From assembly GCA_028287465.1 (NCBI GenBank), contig JAQBPO010000056.1, forward strand, positions 1 to 53,237: 53,237 bases of DNA, read 5' to 3'. Shown piece after piece: positions 1 to 53,237 of the stretch. Each line of letters starts with the position of its first letter. Positions within the stretch are counted from its first letter, which is position 1. The stretch is from Fibrobacterota bacterium. Its GTDB lineage: Bacteria; Fibrobacterota; Fibrobacteria; UBA11236. The position numbers were made by a program, and so were the translations under genes. The notes below the pieces were generated by a model. That model was not told the DNA's origin. It made no database searches and saw only the letters and a program-made list of their open reading frames with translations.

Positions 1-765
1 GGCCGCGTGCATATCGGATACCTGGCCGCCCTGGTCGCGGCGAGCAATGCGGGCGGCTCCGGCAGCGTGCTGGGGGACACCACCACCACCATGATGTGGA
101 TCGCGGGCGTCCCGGCCTGGCAGGTCCTGGACGCCTACATCGGCGCCGGCGCGGCCCTGTTATGCCTGAGCGTGCCCGCCTCCATGAGGCAACATCGCCA
201 CCAACCCATCCAGGCCGATGCGCAGGAAGGGGTGAAGGTGGACGCCAAAAGCGTCGCGGCCGTGGCCACCATCCTGGCAGGCGCGGTCGCGGCCAATATC
301 CTCCTGGATTTCCCCGCCGCGGGGGTCTGGGGGGCGCTTCTCATCTGGTCGCCGTGGGCGAAAATCCCCTGGCGGGTATTGCCCCAGGCCATGCGTGGCG
401 CGGTCTTCCTCGGCTCCCTGGTGCTCATCGCATCCCTGATGCCCGTGGAAAGGCTGCCCGCCGCATCCTGGCCGGTGGCCTTGGGGCTGGGATTCGTCTC
501 GGCCTTTTTCGACAATATCCCCTTGACCAAGCTCGCGCTGGATCAAGGCGGATACGATTGGGGGGCCCTGGCCTATGCGGTGGGATTCGGGGGATCCATG
601 CTCTGGTTCGGCTCTTCGGCCGGCGTGGCCTTGTCCGGGATGTTTCCGGAAATGCGTTCGGTGGGACGTTGGCTGCGCGAAGGCTGGTTCATCGTCCCGG
701 CCTACCTGATCGGATTCTTCCTGCTCCTGGCCCTCGCGGGATGGAACCCAATCCCCATCCCCTAG
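1..765 (+). CDS. NhaD/ArsB-type ion or citrate transporter, C-terminal part
   Basis: This is the 3' part of an integral membrane transporter; the frame is open to the window edge, so the true start lies upstream. The visible 254 or so residues begin near a glycine-rich re-entrant motif (SNAGGSGS followed by GDTTTTMMWI), which is typical of permeases of the ion transporter superfamily (NhaD, ArsB and CitMHS-like). At least five or six hydrophobic helices follow, with a charged inter-helix motif FFDNIPLTKLALDQ that is also common in this group. The product would move Na+/H+ or a carboxylate across the inner membrane; the substrate cannot be told from this fragment. It ends 17 bp before the convergent DUF4242 gene. 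The family call is from motif memory; the exact subfamily is uncertain. Confidence 0.65.
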   Translation, partial: GRVHIGYLAALVAASNAGGSGSVLGDTTTTMMWIAGVPAWQVLDAYIGAGAALLCLSVPASMRQHRHQPIQADAQEGVKVDAKSVAAVATILAGAVAANILLDFPAAGVWGALLIWSPWAKIPWRVLPQAMRGAVFLGSLVLIASLMPVERLPAASWPVALGLGFVSAFFDNIPLTKLALDQGGYDWGALAYAVGFGGSMLWFGSSAGVALSGMFPEMRSVGRWLREGWFIVPAYLIGFFLLLALAGWNPIPIP

Positions 766-782
766 CCGTCCAGCCTGGATCC

Positions 783-1052
783 CTATTCGGCCTTCAAGGA
801 TTCGCCCGCATAGACTTCCGCGGGCCAGACCTGATCCAGAGGGAACCCGGCCGACTCGTACGCGGTCCGGACCGCATCGACCCCGGACGCTTCGAATTCG
901 CATACGATGCGCTTCCGGTCCTTGGAATAAAAGGACCGGATCCAATGTCCCCCGCTGGCCGTAAGGCTGCGGTCGATTGCCTGCGCCCCTTCGTGTTCGG
1001 CTTCTTCGCTGAGCGGCATATCGAAATTGCTTTCGGCGATGATATGTTCCAT
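783..1052 (-). CDS. DUF4242 small protein (SCO4226-like ferredoxin-fold)
   Basis: An 89-residue protein of the DUF4242 family, whose characterised member SCO4226 from Streptomyces binds nickel. The family pattern is visible: MEHIIAESNF at the N-terminus, then GGHWIRSFYSKDRKRIVCEF and a C-terminal GFPLDQVWPAEVY. The frame is open further upstream, but the start at 1052 is chosen because GGAG lies at a good distance before it and the family begins at this methionine. It is probably cytosolic. Metal binding is inferred from the family only. It faces the transporter gene and may be transcribed separately from the hemerythrin gene about 230 bp upstream. Confidence 0.8.
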   Translation of the reverse strand: MEHIIAESNFDMPLSEEAEHEGAQAIDRSLTASGGHWIRSFYSKDRKRIVCEFEASGVDAVRTAYESAGFPLDQVWPAEVYAGESLKAE

Positions 1053-1205
1053 GTTCCACTCCGGTTTTCCGGATCCATGGCGGATCGCGGACGTATTCAC
1101 GGGCCTTTCGGAACGGCCTTTAATAGAAAATAGAATCCGCGCGGAGCGGGTCCGGTTTATTCTGGAGCGTGACATTTTGGACATGGGAACGGGGCGGTCC
1201 CGAAC

Positions 1206-1244
1206 CATGCGGGCGCGCCCCCGGGAAGGGGAAGCGCCCGCATG
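1206..1244. other. 11-bp perfect hairpin between hemerythrin and DUF4242 genes
   Basis: CATGCGGGCGC at 1206-1216 pairs perfectly with GCGCCCGCATG at 1234-1244 around a 17-nt loop. It lies downstream of the hemerythrin stop codon (minus strand) and has no T-run on either strand, so it looks like a 3' mRNA-stabilising or Rho-linked hairpin and not a classic terminator. Confidence 0.45.
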
Positions 1245-1285
1245 CCGCCGGGGTCGAAGCGGATCCGGGGCTTGCGGAAAAGGGC

Positions 1286-1738
1286 TCAGCCTTCTTCCAG
1301 CTCCGACGCTTCTTCCTTGAAGGCCTCGATCTCGGCCGCGATGGATTCGGCGTCCTCGGCCGAAAGGACCTTGCGGGCCTTCTTGAACATCTCGCCTTCT
1401 TCCTCTTCCACGTGGTGCTCCACGTTTTCCTTCAGCACCTTGAGCTTGGCGGTCCACTCTTCGGTGTTTTTCGGATCGGCTTCCAGTTCCGACAAAAGGG
1501 TTTTCACCACGGCATGCTCTTCGATGGCTTCCAGGGTGATGTCCCGGGTCTCTTCCGGTTCGACGATGCGGGGATAGAAGAATTTCTCTTCGGCCTCCGA
1601 ATGGACGGTCAGTTCCGCCTTGAGGTTCACGAACAGGTGTTCGCGGGTCTTCAAGGCCCTTTCGGTGGTGTCCTCGAGTTCGGCGAAAATGGATTTGACC
1701 TTCTGGTGGTCTTCCTTGAGCAGCTTGTAGACGTCCAT
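1286..1738 (-). CDS. Hemerythrin HHE-domain protein
   Basis: A 150-residue all-helical protein of the hemerythrin/HHE family, which carries a carboxylate-bridged di-iron site and is used for O2 or NO binding or iron handling. Ligand-type residues are visible: DHQKVK near residue 11, the HSEAEEKFFYP segment with H and E near residues 46-51, EEHAVVK near 74 and the HHVEEEE cluster near 107. The chosen ATG at 1738 has AGGAGG seven bases upstream; an upstream in-frame methionine has no such site. The C-terminus is very acidic and probably helical. It is likely a single-gene unit, and its role (oxygen or iron stress) is inferred from the family. Confidence 0.88.
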   Translation of the reverse strand: MDVYKLLKEDHQKVKSIFAELEDTTERALKTREHLFVNLKAELTVHSEAEEKFFYPRIVEPEETRDITLEAIEEHAVVKTLLSELEADPKNTEEWTAKLKVLKENVEHHVEEEEGEMFKKARKVLSAEDAESIAAEIEAFKEEASELEEG

Positions 1739-1794
1739 GGCATGTCCTCCTTGTCCCTTCAAATAACGTTTTGAAAAGCGGGAGGAAAGCCAAT

Positions 1795-2112
1795 CTAGGC
1801 GGTGTCGGGGCCCCTTACCCTATAACGGATCGGCACTAATAGATTGCCGCAATGCGGACAGGCCTTGTCGGCCCGGCCGACGCTTTTGGAACAGCGCGGA
1901 CAGGCCTTTCCGCTCCGGGGGGCGCCTCCGCCACCGGATTGGGGCCTTTGGAATCCGCGCGCCGGCATCAGCAAAACGAAGGCGAGCCCCAGGGGGCCGA
2001 AGAACAAGCCGAGCAGGAAGCCCCATCCGGGGCGTCCCTTCATGCGTCCGAAAAGGACGCCCAAGCAGGCCGTCATGAAAATGAGCCAGAAGGGTTCTCG
2101 CAACAGGAACAT
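1795..2112 (-). CDS. Small two-helix membrane protein with C-terminal zinc ribbon
   Basis: A 105-residue protein with two hydrophobic segments near the N-terminus (roughly residues 8-22 and 30-50) and a C-terminal zinc ribbon built from the pairs CPRC and CPHC. This arrangement is common in small bacterial membrane proteins of unknown function. The start at 2112 is the first methionine that gives the hydrophobic N-terminus; no strong ribosome site is seen. The stop of the FAH-fold gene is 20 bp upstream on the same strand, so the two are probably cotranscribed. No specific function can be given. Confidence 0.7.
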   Translation of the reverse strand: MFLLREPFWLIFMTACLGVLFGRMKGRPGWGFLLGLFFGPLGLAFVLLMPARGFQRPQSGGGGAPRSGKACPRCSKSVGRADKACPHCGNLLVPIRYRVRGPDTA

Positions 2113-2132
2113 AAGCCGCCCAGGGGGTTCTC

Positions 2133-2948
2133 CTAGGACCCCGAAACCGGGTTTTCCAGGGAGCCTATTCCTCGGATATCGATGCGCACCTTGTCTCCGG
2201 CCTTGAGCCAGACCGGTGGCGTGCGCGCGAAGCCGACGCCGGCGGGAGTGCCGGTCAGAATGACGGCGCCGGGCCGCAAGGTCATGGTCGAGCTCAGGGA
2301 TTCGATCAGGGCGGGCACATCGAAGATCATGTCCGCGGTCCCCTGATCCTGCATCAGCTGCCCGTTCACCCAGGTCTTGATCCAGAGGGCGTTGGGATCC
2401 GGGACTTCGTCGGCGGTGACGATCCAGGGGCCCAGGGGGCAGAAGCCGTCGAAGCTTTTGCCGCGCGCGAACTGCCCGCCGCCCAGGTTCCTGTCCCGTT
2501 GCCAATCCCGCGCGGTCACGTCGTTGGCGCAGGCGTAGCCGAACACGTATTCCAGGGCCCGGTCGCGCCGCACGTCTTTCGCGGTCCGTCCTATGATGAC
2601 GGCGAGTTCGCCTTCGAAGTCCACCTGGGAGCTCAGCCTGGGGACGGGAATGGGGTCCCCGGGATTGGCGAGGCTGTTCCCGGCCTTGATGAACAGCATG
2701 GGCACGGGCGGGCTTTCCGACTTGCCTTCCTTGGCGTGCTCCTTGTAATTGAGACCGATCCCCAGGATATCCACGGGCAGGATGGGCGCCAGCAACCGAT
2801 CCACCGGCAACCGCTCCTCGGCGAAGGCCAATTCCAGGGGGAAAAAGGGATCGTCCGGATGGGAGTTCAGCAGCTGGGACGCGGTCCCGTCCGCATTGAG
2901 GCGGCCGCGCAAGGTTTTGCCGCCGAAGCGGAAGCGTATGAGTTTCAT
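2133..2948 (-). CDS. Fumarylacetoacetate hydrolase (FAH) fold enzyme
   Basis: A 271-residue cytosolic enzyme of the FAH superfamily, which includes 2-hydroxyhepta-2,4-diene-1,7-dioate isomerase, ureidoglycolate lyase-like proteins and FAHD1-type acylpyruvate hydrolases. Visible signatures are LGIGLNYKEHAKEG near residue 62, the metal-ligand segment VDFEGELAVIIG near 110, NDVTARDWQ near 140, GKSFDGFCPLGPW near 163 and LTGTPAGVGF near 230. Length matches the family. The exact substrate cannot be read from sequence. It leads a probable two-gene unit with the zinc-ribbon membrane gene and is divergent from the OmpA gene, with about 110 bp between starts. Confidence 0.88.
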   Translation of the reverse strand: MKLIRFRFGGKTLRGRLNADGTASQLLNSHPDDPFFPLELAFAEERLPVDRLLAPILPVDILGIGLNYKEHAKEGKSESPPVPMLFIKAGNSLANPGDPIPVPRLSSQVDFEGELAVIIGRTAKDVRRDRALEYVFGYACANDVTARDWQRDRNLGGGQFARGKSFDGFCPLGPWIVTADEVPDPNALWIKTWVNGQLMQDQGTADMIFDVPALIESLSSTMTLRPGAVILTGTPAGVGFARTPPVWLKAGDKVRIDIRGIGSLENPVSGS

Positions 2949-3062
2949 GACTCTAAATTAGTAGTAATCGGCCGGGCAATCACCTCGCGCGGTACTGACG
3001 GATGCCAGGGACCTTTATTACCTTGGATTGGCCTCGCATTCCCACGGGAGGGAAAGGGTTCC

Positions 3063-4589
3063 ATGACCAAACGCTTTTTCGCGCTTTCCGCTTTCGCCTT
3101 CGGTTTAGGGATCGCCGCCGCTACGCCCATCGATGAAATGGAGCCCTCCGCCAACGTGAACGGTACCCTGGGCCTTGGGCAAATCGTCTCCGCCGAGGCC
3201 ATGGGCCAGGGCCGCTTCACCGTCACCGCGCGCGGCAACCTCTACCAGCAGGTTTTGGAATTCCCCGGCGGCCCCAAGAAGGACGCCCAGATCACCACCG
3301 GTACCCTGGGGCTCGGCTTCGGCGTCAATCCGTACGTGGATGCGTTCGCGGGCGTGGCCATGTACAACCTGAGCGGATCGGATCCGGACAACGGCGCCGG
3401 GCTCGGGACGGTGACGGGGGGCTTCCAGGGAAGCATTCCCTTCTCGGACAAGATCCCGGGCCGCGTGGGGTTCCAATTGGCCGTGCTGGCCGGGACCGCC
3501 TCCAACCAGATCAACAACAACTACGCGGACGGGTACAATTATTTCGAAACCCGCAAGGGCACGGACTTCTCCTTCAAGCTGACCCAAACCATCGTCTTCA
3601 AGAGCCTGCTTTCCTTCCGCCTGCATTTCAACGAAGGCCTCGTCACCTCGCTCCAGAACGACAAGTCGGCCCTGCTCCTGCAGGGAGCCGGCATCGAATT
3701 CGCCCCCGCCCCGTCCTTCGTCCTGGGAACGGAATTCCATTCCCGCACCGTCTTGAAGGACAATCGCGACAGCGATCCCATGTGGTTCGTCCCGTCGGTG
3801 GAATTCCGCAGCGCGGCCAACCATCTGAACGCGCAATTCGGCACGGAACTCTCCCTCATCCAGGAGCGCAAGGACGCCCTGGACCGCTCCCTGGAACCCT
3901 GGCGCGTCTTCGGGGCCGTCACCTGGTCGTTCAATCCCAATCCGGGCCGGAACCTGGACGCTGAAAAGGCCCGCCAGGATTCCCTTTCGCGCGCCGCCCT
4001 GGTAGAGCAGGCCCGCCGGTCCCAGGCTCTGGCGGACAGCCTGGCGCGCAAGTCCCGGGAGGATTCCCTGATGCGCGCCGGATCGGACGATGCCGCCCGG
4101 CGCCGAGCGGATTCCCTCGCCGCCCGGGCGCGCCAGGACTCCCTGGCCCTCGCCGAAGCCCGCCGCAACCTGGATGCCGAGCGCAACCGCCGTACCGACT
4201 GGGAGAAGGAATTCCTCAAAACGGGCCTGCTCAACCTGGAGGCCTTGTATTTCGAAACCGGCCGCGCGGAGATTTCCATCAACTCCAAGGCCTACCTGAA
4301 CCTGGTAGGCAGGATGTTGAGCAAGTATCCCAAGCTCCAGATGGAAATCGCCGGACATACGGACAACGTGGGCGGCGCCGCCAAGAACGAGAAGCTGAGC
4401 CAGGATCGCGCCGATGCCGTTCGGCTCTACCTGAGCGCGGCGTATGCGGAATTGTCCGGGCACCTTTCCGCCAAGGGCTACGGCAGCGCGGTCCCCAAGA
4501 CCACCAACGCCACCGCCGAAGGCCGCCAGATCAACCGCCGCGTGGAAATCGCGGTGCTGAACAAGGAAGTCCTGAAGGAATACGAGTAG
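3063..4589 (+). CDS. OmpA-family outer-membrane protein with DSL-rich linker
   Basis: A 508-residue envelope protein. It has an N-terminal signal peptide (MTKRFFALSAFAFGLGIAAA), then a region of about 270 residues with beta-barrel character, then a charged linker around residues 305-370 with repeated A/R-x-DSL units that should form a helix or coiled coil, and a C-terminal OmpA peptidoglycan-binding domain. The last carries ALYFETGRAEI, EIAGHTDNVG and the ending GRQINRRVEI that are diagnostic of OmpA domains. The start at 3063 follows a GGAGGGAAAGG ribosome site; the longer open frame upstream is not coding. It likely anchors the outer membrane to peptidoglycan. It ends 7 bp from the convergent ATPase gene. 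Confidence 0.88.
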   Translation: MTKRFFALSAFAFGLGIAAATPIDEMEPSANVNGTLGLGQIVSAEAMGQGRFTVTARGNLYQQVLEFPGGPKKDAQITTGTLGLGFGVNPYVDAFAGVAMYNLSGSDPDNGAGLGTVTGGFQGSIPFSDKIPGRVGFQLAVLAGTASNQINNNYADGYNYFETRKGTDFSFKLTQTIVFKSLLSFRLHFNEGLVTSLQNDKSALLLQGAGIEFAPAPSFVLGTEFHSRTVLKDNRDSDPMWFVPSVEFRSAANHLNAQFGTELSLIQERKDALDRSLEPWRVFGAVTWSFNPNPGRNLDAEKARQDSLSRAALVEQARRSQALADSLARKSREDSLMRAGSDDAARRRADSLAARARQDSLALAEARRNLDAERNRRTDWEKEFLKTGLLNLEALYFETGRAEISINSKAYLNLVGRMLSKYPKLQMEIAGHTDNVGGAAKNEKLSQDRADAVRLYLSAAYAELSGHLSAKGYGSAVPKTTNATAEGRQINRRVEIAVLNKEVLKEYE

Positions 4590-4596
4590 CCCGGCC

Positions 4597-5622
4597 TCAG
4601 GGGACGGGCGGAAGGCCGACGGGATAGAAGCAGGCGGCGCTGGAACGATCGGCCGGGAACAGGACCGGCGTCTCTTTCCGGCAACGATCCTGGACCCGCG
4701 GGCAGCGGCCCGCGAAGGCGCATCCCGGGGGCAGGTTGACCGGCGACGGGATCTCCCCGCCCAGCAGCTTGGGCCGCCGGCCGCGATCGAGGGTGGGAAT
4801 GGACTCCAGCAAAGCCGCCGTATAGGGATGGCGCGGCTGCACGAAGAGATCGGAGGCATGGGCCTCTTCCACGATCTTGCCCAGGTACATCACCAATACG
4901 CGATCGCTGATGGCCTTGACCAGGGAAAGGTCATGGGAGATGAAGAGCAGGGAAAGCCCCAGCTCGCTTTTCAGGTCCAATAGAAGCTGGATGATCTGCG
5001 CCTGCACGGACACGTCCAGGGCCGCCACCACCTCGTCGCATACGATGAGCTTGGGACGGAGGCCGATGGCGCGCGCGATGCCGATGCGCTGCCTTTGCCC
5101 GCCCGAGAAGGCGTGCGGGAACCGGTGCATGTAGTCCGGGGACAACCCCACCTTCCGCAGCAGGCCCGCCACCATCTCGGGAAGATCCCGGGAAGCGCAG
5201 ACGCCATGCACGCGCATGGGCTCCGCGATCATCTCGAAAACCGTATGGCGCGGATTCAGGGACGTGTACGGATCCTGGAAGATGATCTGGAAATCCTTGC
5301 GGAACGGATTCCACGCGGACGGCGAGCGGATATCGATCGGATGTCCCGCCAGGGAAAGCCTTCCTTCCGTGGGCGGGGTCAGGCCCAGGATGGAGAATCC
5401 CAGGGTGCTCTTGCCGCAACCGGATTCCCCCACCACCGAGAGGACTTCGCCCTTGCCCATGGAAAGGGATACGTCGTTGACGGCCTTGACATGGCCCATG
5501 GTCTTGCGGAACACGCCGCCCATCACCGGGAACCAGGTCTTGAGGCCTTGGACGTCCAGCAAGGTCCCGGGCGCGGAAGGGGCGGGCGCGGCTTCGGCGC
5601 GGGCGGATGCCGCGGCGGTCAT
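4597..5622 (-). CDS. Peptide ABC transporter ATPase, OppF/DppF type
   Basis: A 341-residue ATP-binding subunit for a peptide importer. Visible are Walker [10 protein letters not shown] near residue 65, the signature FSGGQRQRIGIARA near 168, and Walker B LIVCDEVVAALD near 190. The C-terminal extension RHPYTAALLESIP and the cysteine-bearing tail (GCAFAGRCP) match the oligopeptide-transporter C-terminal domain. Its ATG overlaps the end of the OppD-type gene by four bases, so translation is coupled. E. coli YejF is one protein with two such domains; here the two are separate. The matching permeases and binding protein lie about 4.7 kb away behind two inserted VWA genes. Confidence 0.92.
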   Translation of the reverse strand: MTAAASARAEAAPAPSAPGTLLDVQGLKTWFPVMGGVFRKTMGHVKAVNDVSLSMGKGEVLSVVGESGCGKSTLGFSILGLTPPTEGRLSLAGHPIDIRSPSAWNPFRKDFQIIFQDPYTSLNPRHTVFEMIAEPMRVHGVCASRDLPEMVAGLLRKVGLSPDYMHRFPHAFSGGQRQRIGIARAIGLRPKLIVCDEVVAALDVSVQAQIIQLLLDLKSELGLSLLFISHDLSLVKAISDRVLVMYLGKIVEEAHASDLFVQPRHPYTAALLESIPTLDRGRRPKLLGGEIPSPVNLPPGCAFAGRCPRVQDRCRKETPVLFPADRSSAACFYPVGLPPVP

Positions 5623-6704
5623 GGCGCTGGCCTCCGGGCGCCGGATCGGCGATCAGGACCACCGGTCCCGGTAGAAGCGGGATCCAGGGATTCGCGGCCC
5701 GTGCGGGAACCGCCGGGTCCATAGAGGAAGCACGCCACGGTATGCGATGAGCCCATCGGGAAGAGATCGGGCTTGGCGACGCAGGCCTCGAAGGCATGCG
5801 GGCAGCGGTCCCGGAAGCGGCAGCCCTCGAGGTAATCCGCGGGTCGGGGAACCTGGCCGGGTATGGGCCGCAGGCTGGCGGCGCCGGATTCCCGGTCCAG
5901 GCGCGGCAAGGCCGCGAGCAGGCCGGCGGAATAGGGATGCAGGGTACGATCCAGGAAATCCTCCACGGGGCTTTCCTCGACCAGGCGGCCGGCGTACATG
6001 ACCCCCACCCGATCGGCGTATTGGGCTATCAGGTTGAGGTTATGCGTGACCATGAGGACCGAAGCGTTGAACTCCCGGCGCAGATCCTCGATCAGTTCCA
6101 TGATCTGGGCCTGCACCGTAACGTCCAGGGCGGTGGTGGGTTCGTCCGCGATGAGCAGGGCGGGATTGAGCGATAGGGCCATGGCTATCATGACGCGCTG
6201 GAGCATGCCGCCGGAGAGCTGATGGGGATAGGCCGACAGGATGCGATCCGGATCCGCGATGCCGACCCGGTCGAGCAGGGTGCGGATGCGTTGCTGCGGA
6301 TCGCCCTTGTAGTCGTGGTAGTGGAAAGCCTCGAGCAATTGGCGGCGGATGGGCCAGAGGGGATTGAGCGCCGCGCCGGGCTCCTGGAAGATCATTCCGA
6401 TCTCGCCGCCCCGGAGGTTGCGCAACTCCTCCGGATTCATCTTGAGGATGTCCCTGCCCCGGAACAGGATCCGGCCCGATAGGACGCGGCCGCCGGGGAC
6501 CGGCAGGAGCTTGAGCAGGGAAAGGCAGGTGACGGATTTGCCGCATCCGGATTCCCCCACCAGGCCATAGGCTTCGCCGGGGCGGATGGTGAAACTCACC
6601 TTGTCGGTGATGGCCGTTACGCCTTGGTCGCCCTCGAACCCGATGGAGAGCTCCTCCACTTCGAGCAAGGGCTGGTTGGCGCCGTCCATTCCTGAAATGT
6701 ACAT
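5619..6704 (-). CDS. Peptide ABC transporter ATPase, OppD/DppD type
   Basis: A 361-residue ATP-binding subunit. Walker [11 protein letters not shown] is near residue 50, the signature [15 protein letters not shown] near 165, Walker [15 protein letters not shown] near 185, and the peptide-transporter C-terminal region [12 protein letters not shown] with GCRFRDRCP near 275-325. The first ATG at 6704 is used, with GAGAGG just before it; a second ATG six codons in is also possible. It heads a two-gene unit with the OppF-type gene and has its own promoter-like sequence upstream, needed because the permease genes are no longer adjacent. It would act at the inner-membrane cytoplasmic face. Confidence 0.92.
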
Positions 6705-6733
6705 ATCCTCTCGCCTGCACTTTCCAAAACTTC

Positions 6734-6763
6734 TATATAAAGGACAAAATCATTTGCCGTAAA
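6734..6763 (-). promoter_or_regulatory. Candidate promoter for the ATPase pair
   Basis: On the minus strand TTTACG (6758-6763) and TATATA (6734-6739) are separated by 18 nt, a sigma-70-like layout, and would start transcription about 20 nt before the ATPase start codon at 6704. Confidence 0.45.
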
Positions 6764-6869
6764 TCGAGGCCGCCACCGGCATAATCCACCCGGCGGCGGG
6801 GTCGCGGATCATTCCGCCCAGATGGGGATTTACCTGGCCGGATCGGGATGAAATGCCGAATTTATACAT

Positions 6870-6887
6870 GGAAATGCGGGCATTTCC
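6870..6887. promoter_or_regulatory. 18-bp palindrome in the divergent oppD-VWA region
   Basis: GGAAATGC (6870-6877) and GCATTTCC (6880-6887) are exact inverted repeats separated by two bases. A further GAAATGC copy lies at 6850-6856. Position between divergent genes suggests an operator. The rest of 6705-6986 holds only promoter-like elements and no coding potential. Confidence 0.35.
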
Positions 6888-6930
6888 GCCGAGCGGGGGG
6901 ATATTCATTCCCCGGAAAACCGGGTTTGAC

Positions 6931-6940
6931 GGTATATTCC
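6931..6940 (+). promoter_or_regulatory. TATATTC element upstream of first VWA gene
   Basis: GGTATATTCC lies 48 nt before the VWA start codon. The same TATATTC core occurs at a similar place before the other two VWA genes, so it is a candidate -10 box. No good -35 hexamer is visible at the usual distance. Confidence 0.4.
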
Positions 6941-6986
6941 AGCAGCATGCCTGGGGTGGTTCACGCGTATGCCTTGTGGGGGTCTG

Positions 6987-9077
6987 ATGAAGTTCTCTAA
7001 ATCGTGCCTGATGGCCGTTTCCGCCTTTTACGCCTTCGCCGGGACCGCCTGGAGCGCCCAGGTATGCAACCTGGTCCTGAACCGATGCCCCAGCGCCTTC
7101 CCCGGCACCATCACGGTTCCCGAAAACGTGATCTGGCTGGATCCGATCGTCCCCGTCTGCTCCGATACGGTTCAGGTGGTTACGGGCAATACCTCTCCCC
7201 CGCCCTCCATCGTTTTCATCATCGACAATTCCGGCAGCATGAGCTCCGGGAACGACGGCGACGCGGTGAATAACGGCTGGAACGATCCCACCGAAGCCCG
7301 CTTCCGCGTGGTCAAGACCTTGCTTGATACCATCTACAAGGCATCCCCGAAAGCCGAGGTGGGCATGGTCATCTTCACCCGCCGCCTTTCCTTCGATCAT
7401 CGCGACAATCCCTTCTTCAAGCCCGCCTTCCCGGCCGATACCTCCCAGCATGATTCCTTCGTCCCCCTGACCCCGCTCGACAAGCCTTTCGGCGGCGGAG
7501 TCCTGGGCATCGATACCTTGAAGGCCTTGTTGACCTATTCCGGGCACGGAAACCTGAAATACGCCACCGCCCAGGCGAACTCCCGCCCGAGCAGCAACGG
7601 TCTCGATCCGAAAAACGTCCGCGATGGAACGGACATCACCTTGGGGTTCGACGGCGCCAAGGAGGCCATGAAGGATTCCAAGGCCGCCAAGGGAGATCAG
7701 TATTTCATCTTCCTTTCGGACGGCGAACCCAGCGGCGTGGACACTCCCCGGAACTCCGTCATGTACGATTTCGAGAAAGGCGTCGGCGCGGCCACGACCT
7801 TCACCGTCTTCTTCAAGGCCAATACCAGCGATCCCACCCCGCCCGACCGGATCAAGAACATGACCGAGGCCATAAAGACCAACGGGTATTCCACCAGCAA
7901 TCCCAAGAGCGCCGCCTTCGCCATCAGCCTCCCGGGCAGCCAATTGCTCGCCTTGCTGCAGAGCAACGTGCTCAATCCCATCTTCGCCAATACCAACGCC
8001 AAGCCGGCCAGCGCCGTCCTGGACGTGGGCGGGACCAAATACAACAGCACTTCCGTGGACGCCAAGGTCTTCACCTTCCCCAAGCGCGTTCCCCTGAGCC
8101 CCGCCCAGACCGCGGTGAACCTCACCTACACCTTCCAGTATACGGACTCGGGGCAGATCAAGACTTCGACCCGGAACTATACCCTGAACCTGAACCGGAC
8201 CGGAAGCGCCCCCCTGGCCGACGGCCTATCCACATCCTGCCAGGAGCAGGGCAACATCACCCTGTTCAACAAGGGCAATCCCATCACCGTCGTCACCGCC
8301 GATCACAACGATTTGGACGTGCACCTGACCCTCGGCTCCGGGGAGGTCTGCAACGGATGCAAGGTCGAGGTGAAGCCCAACAAGAGCGCGGACAAGGAGA
8401 CCGTTGCCTTGACGCCCGCGTCGGGATTCCAGACGGGCAACTTCGGCCGCGAAACCAGCAATACCGTGGCGGTGGGCGACGGCAAGCTGCAGCACCTGCC
8501 CACGGACAGCATCATCGTCATCTACGTGAATCCGGACAACAGCCTGGACGTCATCCGCAAGGCCTTCCCCTATTCGGACGTATCCACCGTGCTGGTGGTG
8601 CTGCGGCATAACACCTTCTCCCAGGGCGGGGATCTGGTGCCGCCCAAACCCGGAGAGCATTTCGTGCTGGTCACCCCGGGCTCCATCAGCCCTACGCCCG
8701 AGGACAAAGCCAAGAACTGGATCATCCTCCCCAACCTGGCCACGGAAAAGGATTCCGTCCGGTACGTGGGAGACGTCATCCAGGCCTCGCGCGCCTTCAA
8801 GGTGGAGATCGTCATCTTCACCAACCTGGGCCAGTTCGTGAACAAGATCGCCTTCACCGTGCCTCCGGCCGAGTTCTCCAAGCTGGCCAAATCCGCCAAG
8901 GGGAATACCCGCCAGCTCAAGGTGCTCTGGGACAATATGTCCGCGGACGGCACCAAGGCGGGAACCGGCGGCTACATCCTGAAGACCACGGTGACCCTGC
9001 TGAAGATCCCCGGCGTGGCCGAGGACGAAGCCGTTAGCACCGATTACCGCCGCGTAGGCGTGCTCCGCGGCCGGTAA
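6987..9077 (+). CDS. Secreted VWA-domain protein with shared C-terminal module (VWA1)
   Basis: A 696-residue exported protein with a signal peptide of about 25 residues ending near TAWSA, then a cysteine-bearing segment (VCNLVLNRCPSAF), then a von Willebrand A domain starting near residue 74. The MIDAS metal-site motif DNSGSM is intact, and FLSDGEPSG near 240 supplies further metal-site residues. The middle has immunoglobulin-like beta regions and a CNGCKVEV cysteine pair near 457. The C-terminus has IFTNLGQFV, GTGGYILKTTVT and the tail YRRVGVLRGR, shared with other proteins here. The start at 6987 follows a GGGGG stretch. It is closely paralogous to the next gene. The role is probably cell-surface adhesion or matrix assembly; this is inference. 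Confidence 0.85.
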   Translation: MKFSKSCLMAVSAFYAFAGTAWSAQVCNLVLNRCPSAFPGTITVPENVIWLDPIVPVCSDTVQVVTGNTSPPPSIVFIIDNSGSMSSGNDGDAVNNGWNDPTEARFRVVKTLLDTIYKASPKAEVGMVIFTRRLSFDHRDNPFFKPAFPADTSQHDSFVPLTPLDKPFGGGVLGIDTLKALLTYSGHGNLKYATAQANSRPSSNGLDPKNVRDGTDITLGFDGAKEAMKDSKAAKGDQYFIFLSDGEPSGVDTPRNSVMYDFEKGVGAATTFTVFFKANTSDPTPPDRIKNMTEAIKTNGYSTSNPKSAAFAISLPGSQLLALLQSNVLNPIFANTNAKPASAVLDVGGTKYNSTSVDAKVFTFPKRVPLSPAQTAVNLTYTFQYTDSGQIKTSTRNYTLNLNRTGSAPLADGLSTSCQEQGNITLFNKGNPITVVTADHNDLDVHLTLGSGEVCNGCKVEVKPNKSADKETVALTPASGFQTGNFGRETSNTVAVGDGKLQHLPTDSIIVIYVNPDNSLDVIRKAFPYSDVSTVLVVLRHNTFSQGGDLVPPKPGEHFVLVTPGSISPTPEDKAKNWIILPNLATEKDSVRYVGDVIQASRAFKVEIVIFTNLGQFVNKIAFTVPPAEFSKLAKSAKGNTRQLKVLWDNMSADGTKAGTGGYILKTTVTLLKIPGVAEDEAVSTDYRRVGVLRGR

Positions 9078-9165
9078 TCCCCTCCTATTTCCGGTTCCGC
9101 TTACTCCGCCTACCGAGTAGTGGGACCGTGTAACCGGAGCCCTGCCGGTAATCAAACGGGTAAAC

Positions 9166-9200
9166 AGGGAACCGGGTTTCGGGCCCATCCCCTTTTTTTT
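9166..9200 (+). terminator. Possible terminator after first VWA gene
   Basis: Two short stacked GGG/CCC stems (from about 9166) are followed by eight T residues at 9193-9200. The stem is imperfect, so this is only a candidate. Confidence 0.3.
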
Positions 9201-9201
9201 G

Positions 9202-9243
9202 GGAATATGGGGCTTACCCCCGGTTCCTGAGCGCCCATATTCC
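9202..9243. promoter_or_regulatory. 10-bp inverted repeat upstream of second VWA gene
   Basis: GGAATATGGG (9202-9211) and CCCATATTCC (9234-9243) are exact inverted repeats with a 22-nt centre. They lie 65 to 106 nt before the second VWA start and could be an operator or an mRNA hairpin. Confidence 0.35.
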
Positions 9244-9272
9244 AAATTCCCCTGCGATTTTGCCCGCCTCCC

Positions 9273-9281
9273 GGTATATTC
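9273..9281 (+). promoter_or_regulatory. TATATTC element upstream of second VWA gene
   Basis: GGTATATTC lies 27 nt before the GTG start, matching the elements before the other two VWA genes. Candidate -10 box. Confidence 0.4.
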
Positions 9282-9307
9282 AAAACGTTGCGTGAGGGGA
9301 AGTTAAA

Positions 9308-11371
9308 GTGATACGACGCAGGTGGATATTCGCCGCCGTCGTGGGCGTCTCGATCGGCTTCGGCAAGGCTGGTCGCGTCTGCGACCTGGCTTTCTCGGAT
9401 TGCCCGGGCAGGTTCTCGTCGGGCACCGTGAAGGTCCCGAACGAGATGATCTGGCTGGACTCGAAAATCCCGTTCTGCAATGAATTCGTCCAGATCACCA
9501 ACGGCAACGTAAAGCCGCCCTCCGTCATCTTCATCATCGACAATTCCGGCAGCATGGACGAGAACGACCCCCTGGTCGCGCGCTTCGACGTGGTGGCGAC
9601 CCTGCTGGACAATATCTACACCTTCGCGCCTTCGGCCGAGGTGGGCCTGGTGGTCTTCACCCGCCGCCTCTCCTTCGATCATCGCGAGAATCCCTTCTTC
9701 AAGACCGCCTTCCCCGCGGACACGGCCCAGCACGATTCCTTCGTGCCCTTGACCGCGCTCAACAAGATCTTCGCGGACGGACGGACCGGGCTGGATACCC
9801 TGAAGGCGATGCTCAAGCACGACGACAAAGGCAATCTCACCTACGTCACCAAGCTTCCCGCGTCGCGGAACAATTCCGGCATGGGCCGTTCCAATACCCG
9901 CGACGGTACGGACATCTCCCTGGGTTTCATGGCCGGCAAGGTGGCCATGAAGGACTCCAAGTCCGATAAGGCGAACCAGTACTTCGTCTTCCTGTCGGAC
10001 GGCACCCCTTCCACCCCGGACAACGGCCGCGAGGGCATGATCAACGAATTCATCGCCGGCACCGGCGTCCCCACCACCTTCACCGTCTTCTTCGACACCC
10101 AGAACAACACGCCCGTCGCGCCCAGCACCATCGTGGAGATGACGGGAAAGATCAAGCTCAACGGCTATTCGCTCAGCAATGCGAAGAGCGCCTTCTGGGC
10201 CATCGACATGCCCGGCAGCCAATTGCAGAACCTCCTGCAGACCCAGGTGATCGGGAACGTCCTCTCCGTGCCGGCCAAACCCAAGGCCGCCAGCCTGGCC
10301 ATGGGGGATACCACCTTCCGCACCGTCGGGCTCGACGCCAAGAATTACCTCTTCCCGCGCCACGTGGCCCTCCAGGAGGACACCACCCGGCTGCAGCTCG
10401 ATTACACCTACTCCTATATCGACACCACCGGCGGCCTCCAGGTGCCGAAGGAAAAGATCGTCCCTTACGCCCTGACCATCGTGCGATCCCCGAACGCGCC
10501 CCTTCCGGTCGGCATGGCGCAATCCTGCAAGGAGCAGGCGGACATCTCCCTGTTCCATGACGGGCAACCCATCACCCGGGTCACGGCGGACGATGGGGTT
10601 CTTGAAGCGCGCCTCACCATGCCGGACGGCTCCCTCTGCCAGGGCTGCAAGATGCAAGTGCTGCCGTCCTCGTCCAAAAGCAAGGACCATGAGGACCTGA
10701 TGGTCGCTCCGGCGGGCGGGTACCTGACCGGCACCTTCCAGCGTGAAATCAGCGCCTCTCCCACCTTGGGCGACGGCCGGCTGCAGCATCTGCCCCTGGA
10801 CAGCATCGTGGTGCTTTTCGTGAGCCCGGAGAATGCCCTGGACCGGGTGCGGAAGGCCTTCCCCTATACGGACATGGCCACGGTCCTCAATCTCGGACGC
10901 CAGAACGACCTGGCGAAGTCGCGCTATATCCCGACTTCGCCCTTCGAGCCGCAATGGATTCTGGAAGGCGCGCCGACCCTTCAGGCCACCGCCTTCTCGG
11001 CCACCGATGTCTGGCGCGTACTTCAGGCCCCCCTGGCGCCCCAGGATTCGGAACGCTTCATCGGCGTCACGGTGGAAGCCTCCCGGGCCTTCATGGTGGA
11101 CATCCACGTATTCACCAACCTGGGCCAGTTCGTGAACAAGCTCACCTTCGTGATCAACCAGGACGAGTTCCAGAAGCTGGCGAAGGGGGTCAAGGGCAAT
11201 ACCCGCGTGCTCAAGATCCTTTGGGACAGCCGGTCCCGGGCGGGTTCCCTGGTTGGCACGGGCGCCTACGTCATGAAGACAACGGTGACCTTGATAAAGA
11301 TTCCCGGCATCGCCGAAGACAACGCCATCCGCACGGATTACCGGCGCGTCGGCGTTCTGCGCAGACTCTAG
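9308..11371 (+). CDS. Secreted VWA-domain protein with shared C-terminal module (VWA2)
   Basis: A 687-residue exported paralogue of the preceding gene. It starts with GTG at 9308, seven bases after GAGGGGAAG. A signal peptide (MIRRRWIFAAVVGVSIGFG) is followed by a cysteine pair (VCDLAFSDCPGRF) and a VWA domain beginning near residue 73 with the MIDAS motif DNSGSM and, near 228, FLSDGTPS. Long blocks match VWA1, for example RRLSFDHR and AQHDSFVPLT. A CQGCKMQV segment sits near residue 440. The C-terminal module reads VFTNLGQFVNKL, GTGAYVMKTTVT and finally YRRVGVLRRL. It ends 21 bp from the convergent permease gene. Tandem duplication explains the pair; function is inferred as surface adhesion or assembly. 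Confidence 0.85.
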   Translation: MIRRRWIFAAVVGVSIGFGKAGRVCDLAFSDCPGRFSSGTVKVPNEMIWLDSKIPFCNEFVQITNGNVKPPSVIFIIDNSGSMDENDPLVARFDVVATLLDNIYTFAPSAEVGLVVFTRRLSFDHRENPFFKTAFPADTAQHDSFVPLTALNKIFADGRTGLDTLKAMLKHDDKGNLTYVTKLPASRNNSGMGRSNTRDGTDISLGFMAGKVAMKDSKSDKANQYFVFLSDGTPSTPDNGREGMINEFIAGTGVPTTFTVFFDTQNNTPVAPSTIVEMTGKIKLNGYSLSNAKSAFWAIDMPGSQLQNLLQTQVIGNVLSVPAKPKAASLAMGDTTFRTVGLDAKNYLFPRHVALQEDTTRLQLDYTYSYIDTTGGLQVPKEKIVPYALTIVRSPNAPLPVGMAQSCKEQADISLFHDGQPITRVTADDGVLEARLTMPDGSLCQGCKMQVLPSSSKSKDHEDLMVAPAGGYLTGTFQREISASPTLGDGRLQHLPLDSIVVLFVSPENALDRVRKAFPYTDMATVLNLGRQNDLAKSRYIPTSPFEPQWILEGAPTLQATAFSATDVWRVLQAPLAPQDSERFIGVTVEASRAFMVDIHVFTNLGQFVNKLTFVINQDEFQKLAKGVKGNTRVLKILWDSRSRAGSLVGTGAYVMKTTVTLIKIPGIAEDNAIRTDYRRVGVLRRL

Positions 11372-11392
11372 TCCGCGCTCCCGTTCCCGACC

Positions 11393-12424
11393 TTATTCGA
11401 TGTGGTGTCCCGACCTGGGGTCGAAGGCTTCGCGCACGCCTTCGCCGATGAAGGTGGCGAGCATCAGGGTCACGAACAGGGCCGTAGTGGAGGAGATGGC
11501 GAGCCAGGGCTTATCGATGTTCTCGAGGCCCTGCTTGAGGATCTCGCCCCATGAAGGCGTCGGCGGCATCAGGCCGAAACCCAGGAAGTCCAGGGCGGTC
11601 AGCGCGGATATCCCGGCGACCACGGTGAACGGCATCAAGGTGATGACCGGCGTAAGCGCATTGGGCAGGATCTGGTTGAAGAAGATGCGGATGGGGCCGA
11701 AGCCCAGGGCCCGCGCCGCCTTGACGTAGGTCTGGCCCTTCAGCCTCAGGAATTCCCCGCGCATGAAATAGGACAGACTCACCCATTCGAACAGGGCGGT
11801 GATGAAGAGCAGGATCCCGAAGGTGCGCCCGTAGATGGAGCCCAGCAGGATCACGACGTACAGGAAGGGCAGGGCGCTCCAGATTTCGATCAGCCGCTGC
11901 ACGGTGATGTCCACCTTTCCGCCCAGGTATCCCTGGATCCCGCCGATGGTGATCCCCAGGAGGGCGTCGAAAAAGGCGAGCAGCAGGGCGAAGGCCATGC
12001 AGATGCGGAAGCCGTAGATGAGGCGCGAGAGCACGTCCCGGGCGGAGTTGTCCGTGCCCAGCAGGTGCCGGCGCGATGGGGCATGCGGAGGGTTGTCCTG
12101 CAGCTCCAAGTGGGTGCGCAGGGGGCTGTCGGCGATGATGGGGAAAACCATGCTCCCGCCGGCGGCCTTGAAACCTTCTTCGTCCCGGAGCTTCAGGTAG
12201 TCCGGTTCGGTACCGTATTCCCCGCCGAAACCCGAGGCCGGATAGAACTTCACCACGGGGAAATAGGTCCGGCCCCGGTAGCGCAAAAGCAGGGGCTTAT
12301 CATTAGCGATGAACTCCGAGAACAGGGAGAGCAGGAAGGCGGTCCCGAGGATCAGGAGCGAATACCAGGCGCGTTTGATCTTCCGGAAGCGCCGGAGGCG
12401 ATCGCGGGTCAGGTCGGAAATCAT
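11393..12424 (-). CDS. yejE: Peptide ABC transporter permease, YejE-like
   Basis: A 343-residue inner-membrane permease. The N-terminal helix is followed by the YejE-specific periplasmic segment NDKPLLLRYRGRTYFP with FGGEYGTEPDY, which ordinary OppC/DppC proteins lack. The core then shows GTDNSARDVLSRLIYGFRI, multiple helices, and the EAA-loop sequence KAARALGFGPIRIFFNQILP near residue 245. In E. coli YejABEF imports microcin C and other peptides. It follows the YejB-like gene by 16 bp in the same operon. Downstream, where the ATPase gene should come, two opposite-strand VWA genes intervene. Confidence 0.92.
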   Translation of the reverse strand: MISDLTRDRLRRFRKIKRAWYSLLILGTAFLLSLFSEFIANDKPLLLRYRGRTYFPVVKFYPASGFGGEYGTEPDYLKLRDEEGFKAAGGSMVFPIIADSPLRTHLELQDNPPHAPSRRHLLGTDNSARDVLSRLIYGFRICMAFALLLAFFDALLGITIGGIQGYLGGKVDITVQRLIEIWSALPFLYVVILLGSIYGRTFGILLFITALFEWVSLSYFMRGEFLRLKGQTYVKAARALGFGPIRIFFNQILPNALTPVITLMPFTVVAGISALTALDFLGFGLMPPTPSWGEILKQGLENIDKPWLAISSTTALFVTLMLATFIGEGVREAFDPRSGHHIE

Positions 12425-12440
12425 GATCGCCCCGCCGCCA

Positions 12441-13448
12441 TCAATCCAACCGGATCCGCGGGTCCACGGACACGTACAGGAGATCGGAGAACAGGCGCCC
12501 TATCATGGCCATGAAGCTGGACAGCATGATGATGCCCATCACCACGTTGTAGTCGCGGTTCACCATGGAGGTGTATACCAGCAGGCCCATTCCGTCGATG
12601 TCGAAGACGCGCTCGATGAGGATGGACCCGGCGAACATCAGGGTGAAGATCTCGCCGGCGCGCGTGGCCAGGGGGATCAGGGCGTTGCGGAAGGCATGCC
12701 GCCAGACCGCTTTCCTGAAGGTGGAGCCTTTGACCACGGCCGTGCGCATGTAGTCCTTGCCCATCTCGTCCATCAGGCTGTTCTTGAGCATCATGGTGAG
12801 CACGGCGAACTCCCCGATCATGTAGCAGAAGAGCGGCAGGACCATGTGGTGTAGGAAGTCCAGGATCTGCCCCCCGACCGGCAGGCTCTCGAAATCGTCC
12901 GAGATGATGCCGCTGATGGGGAACCAGTCGAGGAAGCGGCCGCCCCCCAGGAAGATGATCAGGATGATGCCGAGCGCGTAGCCCGGGATCACGAAGCCGG
13001 TGAAGATCAGGGCCGAGGAGATGGAGTCGAACCAGGTGCCGTTGCGAAGGGCCTTGGCCACGCCCAGGGGGATGCTGATCAGGTAGGAGACGATGAAGGA
13101 CGAGATCCCGAAGAAGAGGGAGATGGGGAACTTGGACTTGATGACGTCCCAGACCGGCTCCTGGTAGGTGTAGGATTTGCCCAGGTCCAGGCGCGCCACC
13201 TTGCCCAGCCAGATGGCGTAGCGCACCGGGGCGGGTTTGTCGAATCCGAAATAGGCCTTTATGTTCGCCACTTCCTGCGGCGAGATCTGGGCGCCGGGCC
13301 GCTTCTCGCTGGCCGCCTGGTGGACCTTGGAGATGAGCTCCTCCACGGGTCCGCCGGGGACGAATTGGATCAAGGCGAAGACGATCAGGCTGATGCCGAT
13401 CAGGGTCGGGAACATCAGCAGCACCCTGCGGATGACGTAGGCTTTCAT
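12441..13448 (-). CDS. yejB: Peptide ABC transporter permease, YejB-like
   Basis: A 335-residue inner-membrane permease of the binding-protein-dependent transport family. It begins MKAYVIRRVLLMFPTLIGIS, as OppB/DppB/YejB proteins do. The FVPGGPVEE motif and the segment FGFDKPAPVRYAIWLGKV around residue 73 fit YejB. The EAA-loop region TAVVKGSTFRKAVWRHAFRN lies near 240. It would pair with the YejE-like subunit to form the channel. It sits 36 bp after the binding-protein gene and 16 bp before yejE, a tight operon. Confidence 0.92.
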   Translation of the reverse strand: MKAYVIRRVLLMFPTLIGISLIVFALIQFVPGGPVEELISKVHQAASEKRPGAQISPQEVANIKAYFGFDKPAPVRYAIWLGKVARLDLGKSYTYQEPVWDVIKSKFPISLFFGISSFIVSYLISIPLGVAKALRNGTWFDSISSALIFTGFVIPGYALGIILIIFLGGGRFLDWFPISGIISDDFESLPVGGQILDFLHHMVLPLFCYMIGEFAVLTMMLKNSLMDEMGKDYMRTAVVKGSTFRKAVWRHAFRNALIPLATRAGEIFTLMFAGSILIERVFDIDGMGLLVYTSMVNRDYNVVMGIIMLSSFMAMIGRLFSDLLYVSVDPRIRLD

Positions 13449-13484
13449 CGTCTATCCCCCGCCCGCTCCGCCTTCACTCCTCCC

Positions 13485-15272
13485 TTACTCCTCCCAAGAC
13501 ACCTTCAAAGGGGGAACGGGCAGGCTCTTGCCCGACTTCACGGCATCCGCCACTTCCTTCTCCTTGGCCGGATCCGCCGACCAATAAGTGGTGATGCAGT
13601 CCTCGTCGTCGTATTTCGAATAGACGGTCTTCGGCGTCGCGAACTTGTTCCAGTACAGCACCCAGCGCGAGTCCTGATCCCACATGAGAAGATAGGGCAT
13701 GATGTCCACGAGGCGATTGTCGATCTGCTTGAGGATCGCGTTTCGCTTGTCCAGATCCATCTCCGTCTTCTGCAGTTCGATCAGGCTGTCCACGGTCTTG
13801 TCCTTGACGCCCGCCACGTTGTTGGAAGAGGGTTGGTCCGCGGTGCGGGAATGCCACATGCCTTCCGGATCGCGGAGCCGGCTTGCGCCCCAGGCGGCCC
13901 AGCCCATGTCGAACTCGTAGGTGTCCATCCGTTTGAGCCATGTGGACCAGGACATCTGGTCCACCTTGACCCCGATGCCGACCTTCTTGAGGTCCTCCAC
14001 ATATACGTTGACCGGGCGCAGATCCACGAAGCTGTGCAGGGAGATGGTGATTTCGAGCTTCTTGCCGTCCTTGGCCAGGATGCCGTCCGCCCCGGGCTTA
14101 TAGCCGGCCTCGGCGAAGAGGGCCCGGGCCTTGGCGGGGTCGTAGCCCATCAGGGGCTTGTCCGGATTGCGGTTGCCGGGATACAGGTCGGCGAAATAGG
14201 TATTGAGCAGGGTATTGAGGTTGTACAGGAGCTTCTCGTTCATCAGCTGGCGGTTGGCCAGGTAGCCCATGGCCTGGCGGATGCGGATGTCCTGGAACAG
14301 GGGGCGGCGCAGGTTGAACACGAATCCGCGGAAGCTCATGGGGTACTTGTTGTAGATCATGCGCTTGGCGATGAGGCCCTTCTTGACCTGATCGAAGTCC
14401 GTCTGGGTGGCCCAGAGCTGCGCGCGCGAGACGGGATACACGTCCACGTCCCCTTTCTTGAGGGATTCCAGCACCTTGAGCGGATCGTCCATGAACTTCC
14501 AGCGGATGCGATCGAAGTTGTACTTGTGCTGGTTGATCTTCTTGGCGAAGCCCCAGTAATCCGCCCTGCGCTTGATCGAGACCGAGCGTTCCTTCTTGAC
14601 CTCGTCCAGGGCGTAGGCGCCGCTCACGACCGGGAAGTCCCAGTTCAGTTCGTTGAAATCCTTCCCTTCCATGACGTGCTTGGGCAAGGGGGTCAGGCCG
14701 GAGGCCTCCCAGAAGTTCATCCAATGCTTTTCCTTGGCGGTGATGCTGATGGTCAGGCTGTCGACCACCACCGGGCGCGAAAAGCGGTCCAGGCCCACCC
14801 GGAACAGGGAGGTCAGGTTCTTGGGATTCATGATCACGTCGTAATAGTATTGGACGTCCTCGGCGGTGATGGGCTTGCCGTCGCTCCACTTGGCCAGGGG
14901 ATTGAGCTTGAAGGTATAGGTCATGCCGTCCGGGGAGGTGGTCCAGGACTCGGCCAGGATGCCCACGGGGCGGTTTTCCGTGGGATGGAGGCCGGCCAGG
15001 CCGTCGAACATGAGCCCGAACAGTTCCTTGGTGAAGAAGTTGTAATCCAGATAGGCGTTCAGGGTCTTGGGCGCGGGCCCGCCCCAGAGGTTGAGGGTGC
15101 CCCCCGGAACCGCGTCCGGATTGGCGATGGGATCCACGTCCCCGCCCGCTTCCACCGCGATGGGGGCCTTGGCCTCGGCGGCAGGGCCCTGGGCCCGGCC
15201 GGAGTCCTTCTTATTGCAGCCCGTGAAACAGGCCACCAGGATCGAAAGGGAAAAGAGCGAAATCTTGTTCAT
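13485..15272 (-). CDS. yejA: Peptide-binding lipoprotein of ABC transporter, YejA-like
   Basis: A 595-residue extracytoplasmic solute-binding protein of family 5. The start at 15272 (MNKISLFSLSIL) is preferred over an upstream in-frame ATG because GAGGTGG precedes it at a good distance and it gives a clean lipoprotein signal with cysteine after ACFTG. The family features PGGTLNLWGG, KWSDGKPITAEDVQYYYD and the YejA-like late segment WHSRTADQPSSNNVAGVKD are visible. It first captures peptides outside the membrane and hands them to the YejB/YejE channel. A TAATATTC sequence about 45 nt upstream (15318-15325) could be the operon -10 box. gntK ends about 115 bp upstream on the same strand. Confidence 0.9.
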   Translation of the reverse strand: MNKISLFSLSILVACFTGCNKKDSGRAQGPAAEAKAPIAVEAGGDVDPIANPDAVPGGTLNLWGGPAPKTLNAYLDYNFFTKELFGLMFDGLAGLHPTENRPVGILAESWTTSPDGMTYTFKLNPLAKWSDGKPITAEDVQYYYDVIMNPKNLTSLFRVGLDRFSRPVVVDSLTISITAKEKHWMNFWEASGLTPLPKHVMEGKDFNELNWDFPVVSGAYALDEVKKERSVSIKRRADYWGFAKKINQHKYNFDRIRWKFMDDPLKVLESLKKGDVDVYPVSRAQLWATQTDFDQVKKGLIAKRMIYNKYPMSFRGFVFNLRRPLFQDIRIRQAMGYLANRQLMNEKLLYNLNTLLNTYFADLYPGNRNPDKPLMGYDPAKARALFAEAGYKPGADGILAKDGKKLEITISLHSFVDLRPVNVYVEDLKKVGIGVKVDQMSWSTWLKRMDTYEFDMGWAAWGASRLRDPEGMWHSRTADQPSSNNVAGVKDKTVDSLIELQKTEMDLDKRNAILKQIDNRLVDIMPYLLMWDQDSRWVLYWNKFATPKTVYSKYDDEDCITTYWSADPAKEKEVADAVKSGKSLPVPPLKVSWEE

Positions 15273-15388
15273 TACCGTCCACCTCTTCAGGAAAGCCATG
15301 ATTCCGCAATGAATTTAGAATATTACGGGCGGCGATGCTGCCATGCCCGCCCCGTCCGGGTCCGGCCTCGGGCGCGGAGGACCCCCGT

Positions 15389-15901
15389 TCAGACCCCGAG
15401 TTCCTTCCGGATGCGGGCGACGATGGAATCCGGCGGGCAGTCCACATGGACCGTCAGGGCGTCTTCCGGCTCTTCCAGGATCTCGAACTGGCTGTCCAGC
15501 ATGGCCGCCTTGAAGAAATGCCCCTTCCTGTTCTTGAGGCGCGCTTCCAGGATGCGGTAGTCGCACTTGAGGTAGACCCATTTGATCCCGTCCATCCCGC
15601 TGACGAGCAGATCCCGGTAGTCCTGTTTGAGGGCCGAGCACGCGAGTACGGCGCAGCTGCGTTTGGCGGTGAGGCCGACGAGAAGGTTGTGCAGGGCGAG
15701 CAACCATGGGCGGCGATCCCGGTCGTTCAAGGGGACGCCCTGGGACATCTTGGCCACGTTGTCCTTGGGCTGGAAATCGTCGCCGTCATAAAAGGGCCAG
15801 CCCAATTGGTCGGCGAGCAATTTGCCCACCATGGTCTTGCCGGATCCGGATACGCCCATGAGAACGATGACGCAGGCGGGGCCCGCTTTAGGGGTTTTCA
15901 C
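15389..15901 (-). CDS. gntK: Gluconokinase
   Basis: A 170-residue P-loop kinase that phosphorylates D-gluconate to 6-phosphogluconate with ATP, feeding the pentose-phosphate or Entner-Doudoroff route. Visible are Walker A GVSGSGKT near residue 16, FYDGDDFQPKDNVAKMSQG near 37, DRRPWLLAL near 61, ACSALKQDYRDLL near 86 and the lid-region arginines in LKNRKGHFF near 122. Length matches bacterial GntK. The start is GTG at 15901, preceded by CAGGAG ten bases upstream. It is likely its own unit between the membrane-TPR gene upstream and the peptide transporter downstream; no gluconate transporter is present in the window. Confidence 0.93.
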   Translation of the reverse strand: MKTPKAGPACVIVLMGVSGSGKTMVGKLLADQLGWPFYDGDDFQPKDNVAKMSQGVPLNDRDRRPWLLALHNLLVGLTAKRSCAVLACSALKQDYRDLLVSGMDGIKWVYLKCDYRILEARLKNRKGHFFKAAMLDSQFEILEEPEDALTVHVDCPPDSIVARIRKELGV

Positions 15902-15971
15902 GAAATACCTACTCCTGGATGCACCCGAAAAATAGCTTTGCCTCTGGGAAGCCGGAAGGGACGAAAGCCGG

Positions 15972-17702
15972 CTATCGACCGAGGGTGGAGAGGTTCTCCC
16001 TCGCGAGGCCGTAAGCGGAATCCAACTCCAGGGACCTGCCGTAGCATTCCCGTGCCTTGGCGGGATTCCCCGTTGCCTGCTCGATCATGCCCAGGTAGTT
16101 CCAGGCTTCCGCGCGGCCGGGATCGAGGGCCAGGGACCGCTCGAGATGGGGTTTCGCCTCCAGGCCCTTCTTGGCTTGCAACAAGGAGAACGCCACGCGG
16201 AAGGCCGACTCCGCCAGGTTGCCGCGGACCACGGAATCCCGCGGGTCCCGCCGGTAGGCCTCCTCATACGCGGCTTCGGCCGCTCGCATATCCCCAGCCT
16301 GGAAACGCAACTCCCCGATGTAGACCTGGGCGAAAGCGTACTCGGTGTCCACGCCCATCGCGCGTTCGTAATACGCGATGGCGGAATCCCCTTTGCCTTC
16401 CGCCCGCAGACGCGTGGCCCGCATGAAATTGGCGTACCCGCTTCCGGGGACCAGGTCCGCCAGGTTGTCCGCCCTGGCCCCATCCGCGCCCTCTCCGTCC
16501 GCGGCGCGCGCGCGATGCTCCGCCGCGCCCAGGCCCGCGCAGGCCGCGAAGAACAGGGTCACGTAGATCCAATGCCCCAGGGGGCGCCGTTCGCGGTAGC
16601 CATCGCCTTCCGCCCCGTCCCCTTTTCCCGGAGTCCGGGCCGCAGGAACGGCGACGACGCCCAGGTCCCGCCGGACCTTGCCGTCCCGGACCTTCCAGAT
16701 GAAGCCGTCCAGGTAGAAATGGATCAGGGCCGAAGCCGCGAAGACATTACCGATCTGAAGGAGCAGGCTGCCGTAGGGCGTTCCGTTCCCGTAGACGTTC
16801 AACAGATCCTGGGCGAGCAGGCCGATGCACCCATAGGCCAGGATGCAGGCGGCGTAGATCGCCAGCCTTCGGGGATCCATCCGGAAGAGGAAGCGCTCCA
16901 GGGGGCTTTGCGACAGGTCCCGCTCCACGCGGCGGCGGTTGTAGTTCCAGACGAAGGCGTTGTATTGCAGGTCGTGGAAGATTTCCCAGAGGATGAGCCC
17001 GACCACCAGGTTGTCGACCGCCAGCATGCAGTAGGCCCAGAACCCCAGGCCCGAGGCCATGCAGAGCAGCTTGGGCGGGTTCACGTAGCCGAGCCGGAGA
17101 TAATCGATCCCCAGGCGGACCAGGTAGGCGCCGGTGACCGCCGCGGTCAGGGCCAGCCAACCCGTTCCGAAAAGGCGCGCGGCCCCGGCCGGGATGATCG
17201 GGCCGCCCGCGAGGTAGAAGGAGCTGATGACCGAGGTCTTCTTGGGGACGGACCACAGCACCGCCTGGACGAACCAGGACAGGCACATCCACCAATCCAG
17301 GCGGGCCGTCCAGGGCGAGGCGAAACCGGCCTTCGCATCGTAGATGCGCAGGAAGCCCAGGATCTGCATGCTGCCGTGCCAGGTGCTCCAAACGATGAGG
17401 ATGAAGAAGACCACGCTGAGCCTGAACCAAGCGGCCGCCAAGGTGAGCAGCACGAACAGGGCCGGGACGATCAGCAGGCGCGAACGGAATTGCGCGAAGA
17501 TCTTCCGGTCGGTATAGGCGCGGATGAATCCGGGGAGATGGTGGCCGGTGGCGCTGATGGACAGTATCCCCAGCTTGAAGACGGACAAGGACAGGAACCC
17601 GGCCAGGAACAGGTAGGCCGGTACGATGGCCAAGGGCGCGGCGATGAAGAAGGCGGAATCCGCGTAGGGGCCGATCAGCCAGGAGATTCTCGGCGCTTTC
17701 AT
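15972..17702 (-). CDS. Multi-pass membrane protein with C-terminal TPR repeats
   Basis: A 576-residue protein. Residues 1-330 or so form many hydrophobic helices with no recognised enzyme motif but several conserved-looking polar positions (ATGHHLPGF near 51, STWHGSMQILG near 103, WEIFHDLQYNAFVWNYNRRR near 240). A further helix lies near residue 376. The last 150 residues contain tetratricopeptide repeats, for example GDSAIAYYERAMGVD and AEAWNYLGMIEQATGNPAKA. The TPR part probably faces the periplasm or cytosol and binds partners. The histidine-rich helices in the first half recall membrane-bound oxygenase- or desaturase-like proteins, but this is weak. The start at 17702 gives the shortest hydrophobic N-terminus. 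Confidence 0.75.
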   Translation of the reverse strand: MKAPRISWLIGPYADSAFFIAAPLAIVPAYLFLAGFLSLSVFKLGILSISATGHHLPGFIRAYTDRKIFAQFRSRLLIVPALFVLLTLAAAWFRLSVVFFILIVWSTWHGSMQILGFLRIYDAKAGFASPWTARLDWWMCLSWFVQAVLWSVPKKTSVISSFYLAGGPIIPAGAARLFGTGWLALTAAVTGAYLVRLGIDYLRLGYVNPPKLLCMASGLGFWAYCMLAVDNLVVGLILWEIFHDLQYNAFVWNYNRRRVERDLSQSPLERFLFRMDPRRLAIYAACILAYGCIGLLAQDLLNVYGNGTPYGSLLLQIGNVFAASALIHFYLDGFIWKVRDGKVRRDLGVVAVPAARTPGKGDGAEGDGYRERRPLGHWIYVTLFFAACAGLGAAEHRARAADGEGADGARADNLADLVPGSGYANFMRATRLRAEGKGDSAIAYYERAMGVDTEYAFAQVYIGELRFQAGDMRAAEAAYEEAYRRDPRDSVVRGNLAESAFRVAFSLLQAKKGLEAKPHLERSLALDPGRAEAWNYLGMIEQATGNPAKARECYGRSLELDSAYGLARENLSTLGR

Positions 17703-17767
17703 GCCGGGTCCGTTCCCGCGGGGATCACGTGGTTTAATGCGAACATGCTCCCATTCTACAACGGAAA

Positions 17768-17783
17768 GCGACCCCTGGGTCGC
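17768..17783 (-). terminator. Weak hairpin downstream of ThuA-like gene
   Basis: On the minus strand GCGACCC and GGGTCGC form a tight stem followed by TTTCC. It lies about 80 bp after the ThuA-like stop. The T-run is short, so termination is tentative. Confidence 0.3.
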
Positions 17784-17863
17784 CCGACCCTCGAGGGGCC
17801 GCCGGGAAAGGGATGTCGGGAATTCCGGGGGAAGGCCTCCCCCGTACGCGATTGGATGGGGGG

Positions 17864-19183
17864 TCAGGCCCCGGTGGCCGGGGCGAAGGCGTACCGCCGG
17901 ACCTTGGCGGGCGCCGAACCGATCTTCACGCTCAGGAAATAGATGCCGGCCTTCAGCTTGGAACGGTCGAATTCGTAGGTGACCCTGCCGAAGCCGCGCT
18001 TCACGTCCACGATGCGGCCGGAGACGTCCGTGACCTTGGCCTCGTACTTCTTGTCGAAGAGGGAGGTGAAGGCCGGCTTGTCCGGATCGAACAGCGCGGT
18101 GGTGCTTTGGTAGGTCTGGCCCGTCAACTGGTCCTTGGTGTCGACGATGGGCAGGCCGTTGCAAACCGTGCCGGCGCAGACTTCCGTCTTGTACCCGGCC
18201 AGGTAGAACAGGGTCTGGGCCACGTAACGATCGTAATCGCCGGTCCCGCCGTCGAAGGTGGTGCCGGGCAGGGTCAGTTCGTCGTCTTCATGGCCGGCGG
18301 GGACATAGGAGACCTTGCCCTGACCGACCTGCAGCAGGAAGGTGTAGAGGTTCCCGCCCGCGTAACGGTATTGGGCCGGAAGGGCGTCCCCGAGGTTGCG
18401 CGGGTCGTACTTCAGGAGGGGCGTCACCAGGGACTTGTATTTCACGTCCGTGGTCAGGTTGCGTCCGAACTGGTACCACTCGTTCTTCATTTGCCGGGTC
18501 TTCACGTTCGTCGCGAGCTTTTCGGTCCCGACCGCATCCACGCCGTCGGGGACCGTGGCCAGGGTGGTGCCGGTTTCCAGGACCCCTTGCAGGACGATGT
18601 GCTTGGACAAGGCGACATCCTTATAGACCGGACCGGGGGTCCGCGTCAGATGGCCATGGTAACCCACCGGATGCAATTCATCGGTGTAGAACTTCCACTC
18701 GCCGCCGCCGTCGCCGCTGCCGTGGAAGCCGAGGACGCCCCGCCCTTCGGTCTTGACCGCGGTTTCGAAGGCGGCCGCCTCCTGGGGATTCTTGGTCTGC
18801 AATTGCGGGAAGTAGCTGATGTTGTTGGTCACGATGACTTCGCCGGAAAGCAGATCCGCCAAGGTGAATTGGACGATTTCCCCGATGGCGGCGCCGTCGT
18901 TGGAGCTGGCGAACTTCTTCACGATGAAGGCATCCTTGCCGCCCGTTCCGTAGTTCTTGGCGATGCGGCCCAGGGAGGCGTCGATCACCTGCTTGCCCGG
19001 GAGATGGCCGTTCCCGAAGGTGAAGTTCAGCTCCACGACCTGGGTCAGCTTGGAGGTGTACTTGACCGCGTTCCCGTTGACCATCCTGACATGGGCGCGC
19101 GCCGCCGGCATGGTGGCGGTCTGGGCGAATACGTTCGCGATGAGCAGGGCGCAAGGCGCCCAGATTGGCATTCTCAGATTCAT
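17864..19183 (-). CDS. Secreted ThuA-like protein with sorting-type C-terminus
   Basis: A 439-residue exported protein. A signal peptide (MNLRMPIWAPCALLIANVFA) leads a ThuA-like domain, a glutamine-amidotransferase-like fold linked to sugar metabolism, with GRGVLGFHGSGDGGGEWKFY near residue 145 and SYVPAGHEDDE near 295. The last 55 residues (VTDVSGRIVDV, then LKAGIYFLSVKIG) match the type A sorting domain of type IX secretion cargo. A CAGTVCNG pair is near residue 336. The start at 19183 has AAGGAGG just upstream. It lies 100 bp downstream of the barrel pair, with its own operator-like palindrome at 19267-19285. The second ThuA protein at 30-31 kb suggests a shared glycan role. Confidence 0.75.
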   Translation of the reverse strand: MNLRMPIWAPCALLIANVFAQTATMPAARAHVRMVNGNAVKYTSKLTQVVELNFTFGNGHLPGKQVIDASLGRIAKNYGTGGKDAFIVKKFASSNDGAAIGEIVQFTLADLLSGEVIVTNNISYFPQLQTKNPQEAAAFETAVKTEGRGVLGFHGSGDGGGEWKFYTDELHPVGYHGHLTRTPGPVYKDVALSKHIVLQGVLETGTTLATVPDGVDAVGTEKLATNVKTRQMKNEWYQFGRNLTTDVKYKSLVTPLLKYDPRNLGDALPAQYRYAGGNLYTFLLQVGQGKVSYVPAGHEDDELTLPGTTFDGGTGDYDRYVAQTLFYLAGYKTEVCAGTVCNGLPIVDTKDQLTGQTYQSTTALFDPDKPAFTSLFDKKYEAKVTDVSGRIVDVKRGFGRVTYEFDRSKLKAGIYFLSVKIGSAPAKVRRYAFAPATGA

Positions 19184-19266
19184 ACACCCTCCTTGGGAAT
19201 CAGGCTCCGCGCCTGATGGAATGATAGCGGCGGAAGCCGGGGCCCGCATGGGGCCGGGGGAAATAG

Positions 19267-19285
19267 CGTTTACCGCAGGTGGACA
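19267..19285 (-). promoter_or_regulatory. GGTAAACG operator-like palindrome, site 3
   Basis: In coding direction TGTCCACC-TGC-GGTAAACG; 83 nt separate it from the ThuA-like start. The proximal half matches the two sites at 22197 and 25425 exactly; the distal half is weaker. It is followed by ATTTCCCCC as at 25425. Confidence 0.45.
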
Positions 19286-20857
19286 TCAGATCATCCACTG
19301 GATGCGGGTCAGCCAGTACCAATGGCTGGGCTCGTTGGTGACCGGGATGTACTCGGGCCGCGCGAAGCCGTCCTTGAGGCGCATATGGTCGTTGGCGACC
19401 TGCACGTGGAAGGACAGGAACTTGTTCAGGCCGCGCGAGGCGTGCACGGACCATTTGTAATCGTCCCGGGAATAGCTCTTATAGCGGAATTCGGGGTCGG
19501 GAGGCAGATCCAGCTTGTCGTAGGTGCTGGCGATGCTTTCCATGACCGGATTCTTGAGGTATTCCATCTCGACGGAAAGGTTTTCCAGCAGGCCGAAGGT
19601 GGGGATGTTGGCGCCCAGCATGATCGGGCGGCGTTGGGAAGTTTCGGTATAGAAGATGGGGTAGTTCTTAAGGCCCAATTGCGCGATTTCGCCGTAGATG
19701 CCGAAGTCCCCCAGGCTTTCGGCGCTGGTGCCGAACAGGGCGTTGAAATCCAATTCGAAAAAGGCGACCAGCTTGACGGCGGCATTGTCGAAGGAAACGC
19801 TTTGCGCGGCCACGTCCGCATTGTTCGGATCGCTGAAGAATTTCGAGGAATCGCTGCCTTCGTTTCCCGCCAGGGTGATGATATCGTCCCTGAGCATGGT
19901 GGCCCGGCGGGCCGAACGCCCCTCGACCGTGGCCGCCGGATTGGGATCCTTCACGATGGGTATGGCCGCCGGCGAGGTGATGCCGTAAAGGGAGGAGAGG
20001 GTGGTGGAATCGGATGCCCATACCTGGGCCCGCACCAGGTCCGGATCGGGTTGCTGTCCGGCGGCGTACTTGATCTCATGGGAGGATTGGCCGGCATAAT
20101 CCTGGATGTCCACGTTGAACTTGGACTTGGACTGGACTTCCGGCAGGTAGAAGTTCTGGTAGTAGGTATACGGCTGGGTCAGGACCTTACGGGTCTTGGG
20201 GCTCGGATTGATGAACCGGTGCAGGGACGCGGCGCCGCCCAGGGTCAGGCCAGACGCGCCTTTCCACGTGGCGATATAGGCCGGGGTGATGTCATAGATG
20301 GGGGCGTTGAAATATTCCCCGAACAATCCGAGGTCATGCTTGAAGGAGCCCGATTCCCAGGTCAGCTTGGCGCCGACCGTGCGGTATTGCGCATCGTTGA
20401 TCCAGCTCCACCCGCCGGTATAGATGATGGTGGGATAGGCCTCGGTGCGGAACAGGTACTCCCCCAGGTTCCTGGCGGAGGCGTTGTATTTGTAGGGGAA
20501 GTAGCCGAAGGTGAGGTTCAGCTTTTCCGAGGGCGACCACTTCATGTACGCGCTGGAAATGCCCGGGCCGAATTTGATGACCTTGCTTTCGGGGCTGCCC
20601 GTGCCGGCCTCGAAGGCCTTCCAGAATATGCCGCCGACGCCGATGTTCAGGAAATAGTTCGCGTCCAACTGTTGCGCGAAACCCACATCCACGTAGGTCC
20701 GGTTCAGGGCCAGTCCGGAGGGATTGTAATCCCGGATCTTCAAATCGTTGCCTTCCTGCAACAGGCCCAGGTCGAGGGCCGTGAAAAGGCTTAGCTTCGA
20801 TTCCCCGAACGCGAGGCAGAGGGGAATCAAGCAGAACGCGGCGAGCGCAGGTTTCAT
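19286..20857 (-). CDS. Outer-membrane barrel protein, Fibrobacterota-type (paralogue A)
   Basis: A 523-residue protein with a signal peptide (MKPALAAFCLIPLCLAFG), then alternating hydrophobic and polar stretches rich in aromatic residues, typical of an outer-membrane beta-barrel. Shared features with the next gene include NLGEYLFRTEAYPTII near residue 130, NLSVEMEYLKNPVM near 425, KWSVHASRGLN near 470, and a terminal WYWLTRIQWM strand ending in an aromatic-rich segment. A residue 230-330 insert is absent from the paralogue. No database family is recognised. It lies 16 bp after the paralogue in the same operon. A porin or glycan-channel role is inferred from the setting. Confidence 0.7.
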   Translation of the reverse strand: MKPALAAFCLIPLCLAFGESKLSLFTALDLGLLQEGNDLKIRDYNPSGLALNRTYVDVGFAQQLDANYFLNIGVGGIFWKAFEAGTGSPESKVIKFGPGISSAYMKWSPSEKLNLTFGYFPYKYNASARNLGEYLFRTEAYPTIIYTGGWSWINDAQYRTVGAKLTWESGSFKHDLGLFGEYFNAPIYDITPAYIATWKGASGLTLGGAASLHRFINPSPKTRKVLTQPYTYYQNFYLPEVQSKSKFNVDIQDYAGQSSHEIKYAAGQQPDPDLVRAQVWASDSTTLSSLYGITSPAAIPIVKDPNPAATVEGRSARRATMLRDDIITLAGNEGSDSSKFFSDPNNADVAAQSVSFDNAAVKLVAFFELDFNALFGTSAESLGDFGIYGEIAQLGLKNYPIFYTETSQRRPIMLGANIPTFGLLENLSVEMEYLKNPVMESIASTYDKLDLPPDPEFRYKSYSRDDYKWSVHASRGLNKFLSFHVQVANDHMRLKDGFARPEYIPVTNEPSHWYWLTRIQWMI

Positions 20858-20873
20858 GTGTCGGCTCTTTCCC

Positions 20874-22109
20874 TTAATTATGGTATTCGATGCGGGCCAG
20901 GAAATACCAGTCCCCGGTCTTCCTGGTCAGGGCTTCCCCCGTGGCATAGTCCCCGTCCCAGGCGAGCAGGCGCAGATGGTCGCTCGCGAACCGGGCCTTC
21001 AAATCGATCCAGCGGTTCAGGGATTTATGCAGGAACAGGCTCCACTTCAGGTCGTCCTTGGTATAGTCCGGGATCCTGCCCCCGCCGTATTCGTCCTGGT
21101 TCAGGTTCGGAAGGGGCGAGAAGTTGCTGCCCGTGGCGTCCCCGACGGAATATTTGCGCCCGTAATACGGGTTCTTGAGGTATTCCACTTCCATGGAAAG
21201 CGCGGTCAGGAACCCGAAGGTGGGAAGATCCATTCCGGCCATCAACGGCACCCGCTCCATGGGGTGCTTGTAGAACAGGGAATCGTTCCTGAGGCCCAGC
21301 ATGGCGGCTTCGCCGTAAAGGGTGAAGCCGGGAGAGCCGTTCCGGATCATGCCGAGATCGAGCCGCCCGCGGAGCATCAATTTTACGGCTTGGGTCGTGA
21401 GCCCCTGGCCGGCCACGTAGTCCTTGAGGCTTTGTTCCAGGTTGGTGGTCCTGGTCGCCTTGCCGAACCTGAACCGCCTGTGCAACGCCCCGCCGACCTG
21501 CAGCTCCGCATAGGTGGGCCCACCCGACGCGAAATAGGCGAAGCTCACGTCATTGACCGGGATATTGTATTGCTCGGCATAGACCAGGGCCGTCTGGCGG
21601 ATGAGCGGGAAGTCCAGCCCATACTCCATCCCTGAAACCCGGGAAAAGGAATAGGAGAGCAGGTCCTTCCCTTGCGAGTTTTCGATGATGGTAGGGTACG
21701 CCTCGGACCTCAACAGGTATTCGCCCAGGTTCTTCGAATCGGGGTTGTACTTGAATTCGTAGAGCCCCATCCGGAACCGGTTGGCTCCGGATCGATAGGA
21801 CAGGGACCCCTGCAGATCGGAGTCGAATTTCAACCCTGCGATGTGGAAGAGGGCGAGATCCGTGGCCTGGTTCCTCCAGAACATCCAATGGAGGCTGGCC
21901 ATGAAAGCCCAATTATCGTCGATCTCCTTGTCCAACGCCCACTTCGCGCCCATGCGGTTCAGGATTTCGCCGTTGCTGGAGCTGTCCGCGAGCTGGAACC
22001 GTCCGCCATCGACGTAGCCGCCCACCTTCAGGTCCTGCGCGCCCAGTTCGAAGGCCCGGGCCGGGGCCGCCGCCATCAGGCACGTTACAAGCAGGCTTCC
22101 GAATCTCAT
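20874..22109 (-). CDS. Outer-membrane barrel protein, Fibrobacterota-type (paralogue B)
   Basis: A 411-residue exported protein (MRFGSLLVTCLMAAAPARA signal) with beta-barrel character throughout. It shares NLGEYLLRSEAYPTII near residue 125, SMEVEYLKNPYYG near 310, LKWSLFLHKSLNRW near 357, and a final WYFLARIEYHN strand with the downstream paralogue. It leads the two-gene unit. An exact operator-like palindrome lies 87 nt upstream of its start, at 22197-22215, and the preceding gene is the CBM6-like lipoprotein. Function unknown; likely a transport or scaffold barrel for the glycan-related proteins nearby. Confidence 0.7.
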   Translation of the reverse strand: MRFGSLLVTCLMAAAPARAFELGAQDLKVGGYVDGGRFQLADSSSNGEILNRMGAKWALDKEIDDNWAFMASLHWMFWRNQATDLALFHIAGLKFDSDLQGSLSYRSGANRFRMGLYEFKYNPDSKNLGEYLLRSEAYPTIIENSQGKDLLSYSFSRVSGMEYGLDFPLIRQTALVYAEQYNIPVNDVSFAYFASGGPTYAELQVGGALHRRFRFGKATRTTNLEQSLKDYVAGQGLTTQAVKLMLRGRLDLGMIRNGSPGFTLYGEAAMLGLRNDSLFYKHPMERVPLMAGMDLPTFGFLTALSMEVEYLKNPYYGRKYSVGDATGSNFSPLPNLNQDEYGGGRIPDYTKDDLKWSLFLHKSLNRWIDLKARFASDHLRLLAWDGDYATGEALTRKTGDWYFLARIEYHN

Positions 22110-22196
22110 TCCACGTCTCCGGTTTTCCTCAAGGTAATCGCCGCCTTCCGTTCCCGGTTTGCGTCCCGTATTTCCGGCGTTTCCGCGGGAACTATC

Positions 22197-22215
22197 CGTT
22201 TACCCGGGGGAAACG
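22197..22215 (-). promoter_or_regulatory. GGTAAACG operator-like palindrome, site 2
   Basis: In coding direction CGTTTCCC-CCG-GGTAAACG, with 87 nt to the barrel B start. The flanks extend it to an 8-bp perfect stem (22194-22201 with 22211-22218). The 313-bp gap 22110-22422 has no coding potential; it holds this site and the hairpin at 22228-22265. Confidence 0.5.
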
Positions 22216-22227
22216 GATCCGGGCGGA

Positions 22228-22265
22228 TCCGGAGGTAACCCGCAGGATACTCTGGGTCCTCCGGA
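22228..22265. other. Bulged hairpin upstream of barrel B
   Basis: TCCGGAGG (22228-22235) pairs with CCTCCGGA (22258-22265), and inside it ACCC pairs with GGGT across a two-base bulge. No T-run follows on either strand. It may mark the end of the lipoprotein transcript. Confidence 0.4.
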
Positions 22266-22422
22266 GACGCGCTTAATGCATGGGAATGTAGCGATGCGGG
22301 GCGGGGCGCACGCCTCCCGGAGGCGGGCAAGGTGTTGCCCAATAGTCCCTGGATGTTTCCGGTGTTTTCGGCCGCCGTGGGCGGCGGCATGCCCAGGCGT
22401 CAATCCGCGCGCGCGGACGTGA

Positions 22423-24420
22423 TCAAGGTCGCAGATCCATCCAATCCAGATTGAAGCTGCCGCCGATGCCGGTGACCCTCAAGGTGAGGGGTCCGGCCTC
22501 AAGGGGAAGGGAATCGAGGACCGCTTCCGCCCAGGCATACGAAGCGGGCAAAGGCAATTCACCCAGGACCGCTCCGCCCGCGGCGGAAATGGCGATGCGC
22601 GCCCCTCCTCCAGTCCGGTAACGCACGGTCATCCGGTACGCGCCGGCCTTGGATACCGTCAGTTTGTAGTCGGCGGAACCGTTCGCGGAAAATCCGATCC
22701 CATCGACCCCGGCGGTCACCGAATCCACCGGCAGGCCGCCCACTGCGGCGCCGCCGCTCAATCCCTCCGCCTCGAACCGGCCCGGCGCCTCCGCGATGGG
22801 ATGATAGGCCGCCGGATCGGAAAGGGCGCGGTAGAACTCCTCCTCGTACGCCGGCCAATCGTTCGCGCCGAACGGGATGTCCAGGAAGTCGAAGGTGATG
22901 TCCGACGCGGGCTGCACCTCCAGGGTGGACGAGACCTTGACCATGTTCGCGCCCATCCACGCTCCGCGCCGGAACAGGAAGGCCACCGGGGCCAGGTCGC
23001 CGAAAGACATCCGATCCTTGTTCCCGGAGAGGTATGCCCGGACGCGCTCGCCCATGCGGCTCAGGGGAACCTGGGCGATGCGGGCGGTATCGGGCTTGCC
23101 GCCCCAGGTATAGGTGCGGCCCCATTGCACGAAACGGCAATTCTTGGCGACCAGGTAATTGGCGATGCTGTCGTTGTTCTGGAGGCTGTAGCTGAAGACG
23201 CCGGCCACCACCATGCGCGGGGCGATGGTCGGATCGGTAAGCCAGGCCTGGGCTACCGTGGTGAGCGGCCCTCCGACCACGACGACCAAGGGCTTTTCCG
23301 GCGTGGCCTTGCGCGCTTCCGCCACGATCAGGTCGCTGCCCGGGCTGGGCGAAGCCTTGATATCCTCGAGGCGGCCCGAGGCAGGCGACACGAGGCGCGC
23401 CGAGGCGCCTCCCACCAGGTCCGGGATGCCCTGCAGGCCGGCGTTCCGCGCCCCCCGCAATTCCGCCTGGCCGCGCGCGACCTGATCGGGAACGGTGTTT
23501 ACCGCGGATTTGAGATCCGCGGTGACGATGTTGCCGCGCAAGTCCAGGGAGCCCGCGCTGGCCTTGGCCCACACGTATTCGTTCTCGACGCCGTTGTCCC
23601 ACCTCTCATTGTCCAGGATCACGGGATTGGTGGAGTCGAGTCCTTCGATGCGCAGGCCCCCACCGTCCACGGTAAAGGCCAGCTTGGCCTCCTTTTCCAG
23701 TTGCACCGCCGTGATGGTCGTCTGCTCGCCGGATTTCACGGAAATGCCGCGCCGGACCGCGTCCCGCCGGAAGGGTTGCAGGCTGCTGCAGCGGATGGCG
23801 TATTCGCCTTCCGGCAGGTTGTAGAGGATGAACCCGCCCGAGGGATCGGCTTTCACCAGGCGCTCCATGCCGAACACCTGGATGAAGCGCGCCAGCTGGG
23901 CTTCGCTGTCCGGGGCGAAGGCCCCCTTGATGCTGCCGCGCGGCTTGACCGTATCCGCGGGCAATCGCATGCCCTGACCGTCCGCCCTCAGGCTGAAGTC
24001 GCGGATGGATCCGCCGGATTCGGAGCCGGCGATCTCGATGCGGTAGTCCCCGGCCGGCAATTCCCGCAGCTTGAAACGGCCATGGGAATCCGTGACGGTT
24101 TCCTGGCGGCGGCTGCCCGTGTCCTCGGCGGAGACGGGATCGGCGAGGTAATCGGCGGGGCGGAGGATCACGCGCGCGCCCACGGAAGGGCTCCCATCCG
24201 GATTCACGGCCAGGCCGGCGACGTTGGATTCCGTCTCCGTGCCCCCGCCCTTTCCGGCCACGCGTTCCACGCAGGCGCAAAGGCAGACGGCAAGCAGGGC
24301 GGTAAACGCGAAGGCGGCGAACGCGAAGCCCGGGAACGCCGAAAACCCGGGCCATCCCATGAGGAGGCCGGTTCGGCGGATAGCTTGCCTGTGCGGTACG
24401 GGCCGCTTGGGCGGCATCAC
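22423..24420 (-). CDS. Lipoprotein: regulatory-like domains, degenerate nucleoside-hydrolase fold, CBM6-like C-terminus
   Basis: A 665-residue envelope lipoprotein. A long N-terminus carries a hydrophobic stretch ending in CLCAC, a lipobox-type cysteine. Two carboxypeptidase regulatory-like domains follow (GSPSVGARVILR near 74, GRFKLRELPAGDYRIEI near 112; a second near 160-220). Residues 255-500 resemble an inosine-uridine nucleoside hydrolase fold (PVILDNERWDNG; KPLVVVVGGPLTTVAQAWL; APRMVVAGVFS), but the usual DxDxxxDD metal site is not preserved. The last 120 residues look like a family 6/35 carbohydrate-binding module ending NLDWMDLRP. Its start overlaps the TIGR02147 stop by four bases. 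It probably binds glycan at the surface; catalysis is doubtful. Confidence 0.7.
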   Translation of the reverse strand: MMPPKRPVPHRQAIRRTGLLMGWPGFSAFPGFAFAAFAFTALLAVCLCACVERVAGKGGGTETESNVAGLAVNPDGSPSVGARVILRPADYLADPVSAEDTGSRRQETVTDSHGRFKLRELPAGDYRIEIAGSESGGSIRDFSLRADGQGMRLPADTVKPRGSIKGAFAPDSEAQLARFIQVFGMERLVKADPSGGFILYNLPEGEYAIRCSSLQPFRRDAVRRGISVKSGEQTTITAVQLEKEAKLAFTVDGGGLRIEGLDSTNPVILDNERWDNGVENEYVWAKASAGSLDLRGNIVTADLKSAVNTVPDQVARGQAELRGARNAGLQGIPDLVGGASARLVSPASGRLEDIKASPSPGSDLIVAEARKATPEKPLVVVVGGPLTTVAQAWLTDPTIAPRMVVAGVFSYSLQNNDSIANYLVAKNCRFVQWGRTYTWGGKPDTARIAQVPLSRMGERVRAYLSGNKDRMSFGDLAPVAFLFRRGAWMGANMVKVSSTLEVQPASDITFDFLDIPFGANDWPAYEEEFYRALSDPAAYHPIAEAPGRFEAEGLSGGAAVGGLPVDSVTAGVDGIGFSANGSADYKLTVSKAGAYRMTVRYRTGGGARIAISAAGGAVLGELPLPASYAWAEAVLDSLPLEAGPLTLRVTGIGGSFNLDWMDLRP

Positions 24421-25346
24421 GGCTTCTTCCTTCCGGGAGGCATTTGCAGGACCCTACGGGGCGGCTCACCGTCCTTTTTGGACGGTTCAACGGTGCGCAA
24501 GGCGGCGCGCGGGGCCGCGGGAGCCGGGGTCGGCAGGGACGTGATCGGGAAGACGTGGAAATTCATCTGGTAGACGCGATCCACGTCTTCGGAGTTCTGG
24601 GCCATTTCCAGGAGGCGGCGGCGGAAGCCGCGCAACTCTTCGATCATGGCGTCATAGGTAGACCCGGAAACGCTCAGGGTCAAGGTGGAAAAGTTGCGGG
24701 TGCCGCTGGGCAGGTGATCCAATGCGTATTTCGCCAGCTCCATGGCCTCCACCTGGTAGCCGCTGATGAGGGCCTGGCTGATGGCGTCCCCGGCGGAAAT
24801 GGCGGCGTCCGTGCGTTCATAGACGCCGTCCATGCCCTTGCGGATGAGGCCCAGGCGCTCGAGCAGTTCGATGGACTTCTTGGCTTCCTGCACGGTTATG
24901 GGAGGAATGACCATGCCCGCCAGGGCGCGGAAATCCCCGCGGAACGGGCGCAGGGCGATGAGCTCCCGCACCGCGGTATGGTGCCATTTCTCGAAGTACT
25001 CCCATTGGTGGGCTTCGACCTTCTTCACGCCCGAACCGCGCATGGACAGGAGACGGTCCAGGTATTCCTTCTTCTCCGAGGTCCCGGTGGCCTTGTTGAA
25101 CAGGACCAGGGTTTCGAAGTACTCCTTCTCCTTGCGGCCCAGGCGGAACAGTTCCGCGAACTTGAGGACCAGCTTCAGGGAGATGTCCTTCTTGCCGGAG
25201 AGCACGTTGGCGAAGAACCCGGGCGAGGCGAACCCCACCTTACCCGCGATGAAACGGTAGGAGAACTTCGCGCTCTCCTGGCGCCGCTCGGCATAGGCAT
25301 CGCGGAGGTATTGCCGGTAATCGATATAGTCGAAGATGTTTACCAC
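24417..25346 (-). CDS. TIGR02147-family regulator
   Basis: A 309-residue cytosolic protein of the TIGR02147 family, known mainly from Fibrobacter. It starts at a GTG (25346) after AAAGGCGGACC. It begins with the family signature VNIFDYIDYRQYLRDAY, followed by an XRE-like helix-turn-helix region (YRFIAGKVGFASPGFFANVL near residue 30) that is probably the DNA-binding part. The rest is mainly helical with FEKWHHTAVRELIAL near 130 and a C-terminal region conserved in the family. It overlaps the lipoprotein gene start by ATGA, so translation is coupled. An operator-like palindrome lies 78 nt upstream, so autoregulation and control of the neighbouring units are plausible but unproved. Confidence 0.85.
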   Translation of the reverse strand: MVNIFDYIDYRQYLRDAYAERRQESAKFSYRFIAGKVGFASPGFFANVLSGKKDISLKLVLKFAELFRLGRKEKEYFETLVLFNKATGTSEKKEYLDRLLSMRGSGVKKVEAHQWEYFEKWHHTAVRELIALRPFRGDFRALAGMVIPPITVQEAKKSIELLERLGLIRKGMDGVYERTDAAISAGDAISQALISGYQVEAMELAKYALDHLPSGTRNFSTLTLSVSGSTYDAMIEELRGFRRRLLEMAQNSEDVDRVYQMNFHVFPITSLPTPAPAAPRAALRTVEPSKKDGEPPRRVLQMPPGRKKP

Positions 25347-25424
25347 GGTCCGCCTTTGCCTTATCCAAGGTACCGCCCGGAAGACCCGGTAACAATCGGA
25401 TTTTGGAGGTCGTAGGGGGGAAAT

Positions 25425-25443
25425 CGTTTACCTGGGGTGAACG
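25425..25443 (-). promoter_or_regulatory. GGTAAACG operator-like palindrome, site 1
   Basis: In coding direction CGTTCACC-CCA-GGTAAACG, the best palindrome of the three, 78 nt before the TIGR02147 start. ATTTCCCCC follows it, as it does nearly identically at site 3. Confidence 0.5.
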
Positions 25444-25547
25444 TGGGGACCCGGGTTCAGGCGGCAGACTCCTGAGGGCCGGAAAAGCCTTGGTCGGCTG
25501 GGCAAAGGATCCCAACAATCCCAAGAAAGGATCCGTGACGGAAGGAA

Positions 25548-25832
25548 TCAGGTCCGCTCCTCTTCCTCCTCCGTCTCCAATTCCACCTCGTCCACAAAGC
25601 ACCAGGCCCAGGTTTCCCCGGGTTCGATGGAACGGATCAGGGGATGGCCGGTTCCCTTGAAATGCCCGGTGGCGTGGCGGTTCTTGCTGTCATCGCAACA
25701 TCCCACCTTCCCGCAGACCAGGCAAAGGCGGAGGTGGACCCAGGTATCGCCCGCCTTGACGCATTCCTCGCAGACTTGGATGTCGGTGTCCATGATCTTG
25801 ACTTGATCGAGATGGGTGCAGACGGGTTCCAT
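25548..25832 (-). CDS. UBP-type zinc-finger protein
   Basis: A 94-residue protein that is essentially one UBP-type (ubiquitin-hydrolase-like) zinc finger. Its metal ligands are visible in order: CTHLD, CEEC, CLVCGKVGCC and the histidines in NRHATGHFKGTGHPLI. A very acidic tail (VELETEEEEERT) ends it. Small stand-alone bacterial copies of this domain are common and of unknown function. The start at 25832 is chosen because GGAGG sits at the right distance and the domain begins immediately; the frame is open upstream without a ribosome site. It lies between the TIGR02147 promoter region and the sugar dehydrogenase gene, same strand. Confidence 0.87.
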   Translation of the reverse strand: MEPVCTHLDQVKIMDTDIQVCEECVKAGDTWVHLRLCLVCGKVGCCDDSKNRHATGHFKGTGHPLIRSIEPGETWAWCFVDEVELETEEEEERT

Positions 25833-25947
25833 GGGGACCTCCGGATGAGGCGGTGGCGGGAAACCCGGCATGGATGGACCTGGGCTCCTCGTCCCATTAA
25901 AATAAACTTTCGAGGCGAGGGGATTCCGAAAAGGGGCCGGGTTAAGG

Positions 25948-27522
25948 CTAATGCCGCCCCTGCGCATCGATGGCCGACCCGCTCCCCCCGGGAACCCTCC
26001 ACATCAGCCGCCCCTCGTCCAACCGAGCCTCCAGGCGCCCTCCGCTCCTTCCGGCCGTTCCGGACCGCAGGCCCTCCCCCATCGCAAGCCCCGTGCTCCA
26101 CTCGGTCGGAAGGCATGACCCGGTATATTCCACTCGCGAAATCTTCTGGGTCGAAGGCGCGGAAAAATAAGCGTTCCCATACTCGATCACGTACAGGGCT
26201 CCCTCCGGCCCGATGGTCATGGCGATGGGATTGTTGAACGCCATCCCTCCGAACGGCTTCTTCACTTCCGATACTGCCTTGCCTTCCGCGTCCACGTCCG
26301 CGGCCAGCATCCAGCTCAGCTCCCAATCCGAGAAAAGCAGGGTGCCGTCGAAATGGGGAGGAAGCTTCACCTTGGAGGCGAGCGCGGGATCGTAGCGGTA
26401 TAAGGGCCCGGACATGGCGGTCCCGTCGTTGCCGCCCATTACGGGCCATCTCGCCTGGTCCGCGGACTTGCCGTCATGGCCCCAGGCCAACAGGGCGGAC
26501 CGGGCCGGCGGAAGATTCTTCATCCCCGTATTGAAAGGCGATGCATTGACCAGGTTTTCCGGATCGAAGGTGGCGCCTTCGAACTTATAGGCCAGGTTGT
26601 GCCCTCCCAGGAACGGCCATCCGTAATTGCCCGGGGTCTTGACGATGTTGATCTCGTCCTGGGCCGCAGGCCCTTGGTTGGCGTCGGCGCTGCCCCCGTC
26701 GGGACCCACCTCGCCCTCGAAAAGCCAACCCTTCCGCTTATCGAACCAAAGGGTCCAGGGATTGCGGAAGCCCATGGCGTAGATTTCCGGCCGGGTAAGG
26801 GCGGTTCCCGGGGGGAACAGGTTGCCGCCCGGGATGGTATAGGTGCCGTTGGCCTCCGGATGGATGCGGAGGATCTTGCCCAGCAGGCTGTTGCTGCTGC
26901 CGGAGCTGCGCCGGGAATCCTCGCCAGCGACGCTGTTGGACAGGGCCGCGTAATTGGTCGGCTTGGAATTGTCGCCGAGCCCCCAGAACAGGTTGCCCTC
27001 ATTGTCCCAGGCCATCGCGCCGCTGGCATGCTGGCCGTAGCCGACCGTGATGGCCACGTCGAGAACGATTTTCTCGTCCTGCAGCTTGTCGCCCGCCAGG
27101 GTGTACCGGGAAAGGCGGAACAGTCCGTAAGGCGGGATGTTCGGGAAGTAGACGACGTAGACGAACCCGTTGCTCTGGAAGGCCGGGTCAAGGGTGATGC
27201 CCATGCCCCCGCGGGTATTGTCCACGCGGACGTTGATCTGGACCAAGGTGGCCGCGGTCCTTGTGGCGGGGTCCCAGCGCTTGACCGCTCCGGTCCTTTC
27301 GATCCAGTAGAACCGGCCCTCCTTGTCGAACGTCATCTTGATCGGTTCATTCAGCCCGGGGAGGATGGTCTTGTCCAGGAAGGCGACCTTGCGGAATTCG
27401 CCCGCCGTGACATCCGCGCATCCGGGCACGGAATGCTGGGAGAAGGCGGGGCCGGCCCCGAGGCATAAAGTCAAGACGGCGACGGGAAGGAGGGATCGGA
27501 ACAGGGAGAAGGGATTTTGCAT
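25948..27522 (-). CDS. Secreted PQQ-type glucose/sorbosone dehydrogenase-like protein
   Basis: A 524-residue exported beta-propeller of the glucose/sorbosone dehydrogenase family, whose members oxidise sugars with PQQ. A signal peptide (MQNPFSLFRSLLPVAVL to AFS) starts it. The propeller shows LNEPIKMTFDKEGRFYWIER near residue 50, GGMGITLDPAF near 95, SLLGKILRIHPEANGTY near 215, MGFRNPWTLWFDKR near 252 and DEINIVKTPGNYGWPFLGG near 290. A C-terminal stretch of about 60 residues after GSCLPTEW is not part of the propeller. It begins at 27522 with AGAGGA eight bases upstream. It faces a divergent lipoprotein gene; the 274-bp gap between them has no gene I can support. Confidence 0.85.
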   Translation of the reverse strand: MQNPFSLFRSLLPVAVLTLCLGAGPAFSQHSVPGCADVTAGEFRKVAFLDKTILPGLNEPIKMTFDKEGRFYWIERTGAVKRWDPATRTAATLVQINVRVDNTRGGMGITLDPAFQSNGFVYVVYFPNIPPYGLFRLSRYTLAGDKLQDEKIVLDVAITVGYGQHASGAMAWDNEGNLFWGLGDNSKPTNYAALSNSVAGEDSRRSSGSSNSLLGKILRIHPEANGTYTIPGGNLFPPGTALTRPEIYAMGFRNPWTLWFDKRKGWLFEGEVGPDGGSADANQGPAAQDEINIVKTPGNYGWPFLGGHNLAYKFEGATFDPENLVNASPFNTGMKNLPPARSALLAWGHDGKSADQARWPVMGGNDGTAMSGPLYRYDPALASKVKLPPHFDGTLLFSDWELSWMLAADVDAEGKAVSEVKKPFGGMAFNNPIAMTIGPEGALYVIEYGNAYFSAPSTQKISRVEYTGSCLPTEWSTGLAMGEGLRSGTAGRSGGRLEARLDEGRLMWRVPGGSGSAIDAQGRH

Positions 27523-27796
27523 CGGTCGTTCCTCTTGGGATGTCTTGAAATGTCTTTGAACCGGTTGGTTACACCGGGGATACGCGGCTTGGTCGTAACC
27601 GCAATCCCGGGCCCGTTCCCGCGGGCCTGGCGCAGGAAGCGGTTTTCCCCGCAAAGGCCGTAACCATGAATCCCGAACCGCTCCGATCGGGCCTCGGCGC
27701 TCCCGGTAGCCGGCGTATTTTTCTTCCCATGTTACCGGCGGGACCGCCGAAACGATCAACCGGATCCGATCCGTCCGAACCCTCAGGAGCTTTTCC

Positions 27797-28390
27797 ATGC
27801 GCAGACCCATCACCTCCCACGCGGCCATCAAAGCGTTCACGGGCCTGGCGGCCTTGGCGGTCCTGTCGACCTTCACGGCCTGCAGCCATAATGCCATCAT
27901 GAAACCCAAGGCGGATATCCTGCAGTACGGCAATTACCGTTCCCGCGTGGAGGCCGCGCCGGGCGCCATGACGGGACTTTCCCTGAACCTGAACGGGAAC
28001 GGCCGCTTCAGCCTGGCCACCATGGACGGCGGCTGCTTCGTGGCGGAGGATTGGGGCGCCTGGAGCAGCACCCAGGAGGAACTCAGCCTGCGCGTGCAGA
28101 AATCCATGCGGCGCGCTTCCTGCTCTTCCGCCTGGCAGACCGTCCGGCGCGATACCGCCTTCATCTGCCCCATGCGCAGCGTGACCGATCGGTCCTTCCA
28201 GATGCTGCACGACGAAATCCGCCAGGGCACGGTCTGGACCGAATGGGAGCGCGAAGCCTCCCAAGGGTACGCGGAACTCGAACGCCTGAGGATGGAGCCG
28301 GAAGCCGATGCCGTCACCTTGAACTCGGAGAGCGATGGGGGCAAATCGTCCCCGGAGAAGGCCCGCGCGGGCGCTACCCGGAGGCGTTGA
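27797..28390 (+). CDS. Small lipoprotein of unknown function
   Basis: A 197-residue protein with a lipoprotein signal: a hydrophobic stretch (LAALAVLSTF) ending at cysteine after STFTA. The mature part has LSLNLNGNGRFSLATMDGG near 55 and three further cysteines near 75, 108 and 124 that could form disulphides; it may be a small beta-barrel or lipocalin-like domain. The C-terminus is polar and charged. A CAGGAG site precedes the ATG. It is divergent from the sugar dehydrogenase and convergent with the esterase. No family is recognised. Confidence 0.65.
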   Translation: MRRPITSHAAIKAFTGLAALAVLSTFTACSHNAIMKPKADILQYGNYRSRVEAAPGAMTGLSLNLNGNGRFSLATMDGGCFVAEDWGAWSSTQEELSLRVQKSMRRASCSSAWQTVRRDTAFICPMRSVTDRSFQMLHDEIRQGTVWTEWEREASQGYAELERLRMEPEADAVTLNSESDGGKSSPEKARAGATRRR

Positions 28391-28392
28391 AA

Positions 28393-28409
28393 GGGAATCC
28401 GGCATTCCC
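28393..28409. terminator. Short hairpin between convergent genes
   Basis: GGGAAT and ATTCCC form a 6-bp stem with a 5-nt loop in the 21-bp gap between the lipoprotein and esterase stop codons. No T-run is present; it may serve as a two-way weak terminator. Confidence 0.3.
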
Positions 28410-28411
28410 GC

Positions 28412-29920
28412 CTACTTGGCCTTGTATTTGTTGATGAAGGCCAGGAACTTGTCCCTCTTGATGCTTGTCGCGGCAGCCATATCGCCTACGGTATGGGGTT
28501 GGTTCGGGATGACGTCGAAATAGAGATCGGTGCTGCCGGCCTTGATCAAGGCATCGTACATGGCCTTGTTGTCCGTTACCGTGCCCCCTTCGTTGCCGCC
28601 CACGAAGATCTGCCAGGGGATGACGGTCTTGCGGATATGCCCCATGGGCATGGCATAGGGCTTCTCCGCCATGATGTCCTTCACCTTCAGATCGTTGCGG
28701 ATATTCTCGTGCTGCCGGGTCTGCCCGCTCAGGGAGACGAAGCCCGCGAAATTGGCGGGATCGAATTTCGCCTCGCCGAACCAGGTGGTGTCGATGGCCA
28801 TCATATGGGTCAGATAGGCCCCGGCGGAAAAACCGGTGATGAAAACGCTGTTCGGGTCCCCGCCGTAAGGTTCGATGTTCTTGCGGATCCAGATGGAAGC
28901 GGCCACCGCGTCCCGGATATAATCGGGCCAGGTTCCGGCCCCGATCAGCCGGTAACCCGGAGCGATTTCCATGACCCCGGCATCCAGGAACTTCTGCCCG
29001 AAATTGTTGTAGTCGCTCCCGAAAGCCTCATTACGGTCCCCGCCCGTCATGCCGCCGCCGTGGAAGTGGAGGACTACGGGCCAGCCCCTCGCCCCTCCCG
29101 TGCCCGGCTTGGGCATATGGATGTCCAGGATGCACGAATATTTCTCGGCCGCGTTGAGGGTGCCCGATTTGTACTGGATATTGGTGAACCTGAGGGCATT
29201 GAGCTTGAAATCCTGGGTGCCGCCGAACGATTCCACCAGGCGCTCGGCCCGCTCGAAACCCATGGCCACCACGGAGATCGTGTCGGCCGCCGCCGCCGTC
29301 TTGCGCAACGCCATGGATATCCCCGGCTCCCCGATCCTGCGCGCTTGCGGCGCGGCGGTGGCCAATCCGTCCACGTAAGGAAGGGTCAGGGTATGCCGCT
29401 CGGCGCCGATTTGCAAGCGCACCAGATAGGACCCCGGCGCCAGGCCCGGACGGAAGGGATTGATCCGGTATTCGCCGTCGCCGAGCCGTTCGTCCGCCGC
29501 CTGCAGGACGAGCCCCCCGGCCATGGTGAAGACGGAAACGCGGACGTTCCGCGCCGCCCCGTCGATCCGGAACCGGAGTTCGCCGCCCTCGGCCGCGGGA
29601 GCCGTCTGCCGCGATGGCCGGCCTTGGCCGCCGATGCCCGTGGGAATGCCCGCGAAGGTATAGACGCCGTTCGCATCCGTACGGACGGTCAGCTTACGGC
29701 CGAGCAGGATAACCTTCGCGTCCTTCAGACGGGCGCCGTTGGGATCGGTCACCGTACCCGTTATCGTAATCCCGGAACCTTGGGCCCGCAGCGGCGCGGG
29801 AAGGAAGGACAGGACCGCCAAAGCGGCCAGGGCGGCCAGCGTGCCCTGAGCGGACCTATGGACGATGGCCAGGGGTCCATGGGTCCGGTTTACTTTACGC
29901 ATCGGATTTTGGGTTCGCAT
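28412..29920 (-). CDS. Secreted alpha/beta-hydrolase (carbohydrate esterase-like) with regulatory-like and internal sorting-like domains
   Basis: A 502-residue exported hydrolase. After a signal region it has a carboxypeptidase regulatory-like domain (ITGTVTDPNGARLKDAKVIL near 52) and a segment resembling a type IX sorting domain (VRVSVFTMAGGLVLQ near 120, APGSYLVRLQIG near 160), but placed internally. The hydrolase domain from about 240 on shows HFHGGGMTGGDR (oxyanion region) near 280, the nucleophile elbow GFSAGAYLTH near 355 and a catalytic-type histidine in NQPHTVGD near 475. The substrate is likely an acetylated or feruloylated polysaccharide, inferred from neighbours. The start at 29920 follows GGAG. 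It lies 29 bp after the second ThuA gene. Confidence 0.8.
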   Translation of the reverse strand: MRTQNPMRKVNRTHGPLAIVHRSAQGTLAALAALAVLSFLPAPLRAQGSGITITGTVTDPNGARLKDAKVILLGRKLTVRTDANGVYTFAGIPTGIGGQGRPSRQTAPAAEGGELRFRIDGAARNVRVSVFTMAGGLVLQAADERLGDGEYRINPFRPGLAPGSYLVRLQIGAERHTLTLPYVDGLATAAPQARRIGEPGISMALRKTAAAADTISVVAMGFERAERLVESFGGTQDFKLNALRFTNIQYKSGTLNAAEKYSCILDIHMPKPGTGGARGWPVVLHFHGGGMTGGDRNEAFGSDYNNFGQKFLDAGVMEIAPGYRLIGAGTWPDYIRDAVAASIWIRKNIEPYGGDPNSVFITGFSAGAYLTHMMAIDTTWFGEAKFDPANFAGFVSLSGQTRQHENIRNDLKVKDIMAEKPYAMPMGHIRKTVIPWQIFVGGNEGGTVTDNKAMYDALIKAGSTDLYFDVIPNQPHTVGDMAAATSIKRDKFLAFINKYKAK

Positions 29921-29949
29921 GTGATACTCTCCGCTCCTTCGGTTACCGC

Positions 29950-31038
29950 TTAATAGATCAGGATCCGCCGGGAAACCGATCCGCCCACCGCTTCCAGGGT
30001 GACGGAATACATGCCCGCCCGCGCGAGCACCGGCGGGAAAAGGGCCATGCGGCCTCGGCCGGAAAAGGAATAGAGGGTCTCGCCCTTGGCCGATCGGACG
30101 ATCAGGCGGAACGCCCCGGCGGCATGGACCTGGACCTCCCGGCTGGACGTGGCGAAGGCGGGTCCCGCCCCGCCGGCGACGGGCGCCCCGCCCATGGAAA
30201 CCGGGTCCCGGTAGCCCGCGGCGAATTCCAGGGCGCGCAGGATTAGGCTGTGGTAGAAATCCGAATCCGCGCCCGCATCGGAATGGATGAGGGTGGTATA
30301 GAAGAATCGGTTCCCGAGGGCGTCCTCCCGGGTCCAGGCCACGGGGTGGTTGGCGCCCATTTTGTCGGTGAGCTTGGCCACCGAATTCTCGTCCAGGGTG
30401 TACAGGACCCGGCAATCCTTCCAAGTGGGCGCTTCCGCCGCATGCCACGGTTTCATGTCGAAGGAATACCATTCGTCCGATCCCGTGAACCTGGCGTCCA
30501 TCCCTTCCAGGATCGGCGATTTCGCGACCGCGGGATCGGTCGTGACATGGATGGTGCCGGGTTGGGACTGATCCTTATGATCGATGTACCACATCGAAGT
30601 GACGGAATCCCGGAACCAGTCCCATTCCCCCTTGGAATTGGCGCCGGTATTGTGGTTGCCGACTATGCCCTTGTTCCCCGCGGCCACCCATTGCCGGAAG
30701 GCCTTCTCGAACGGCTTGCCCAGGCAATATTCCACCCGGGAGAAATAATTGAAAACGACCACGTCGTAGTTCTTCAAGGTGGCATAGGTCATGGTGTCCA
30801 CGTTGCCGGCCACCTTGAGGGTGGCGAAGCCGACGGCATCCTTCATCTTGGCGATCTTGCCGGCCAGGATATCGCGCGGGCCCTTATGGTATTCCGGCTG
30901 GTTGTCGCCGTTGATGACCAGCACCCGCTTGTCCTTGAGAAGGCTCAACGGATTGGGCGCCACGGGAGCGGCATGGGCGAATGCCATGCCGAGGATCGCG
31001 AGGATACAGGGAACGGCCGGGCAATGGAGGGAGCGCAT
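29950..31038 (-). CDS. Secreted ThuA-domain protein with sorting-type C-terminus
   Basis: A 362-residue exported protein with a signal peptide (HCPAVPCILAILGMAFAHA). The ThuA domain is clear: KRVLVINGDNQPEYHKGPRD near residue 38, YDVVVFNYFS near 90, GNKGIVGNHNTGAN near 120, and the conserved HPVAWTRE and FYTTLIHSDA segments near 230-250. ThuA proteins are linked to disaccharide metabolism; secreted ones often accompany glycoside hydrolases. The last 60 residues (AFRLIVRSAKGETLYSF, then RAGMYSVTLEAVGGSVSRRI) match a type A sorting domain of type IX secretion. It leads a probable operon with the esterase gene. Confidence 0.85.
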   Translation of the reverse strand: MRSLHCPAVPCILAILGMAFAHAAPVAPNPLSLLKDKRVLVINGDNQPEYHKGPRDILAGKIAKMKDAVGFATLKVAGNVDTMTYATLKNYDVVVFNYFSRVEYCLGKPFEKAFRQWVAAGNKGIVGNHNTGANSKGEWDWFRDSVTSMWYIDHKDQSQPGTIHVTTDPAVAKSPILEGMDARFTGSDEWYSFDMKPWHAAEAPTWKDCRVLYTLDENSVAKLTDKMGANHPVAWTREDALGNRFFYTTLIHSDAGADSDFYHSLILRALEFAAGYRDPVSMGGAPVAGGAGPAFATSSREVQVHAAGAFRLIVRSAKGETLYSFSGRGRMALFPPVLARAGMYSVTLEAVGGSVSRRILIY

Positions 31039-31195
31039 GGGACAAACCTAGCCGTCCCGGCTTTATCGGGAAGACCGGGAAAGCCAGGCCCGGAATTCAG
31101 CGATTACGGAAAAAAAGCGGCAGGGTAAGCGGCGAAAATGGACCGCTTTGAGGAAAGGGTGCCGGGTTCCCGGGCGGCTCCGGCCGCCATCCGGT

Positions 31196-32926
31196 TCACA
31201 GGTGTGAATGGCGCGGGCGCAATGCGCGTCCGCGGAGATCGAAATCCCTGCCGGGCAGGACCCTGGGCGCGGCGGCTTCGGTCACGGGACCAAGAGCCGG
31301 TCCCAAGGCCGTGGGCGCGGCCTTGGCGATCCGGATGGGTATCGTACCCGTTACCTTGCCCCCTGCGGCGTCGCGCACCTCCACGGTCAGGGTATCCTCG
31401 TACGCCCCCTTGAGCGGGGCGCGATAGACGAGTTCCGGCAGGGTCCCCAAGGTGTCCCCGTTGCGCCGGGTCCAGAGGTAGGTCAGGGATTCGCCTTCCG
31501 GGTCCGAAGCATAAGCGCGCAGGCGGACGGAGTCGCCTTCCGTGATCGTCGCCGCGGAGGATCCCAGGGAATCCAGCACCGGGGGAGGATTCGGATCCAC
31601 GCATTCCCCGCCGGCATGGCTGGCCGTCCAGTAGGCCCGTCCCACGGCGTTGAGTTTGGCGCAGGGGAAGTTCCCGGAGGCCGGGGAGAAGCCGGCATCG
31701 GCGGCCAGGCGCGTGAGCGGGGCCGGTCCGGAGGAGAACAGGGAGAACTGGTCGTCGCTGCCCGTGGATTTGTAATGGAACCACATGGCGAGGGCGCCGC
31801 CCGCGGAGAATGCGTCCACCAGGCGCCGGGATCGCTCGGCCACCTGGCCTTCGGAAAGGCCTTGTTCGATGTTTCCGAACTCCGTGACCCACAGGGGCGC
31901 GGGGTTCCCTCCGGCCGAGAGCATGGCTTTCACGCCCGCCATGGTGGTGTCGAGGACGGCGCGCAGGGCCGCCGAATCCAGGAACGGCGCCCGATCATCG
32001 TAAGGGTAGACATGCAGGGTGACGATGTCCGGGCGGGCCGCGGCCGAAACCGCGGCGGCGGCGGCGAGCGCCTGGCGCAGGTATTCCCGGGCGGGAAGGG
32101 CCAGCATGCGCGAAAGCAAGGTGGTCTTCATGTCGTTCACCAGGTTCGGGAACACGCCCATGGAATTCAGGGTGTTGTAGTATCCGGCGGCCTGGAGTTC
32201 CAGGCGCATCTTGGTTTCCAGCTCTTCCCCCAGCTTGGCCTTGAGGTCCTCGCAATCCTCGGGGATGAAAAGGGATCCCAGGGCCACCACGGCATCGGGA
32301 TCCTCGTTCTTGATCACGCGGCGGTAGGCGGCGAAGATGGCCCCGTATTCGGCGGGGGTGATGGCCGGGAACAGGTTGGGCTCGTTGCCGATTTCCCAGA
32401 CCGTTCCCGTAACCGCAGGGATACGGGCCTTCTCGCGCCGGAGGGTCTCCACGATCTGCAGGCTCTCGGCCTGGATCAAGGCGTTCGCGTTGGGGCTGTA
32501 CCAGACGAAGGCGGGTTTGGAACCGCGGGCCCAGGAGGGCGTGACGTACCAGGTGGCCAGATCCTTGCCGTACTGGCTGAGCTTGGCCTGGAATTGGGCA
32601 TTGGTCTGCCCCAAGGCGTCCGTGCGGACATTCAGCTTGGCGGCCTCGCGCACCACGCTGAATCCCGCGGCGGGATCATTGACCGGATCCACCGAAGAGA
32701 ATACCGCCCCTTTGCCTTCCGCGTAATTGCCCTCGAGGGTATAGTACCGGAAACCGAATTTCGCCGCGAAGGCCGCGCCTCCCGTGCCGACCAGGCCGAA
32801 GCGGCTATCCGCGGTTGTCGCCGCCGTCCCGGCCCGCGCAGGGGTCTGGGTCGCGGCTATCGCCATCGCCGCGCCGAAAAGGAAGTTACCGAAGGACTTG
32901 GAGGGGAACTTGAAGAAGGACTTCAT
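31196..32926 (-). CDS. Secreted clan GH-A glycoside hydrolase with C-terminal Ig-like domain
   Basis: A 576-residue exported enzyme with a signal peptide (FGNFLFGAAMAIAATQTPARA). A TIM-barrel hydrolase is inferred from the acid/base motif TVWEIGNEPN near residue 179 and the nucleophile-type motif WVTEFGN near 344, a clan GH-A layout similar to GH39 or GH5-like families. DIVTLHVYPYDD near 300 is also typical. An Ig/PKD-like domain lies near 445-540 (TEGDSVRLRAYASDPEGESL). The C-terminus ends in a basic, odd stretch (DFDLRGRALRPRHSHL) that could be a sorting domain cut short by a frame change. The exact family and substrate are unsure. It sits 127 bp after the GH44 gene. Confidence 0.8.
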   Translation of the reverse strand: MKSFFKFPSKSFGNFLFGAAMAIAATQTPARAGTAATTADSRFGLVGTGGAAFAAKFGFRYYTLEGNYAEGKGAVFSSVDPVNDPAAGFSVVREAAKLNVRTDALGQTNAQFQAKLSQYGKDLATWYVTPSWARGSKPAFVWYSPNANALIQAESLQIVETLRREKARIPAVTGTVWEIGNEPNLFPAITPAEYGAIFAAYRRVIKNEDPDAVVALGSLFIPEDCEDLKAKLGEELETKMRLELQAAGYYNTLNSMGVFPNLVNDMKTTLLSRMLALPAREYLRQALAAAAAVSAAARPDIVTLHVYPYDDRAPFLDSAALRAVLDTTMAGVKAMLSAGGNPAPLWVTEFGNIEQGLSEGQVAERSRRLVDAFSAGGALAMWFHYKSTGSDDQFSLFSSGPAPLTRLAADAGFSPASGNFPCAKLNAVGRAYWTASHAGGECVDPNPPPVLDSLGSSAATITEGDSVRLRAYASDPEGESLTYLWTRRNGDTLGTLPELVYRAPLKGAYEDTLTVEVRDAAGGKVTGTIPIRIAKAAPTALGPALGPVTEAAAPRVLPGRDFDLRGRALRPRHSHL

Positions 32927-33052
32927 CTTCCCAGTCTACGGGCCGGGGGGATGTCCAGACAAGCTCATGGGCCGGGCTTAAGCGGGGACGCCGTGTCCCT
33001 GGGGTGTCGCCCCCAGGGCCTTTGCCGGGGCGCTCTGGGGCTTTTTACCCGA

Positions 33053-34849
33053 TTAGGGGACGAAAAACGGCACCGGAGAGGTCCGTTCCCGGCTTCTCCG
33101 GGGCGAAGGCAAGGAACGGCCATTCGGAAGAAAGGCGGGGAACAGGAATGGCTTTACCGCGCTCGAACCTTCCGCAAGGGGATTCCTCAGGGCGGCCGGC
33201 AAGGCTCCCGTGGTCTTGATCGTGAAATGGTACGCGGAGAGGGGCGGCAGCGAATAGGCGAAGACGTTGCCGGTTACCGAAGCGATGGCGGCTTTCTCCG
33301 TGAGCGCGGCTCCTCCCTTATCGAACCCGAAAGCCTTGCCCTGCGCCAGAGGCACCGGCGAGGAAACCGTGAAGGTCCCGCGCACCGTCTCGGTCGCGTT
33401 CTTGTTGATGGCGATGATATGCACCTCGTCCCCGGCGGGATTGTAGGAAGCGTACACCGAGGCGTTCTCCTTGTCGGACGGGACCGCCGCCGCGGACATG
33501 GATCCGAAGCTGCCGCCCTTGCCATCGTAATTCCTGAAAAGCCGGAAGGCGGAGGCCACGAATACGGGCTTCTCGGCCAGCTGCCAGAAGTTGGCCGCAT
33601 ACACTCCCGTCGCCGCCAGCACCCCGAGGAAATCCGCCTCCGCCAGACCGCCGCTTATCTGGTCGGCGGCGCCGTAATTGTATTCCGTGATCGCCAGGCG
33701 CGTGCCCGGATTCCATTTCCGGATGGACTCGAGGATGCGGGGGAGGAGATTGACGGGGCCTGGAGCGGGGTCGCCGGGATTGGTCACCGGCTGTTTGGGC
33801 GTGGCCCACTTGCTGATCCAGCTGGATTCGACATAGGTCGAGTCCCAGAGGGATCGGGGCGCCTGGAGGCGGGCCGCGCGATCCTTATCGGTAATCGCAT
33901 CGGCGCCGTTGATACGATGGTCGCCCATGGCCTCGGGATACCAATGGATGTCGAGCACGTCCATGAGGCGCTTGCCCGCCTTGTCGGAAGCCTTCTTCAT
34001 CTCGTCGAGGAAGTAATCGATGTACCAGCCGTATTTTCCGCCCGCATTGACCGCCTTCCAGTCCGGCGCCCCCTGGAGATCCGCGAAGTCCCCGTACCCG
34101 TAGAATACCCCGCCGAAGACCAGGGCCTGGGGATCCACCTTCTTCACCGCGATGGAAATCCCCGTGGTCCTGGCGACGAGTTCCACGCAGGTGGGTTTGG
34201 CCGGGTGGATGCGCGGATGGGTGGAAGGCCACAGGCCCGGTTCATTGTCCACTTCGAAATGCTTCACGCCGCCGGCCGCCGCAGCGCCCCCGTATTTCCG
34301 CACCAGGAAGTCGACGAACTCGTCCGTATACACTTCCCCGTCGGCGACGTCCGGCGCCGCCGTGAAGGGCTTGCCTTTTTCGAATACGACCTTGGCCCAG
34401 CGCGCCGATGGGGCCGTCTCCGCTTCCGAAACCGTGCCCTTCTTGTCCTTGGAGACGTAACCCGCGGCCGGCAAGGTCATCACCGTGGACGCGCCCTGGG
34501 CCACCGCCTTGTCGTGGAAATCCGTCATGGCCTTGCCCGGGACCTCGCCGCCCCCCAGGAACGAGTCGCTCGAGTTCTGGTAATCGGTGCCGGCATGGGA
34601 AGCGTTGTTCTCCCAGTTGTATCCCGTGAGGCGGTTGCCGCCGGACCTGCGGAAGGTGACGCCGTCCGCGGCGGTGAGTTCATCCGAATTGGATCCGAAG
34701 ATGAGCGGGCTGATGGGGCGGTTTTCCCCGGCCAGATCGATCTGGAAGGAGACCGGGATCTCGGCCGCGGCCCTTGCGGCCGCTCCGGCAAGGACGGTCC
34801 CGATCAGGATGCGGGAAAAAAGCGAACCGGATTGCGCGTGTCCCCGCAT
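33053..34849 (-). CDS. Secreted GH44 endoglucanase/xyloglucanase
   Basis: A 598-residue exported enzyme of glycoside hydrolase family 44, which cleaves cellulose-type beta-1,4-glucans and xyloglucan. The family signature is strong: SPLIFGSNSDEL near 47, RRSGGNRLTGYNWENNASHA near 67, then KHFEVDNEPGLW near 196 (acid/base E) and AITEYNYGAADQISGG near 383 (nucleophile E). A C-terminal beta-sandwich (VSSPVPLAQGKAFGF near 490; SLPPLSAYHFTI near 535) follows as in known GH44 proteins. The last 35 residues are proline- and arginine-rich with no clear fold. The start has GGGAGG just upstream. Gap to the fibro-slime gene is 72 bp. Confidence 0.9.
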   Translation of the reverse strand: MRGHAQSGSLFSRILIGTVLAGAAARAAAEIPVSFQIDLAGENRPISPLIFGSNSDELTAADGVTFRRSGGNRLTGYNWENNASHAGTDYQNSSDSFLGGGEVPGKAMTDFHDKAVAQGASTVMTLPAAGYVSKDKKGTVSEAETAPSARWAKVVFEKGKPFTAAPDVADGEVYTDEFVDFLVRKYGGAAAAGGVKHFEVDNEPGLWPSTHPRIHPAKPTCVELVARTTGISIAVKKVDPQALVFGGVFYGYGDFADLQGAPDWKAVNAGGKYGWYIDYFLDEMKKASDKAGKRLMDVLDIHWYPEAMGDHRINGADAITDKDRAARLQAPRSLWDSTYVESSWISKWATPKQPVTNPGDPAPGPVNLLPRILESIRKWNPGTRLAITEYNYGAADQISGGLAEADFLGVLAATGVYAANFWQLAEKPVFVASAFRLFRNYDGKGGSFGSMSAAAVPSDKENASVYASYNPAGDEVHIIAINKNATETVRGTFTVSSPVPLAQGKAFGFDKGGAALTEKAAIASVTGNVFAYSLPPLSAYHFTIKTTGALPAALRNPLAEGSSAVKPFLFPAFLPNGRSLPSPRRSRERTSPVPFFVP

Positions 34850-34921
34850 GTCGACCTCCCGAGGCGGCCACCCGGCCGCGTCGCCTAATTGTAGCGGAAA
34901 AGGCCATGGATTGCCCGCGGA

Positions 34922-37900
34922 TTATCGCCTGCGGAGGATGCCCCAGACCTGGTCGAGGCTGCCGCTTTCCACCACCTTGCCAGCCACTTTCACCTGGTAG
35001 CGCAGGCGCGCCACATAAGCACCGGTCGCTACCTTGGCGCCGTCCTTGGCTGTGTAGTTCCACCCCACGAACACGTACCCCCGGTTGGCCAGGCAGTCGC
35101 CCTTGAAAAGCGCGTCCGTGCATGGGATGGTCCTCTTGTCCGCCGCTACCGGCGCCCCGAAATTCGTGAAGTAGGAGGCTTGGTACTCGAGCGCCACCTG
35201 GGAAGGTTCCACGTCGGAGAAATCGTCCTTCACCGCATAACCGCCCAGATCGGTCTTGATCAGATGGCCCATCCGGCCGGTGCGCTCCACCACCTCGCCC
35301 ACCACGGAATTGGCCGGTTCGAGGGACGGGACCACCACGGTGGCCCGCAACAGATCCTGCCCCGGCGCGATTTCCCGATAGGTCACGGTCTGGATCTCGG
35401 AACGCTTGCCGCCCGTGATCACCCTGAAGCGCGAGGCCGGTCCCGAGCCGTTGCCGGACTCGTCCGCGATTCGGCCCGTGCCGTCGGGAATGCCCACGAG
35501 GTTCCCCGCTCGCGGTGCGTTCGCGGAAGCCGTCGCGAAGACGAGGGAAACCTCCATCCCGTCATCCTTCCAGATTACGGCGGCCGGATCGACCTGTTCC
35601 GCGGCCCCGTCCTTCATGCGCTTGTAGTCGAACAGGCCGATCGGGGCGACCGTGATGCGGCCCGCATCGATGGGTTCGCTGAAGCGGATGCGCAGGGTAT
35701 CCTGGGCCTGGCCCAGGATCATTTCCGCGGATTGGATGATGGGACCGATGCGATCCGCCAGGGGGACGGTCTGGGTGGAATCCCGGCCGCGGGCGGGATA
35801 GGTGGAGGCGAATACGCCTTGTCCCTTGGTCAGGACCTCGGCCGAGAAGCGGCCCTTATACGTCAGGTTCTTCCCGTCCACGAGCTTGGCCGGCTCCGCG
35901 CCCGTCAAGGGCACCGCAGTCTCGGCGGCGGAGGCCGGCCAGCGATAGGCGATCTTCTTCGGGACCCCGATAGAGATGTCCCTATCGTATTCCACCGCGA
36001 TGCGGTCGCCGATGCCGTCCCCGTCGTCGTCATAGATGCCCGCGGATACGGCCTTGGGCAGATCCAGGGGCGGCATCCGGAAGGTGAGGCTCATCTTCTT
36101 GGCGGATCCGTTGATCTCCAGGATATAGGTCTTGTCCACGGGATCGGTCGAATCCGCGGTGGCGTACAGCACGGCCAGGCCGGTCGCTTCCGTGGATAGG
36201 ACCGCGCCGCTCAGGATGGGTACGGTTTTGGCCGCGTCCGCGTAGACCTTGAGACCGGGCGGGATGGTCAGGCTGTAGGTTTCGGCCTTGGCCACCATGG
36301 CTCCCGCTTCCCGGTTGGCCGCATTGAGGGTGACCAGGGATCCGACCAGGGTGTCCCGCGTATAGGAAGGCTCGAATTCGACGCGGTTCCTGGGCGCCAC
36401 GAAGGTCAGGGAGACGGGTTTGGCGGAGAGGGGGATGGACAGGATATAGGTCTGATCGGCCGTAGCGGATGCGGTACCCGTAACCCACAGGGTATCATAG
36501 CCGTCCGTGCCGGTGGATAGGGCGGTGCCCGGAACGACCTTGACGGTCTTGGCCTTGTCGGCATAGGCTTCCAGGCCTGCCGGGATGGCGGGGGTATAGG
36601 AGGCGATGGCGGCCACCAACACGCCCTTCTCCCGGTTGGCCGCCACCACCGGCACCAAGGTGCCGAGCGGTACGGAGACGGCATAGGGGGCCTCGAACTC
36701 GACCAGGTTTCGCGTCGGCACCTGGAAGGGGATTTCCACGCGCACCTTCTCATTGGCCGGTTCGAAAATGACGATGCGGTAAGGACCGGGGGCCAGGCCC
36801 GTGATCTTGGCCGTATCCACGGTGACGTCCGGGGTGGCGATGGCGATGCCGGTATGGAAGGTGCCGTCCTTCAGCGTCTCCACGAGCTTGCCCGCCGCGT
36901 CCAGCAATTGGTAGGTCAGGTTGGCCGGATCCACCACCTTGGTGGCGGTGTCCAGGGACGAGCAGGAACCCTTGCCGCCTTCGCGCTTGCGGATCTTGAA
37001 GCGCACCAGGCCGGTCGCGCCCGGGATTTCCTCCTTGAACAGGGAGCGCTGCTGGCGGAAGAATATCGAGGTCTTGACGCGCAGGGAGGATCCGCAAGGC
37101 TGCCGGTCGCAGTAGAAGAAGTCCCACTTGTACTCCTTGCCCGGCGTGAGGCTCAGCTTGTCCAGCTCGATGGAATCGGACTTGGGGGTATGCACTCCTC
37201 CCAGGTCCACCACCAGCTTGTCGTCGATGAAGACCCAGACATCGTCGTCCCCGCGGAAGGCGAAGCGCTGGCCCTTCTGGTAGATGAAGGTGGCGTGCGA
37301 CTCCATGCAGAAATTCCCGTTGCGCAAAGGCCCATTGGTGACCCATGAGGTGGAATCCGGCGGGGGTTTCACGTAACAGGAGGCCATGGTCTCGGCGAAG
37401 CGGTTGGCCGTGCCTTCCACGGGGAAGAAGCTGTGGTCGACGGGGCTGTCGCGGTAGCTGTCGTATTCCCAGAGGCCGTCGCTGCTCTTGCTCATGGGGA
37501 TGTCCACGCAGCTCTCGTAGGCGCGCAGCTTGGGGTTGGCGTTGACCGTATCGGTCTGCCACCAGGAATCGAAGGTGTCGAAGGTGACGGGCGGTTTGGT
37601 CGCGGTGGTGCTGCGCAAGGGCTTGCGGCCCGCGCCGATGACGGGTTGGACCATCCCCTTGAGCAGGAAGTCCCCGGTGAGGCCCGCGAACTCGAAATCG
37701 GGGTGATCCTTGCTGAAGTCCCGCACGGTGGCGGCCATCATGTACTGGCATTCGCCGTCCAGGTTGGGCCATGCCGCGGTCCAGGCATTGGACTCGGTGT
37801 TGAGCCACAGGTTCGCGCCCTTGGCCGCGAATTCCGCCGCGAGATCGAAATCGCCCGCGCCCCCGAAACCGCCCGTTCCGTAGGTATCCGCATCGTTGAC

Positions 37901-38491
37901 TTCGGCGAAGTGGATCCTGGTCATGGCCGGATCGAGGATCAGGGAGGTGAACCAGCCGCAGCGTCCCGGCGTGGTGGTCATGCCCCGGGTCTTGGCCCCG
38001 GAAACGATCTTGGGCGCGGTGGTGGGCCAAGGATTGAGGATGTTGACGGTCTTGGGCTCCTCGAACATCACGATGGGGGGCGCCGTGATCGGGCCGGACG
38101 GATCGACCACGATCCACATTTCCTTGTTGCCCAGGAAATCCGATACCTTGAACCGGCCTTCATCCGAGGCGTTCAGCCCATTCTTCCCGAATTTCCATTT
38201 ATAATGCTCCCCGTCCGGGGCCGTGCCGTTGCTGGTGAAAAAGAAATCCTGGGTATACAGGCCTATCCCGCTCAGGGTGAGCGAGTAGTTGTATTTGGAA
38301 TCCTTTTTGAAAGCGATATCACCGTTCTGGAAATAGAAGGTGTTGAAGTTGTCCGATTCCACGTAAAGGTGGATGGTCTTCCCGTTCAGGCTGTCCGTGG
38401 GAGGTTGGGAGAACGCCGGCGAAGCGCCGAATGCCAGGACCAGGAAAAGGCAGGCGGAATAAGCGAAGCAGGACGGATTGATTCTACGCAT
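34922..38491 (-). CDS. Fibro-slime domain protein 1, with tandem Ig-like repeats
   Basis: A 1189-residue secreted protein with a signal peptide (ACLFLVLAFGASPAFS). The fibro-slime (TIGR02148, PA14-like) domain spans about residues 330-490 and shows FCMESHATFIYQKGQRFAFR, GDDDVWVFIDDKLVVDLGGV and KYKWDFFYCDRQ-like cysteine pairing. Two tandem repeats of about 105 residues follow (starting NLVEFEAPY near 592 and NRVEFEPSY near 700), each with the pattern ANREKG/ANREAG and AYADKAKTV/VYADAAKTV. A calcium-type segment YDDDGDGIGDRI is near 820. The C-terminus has FTNFGAPV, KVATGAYVARLRY-like strand and VWGILRRR. It is paralogous to the next gene. Role: cell-surface adhesion to fibre, inferred from the family. 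Confidence 0.9.
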   Translation of the reverse strand: MRRINPSCFAYSACLFLVLAFGASPAFSQPPTDSLNGKTIHLYVESDNFNTFYFQNGDIAFKKDSKYNYSLTLSGIGLYTQDFFFTSNGTAPDGEHYKWKFGKNGLNASDEGRFKVSDFLGNKEMWIVVDPSGPITAPPIVMFEEPKTVNILNPWPTTAPKIVSGAKTRGMTTTPGRCGWFTSLILDPAMTRIHFAEVNDADTYGTGGFGGAGDFDLAAEFAAKGANLWLNTESNAWTAAWPNLDGECQYMMAATVRDFSKDHPDFEFAGLTGDFLLKGMVQPVIGAGRKPLRSTTATKPPVTFDTFDSWWQTDTVNANPKLRAYESCVDIPMSKSSDGLWEYDSYRDSPVDHSFFPVEGTANRFAETMASCYVKPPPDSTSWVTNGPLRNGNFCMESHATFIYQKGQRFAFRGDDDVWVFIDDKLVVDLGGVHTPKSDSIELDKLSLTPGKEYKWDFFYCDRQPCGSSLRVKTSIFFRQQRSLFKEEIPGATGLVRFKIRKREGGKGSCSSLDTATKVVDPANLTYQLLDAAGKLVETLKDGTFHTGIAIATPDVTVDTAKITGLAPGPYRIVIFEPANEKVRVEIPFQVPTRNLVEFEAPYAVSVPLGTLVPVVAANREKGVLVAAIASYTPAIPAGLEAYADKAKTVKVVPGTALSTGTDGYDTLWVTGTASATADQTYILSIPLSAKPVSLTFVAPRNRVEFEPSYTRDTLVGSLVTLNAANREAGAMVAKAETYSLTIPPGLKVYADAAKTVPILSGAVLSTEATGLAVLYATADSTDPVDKTYILEINGSAKKMSLTFRMPPLDLPKAVSAGIYDDDGDGIGDRIAVEYDRDISIGVPKKIAYRWPASAAETAVPLTGAEPAKLVDGKNLTYKGRFSAEVLTKGQGVFASTYPARGRDSTQTVPLADRIGPIIQSAEMILGQAQDTLRIRFSEPIDAGRITVAPIGLFDYKRMKDGAAEQVDPAAVIWKDDGMEVSLVFATASANAPRAGNLVGIPDGTGRIADESGNGSGPASRFRVITGGKRSEIQTVTYREIAPGQDLLRATVVVPSLEPANSVVGEVVERTGRMGHLIKTDLGGYAVKDDFSDVEPSQVALEYQASYFTNFGAPVAADKRTIPCTDALFKGDCLANRGYVFVGWNYTAKDGAKVATGAYVARLRYQVKVAGKVVESGSLDQVWGILRRR

Positions 38492-38580
38492 CCCCCCTTA
38501 GTGGTAAAAAGGAAGCGAGGGGGTTTAAGGAAAGTTCGCTCCTTGCGGAATCGGCTTTTCGTACAGGAAACCGTAATCTT

Positions 38581-38606
38581 CGCCCCGTTTAGCGCTGTTT
38601 GGGGCG
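38581..38606. other. 26-bp near-palindrome upstream of fibro-slime gene 1
   Basis: CGCCCC and GGGGCG flank GTTT-AGCGCT-GTTT. It lies 90-115 nt before the fibro-slime 1 start, in the gap after the fibro-slime 2 stop. It may be an operator or part of a 3' end structure. Confidence 0.3.
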
Positions 38607-38620
38607 TCGCGATCCGGAGG

Positions 38621-38683
38621 CTAAGGCAACCGGGCCGAACCCTAAGGGGATCGGGCCGGATGCTAAGGCATCCGGAGCACGCC
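38621..38683. repeat. 21-bp tandem repeats spanning the fibro-slime 2 stop codon
   Basis: CTAAGG recurs at 38621, 38642 and 38663, a strict 21-bp period; pairs of units share about 15 of 21 bases. On the minus strand the gene-proximal unit encodes GVLRMP and stop; the next two read HPARSP-stop and GSARLP-stop in the same frame. The second and third units also form an 8-bp perfect hairpin (CCGGATGC at 38656 with GCATCCGG at 38668). Confidence 0.5.
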
Positions 38684-41536
38684 CCAGGTCTGATCCAGGC
38701 TTCCCGAGGCCGCGGTCTTGCCCGCCACCTTGATGCTGTAGCGCATGCGGGCCACGTAGGCGCCCGTGGCCACCTTCTGCTTGCCGTCCGAAGTCTGGTT
38801 CCAGCCGACGAACAGGTAACCGCGCGCGCCGCGGCAATCCCCGTTGAAGATCCGATCCTGGCAGGAAATGGTCCGCTTGGATGAGGCCACCGGAACCGCA
38901 TGGTTGGTGAAGTAGTATACCTGGTACTCCAGGGACACCTGGGACGGATCCACCTTGCGGAAACCGTCCCCCTGGGCATAGTCCCCCAGGTCCGCCTTGA
39001 TGAGATGGCCCATCAGGCCCAGGTCGGAGGCAATCGTCGTGACGCTCTTGTCGAAGGCCTGGAGGCTGACCTGGATGGTCGGAGCGTCCGGGCCCTGGCG
39101 GGAGGCATCCACTTCCGCGAAGGTGATGGTCTGGATATCCGTGCGCTTGACCCCGGTGATCAGGCGGAACCGGGAGTTGGGCCCCGCTCCGTTGCCGCCC
39201 GCATCGGCGATGCGCCCGGTACCGTCCATGATACGCACCAGATTGCCGGAGCGGGGGGCCGCGTTCGAAGGGAAGGCAAGGGAGGCCAGCGTTCCCTCCG
39301 CGTTCCAGACCAGGGCCGTGGGCGCCAGGACCACGTCGGGTCCCGCCTCCGAAAGGCGGTAGCGGAACAGTTCCACCGACGGCGCGATCACCTTGGCTAC
39401 GTCGACCGGCTCGCTGAAGCGAAGGCGCAAAGTATCCACGCCGATCCCCAGGATCATTTCTGCCGTCAGCAGGACGGGCGCGATCCTGTCCTGGATGGGG
39501 ATGTTCTGCACCGAATCCCCGCCCCGGCCCGCATAGGTCGAAGCGAACAGGCCCGTCCCATCCGTGAGTACGGCCGAGGTCAAGGCCTTGCCTTTCAAGG
39601 AGAGGGTCTTGCCGCCTTGCAGGGCCGCGGCCAAATCCGCGCCGGACACGGCCACCGGGGCCGAAGCGGCCGGCCAGCGATAGGCCGCCATCTTGGGTAG
39701 GGGGGCGGAAATGTCGCGATCATAGACGGCATCGATGCGGTCGGCGATCCCGTCCGCGTCCTCATCGTAAGCAGCGGCGGAAACCGCGAGCGGCAGGTCC
39801 AGGGGAGGCAGGTCCGGCGTCTTGCCCGAAATGGTGAACGAAACCTCGTCCTGGATGGAGGAATTGGCGGGTTCGTAGAAGAGGATGCGGTAGTCGCCGG
39901 CCGGCAGCCCCGTGATCTTGGCGGTGTCCACGGTGATGCGCGGGGTCTCGATGAGGATGCCACCCAGGCTCGCGCCCTCCGGCAGATCACGCACCTTGGT
40001 TCCCGCCGCGGTGAACAACCCGTAGGCCAGGGCGGCCGGATCGGTCTCCTTCACGGAGTCCACGGCGCTGCCGCAGGCGCCGGTCCCGCCCACGCGCTTG
40101 ATGACGCGGTAACGCATGCCTCCCTCCGCCAGGGATTCCCCGACATGGTCGAGGCCGCGCTGCTGCTTGAAGTAGATGGTGGTCTTGATACGCATGGAGG
40201 ACGAGCATTCCTTGCGTTCGCAGAAGAAGAAGTCCCAGTTGTATTGCTTGCCCTCGACCAGGCCCCGGGAGGCGAGATCCACCGAGCCGGAGGTGGCCTG
40301 GTGCACGCCGCCCAGATCCAGGGCCAATTGCCCGTCGATGTACACCCAGACGTCGTCGTCCCCGCGGAACTCGAAGATCTGGCCTTTCCTGTAGACGAAG
40401 GAGGCGTGCGACTCCATGCAGAACCCGAAGTTGTGGAAGTCCTTGGAGCTGACGTATTTCTCCGTGTTCGGGTTCTTATAGCAGGTATTGTTGGTGTTCA
40501 CGTCCAGGCGGTTGGCCTTGTCGATGGGGAAATACCCATGGGCGGGGGTGCGGAAGGAATCGAATTCCCACAGGCCGTCGTCGCTCTTGCCCATCTCCAG
40601 ATCCACGCAGGTCTCGTACCCTTTGAGCGGGGCGGCCCGGGTGCTGTCCGAGTTGAACCAGGTCCCGAAGTTGGGCGGGGCGGCGCTCGCGGGCAGGGGC
40701 TTGCGGCCGGGGCCCAGGACCGGCTGCACCATTCCCTTTACGACCCCGTCCCCGGTGGGACCGTAATCGGGATGGGACTTGGACATGTCGTGCACCAAGG
40801 TGGCCATCAGGTAGGAGCAATTGCCTTCCTTGCCGGGAAACTTCCCGGTTACCGTCCCCGCGTCCGGCAGGTACAGCTCCGGCCCCTTGGCCGTGAAATC
40901 GGCGGTGAGATCGAAATCCGCGGCATCCCCGAATCCGCCCTTTCCCCAGGTCTCGCCGTCCGCGATATTGCTGAAGTGCGCCTTGACCGGCCCGGAAACC
41001 AGGATCCACTCCGTATACCAGCCGCAATGGGTCCGGTCCGAAAGCATCCCCATCTTGGTCCCGTTGAGGACGATCTGCGGTCCGCTGAGCGGCCAGGGAT
41101 TGAAAACGTGCACCAGGCGCGGGGGCGCGGTCAGGATGACGGGCGGCCCTTTCAGATCCCCATGGGGATCCAGCAGGATCCACACCTCGTCCACTCCAGC
41201 CGGGAAGATGTCGGGGCGGAACTCCGTGGCGCTGCCGGGACCGATGCGGCCGAACTGCTGCTGGAAATCCGCGGTGCGGAAATGGAAGTCGTTCATGAAC
41301 GGGGTGAGGGCCGTTCCCAGGGAGGAGAAATCGAAGCGGAGCCAATTCCCGGAGTCCACGGTTACGGGATAATCCGTGCCCGTAATGTTGATGACGGGGA
41401 TGACCCCATCGAACGGATTGTAAACGTGAACGACCTTGCCGGTAAGGCCGCTGGGGCCTGGCTGGGAATAGGCGGAAAACGCGGAAATCAGGCTGAAAAC
41501 GACAAAAATGGCGATGCGATTTGTGAGTTTGGTCAT
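38663..41536 (-). CDS. Fibro-slime domain protein 2
   Basis: A 957-residue secreted protein. A signal peptide (IAIFVVFSLISAFSAYS) follows the preferred start at 41536; an upstream ATG at 41560 is possible but has no ribosome site. The fibro-slime domain lies near residues 310-465 with FCMESHASFVYRKGQIFEFR, GDDDVWVYIDGQLALDLGGV and YNWDFFFCERKECSSSM. A calcium-type segment YDEDADGIADRI is near 590. It lacks the two tandem Ig-like repeats of its paralogue, which explains much of the length difference. The C-terminus has YFTNHAVPV, KVATGAYVARMRY and TWGVLRMP. A CATATTC element lies about 30 nt upstream. Surface adhesion or fibre attachment is the likely role. Confidence 0.9.
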   Translation of the reverse strand: MTKLTNRIAIFVVFSLISAFSAYSQPGPSGLTGKVVHVYNPFDGVIPVINITGTDYPVTVDSGNWLRFDFSSLGTALTPFMNDFHFRTADFQQQFGRIGPGSATEFRPDIFPAGVDEVWILLDPHGDLKGPPVILTAPPRLVHVFNPWPLSGPQIVLNGTKMGMLSDRTHCGWYTEWILVSGPVKAHFSNIADGETWGKGGFGDAADFDLTADFTAKGPELYLPDAGTVTGKFPGKEGNCSYLMATLVHDMSKSHPDYGPTGDGVVKGMVQPVLGPGRKPLPASAAPPNFGTWFNSDSTRAAPLKGYETCVDLEMGKSDDGLWEFDSFRTPAHGYFPIDKANRLDVNTNNTCYKNPNTEKYVSSKDFHNFGFCMESHASFVYRKGQIFEFRGDDDVWVYIDGQLALDLGGVHQATSGSVDLASRGLVEGKQYNWDFFFCERKECSSSMRIKTTIYFKQQRGLDHVGESLAEGGMRYRVIKRVGGTGACGSAVDSVKETDPAALAYGLFTAAGTKVRDLPEGASLGGILIETPRITVDTAKITGLPAGDYRILFYEPANSSIQDEVSFTISGKTPDLPPLDLPLAVSAAAYDEDADGIADRIDAVYDRDISAPLPKMAAYRWPAASAPVAVSGADLAAALQGGKTLSLKGKALTSAVLTDGTGLFASTYAGRGGDSVQNIPIQDRIAPVLLTAEMILGIGVDTLRLRFSEPVDVAKVIAPSVELFRYRLSEAGPDVVLAPTALVWNAEGTLASLAFPSNAAPRSGNLVRIMDGTGRIADAGGNGAGPNSRFRLITGVKRTDIQTITFAEVDASRQGPDAPTIQVSLQAFDKSVTTIASDLGLMGHLIKADLGDYAQGDGFRKVDPSQVSLEYQVYYFTNHAVPVASSKRTISCQDRIFNGDCRGARGYLFVGWNQTSDGKQKVATGAYVARMRYSIKVAGKTAASGSLDQTWGVLRMP

Positions 41537-41644
41537 GGGCGTGGAAGGTAGGTCCCCCATCGCCGGGAATATGAAAAAGTTACGTGGCCGGTGGGGTCCG
41601 GTTGACCCCGGAACCCATGTAATGAGGGTCGACCCGGCCTTGTT

Positions 41645-44035
41645 TCAGAAAATGCTCATCTGCCGCGAATCCTGGGTCACCGTCAGGAAATCCGTCCCGT
41701 AGAACCGCAACACCATATCCGCGATCGGCGCCAGCTGCTTCTCGGCATAATGCCGGTAATCCGGCTTCGCTCCCGACAGCTTCTGCACCGGCTCCGGCCC
41801 CTCGGTCGTCATCAGGTAGCGGATGACGCGGCTGTCGCGCCGGTCCATCATGAGCGCGGCGCGCACATGGGGCGGGGGGTTGCCGGTATACTCTTCAGGG
41901 TCCTTGCTAAGGCCCTTGCTGTAGACCAGCCTGTCGTCGAGCTCTCCCGCGGCCAGCCTCCGGTTCCAGTCGCGGACCAGGGCTTCCAGCGGCCCCCTCT
42001 CCTCCACGTTGTCCTGCTTGAAGACCAGGGCCAGGATCTCGCCCTGGAAATCCTTGGCCAGGCGCGTCCAATCGCTGCGCGCCGATTCCAGGCCGGTGAA
42101 GTGGAGCGATCCCGAGGCCAACAGCCCGGCATAACGCTTCTTGGATCCGCGGTCCTCCTTGCGCAGGCCGGGCATGAAGAAGCGCAGGAAGATCTTCTCG
42201 AACTGGATGGTCAGGCGGCTCGCCACGGAGAAACGCTCCCGGAGCAGGGTCTCCATATGCACGTTGAGGTCCGCGGCAAGACCGGCTCCGATCGCCTTGA
42301 GGGACTCCAGGCCGTCCGCCCGGGGCGCATGCACGAACAGGCTGTCCGTGTCACCGTAGATCACCCGGTACCCCTGCTCCTCAAGGAAGCGTTTCGATTC
42401 CAGCAGGATCCATTGGCCCGTGCGGGTGATGGTACCCGCCAGATCCGGATGGAAGAAGCGGCATCCGGGATTGCCCAACACCCCGTAAAAGGAGTTCATG
42501 ATGATCTTGACCGCCTGGGAGAGGGACTTGTCGCCGATCACCTTGGCGCTTTCGCGAACGTCCATCAGGGTCTCGACGATACCGGGAAGGATGGCGAGCT
42601 CGCGGGCGAAGGCCGGTCCCGCCGGCCCCTTCACCCAGGTGACATCGGGGTTACCTTCGGCCAAGCCGTACTGCCCCGCGGCCGCCGCGAGGGGATCCAC
42701 CATGAAGGTGCGGATGATGCTCGGGTACAGGCTCTTGAAATCGAGCACCAATACGTTGCGATGGATGCCGGGCGTCCCTTCCAGGACCAGGCCCCCCGGA
42801 ACGCCTTCGTCCGCGGGCGCGCGGTTGCCCGTATCCGCCACGTAACCGGCGCGGTGCAGGAGGGGAAGATAGAGGAAGTCGAGGGCGGCCACGCTGCCTC
42901 CCATGCGATCGAGGGCCAGGCCGGTCAACTGGGTCTTGCGCACCGCCAATTGGGACAAGGACAGCTTGGCGAAAATCTCCTTCACGAGCACGGAATCCAC
43001 CAGGTTGTAGCGGGCCAGCCCGGCCTTGTCTTCCCGGAATTGGCGCTCGATCTCGGCCATCTTCTCGACGCCTTCGAGTTCGATGAGCTTCTTCTTTCCC
43101 AGCACTTCGCCCGCCACCGTGGCCAGGGAATACCCTTCCACCGCCACGAAGGCCGCCTTAAGCATGTTGATGCCGTCGAGCACGGCCCGTCCCGGGATGC
43201 GCGCCAGCCAGTTGGAACCGAAGCGGCCATAGGCGTTCCCGCCCTCCGGCTCGATCAGATCCGCCGGGCCGTCGATTCCCAGGTCCAGCCTCAGGCCGGC
43301 GGCCTCGCACCGGCCCGCCAGGTATCGCAGATCGAAATTGATGACATTCCACCCGATCAAGGCGTCCGGATCCGCTTCGCGCACGGCCCGGAAGAAAGCG
43401 GTCAGGAGACTGCGCTCGTCGGGATATGCCTCATATCCGTCATGGATGGATCCCGGGGGAAAGGAAGGATCGATCATGAAGACGCGGGAAACCGGCGGGG
43501 CCCCACCGCCCGGATCCGCGGGGTCGCCGTACAGGGATATCGAGAACAACCCGCCCCGGGGCGTGCATTCCACGTCCAGGGAAAGCAGGCGCAGGGACGG
43601 GGTGAAGGCCGAAGGCTCGACCCGGCCGTCCCGGAAATCCACCAGGCCGTCCTTCTCGGAGGCGGGAGGATCGAGAAAGCGGATGCCGCCTTTCACCTTG
43701 CGTTCCATCAGGTGGCGGGCCGGAGCGGAAACGTCCGATTCATAGGTGCGGATGCCCAGACCCTCGGCCTGCCGGCGCGCCCGGGCCAGGTCCAGGGAGG
43801 ATTGGAAATAGAGGGCGTCCACGGGAAGGCCGCGCAGGGTCTTCAACTCCAGGGGACGTCGCTGGGTGCATCCCGTCAGATCCGGCGCCTCGCGTTCCAC
43901 GAAAAAGCATAGGCGAGGCCGGGTCACGGACCAGCGGAACCGCCGTCCGTCGGTCAACCTTCCCTGGAAGACCAGTTGCGTGGCATCCCGGCCGAGATCG
44001 CGGATGGAACTGGAGAGGATGAAACCTTCCGACAT
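41645..44035 (-). CDS. polB: Family B DNA polymerase (DNA polymerase II-like)
   Basis: A 796-residue polymerase. The exonuclease motifs are present: RLLSLDVEC near residue 150, NVINFDLRYL near 235 and YNLVDSVLV near 338. The polymerase motifs are intact: DFKSLYPSII near 430, KIIMNSFYGVLG near 515, YGDTDSLFV near 558 and KKRYAGL near 640. The end QMSIF fits a Q-x-x-I/L-F sliding-clamp binding motif, as in E. coli Pol II. The start at 44035 follows AAGGA; an upstream ATG in the same frame has none. It likely acts in repair or translesion synthesis. It is divergent from the candidate small RNA and the third VWA gene. Confidence 0.93.
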   Translation of the reverse strand: MSEGFILSSSIRDLGRDATQLVFQGRLTDGRRFRWSVTRPRLCFFVEREAPDLTGCTQRRPLELKTLRGLPVDALYFQSSLDLARARRQAEGLGIRTYESDVSAPARHLMERKVKGGIRFLDPPASEKDGLVDFRDGRVEPSAFTPSLRLLSLDVECTPRGGLFSISLYGDPADPGGGAPPVSRVFMIDPSFPPGSIHDGYEAYPDERSLLTAFFRAVREADPDALIGWNVINFDLRYLAGRCEAAGLRLDLGIDGPADLIEPEGGNAYGRFGSNWLARIPGRAVLDGINMLKAAFVAVEGYSLATVAGEVLGKKKLIELEGVEKMAEIERQFREDKAGLARYNLVDSVLVKEIFAKLSLSQLAVRKTQLTGLALDRMGGSVAALDFLYLPLLHRAGYVADTGNRAPADEGVPGGLVLEGTPGIHRNVLVLDFKSLYPSIIRTFMVDPLAAAAGQYGLAEGNPDVTWVKGPAGPAFARELAILPGIVETLMDVRESAKVIGDKSLSQAVKIIMNSFYGVLGNPGCRFFHPDLAGTITRTGQWILLESKRFLEEQGYRVIYGDTDSLFVHAPRADGLESLKAIGAGLAADLNVHMETLLRERFSVASRLTIQFEKIFLRFFMPGLRKEDRGSKKRYAGLLASGSLHFTGLESARSDWTRLAKDFQGEILALVFKQDNVEERGPLEALVRDWNRRLAAGELDDRLVYSKGLSKDPEEYTGNPPPHVRAALMMDRRDSRVIRYLMTTEGPEPVQKLSGAKPDYRHYAEKQLAPIADMVLRFYGTDFLTVTQDSRQMSIF

Positions 44036-44116
44036 GGATCGATCCTTAGGACGAATTGGGATTTGAGGGGCCGTGGGGAAAGCATCGTTCTTTGGGATGC
44101 ACCCCATCTAAAAGGG

Positions 44117-44145
44117 TTTAATAGATCCCCGGAATCCGCTAAAAT
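44117..44145 (+). promoter_or_regulatory. Candidate promoter of small RNA
   Basis: TTTAAT (44117-44122) and TAAAAT (44140-44145) are spaced by exactly 17 nt, the optimum for sigma-70-type promoters, and lie just upstream of the two-hairpin sequence. Confidence 0.45.
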
Positions 44146-44151
44146 AAAGTA

Positions 44152-44205
44152 GCAAGTCCGACGCGTATGTCCGTCGGACAACGGGAACTTTGGTCCCGTT
44201 TTTTT
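44152..44205 (+). ncRNA. Candidate small RNA of about 55 nt
   Basis: The predicted transcript starts about 7 nt after the TAAAAT box. It holds an 8-bp perfect hairpin (GTCCGACG at 44156-44163 with CGTCGGAC at 44172-44179, 8-nt loop), immediately followed by a Rho-independent terminator. No gene on the same strand lies upstream for over 15 kb, so the terminator is not explained by a known gene. The 330-bp gap 44036-44365 otherwise holds only promoter sequence for the VWA gene. Confidence 0.45.
44180..44205 (+). terminator. Rho-independent terminator without upstream gene
   Basis: AACGGGA pairs with TCCCGTT (7 bp, 7-nt loop) and the stem runs into seven T residues (44199-44205). Confidence 0.7.
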
Positions 44206-44302
44206 ACTGTTCGCTGGGAAAAAACGGCGATTTCGCGGGTTGATGACCAGGAGTTTGGGACGGCCTAAAAGTACTTTTGTCTATCGTAAAAACACTGCCG
44301 GG

Positions 44303-44311
44303 AGTATATTC
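44303..44311 (+). promoter_or_regulatory. TATATTC element upstream of third VWA gene
   Basis: AGTATATTC lies 55 nt before the start codon, matching the elements before the first two VWA genes. Candidate -10 box. Confidence 0.4.
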
Positions 44312-44365
44312 GGTTTCGGAGCCGAAGGATCGCAATCCTGCCACCGGCAAAAAGGAAAAACCAAT

Positions 44366-46483
44366 ATGTCTTCTCTCGCTTCGAACCGGTTTTTCGGCGC
44401 CCGGACGACGGCCTTCGGGACTTCGCTCCTTGTCCTTTCCTTGACCGCCCATTCCGCGTTCGCGGCCAAGGCCGCCAAGCGATGCGATTGGCACGGTCCC
44501 CTCTCCGGCGGGGAAAAGCAATACGCGAAGTGCGTGGATTTCGCGGCCTTGAACGGCAAGACCATGGACCTGCCCAAGAACGTCACCCGCATCGCCGCGG
44601 ACGGGCTTTCCTTTTGCGTGCCTCCCACCCCCACCACCGGCGCGGGCGATGCCGATATCGTCTTCATCTACGACAATAGCGGCAGCATGACCGCGGACGC
44701 GGCCTATGGCGATCCGGCCACCGGGGATACCTCCTTCTACTACCTGCAATACGGCAATGGCGCCCCGGACGCCTGCTCCCAGAATCCCAAGGGCGCCGAC
44801 CTCAACTACTACACCCGGGAAGGCACCACCCGGTCCGTTCTCCTGCTCACCGCCAACGCCAATTGCAACCGGCAGATCGCGGGAGATCCGTACAATGCGC
44901 GCGGCGCCGTGATCAAGGTGGGAATCGACTTCCTGGCCAAGAACTCCCCCACCTCCACAGCCGGAACCATATCCTTCACGGACCAGCTCAAATACCAACA
45001 GCAGAACCTGCCGGTGAACAATGCCGGCAACGTGAATACCATCAAGAACAGCATCCAGTTGGACACCAGCGGAAGCACCCATTACGGCCCGCCCCTGGAG
45101 CTCGCGAACCAATGGCTCAATAATCCCGCCATCATCAAGACCAAGAAGCAGGCCATCATCTTCATCTCCGACGGCGCTCCCCAGGACAATTACGCCGCGA
45201 TCCTGAACGCGGGCCTTCCCCCCGTCTACAGCATCTACCTGTCCAAGTCCACCAGCCCGGACACGGCCAAGCTCAAGGAAATCTCCGACAAGACCGGCGG
45301 CACCTTCACCCGCGTGAATCCCAATGACCCCAAGGCCTTCGAAGCCGTGATGACGTCCATCATCACCACCATCACCCGGAACACCCTGCCCAAGGGCACC
45401 ACGGTCACCAACAAGTCCCTCTCGCCCCCGCAGGTCAGCAAGAGCACCACCGTGACCGGCAACCCGGACGGCAGCGTGGGCATGCAGCTCGACAGCATCA
45501 TCGCCCTCAAGGAAGGCCCCAACCAGATCGAAATCAACCTGGTCCGGGAAGACAACACCACCATCACCTATGCCTTCACCATGAACGTGGCAGGCTCCGA
45601 GATCTCGTCTTCCGCCGGGAACTACTCCTGCTGGGACATGCCCACCTTGGCCGCCATCGACAAGAAGACCGGCCTGGTCGCGGAAATCTACCGCCCGGAC
45701 AACAATACCTACCAGTTGAAGCTGACCCGCTCGCCTTCGGATTTGCGGGACGTGAACGTGGCAGGGGGTTCGGCCAACAACGACAAGGAAAACATCCCGC
45801 TGTCCAACCTGAACATGAATCTCGGCTTCCCCACCCAGACCGGCGACTTCACCTACAACCCGGCCAAGTCCAGCCCAACCTTGAACAACGGGGTCCTGGA
45901 AGTGGACAACCACGGGGATCTCACCTTCACCTGGTCCCATCCCCGGGATGCCCGCGAGACCGTGACCTATATCCTGCCCGGCCGCATCGTGCCCATCCTC
46001 AGCGGCGACCCGACCCTGAAAATCAGGGAGCCGTTCACCAAGGGCGTCACCTTCGACCCGCTTAAGATCACCAACCCCGTCCTGATCACGGACAGCAAGA
46101 ACAAGTGCATCGTCAATTGCACCGGTACGGAGGATTTCCATACCGGCGGCGGCGTTCCCACGTGGGATCTCACCATCAAATCGCCCATCCGTTATTCCAT
46201 CAAGATCTTCGACAACCTCGGCCAGTTCGTCAGCCTGTCGGACGGGCAGATGGACGCGGCGGCCTGGACGGCCATATCCAAAAGCGGGGATTCGGCCACC
46301 ATCCAGCTGAAGATCCTGCCCGTCTCCAGCGACGGCCAGCAGCTGGGAACCGGAGCCTACCTGATGATGGCCACCATCACCGCCCTCGGCGACGAGGTCA
46401 AGAAGGGTTCCAACGGGGAATCCATCATCGTCAGGAACGCGAAACGGGACTACCTGAGGCGCTTCGGTTACGTCCGCAACTGA
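44366..46483 (+). CDS. Secreted VWA-domain protein with shared C-terminal module (VWA3)
   Basis: A 705-residue exported protein with a signal peptide ending AHSAFAA near residue 34, a cysteine-bearing segment (KRCDWHGPLSGGEKQYAKC) and a VWA domain from about residue 96 with the intact MIDAS motif DNSGSM; IFISDGAPQDNY near 270 is the matching metal segment. It is only distantly related to the VWA pair at 7-11 kb and has a long insert after the MIDAS motif. Beta-rich regions follow, with CWDMPTLAAID near 425. The C-terminus has IKIFDNLGQFV, LGTGAYLMMATIT and YLRRFGYVRN, the shared module. The start at 44366 has AAGGA nine bases upstream. A clear terminator follows. Surface or adhesion role inferred. 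Confidence 0.85.
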   Translation: MSSLASNRFFGARTTAFGTSLLVLSLTAHSAFAAKAAKRCDWHGPLSGGEKQYAKCVDFAALNGKTMDLPKNVTRIAADGLSFCVPPTPTTGAGDADIVFIYDNSGSMTADAAYGDPATGDTSFYYLQYGNGAPDACSQNPKGADLNYYTREGTTRSVLLLTANANCNRQIAGDPYNARGAVIKVGIDFLAKNSPTSTAGTISFTDQLKYQQQNLPVNNAGNVNTIKNSIQLDTSGSTHYGPPLELANQWLNNPAIIKTKKQAIIFISDGAPQDNYAAILNAGLPPVYSIYLSKSTSPDTAKLKEISDKTGGTFTRVNPNDPKAFEAVMTSIITTITRNTLPKGTTVTNKSLSPPQVSKSTTVTGNPDGSVGMQLDSIIALKEGPNQIEINLVREDNTTITYAFTMNVAGSEISSSAGNYSCWDMPTLAAIDKKTGLVAEIYRPDNNTYQLKLTRSPSDLRDVNVAGGSANNDKENIPLSNLNMNLGFPTQTGDFTYNPAKSSPTLNNGVLEVDNHGDLTFTWSHPRDARETVTYILPGRIVPILSGDPTLKIREPFTKGVTFDPLKITNPVLITDSKNKCIVNCTGTEDFHTGGGVPTWDLTIKSPIRYSIKIFDNLGQFVSLSDGQMDAAAWTAISKSGDSATIQLKILPVSSDGQQLGTGAYLMMATITALGDEVKKGSNGESIIVRNAKRDYLRRFGYVRN

Positions 46484-46501
46484 GCGCTCCCCGCATCCAT
46501 G

Positions 46502-46537
46502 AAAAAAGAGGACCTGGAATCAGGCCCTCTTTTTTTT
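46502..46537. terminator. Strong bidirectional terminator
   Basis: AAAAAAGAGG pairs with CCTCTTTTTT, with an inner CCT/AGG pairing, and eight T residues on the plus strand and six on the minus strand. It separates the third VWA gene from the convergent response regulator. Confidence 0.85.
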
Positions 46538-46577
46538 GTCCGCGAAGGACGTTTCCCGGCCGGGATCGGGACAGGGA

Positions 46578-46991
46578 CTAATATTCGAAATGGTTCTGGG
46601 CGGTCGCGATGGACCAGGTAGGCCCCACCTCCCGCACGGATTCCAGGCTATGCAGCAGTTGGAAGCGGGTAAAGGGCTTGGGCAGGAGATCCGAGTTCGG
46701 CGGGAGCAGTCCCTGGCCCTTGAGGAGCTTGTAGGGATACCCGGACATGAACAGGACCTTGATCTTGGGCTGCATCCGGACGATCTTGTTGGCCAGGTCC
46801 CGGCCATGGAAGGGAGGGATGATGATATCGGTCAGGAGGATATCCACCTGCATCGCCTCATCGCGCGCCATTTCCACCGCCTGCTGGAACCCGGTGGCGG
46901 TCATGCAGAGGTAATCCGTCGAAACCAGGACTTCCTGGATGTACTCCAGGATTTCAGGATCATCGTCCACTATCAAGAGATTCCGTTTCAT
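46578..46991 (-). CDS. Single-domain response regulator (CheY-like)
   Basis: A 137-residue receiver domain without an output domain. Acidic pocket residues VDDD near 8-11, the phospho-acceptor aspartate in LLTDIII near 54, the switch serine in LFMSGYP near 83 and the conserved lysine in LLPKPF near 105 are all in place. It presumably relays phosphate or binds a partner as CheY or Spo0F do. No kinase gene is in the window. It ends about 40 bp from the bidirectional terminator; MgtE lies about 110 bp upstream on the same strand and may be separate. Confidence 0.92.
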   Translation of the reverse strand: MKRNLLIVDDDPEILEYIQEVLVSTDYLCMTATGFQQAVEMARDEAMQVDILLTDIIIPPFHGRDLANKIVRMQPKIKVLFMSGYPYKLLKGQGLLPPNSDLLPKPFTRFQLLHSLESVREVGPTWSIATAQNHFEY

Positions 46992-47101
46992 TCCAATCCA
47001 TCTCCCGGGCTGATTGCCCCACCTGGTATTGAAATAAAATTCCTGGAAGCGACCGGGAGGAAAATTCCCAATAATCCCAAATCACTGGGGAATCCGGGCG
47101 A

Positions 47102-48499
47102 TTAGAGCAGTTTTCCCTTGAGTAGGAGCAAGGCGATGTTGAAGTAGATCACGATGCCGGTGACGTCGATGAAGGTGGCCACGAAGGGGGCCGAGGAGGC
47201 CGCCGGGTCCGCGCCCGCGCGTTTCAACAGGATCGGGAACAGGGACCCGATGATGGTGCCCCAGGCCACCACCCCGATGAGGGACAGGTAGACGGTCAAG
47301 GCGATCAGGAACCAATGTTCCCCGTAGGTGCCGAAAAGCGCCGACATGACGGTGATGCGCAGGAGGCCGATCAACCCCAATAGGCAGCCCAGGATGAGGC
47401 CCACGAATATCTCCCGCCGCAGGATGGTCCAGATGTCCTGGAACTGGACCTCGCCCAAGGCGATGGCGCGCAGCACGAGGCTGGCCGCCTGGGAACCGGC
47501 GTTCCCGCCGCTGGAGATGATCAGGGGGATGAACAAGGCCAGGATCACGGCATGGGAGATTTCCTTCTCGAAGAAGCCCATGGCCGTGGCGGTCAGCATC
47601 TCCCCCACGAAGAGGACGGTCAGCCAGACCCCGCGCTTCTTGACCATGGCCATCATGGAAGAGTCGAGATAGGAATCGTCGAGGGCGCCCACGCCGCCCA
47701 GCTTATGGATGTCTTCCGTGGCCTCCTGCTCCTCGAGGTGCAGGATATCGTCGATGGTCACGATGCCGAGCAGGTAGCCCTCCTCATCGACGACGGGAAG
47801 GGCGGTACGGCTGGAATACTTCTTGAAGGCCAGGATGGCCTCTTCCTCGGGATGATCGGCGGGAAGGGCCACGAACTGCCGGTCCATGATATCCTGGGTC
47901 ACGCGTTCCAACGGGGACAAGAGGAACTCCCGGATCCCTATCTCGTCGATGAGGCGGCCCTTGTCGTCCACCACGTAGATATCGTTCAGGGTCTCCTTGT
48001 CCTCGCCGTTGCGCCGGATGAAGTCCAGCACCCGTTCCACGGTCCAATCCTGCTTGATGGCCAGGAAGTCCGGCGTCATGAGCCGGCCGATGCTGTCCTT
48101 GGGGAAGTCCAGCAGGCGCTGGGCCTGCTTGCGTTCGCGCGGCTTGAGGAAGCTGAGGAGCTGGCGGGTGGCGTTCTGGGGCAGGGACTCGAGGAGCGCC
48201 GTGCGATTGTCCGGATCCATCTCGTTGATGATGGCGGCCACGCGCTGGTTGCTGACGGCGTTGAGGATGTCTTCCTGGATGTTGACGTCCAGGAGCTGGA
48301 AGATCTCCGTGGCCTTGTCTTCCGGGACCTTTTCGAAGAAGATGGCCTGGTTGAGGAGTTCCAGGCGGTTGACCATCTCGGCCAAATCCTCCGCGGCCAG
48401 GGACGCGCAGATTTCCTGCAGGCCTTCCATATCGGCCGATTCCAGGGCCGCTTCAAGGTCCGGATAGAGGAGTTCGGTTTGCAGGTTGCCGTTGGCCAT
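47102..48499 (-). CDS. mgtE: MgtE magnesium transporter
   Basis: A 465-residue Mg2+ channel. The N-terminal superhelical domain (about residues 10-130, with LEALESADMEG-like repeats) is followed by two CBS domains (RLMTPDFLAIKQDW near 137; DRQFVALPADHPEEEAI near 200; the end of the pair at VVDEEGYLLGIVTIDDIL near 235) and then five membrane helices with AVILALFIPLIISSGGNAGS, the MgtE pore signature, near 318. Length and order match the family. It controls Mg2+ uptake, with CBS-based sensing known from the family. Possibly cotranscribed with nothing else; about 120 bp upstream lies the small membrane ORF. Confidence 0.95.
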   Translation of the reverse strand: MANGNLQTELLYPDLEAALESADMEGLQEICASLAAEDLAEMVNRLELLNQAIFFEKVPEDKATEIFQLLDVNIQEDILNAVSNQRVAAIINEMDPDNRTALLESLPQNATRQLLSFLKPRERKQAQRLLDFPKDSIGRLMTPDFLAIKQDWTVERVLDFIRRNGEDKETLNDIYVVDDKGRLIDEIGIREFLLSPLERVTQDIMDRQFVALPADHPEEEAILAFKKYSSRTALPVVDEEGYLLGIVTIDDILHLEEQEATEDIHKLGGVGALDDSYLDSSMMAMVKKRGVWLTVLFVGEMLTATAMGFFEKEISHAVILALFIPLIISSGGNAGSQAASLVLRAIALGEVQFQDIWTILRREIFVGLILGCLLGLIGLLRITVMSALFGTYGEHWFLIALTVYLSLIGVVAWGTIIGSLFPILLKRAGADPAASSAPFVATFIDVTGIVIYFNIALLLLKGKLL

Positions 48500-48623
48500 T
48501 TGGATGCCGCGCGGCCGGAACGCCCGGACCCGCGAGGAGAGGGAAAAGCTACTTAATCGGCAATCGGGAAAACAGTCGGGGCGGGAAGGATGGGAGCGGA
48601 AAAAGGATCCGGGCGGAAAGGGA

Positions 48624-48728
48624 TCAAGGCTGGAACAGGATCCCGAAATGGTGGAGCAACATGGCGGTCGTGACGAAGCCGGCCGTAAGCACCGCCGCGA
48701 TGGCCGCGTCCGCGAAAAAGTCCTTCAT
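48624..48728 (-). CDS. Possible 34-residue membrane peptide
   Basis: A short open frame coding for MKDFFADAAIAAVLTAGF and onward through TTAMLLHHFGILFQP. It has one clear hydrophobic helix (about residues 8-28) with a charged N-terminus, the usual layout of small bacterial membrane peptides. No strong ribosome site is seen. It lies between folA and mgtE, the same strand as both. Too short for ordinary gene finders; existence is not proved. Confidence 0.4.
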   Translation of the reverse strand: MKDFFADAAIAAVLTAGFVTTAMLLHHFGILFQP

Positions 48729-48797
48729 GCCCATAAAGAAACATCCCGGACCGCCCGGGGCAAGGATGGCGTAGGGCGGGAATCGGAATGGGCCGGA

Positions 48798-49481
48798 TCA
48801 GCCGGGCTGGGCGCGTTCAAAGAGGCGGAACCGGTACCGGACCCCGGACTCCTCCACCAGGGGCGAGATGGCCGTTTCCCGGAATTCCGGGCCGAAGGGG
48901 GGCAGAAAGGTATCGCAAGGGAACTCCCCGTCCACGTCCGTGAGGAAGATCCGCCCGCAGCCGGGGTGGCGCAAGGCTTCGGCATAGATCTCCCCGCCGC
49001 CTACCACATAAATGTTCGTGACCGTGGGATCCCGCTCCAATTCCTCAACCGCGGCCTGCAGGGACGACCACACATGGTGGGATCCCTGGAAGACCCCGGG
49101 GGGAAGCCGGCGGCTGAGCACGCCGTTGAGGCGCCCGGGCAGGGGCCGGAAGCGCGCGGGCAGGGAGTCCCAGGTCTTGCGGCCCATGAGGACGGCATTG
49201 CGCGCCGCCGGGCTCCAATCCTTGAGGGCCGGGGCTCCGCCGATGCGGGCGGTCAGGCTGTCCCAGGTATGGGTCCGCTTGTCGCGGAACCCGATGTTCA
49301 TGAGGTACCGGGTCAGGACCTCGGTAGCGTCCGGGCAGGTGGTCAGTTCCTTGAACCAACGCATGTCGCCCTTGAGTTTCCAAGGAAGGGTCCCGTCCTT
49401 GCCGATGCCGCGCTTGGCGTCCGCGGCCACCACCAGGCTGAACAGTCCCGGACGTTCCGGCATGCCGCTCCCGTCGGTCAT
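48798..49481 (-). CDS. folA: Dihydrofolate reductase
   Basis: A 227-residue enzyme that reduces dihydrofolate with NADPH. The motifs are clear: VVAADAKRGIGKDGTLPW near residue 18, KGDMRWFKELT with the catalytic acid near 38, NAVLMGRKTWDSLPARFRPL near 95, and YVVGGGEIYAEAL near 158. It is longer than the usual 160-170 residues because of an insert of about 40 residues (near 50-90) between the acid and the MGRKTW motif. It follows thyA by one base (the thyA stop abuts its ATG), so the two are coupled. A second ATG at 49463 with GGGAG upstream is a possible alternative start. Confidence 0.93.
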   Translation of the reverse strand: MTDGSGMPERPGLFSLVVAADAKRGIGKDGTLPWKLKGDMRWFKELTTCPDATEVLTRYLMNIGFRDKRTHTWDSLTARIGGAPALKDWSPAARNAVLMGRKTWDSLPARFRPLPGRLNGVLSRRLPPGVFQGSHHVWSSLQAAVEELERDPTVTNIYVVGGGEIYAEALRHPGCGRIFLTDVDGEFPCDTFLPPFGPEFRETAISPLVEESGVRYRFRLFERAQPG

Positions 49482-49482
49482 T

Positions 49483-50298
<816 letters not shown>

Positions 50299-50314
50299 GG
50301 GATGGGGAAAAGGT

Positions 50315-50351
50315 AAAAAAACCGGCCCGGGGTGGCCCGGGACCGGGCCGG
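50315..50351 (-). terminator. Terminator or attenuator before thyA
   Basis: On the minus strand CCGGCCCGG and CCGGGCCGG form a 9-bp stem with a 12-nt loop, followed by seven T residues. It ends the acyltransferase transcript and stands directly in front of thyA. Confidence 0.75.
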
Positions 50352-50366
50352 CGCGATTGGGAAGGG

Positions 50367-51179
50367 TCAGGCGGAAGGCGTTCCGCGCCAATCGCCGGAC
50401 TCCGGGCCCTGCAGCATGTCCCGGGAGGCCACCCAGATGAATTCCAGGCATCCGCCCGTTGAATCGAGTACGGGCTCGCATGCCAGCCGGCAGCCCCGAT
50501 GCATGGCCTCCCGCAGGCCTACGGGCCAGGACTGGAGGGAGTAGGGGCGCGCGCGTCCGGTGAGCGGGAACTCCCTGGCCCTATAGAACGAGCGGGTCTC
50601 CACCTCCAAATCCGGGTGCAGCCCATGCGAGTCCATCAAGCGCGGCCAGTCATGCGCCGCTTCCGCCCTTACGGAAACGGCATCCCGGCCGATCACGAAC
50701 CCCAGGTCGTTCCATTCTAGGTATCGGATCATCCCCGACCAGAGAAGACGCGCCGCCTCCGCGGCATCGCTTTCAGGAGCATAGGCCGGGATCCCCATTT
50801 CCAGGATGCCTTCCCGGGTATACCGCAAGGCCGTAATCAGGGGCGAGAGGTGGAAGCGTCCGGAAGCGAGAGGATTGCCGATGGGGTTCCCCGCGTCCAG
50901 GCGCATCAGGCGGCATACCGCCCTCAGGCGGCCCTCGCGGGATCGCAGCATCAGGAATTCGCAGTAAGGAACCGCCGGCGGAGAATCGATGACTTGGGAG
51001 GCATAGGACGCCCTGCCGCCGCAGGAACGTTCGAGGGCCAGGCACTCTTCCAGATCGCGGATGTCCGAGGCCATGGAAAGGGTATGCCCCGGCACCTTCA
51101 GGACGGAGGGGAAGGCGCCTCCGGGAGCCGGGGAGCGCGGTTTGGCGCGGAGGTCGGTCGGGAGTTCCGTTTTCATCAT
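50367..51179 (-). CDS. OlsB-like GNAT acyltransferase
   Basis: A 270-residue cytosolic protein resembling the OlsB/hemolysin-type acyltransferase group (N-acyl transfer onto ornithine or similar amines, first step of ornithine lipid synthesis). Supporting pieces: [14 protein letters not shown] near residue 84, FHLSPL near 108, [12 protein letters not shown] near 124, [17 protein letters not shown] near 141 and [10 protein letters not shown] near 160, the order found in that group. The identification is moderate; other GNAT acyltransferases are possible. The ATG at 51179 follows GGAAGGA. It lies downstream of phoU on the same strand, with about 300 bp holding the repeat elements between. Confidence 0.5.
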
Positions 51180-51371
51180 GGCGATATCCTTCCGGAGCGA
51201 TGGTTCAGGTTGCCTCCATCAAGATACCGGACCCGCATTGCGGAGCGGTTTCGACCGGGAATCGACCCTATTTCGTTCCCGTTTCCCGCGTGATACCCCG
51301 CCCCGGACGCAGCGCACTGTTGATAGATATGGGCGAAATCAGGGTGTTCAGGGGGGTTACGGTCATATCGC

Positions 51372-51395
51372 GGTTAAGTTACAGGCAAGTTAACC
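51372..51395. promoter_or_regulatory. Pho-box-like direct repeat
   Basis: AAGTTA occurs at 51376-51381 and at 51387-51392, an 11-bp period as in Pho boxes; GGTTAA and TTAACC flank the pair (51372-51377 and 51390-51395). It lies about 200 nt upstream of the OlsB-like gene and downstream of phoU. The 298-bp gap 51180-51477 has no gene I can support. Confidence 0.35.
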
Positions 51396-51409
51396 CTGCT
51401 CCCGGGCCA

Positions 51410-51440
51410 CTATCCACATATGTTGGGAGGCTGTGGATAG
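51410..51440. promoter_or_regulatory. Inverted pair of DnaA-box-like CTATCCACA
   Basis: CTATCCACA (51410-51418) and TGTGGATAG (51432-51440) are exact inverted repeats with a 13-nt centre. Each arm differs by one base from the DnaA box TTATCCACA. They also form a 9-bp hairpin after phoU. Confidence 0.4.
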
Positions 51441-51477
51441 CGCCGGAACAGGGAGGGGAACCGGCCTCGGGAAAGGT

Positions 51478-52185
51478 TCAGGCTTCGTGCCTTTTTTCCT
51501 CGTCCGGGGGGGCGGGACGGGACTTGCGATCGTCCGCATGGTGCTTCACGACGCGGGCCTGGACGTGGAAGATCACCTCTTCCGCGATATTGGTGGACAA
51601 ATCCCCGATGCGCTCCAGGTTGCGGCTGATGCGCAAGAGTTCCAGCGCCATCTCGATGGAGGTCTTGTCGTTCTTGACCAATTGGATGGCCTCGCGGGTA
51701 TTGGCCCGGTTCAGCTCATCGATCATGTCGTCGGTTTCCAGGACGGCGCGGGCCAATTGCAGGTTCTTGGTGAAAAAGCTTTCGCAGGCGTCATGCAGCA
51801 TGGTCTGCCCGATCGCGATCATCTTGGGCAGCTCGAGAAGCCCGGTCTTCTGCTCGAACCCGGCAACGCTGATGGACGACTGGGCGATATTGATGCAATG
51901 GTCCCCGATGCGCTCCAGGTCGTTGTTGATTTTCTGGATGGCGAGCATGAATCGCAGATCGATGGCGACGGGCTGGAAGAGGGCGAAGAAATCCGCCACC
52001 CCGTGATCGATCTCGATCTCCAGATTGTTGATCGTCCGCTCGTTCACGAAGCAACGTTCCGCCAGGGTCTTGTCCTCCTCGAGGAGGGCACGGGTGGAAT
52101 ACACCAGGGACTCCTGGGCCAGCCCGGCCATCTTTCCAAGGGTGGCCTTGAGGTTGTTCAGTTCCTTCTCGAAATGGCGTTCCAT
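51478..52185 (-). CDS. phoU: Phosphate signalling protein PhoU
   Basis: A 235-residue cytosolic regulator of the Pst transporter and the PhoR-PhoB system. It has two three-helix PhoU repeats. The metal-binding E-x-x-x-D type motifs are visible in NNLEIEIDHGVADFF near residue 50 and DMIDELNRAN near 152; LRFMLAIQKINNDLERIGDH near 75 and RISRNLERIGDLSTNIAEEV near 185 are the matching repeat ends. The N-terminus MERHFEKELNNLKATLGKMA is typical. GGAGG precedes the ATG. It follows pstB with two 60-bp structured repeats between, which end in TTTT just before its ribosome site. Confidence 0.95.
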   Translation of the reverse strand: MERHFEKELNNLKATLGKMAGLAQESLVYSTRALLEEDKTLAERCFVNERTINNLEIEIDHGVADFFALFQPVAIDLRFMLAIQKINNDLERIGDHCINIAQSSISVAGFEQKTGLLELPKMIAIGQTMLHDACESFFTKNLQLARAVLETDDMIDELNRANTREAIQLVKNDKTSIEMALELLRISRNLERIGDLSTNIAEEVIFHVQARVVKHHADDRKSRPAPPDEEKRHEA

Positions 52186-52200
52186 GGTTCCTCCGTTAAA

Positions 52201-52320
52201 CTTTAAAAGCGACCAGCCGTCCAGCGCTTCCGGCGCTCGTAAGGACCGTAGCCACTATGGCTTTAAAAGCGACCAGCCGTCGAGCGCTTCCGGCGCACGT
52301 AAGGCTGGTCGCCACTATCC
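52201..52320. repeat. Two tandem 60-bp structured repeats between pstB and phoU
   Basis: Units at 52201-52260 and 52261-52320 begin with CTTTAAAA then GCGACCAGCC, an inner stem (AGCGC or GCGC with GCGC), and a closing arm. In the second unit the outer arms GCGACCAGCC and GGCTGGTCGC are perfect 10-bp inverted repeats; in the first the closing arm has decayed. Geometry is 10-24-10 plus a 16-nt spacer. On the minus strand each hairpin is followed by TTTT, like a terminator. The last unit overlaps the pstB stop codon by six bases. Confidence 0.85.
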
Positions 52321-53085
52321 GAATCTGCCGGTCACGTAATCCTCGGTCTGCTTCTCTTTCGGAGAGGTGAATATCCGCTCCGTGAAATCGAACTCGACCA
52401 CCTGCCCCATATAGAAGAAGGCCGTATAATCGCTCACGCGTGCCGCCTGCTGCATGTTGTGGGTGACGATGACTATGGTATAAGTGGTTTTGAGCTCGTA
52501 GATCAACTCTTCGATCTTGGCGGTGGCGATGGGATCGAGGGCGCTGGCCGGCTCGTCCATCAGCAGCACTTCCGGATCCACGGCCAAGGCGCGGGCGATG
52601 CAGAGGCGCTGCTGCTGCCCGCCGGAAAGCGCCAAGGCGCTCTTCTTCAGCTCGTCCTTGACTTCGTCCCAGAGGGCCGCCCGTCGGAGGCTGGTCTCCA
52701 CCAGCTCATCCAACCCGGCCTTGTCGCGAAGGCCGTGGATGCGGGGCCCGTACGCGACATTGTCGTAGATGGACTTGGGGAAGGGATTGGACTTCTGGAA
52801 GATCATCCCCACCTTCTTGCGCAATTGGACCTCGTCCACCTTCTTGTCGTAGATGTCCACATTGTCCACGAAGACCGAACCTTCGATCTTCACGTTATCG
52901 ATGAGATCGTTCATGCGGTTGAGGCTGCGCAGGAAGGTGGACTTGCCGCATCCGGACGGGCCTATCAAGGCGGTGACCTTATAGGCCTTCATCTCCAGGT
53001 TGATCCCCTTAAGGGCATGCTTCGGCCCGTAATGGAGGTGCAGATCCTTGGCATAAAGCTTGGCGTATTGCGGTGCGGTTTCCAT
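52315..53085 (-). CDS. pstB: Phosphate ABC transporter ATPase PstB
   Basis: A 256-residue ATP-binding subunit of the phosphate importer. Motifs: Walker [10 protein letters not shown] near residue 41, [20 protein letters not shown] near 95, signature [16 protein letters not shown] near 152, Walker [14 protein letters not shown] near 172, and the PstB ending [16 protein letters not shown]. The start at 53085 follows GGAG. It is the last transporter gene before phoU in the usual order; pstSCA must lie beyond the window edge. Structured 60-bp repeats lie on both sides of it. Confidence 0.96.
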
Positions 53086-53101
53086 TGTTCTCCAGAAAGT
53101 G

Positions 53102-53237
53102 GTGCCGGTCCTATCGAGTTCCTATGGAACTCGCCGGACCGGCACTTTTATTGAATCCGTGGTGCCGGTCCTATCGAGTTCCCGTGGAACTCGCCGGACC
53201 GGCACTTTTATTGAATCCGTGGTGCCGGTCCTATCGA
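53102..53237. repeat. Tandem 60-bp structured repeats upstream of pstB
   Basis: Two complete units (from 53102 and 53162) and the start of a third (53222) run off the window end. Each has outer arms GTGCCGGTCC and GGACCGGCAC, inner arms CGAGTTCC and GGAACTCG with a 3-nt loop, then TTTTATTGAATCCGTG as spacer. The two full units differ only in the loop (TAT versus CGT). On the plus strand each ends in TTTT. Geometry equals that of the pstB-phoU repeats, with no shared sequence. Confidence 0.88.

Follow-up and report, generated by a model that had tools for sequence, protein, structure and literature searches.

A C-terminal Ig-like module shared by fibro-slime, VWA and other exported proteins of Fibrobacterota is a candidate class of type IX sorting domain

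Introduction

The closest described relatives of the module reported here are the C-terminal sorting signals of the type IX secretion system (T9SS), of which type A (PF18962/TIGR04183) is an Ig-like sandwich placed behind signal-peptide passengers, with a glycine-containing β3–β4 loop and a last strand that lies close to the terminus and is centred on a near-invariant lysine. Type B (PF13585/TIGR04131), the second signal class of Bacteroidota, is probably uncleaved and is carried by adhesins such as SprB; type C, the ChiA type, is a further class. Mutation of Porphyromonas gingivalis proteins has identified two elements required for T9SS secretion, i.e. the C-terminal strand and the β3–β4 loop, the latter being FDMNGRR in RgpB (PMC11285876).

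The fibro-slime adhesins of Fibrobacter are linked to rumen cellulose binding. The published T9SS proposal for Fibrobacter covers cellulases, in which the basic terminal domain, or Fpm-1, of Fibrobacter succinogenes is the proposed signal; this domain occurs on glycoside hydrolases and is said to overlap TIGR04183, and no such signal is listed for fibro-slime proteins (PMC6851124). Set against the present module by description only, it is likewise basic and C-terminal, and from the same phylum (PMC6851124).

Results

Five proteins with a common C terminus

The window, i.e. the whole stretch of 53,237 nucleotides analysed, contains five genes whose products had been said, from the DNA letters alone, to end alike, and all five are present as described. 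Three encode proteins with a VWA domain (Pfam): V1 (6987..9077, plus strand), which has a Sec-type signal peptide, its tandem paralogue V2 (9308..11371, plus strand) and V3 (about 44366..46483, plus strand), the likely start of which is the ATG at 44366, with the signal peptide MSSLASNRFFGARTTAFGTSLLVLSLTAHSAFA. The other two, F1 (34922..38491, minus strand) and its tandem paralogue F2 (38663..41536, minus strand), both match PA14 and the fibro-slime model TIGR02148 in a family-model search.

The C-terminal module of V1 (8736..9074, plus strand) reads IFTNLGQFV ... GTGGYI ... RRVGVLRGR, with the tail VGVLRGR at 9054..9074; that of V2 (11030..11368, plus strand) ends in VGVLRRL (11348..11368), and that of V3 (46127..46480, plus strand) reads IFDNLGQFV ... 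GTGAYL ... RRFGYVRN. On the minus strand, the F1 module (34925..35251) ends in WGILRRR (34925..34945) and the F2 module (38666..38992) reads YFTNHAVPV ... ATGAYV ... TWGVLRMP. Two small corrections apply to the strand motifs originally listed: V1 has GTGGYI and not GTGAYV, and FTNHAVPV of F2 is without the glycine. Similarity is plain within the subgroups (52% for V1/V2, 58% for F1/F2); when VWA proteins are compared with fibro-slime proteins, BLASTP E values range from 7e-5 to 0.09, and the profile–profile comparison of the two subgroups with hhalign gives P 1e-4.

A family of about 25 proteins in one genome

A profile built from the five C termini matches 19 further proteins of the same genome (E 5e-19 to 4e-5), giving a family of 24 proteins and one contig-edge fragment, so that the window proteins are a sample from a family of about 25. 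Because the profile reaches these additional proteins, and because all 24 end in the tail, it is confirmed at the sequence level that the shared C terminus of the five is one homologous module, with chance likeness excluded. The module, which is basic and about 110 residues long, is the last domain in 24/24 proteins, and the pattern [FVWILT]-G-x-[LVIMF]-R lies 0-12 residues from the stop in every one. In the last strand, conservation falls on the glycine and the arginine (each 24/24); no conserved lysine is found there among the 24 modules. C-terminal extensions reach up to 27 residues in module proteins, in keeping with the tolerance of T9SS C termini to extension (PMC11285876).

The passengers are mutually unrelated, and include fibro-slime/PA14 and VWA proteins, a GH9 cellulase and others. 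N termini resembling Sec signal peptides, as judged by a heuristic and not by SignalP, are present in 23-24 of the 24 members and in 66/70 relatives.

Predicted fold and library matches

The F1 module is predicted (model 1; pLDDT 92.7, pTM 0.83) to be an Ig-like β-sandwich; a second model was made for V2 (pLDDT 74.8). The tail is the last strand of the domain, with G-x-x-R as its core, and no separate peptide; in F1, WGILRRR is the end of this strand. For both models, the C-terminal domain of PorU (6za2, residues 1061-1158) ranks first, or ties for first, among structural neighbours (Z 7.3, 3.3 Å, 89 aligned; Z 7.2, 2.7 Å, 88 aligned), and FlgD and the T9SS cargo protein NucA are further neighbours, bearing out the proposed likeness to FlgD and type IX domains. 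GH2 and streptococcal protease domains reach equal Z, however, and a Z of 7 is not decisive alone. Ig-like sandwiches are common. Foldseek searches with the module models gave no match at E < 0.001.

Library searches with the bare modules recurrently, though weakly, match the PorU C terminus (7/24 members, best 3.9e-5) and FlgD_ig (6/24, best 6e-5); flagellar FlgD models, CHU_C type IX (3/24) and Por_Secre_tail (3/24) also recur. A search of PDB chains with the module profile was uninformative: the brain tumor protein, which is unrelated, scored E 0.02, and FlgD scored E 0.07. In the five window proteins none of the known T9SS-signal family models scores above cut-off. TIGR04183 matches 3/24 bare modules, at best with E 0.026, and the type B model, which has no match in the five, matches 3/24 modules weakly, at best with E 0.003. 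Nothing recognisable as type C was matched, the libraries having no model recognised by that name, and phage families, which were also sought, gave no match.

Relation to type A, PorU and FlgD domains

The module shares with type A its C-terminal Ig-like sandwich behind signal-peptide passengers, the glycine in the β3–β4 loop and the position of the last strand. By contrast with the Lys-centred strand of type A, that of the module carries G-x-(hydrophobic)-R after a longer hairpin; there is no conserved counterpart to the type A lysine at the same place, the invariant arginine lying three residues past the glycine. PorU, for its part, has only 14-18% identity to the module and is the T9SS sortase and thus machinery, whereas the module proteins are cargo-like. 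With the Ig-like domain of FlgD (PF13860) the module has in common the strand order and a W...G...G-x-Y core; however, the module proteins are non-flagellar, with the module always C-terminal on exported proteins and bearing an extra tail. No FlgD N-terminal hook domain is matched in the window proteins, where the passengers are VWA or fibro-slime, and a likely true FlgD (C41) elsewhere in the genome is without the tail.

The tail also distinguishes the module from ordinary C-terminal domains (CTDs) in its own genome, as had been claimed for ThuA: the type A-like sorting domain of a ThuA protein in the window (17915..18055, minus strand; gene 17864-19249) is without G-x-x-R, and the tail is found in 0/32 ordinary C-terminal FlgD/T9SS-like domains. 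The two groups are nevertheless related, the module profile matching the profile of ordinary CTDs from the same genome with a probability of 91.7% (P 8e-7), versus 0.1% for a reversed control. They have an aligned core in common, the hairpin ahead of the tail being longer in the module. On trees, the class label (module or ordinary CTD) changes only twice. A single clade of tailed sequences is not rejected (p-AU 0.75) and not proven, appearing in only 40% of bootstrap trees, with long branches and four mis-cut rows (L019, L030, L152, L235).

Spread in Fibrobacterota

At all 76 related loci retrieved, the module is C-terminal and has the tail, and all 76 belong to Fibrobacterota (collection of 84,980 species), although occurrence outside the phylum was probed by one narrow peptide-pattern scan, which does not establish absence elsewhere. 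Among 100 members examined, the module is never internal. When a profile lacking the tail was run on sister genomes as a held-out test, the strict tail was present in 33 of 35 strong same-genus matches, one more reading FGYER. The strict tail is missing from a few homologues and varies across the phylum, with R or K at the final core position in distant relatives. In one Fibrobacterota genome (G167), sampled matches are ordinary CTDs without the tail; in another, from the same family as the window (G162), SprA is present and the module was not found.

T9SS machinery

SprA is present in the genome of the window and in 168/168 Fibrobacterota genomes searched, and the former also has PorV-family and PorU-like genes. 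A comparison of the contig positions of PorV-family matches with those of the cargo genes revealed no shuttle gene next to the cargo, a point of difference from type B.

Discussion

The C-terminal position, the fixed tail, the diverse exported cargo, the predicted fold and the T9SS genes together suggest that the module belongs to a class of Ig-like T9SS sorting domains that occurs in Fibrobacterota, lies outside types A and B and is carried by fibro-slime adhesins and other proteins; we assign this reading a probability of about 0.7. We infer export directed by the module from homology. The earlier proposal of a distinct Fibrobacterota sorting class is supported by the terminal placement on unrelated exported passengers, the translocon in all Fibrobacterota genomes searched and the tail variants across the phylum.

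By such a route, a Sec signal peptide would bring the protein to the periplasm, as the N termini of almost all members suggest, where the module would fold and display the F-[DT]-N-L-G-x-F-V loop together with the last strand ending in G-x-(hydrophobic)-R. Recognition of these two elements would then take place in the SprA translocon and involve a shuttle barrel, of the PorV family or similar, a step suggested by the matching functional motifs of T9SS CTDs and by the SprA, PorV-family and PorU-like genes of the genome. The passenger, be it a fibro-slime adhesin, VWA protein, GH9 cellulase or other, would probably reach the cell surface, after which the module may be removed by a PorU-type sortase or retained as an anchor. 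Kinship with PorU/PorZ domains, which are uncleaved, slightly favours retention. A more specific proposal, that this is a further, Fibrobacterota-specific T9SS class which uses the G-x-(hydrophobic)-R strand and an outer-membrane shuttle of its own to deliver cellulose-adhesion (fibro-slime) and VWA proteins, and which stays as an anchor, is put forward tentatively, its chances being somewhat short of even.

The homology with ordinary CTDs, with which the module shares its aligned core, and the PorV-family and PorU-like genes would also suit a reading in which the module is ordinary type A that has diverged by drift in the last strand only, with the PorV shuttle and PorU processing unchanged. 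Such drift is a possible though rather unlikely account, given that the tail, a fixed feature of the module, is seen in none of the 32 ordinary CTDs in the genome, that the class label changes just twice on the trees, that no type A model reaches its cut-off in the window proteins, and that the pre-tail hairpin is longer. It is less probable still that the module is a FlgD-like anchoring or assembly domain, joining adhesins to one another or to an outer-membrane partner, with export signalled otherwise. FlgD, an assembly cap, does have the same fold, and fibro-slime proteins occur in envelope complexes, i.e. the fibro-slime/TPR/OmpA complexes of F. succinogenes (PMC6851124); however, the module is strictly last, its passengers are unrelated and include a GH9 enzyme, and the conserved F-[DT]-N-L-G-x-F-V stretch and tail correspond to the two T9SS secretion motifs mapped by mutation (PMC11285876).

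That the module is a plain Ig-like end domain without a sorting role, its tail kept only for closing the sandwich, would accord with the modelling of the tail as a β-strand and with the generic nature of Ig-like matches, but ordinary CTDs of the same fold manage without G-x-x-R, and in none of the 100 members examined is the module internal; we regard this as improbable. The brevity of the conserved C-terminal motif might recall other C-terminal signals, including the BAM β-signal, exosortase/PEP-CTERM and sortase signals. These were rejected on anatomy, there being no transmembrane segment with basic cluster as for sortase, no terminal aromatic residue as for BAM, and an Ig sandwich in place of a barrel, and a signal of such a type is scarcely credible.

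If the module is indeed a T9SS sorting domain, each Fibrobacter genome would add roughly ten proteins to the T9SS cargo of the phylum, and genomes like that studied here about 25, all missed entirely by the family models used in this work; T9SS signals outside Bacteroidota would then have a motif grammar of their own.

In one relative (G154), a conserved C-terminal cysteine is accompanied by other conserved cysteines. Covalent anchoring via this residue was considered and rejected since, given its companions, it more probably forms an intradomain disulfide.

A C-terminal module shared by putative secreted proteins

The three VWA proteins of the window (V1, 6987-9077 +; V2, 9308-11371 +; V3, ~44366-46483 +) and its two fibro-slime proteins (F1, 34922-38491 -; F2, 38663-41536 -) were proposed in the sequence-only reading to share one C-terminal module and tail. 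All five positions and C-terminal ends are present in the sequence, and the final 110 residues can be aligned in one frame. Domain searches place a VWA domain in V1, V2 and V3, and PA14 plus fibro-slime domain TIGR02148 in F1 and F2. Pairwise likeness between the VWA trio and the fibro-slime pair is weak; their profile comparison is significant (P 1e-4). The fibro-slime-type module has two invariant cysteines (C44 and C53 of the F1 module; alignment A4; window 34925-35251 (-) and 38666-38992 (-)), likely forming a disulfide within an inserted loop. A family B DNA polymerase (41645-44107 (-)) lies between the fibro-slime pair and V3.

A profile built from the five C-termini and run over the 5.8 Mb genome matched 24 proteins at E <=4e-5, clearly separated from the next match (E 0.4); a contig-edge fragment was gained as a further member in a second search round. 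The genes are spread across 14 contigs, and the passengers include fibro-slime, VWA, GH9 cellulase and chitobiase-like repeat proteins, as well as several without a known domain; by comparison of positions, 9 of the 14 fibro-slime proteins of the genome carry the module. The module occupies the extreme C-terminus in 24/24, and 23 or 24 of the 24 have a signal-peptide-like N-terminus, as called by a simple hydrophobicity rule and reading of N-termini rather than by SignalP. The tail invariably reads hydrophobic or Thr, Gly, any one residue, hydrophobic, Arg, 0-12 residues ahead of the stop. The Gly of G-x-Y and the tail Gly and Arg are invariant, with the Gly and Val of L-G-x-F-V conserved in 23/24. 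The original observation is confirmed and extended beyond five proteins.

The T9SS signal types A (PF18962), B (PF13585) and C (ChiA-like) were described in Bacteroidota (PMC10202324). The cellulases of Fibrobacter succinogenes have a basic terminal domain for which a T9SS signal role was put forward, and in the same paper the fibro-slime proteins were listed with no T9SS signal given (PMC6851124). A flgD domain was recorded earlier in a termite Chitinivibrionia genome, on a single fibro-slime protein (PMC4704652), and is possibly an early glimpse of the module; the open-access papers searched contained no description of the class.

Separation from ordinary C-terminal domains

As a held-out control, the tail was trimmed from the profile and the shortened version searched against genomes outside its training set; among 35 strong same-genus matches examined, 33 had the strict tail, one ended FGYER and one was disrupted. 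Conversely, the strict tail occurs in 0/32 other C-terminal FlgD/T9SS-like domains of the same genome (found with PF18962 and PF13860), which terminate in, for example, KMILVK or TLIISR. By these two controls the tail is tied to the module domain, and the class can be told apart from ordinary C-terminal domains. The proposed difference from the ThuA sorting domain holds accordingly for the ThuA protein at 17864-19249, which has an ordinary domain.

At locus L207 (G156:C51:8962-9192) the module ends RRRRNTAGWGS in place of the tail, apparently through a frameshift within the final strand. The second ThuA protein (29950-31038 (-)) has a type A-like end, AGMYSVTLEAVGGSVSRRILIY, undetected by any model used, and by eye a BD-FAE/esterase protein (28412-30472 (-)) has a CTD-like stretch, NVRVSVFTMAGGLVLQ ... 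APGSYLVRLQIGAERHTLTLPY, mid-protein and not terminal.

Predicted fold and distribution

The likeness to FlgD and type IX domains is borne out at the level of fold class. The F1 module model (pLDDT 92.7, pTM 0.83) is an antiparallel beta-sandwich with the tail as its last strand, and the V2 model (pLDDT 74.8) has similar strands. The PorU C-terminal domain (6za2, 1061-1158) aligns with F1 at Z 7.3 (rmsd 3.3 A, 89 aligned) and with V2 at Z 7.2 (2.7 A, 88 aligned), FlgD (3c12) scores Z 5.9 (F1) and 7.2 (V2), and the T9SS substrate NucA (8glk) Z 5.9 (V2); Foldseek ranks FlgD and PorU near the top (E ~0.004-0.01). Other Ig-like domains reach like scores, which leaves the Ig-like fold class secure and the choice of nearest neighbour uncertain. 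Sequence lends further support: bare modules give weak matches to FlgD_ig, the PorU C-terminus, CHU_C and Por_Secre_tail, and in profile-profile comparison the module matches the genome's ordinary C-terminal domains (91.7%, P 8e-7; reversed control 0.1%).

Profile matches occur in 166/168 Fibrobacterota genomes, strong within the window genome's own class and weak in other classes. Sampled weak matches often still end G-[VI]-x-[RK] (MLGVVRGK, ARIGVNR, TLGIVRK, GTIGITR), those of genome G167 being without it; RQGIVR and G-x-x-[RK] variants occur in relatives at order and class level. One peptide pattern scanned over 84,980 species gave 76 loci, all in Fibrobacterota, C-terminal and with the tail, a narrow scan whose lack of matches elsewhere does not establish absence; they include a fibro-slime protein of F. 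intestinalis ATCC 43854. G162, a small genome in the window genome's family, has SprA but lacks the module, against 3-4 matches in three congeners. A 2.5 Mb relative from another part of the phylum, G029, yields 35 module-like matches, three of which were read and end ARIGVNR.

A putative type IX sorting signal

In Porphyromonas gingivalis, T9SS secretion depends on two parts of the C-terminal domain: a Gly-containing beta3-beta4 loop (F695-DMNGRR-701 in RgpB) and the C-terminal strand, the latter tolerating extension but not replacement (PMC11285876). The same two parts are conserved in the module, as F-[DT]-N-L-G-x-F-V and as its last strand, and in Fibrobacter members the tail is extended by up to 27 residues. 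A near-invariant Lys close to the end of type A domains touches PorV (PMC10994853); the module's invariant Arg may have a like role, although its position differs. SprA is present in the window's genome and in 168/168 Fibrobacterota genomes (160 above the curated cut-off), and the genome has PorV-family and PorU-like genes. Because of the two matching conserved parts and this machinery, a putative T9SS sorting signal is the best supported reading, and the sorting role first suggested stands as the leading hypothesis for a predicted function.

Three PorU-like proteins, two of them adjoining (G000:C77:54012-60712; C15:73718-77113), each end in an ordinary C-terminal domain, and a PorV-family match lies within an 886-residue open frame (G000:C33:65181-67682) that exceeds the 326 positions of the family model. 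In genome G154 (L202, L208, L214, L220, L226, L273-L275, L278-L280) the tail is RQG[IV][IV]R, or GIAR in two; all members examined have a Cys after the tail, 3-5 residues from the C-terminus, and other conserved Cys inside the module, a possible disulfide staple. At L021, L201, L211 and L218, CC directly follows the tail (FGFVRTCCDTWNKRWYD and similar).
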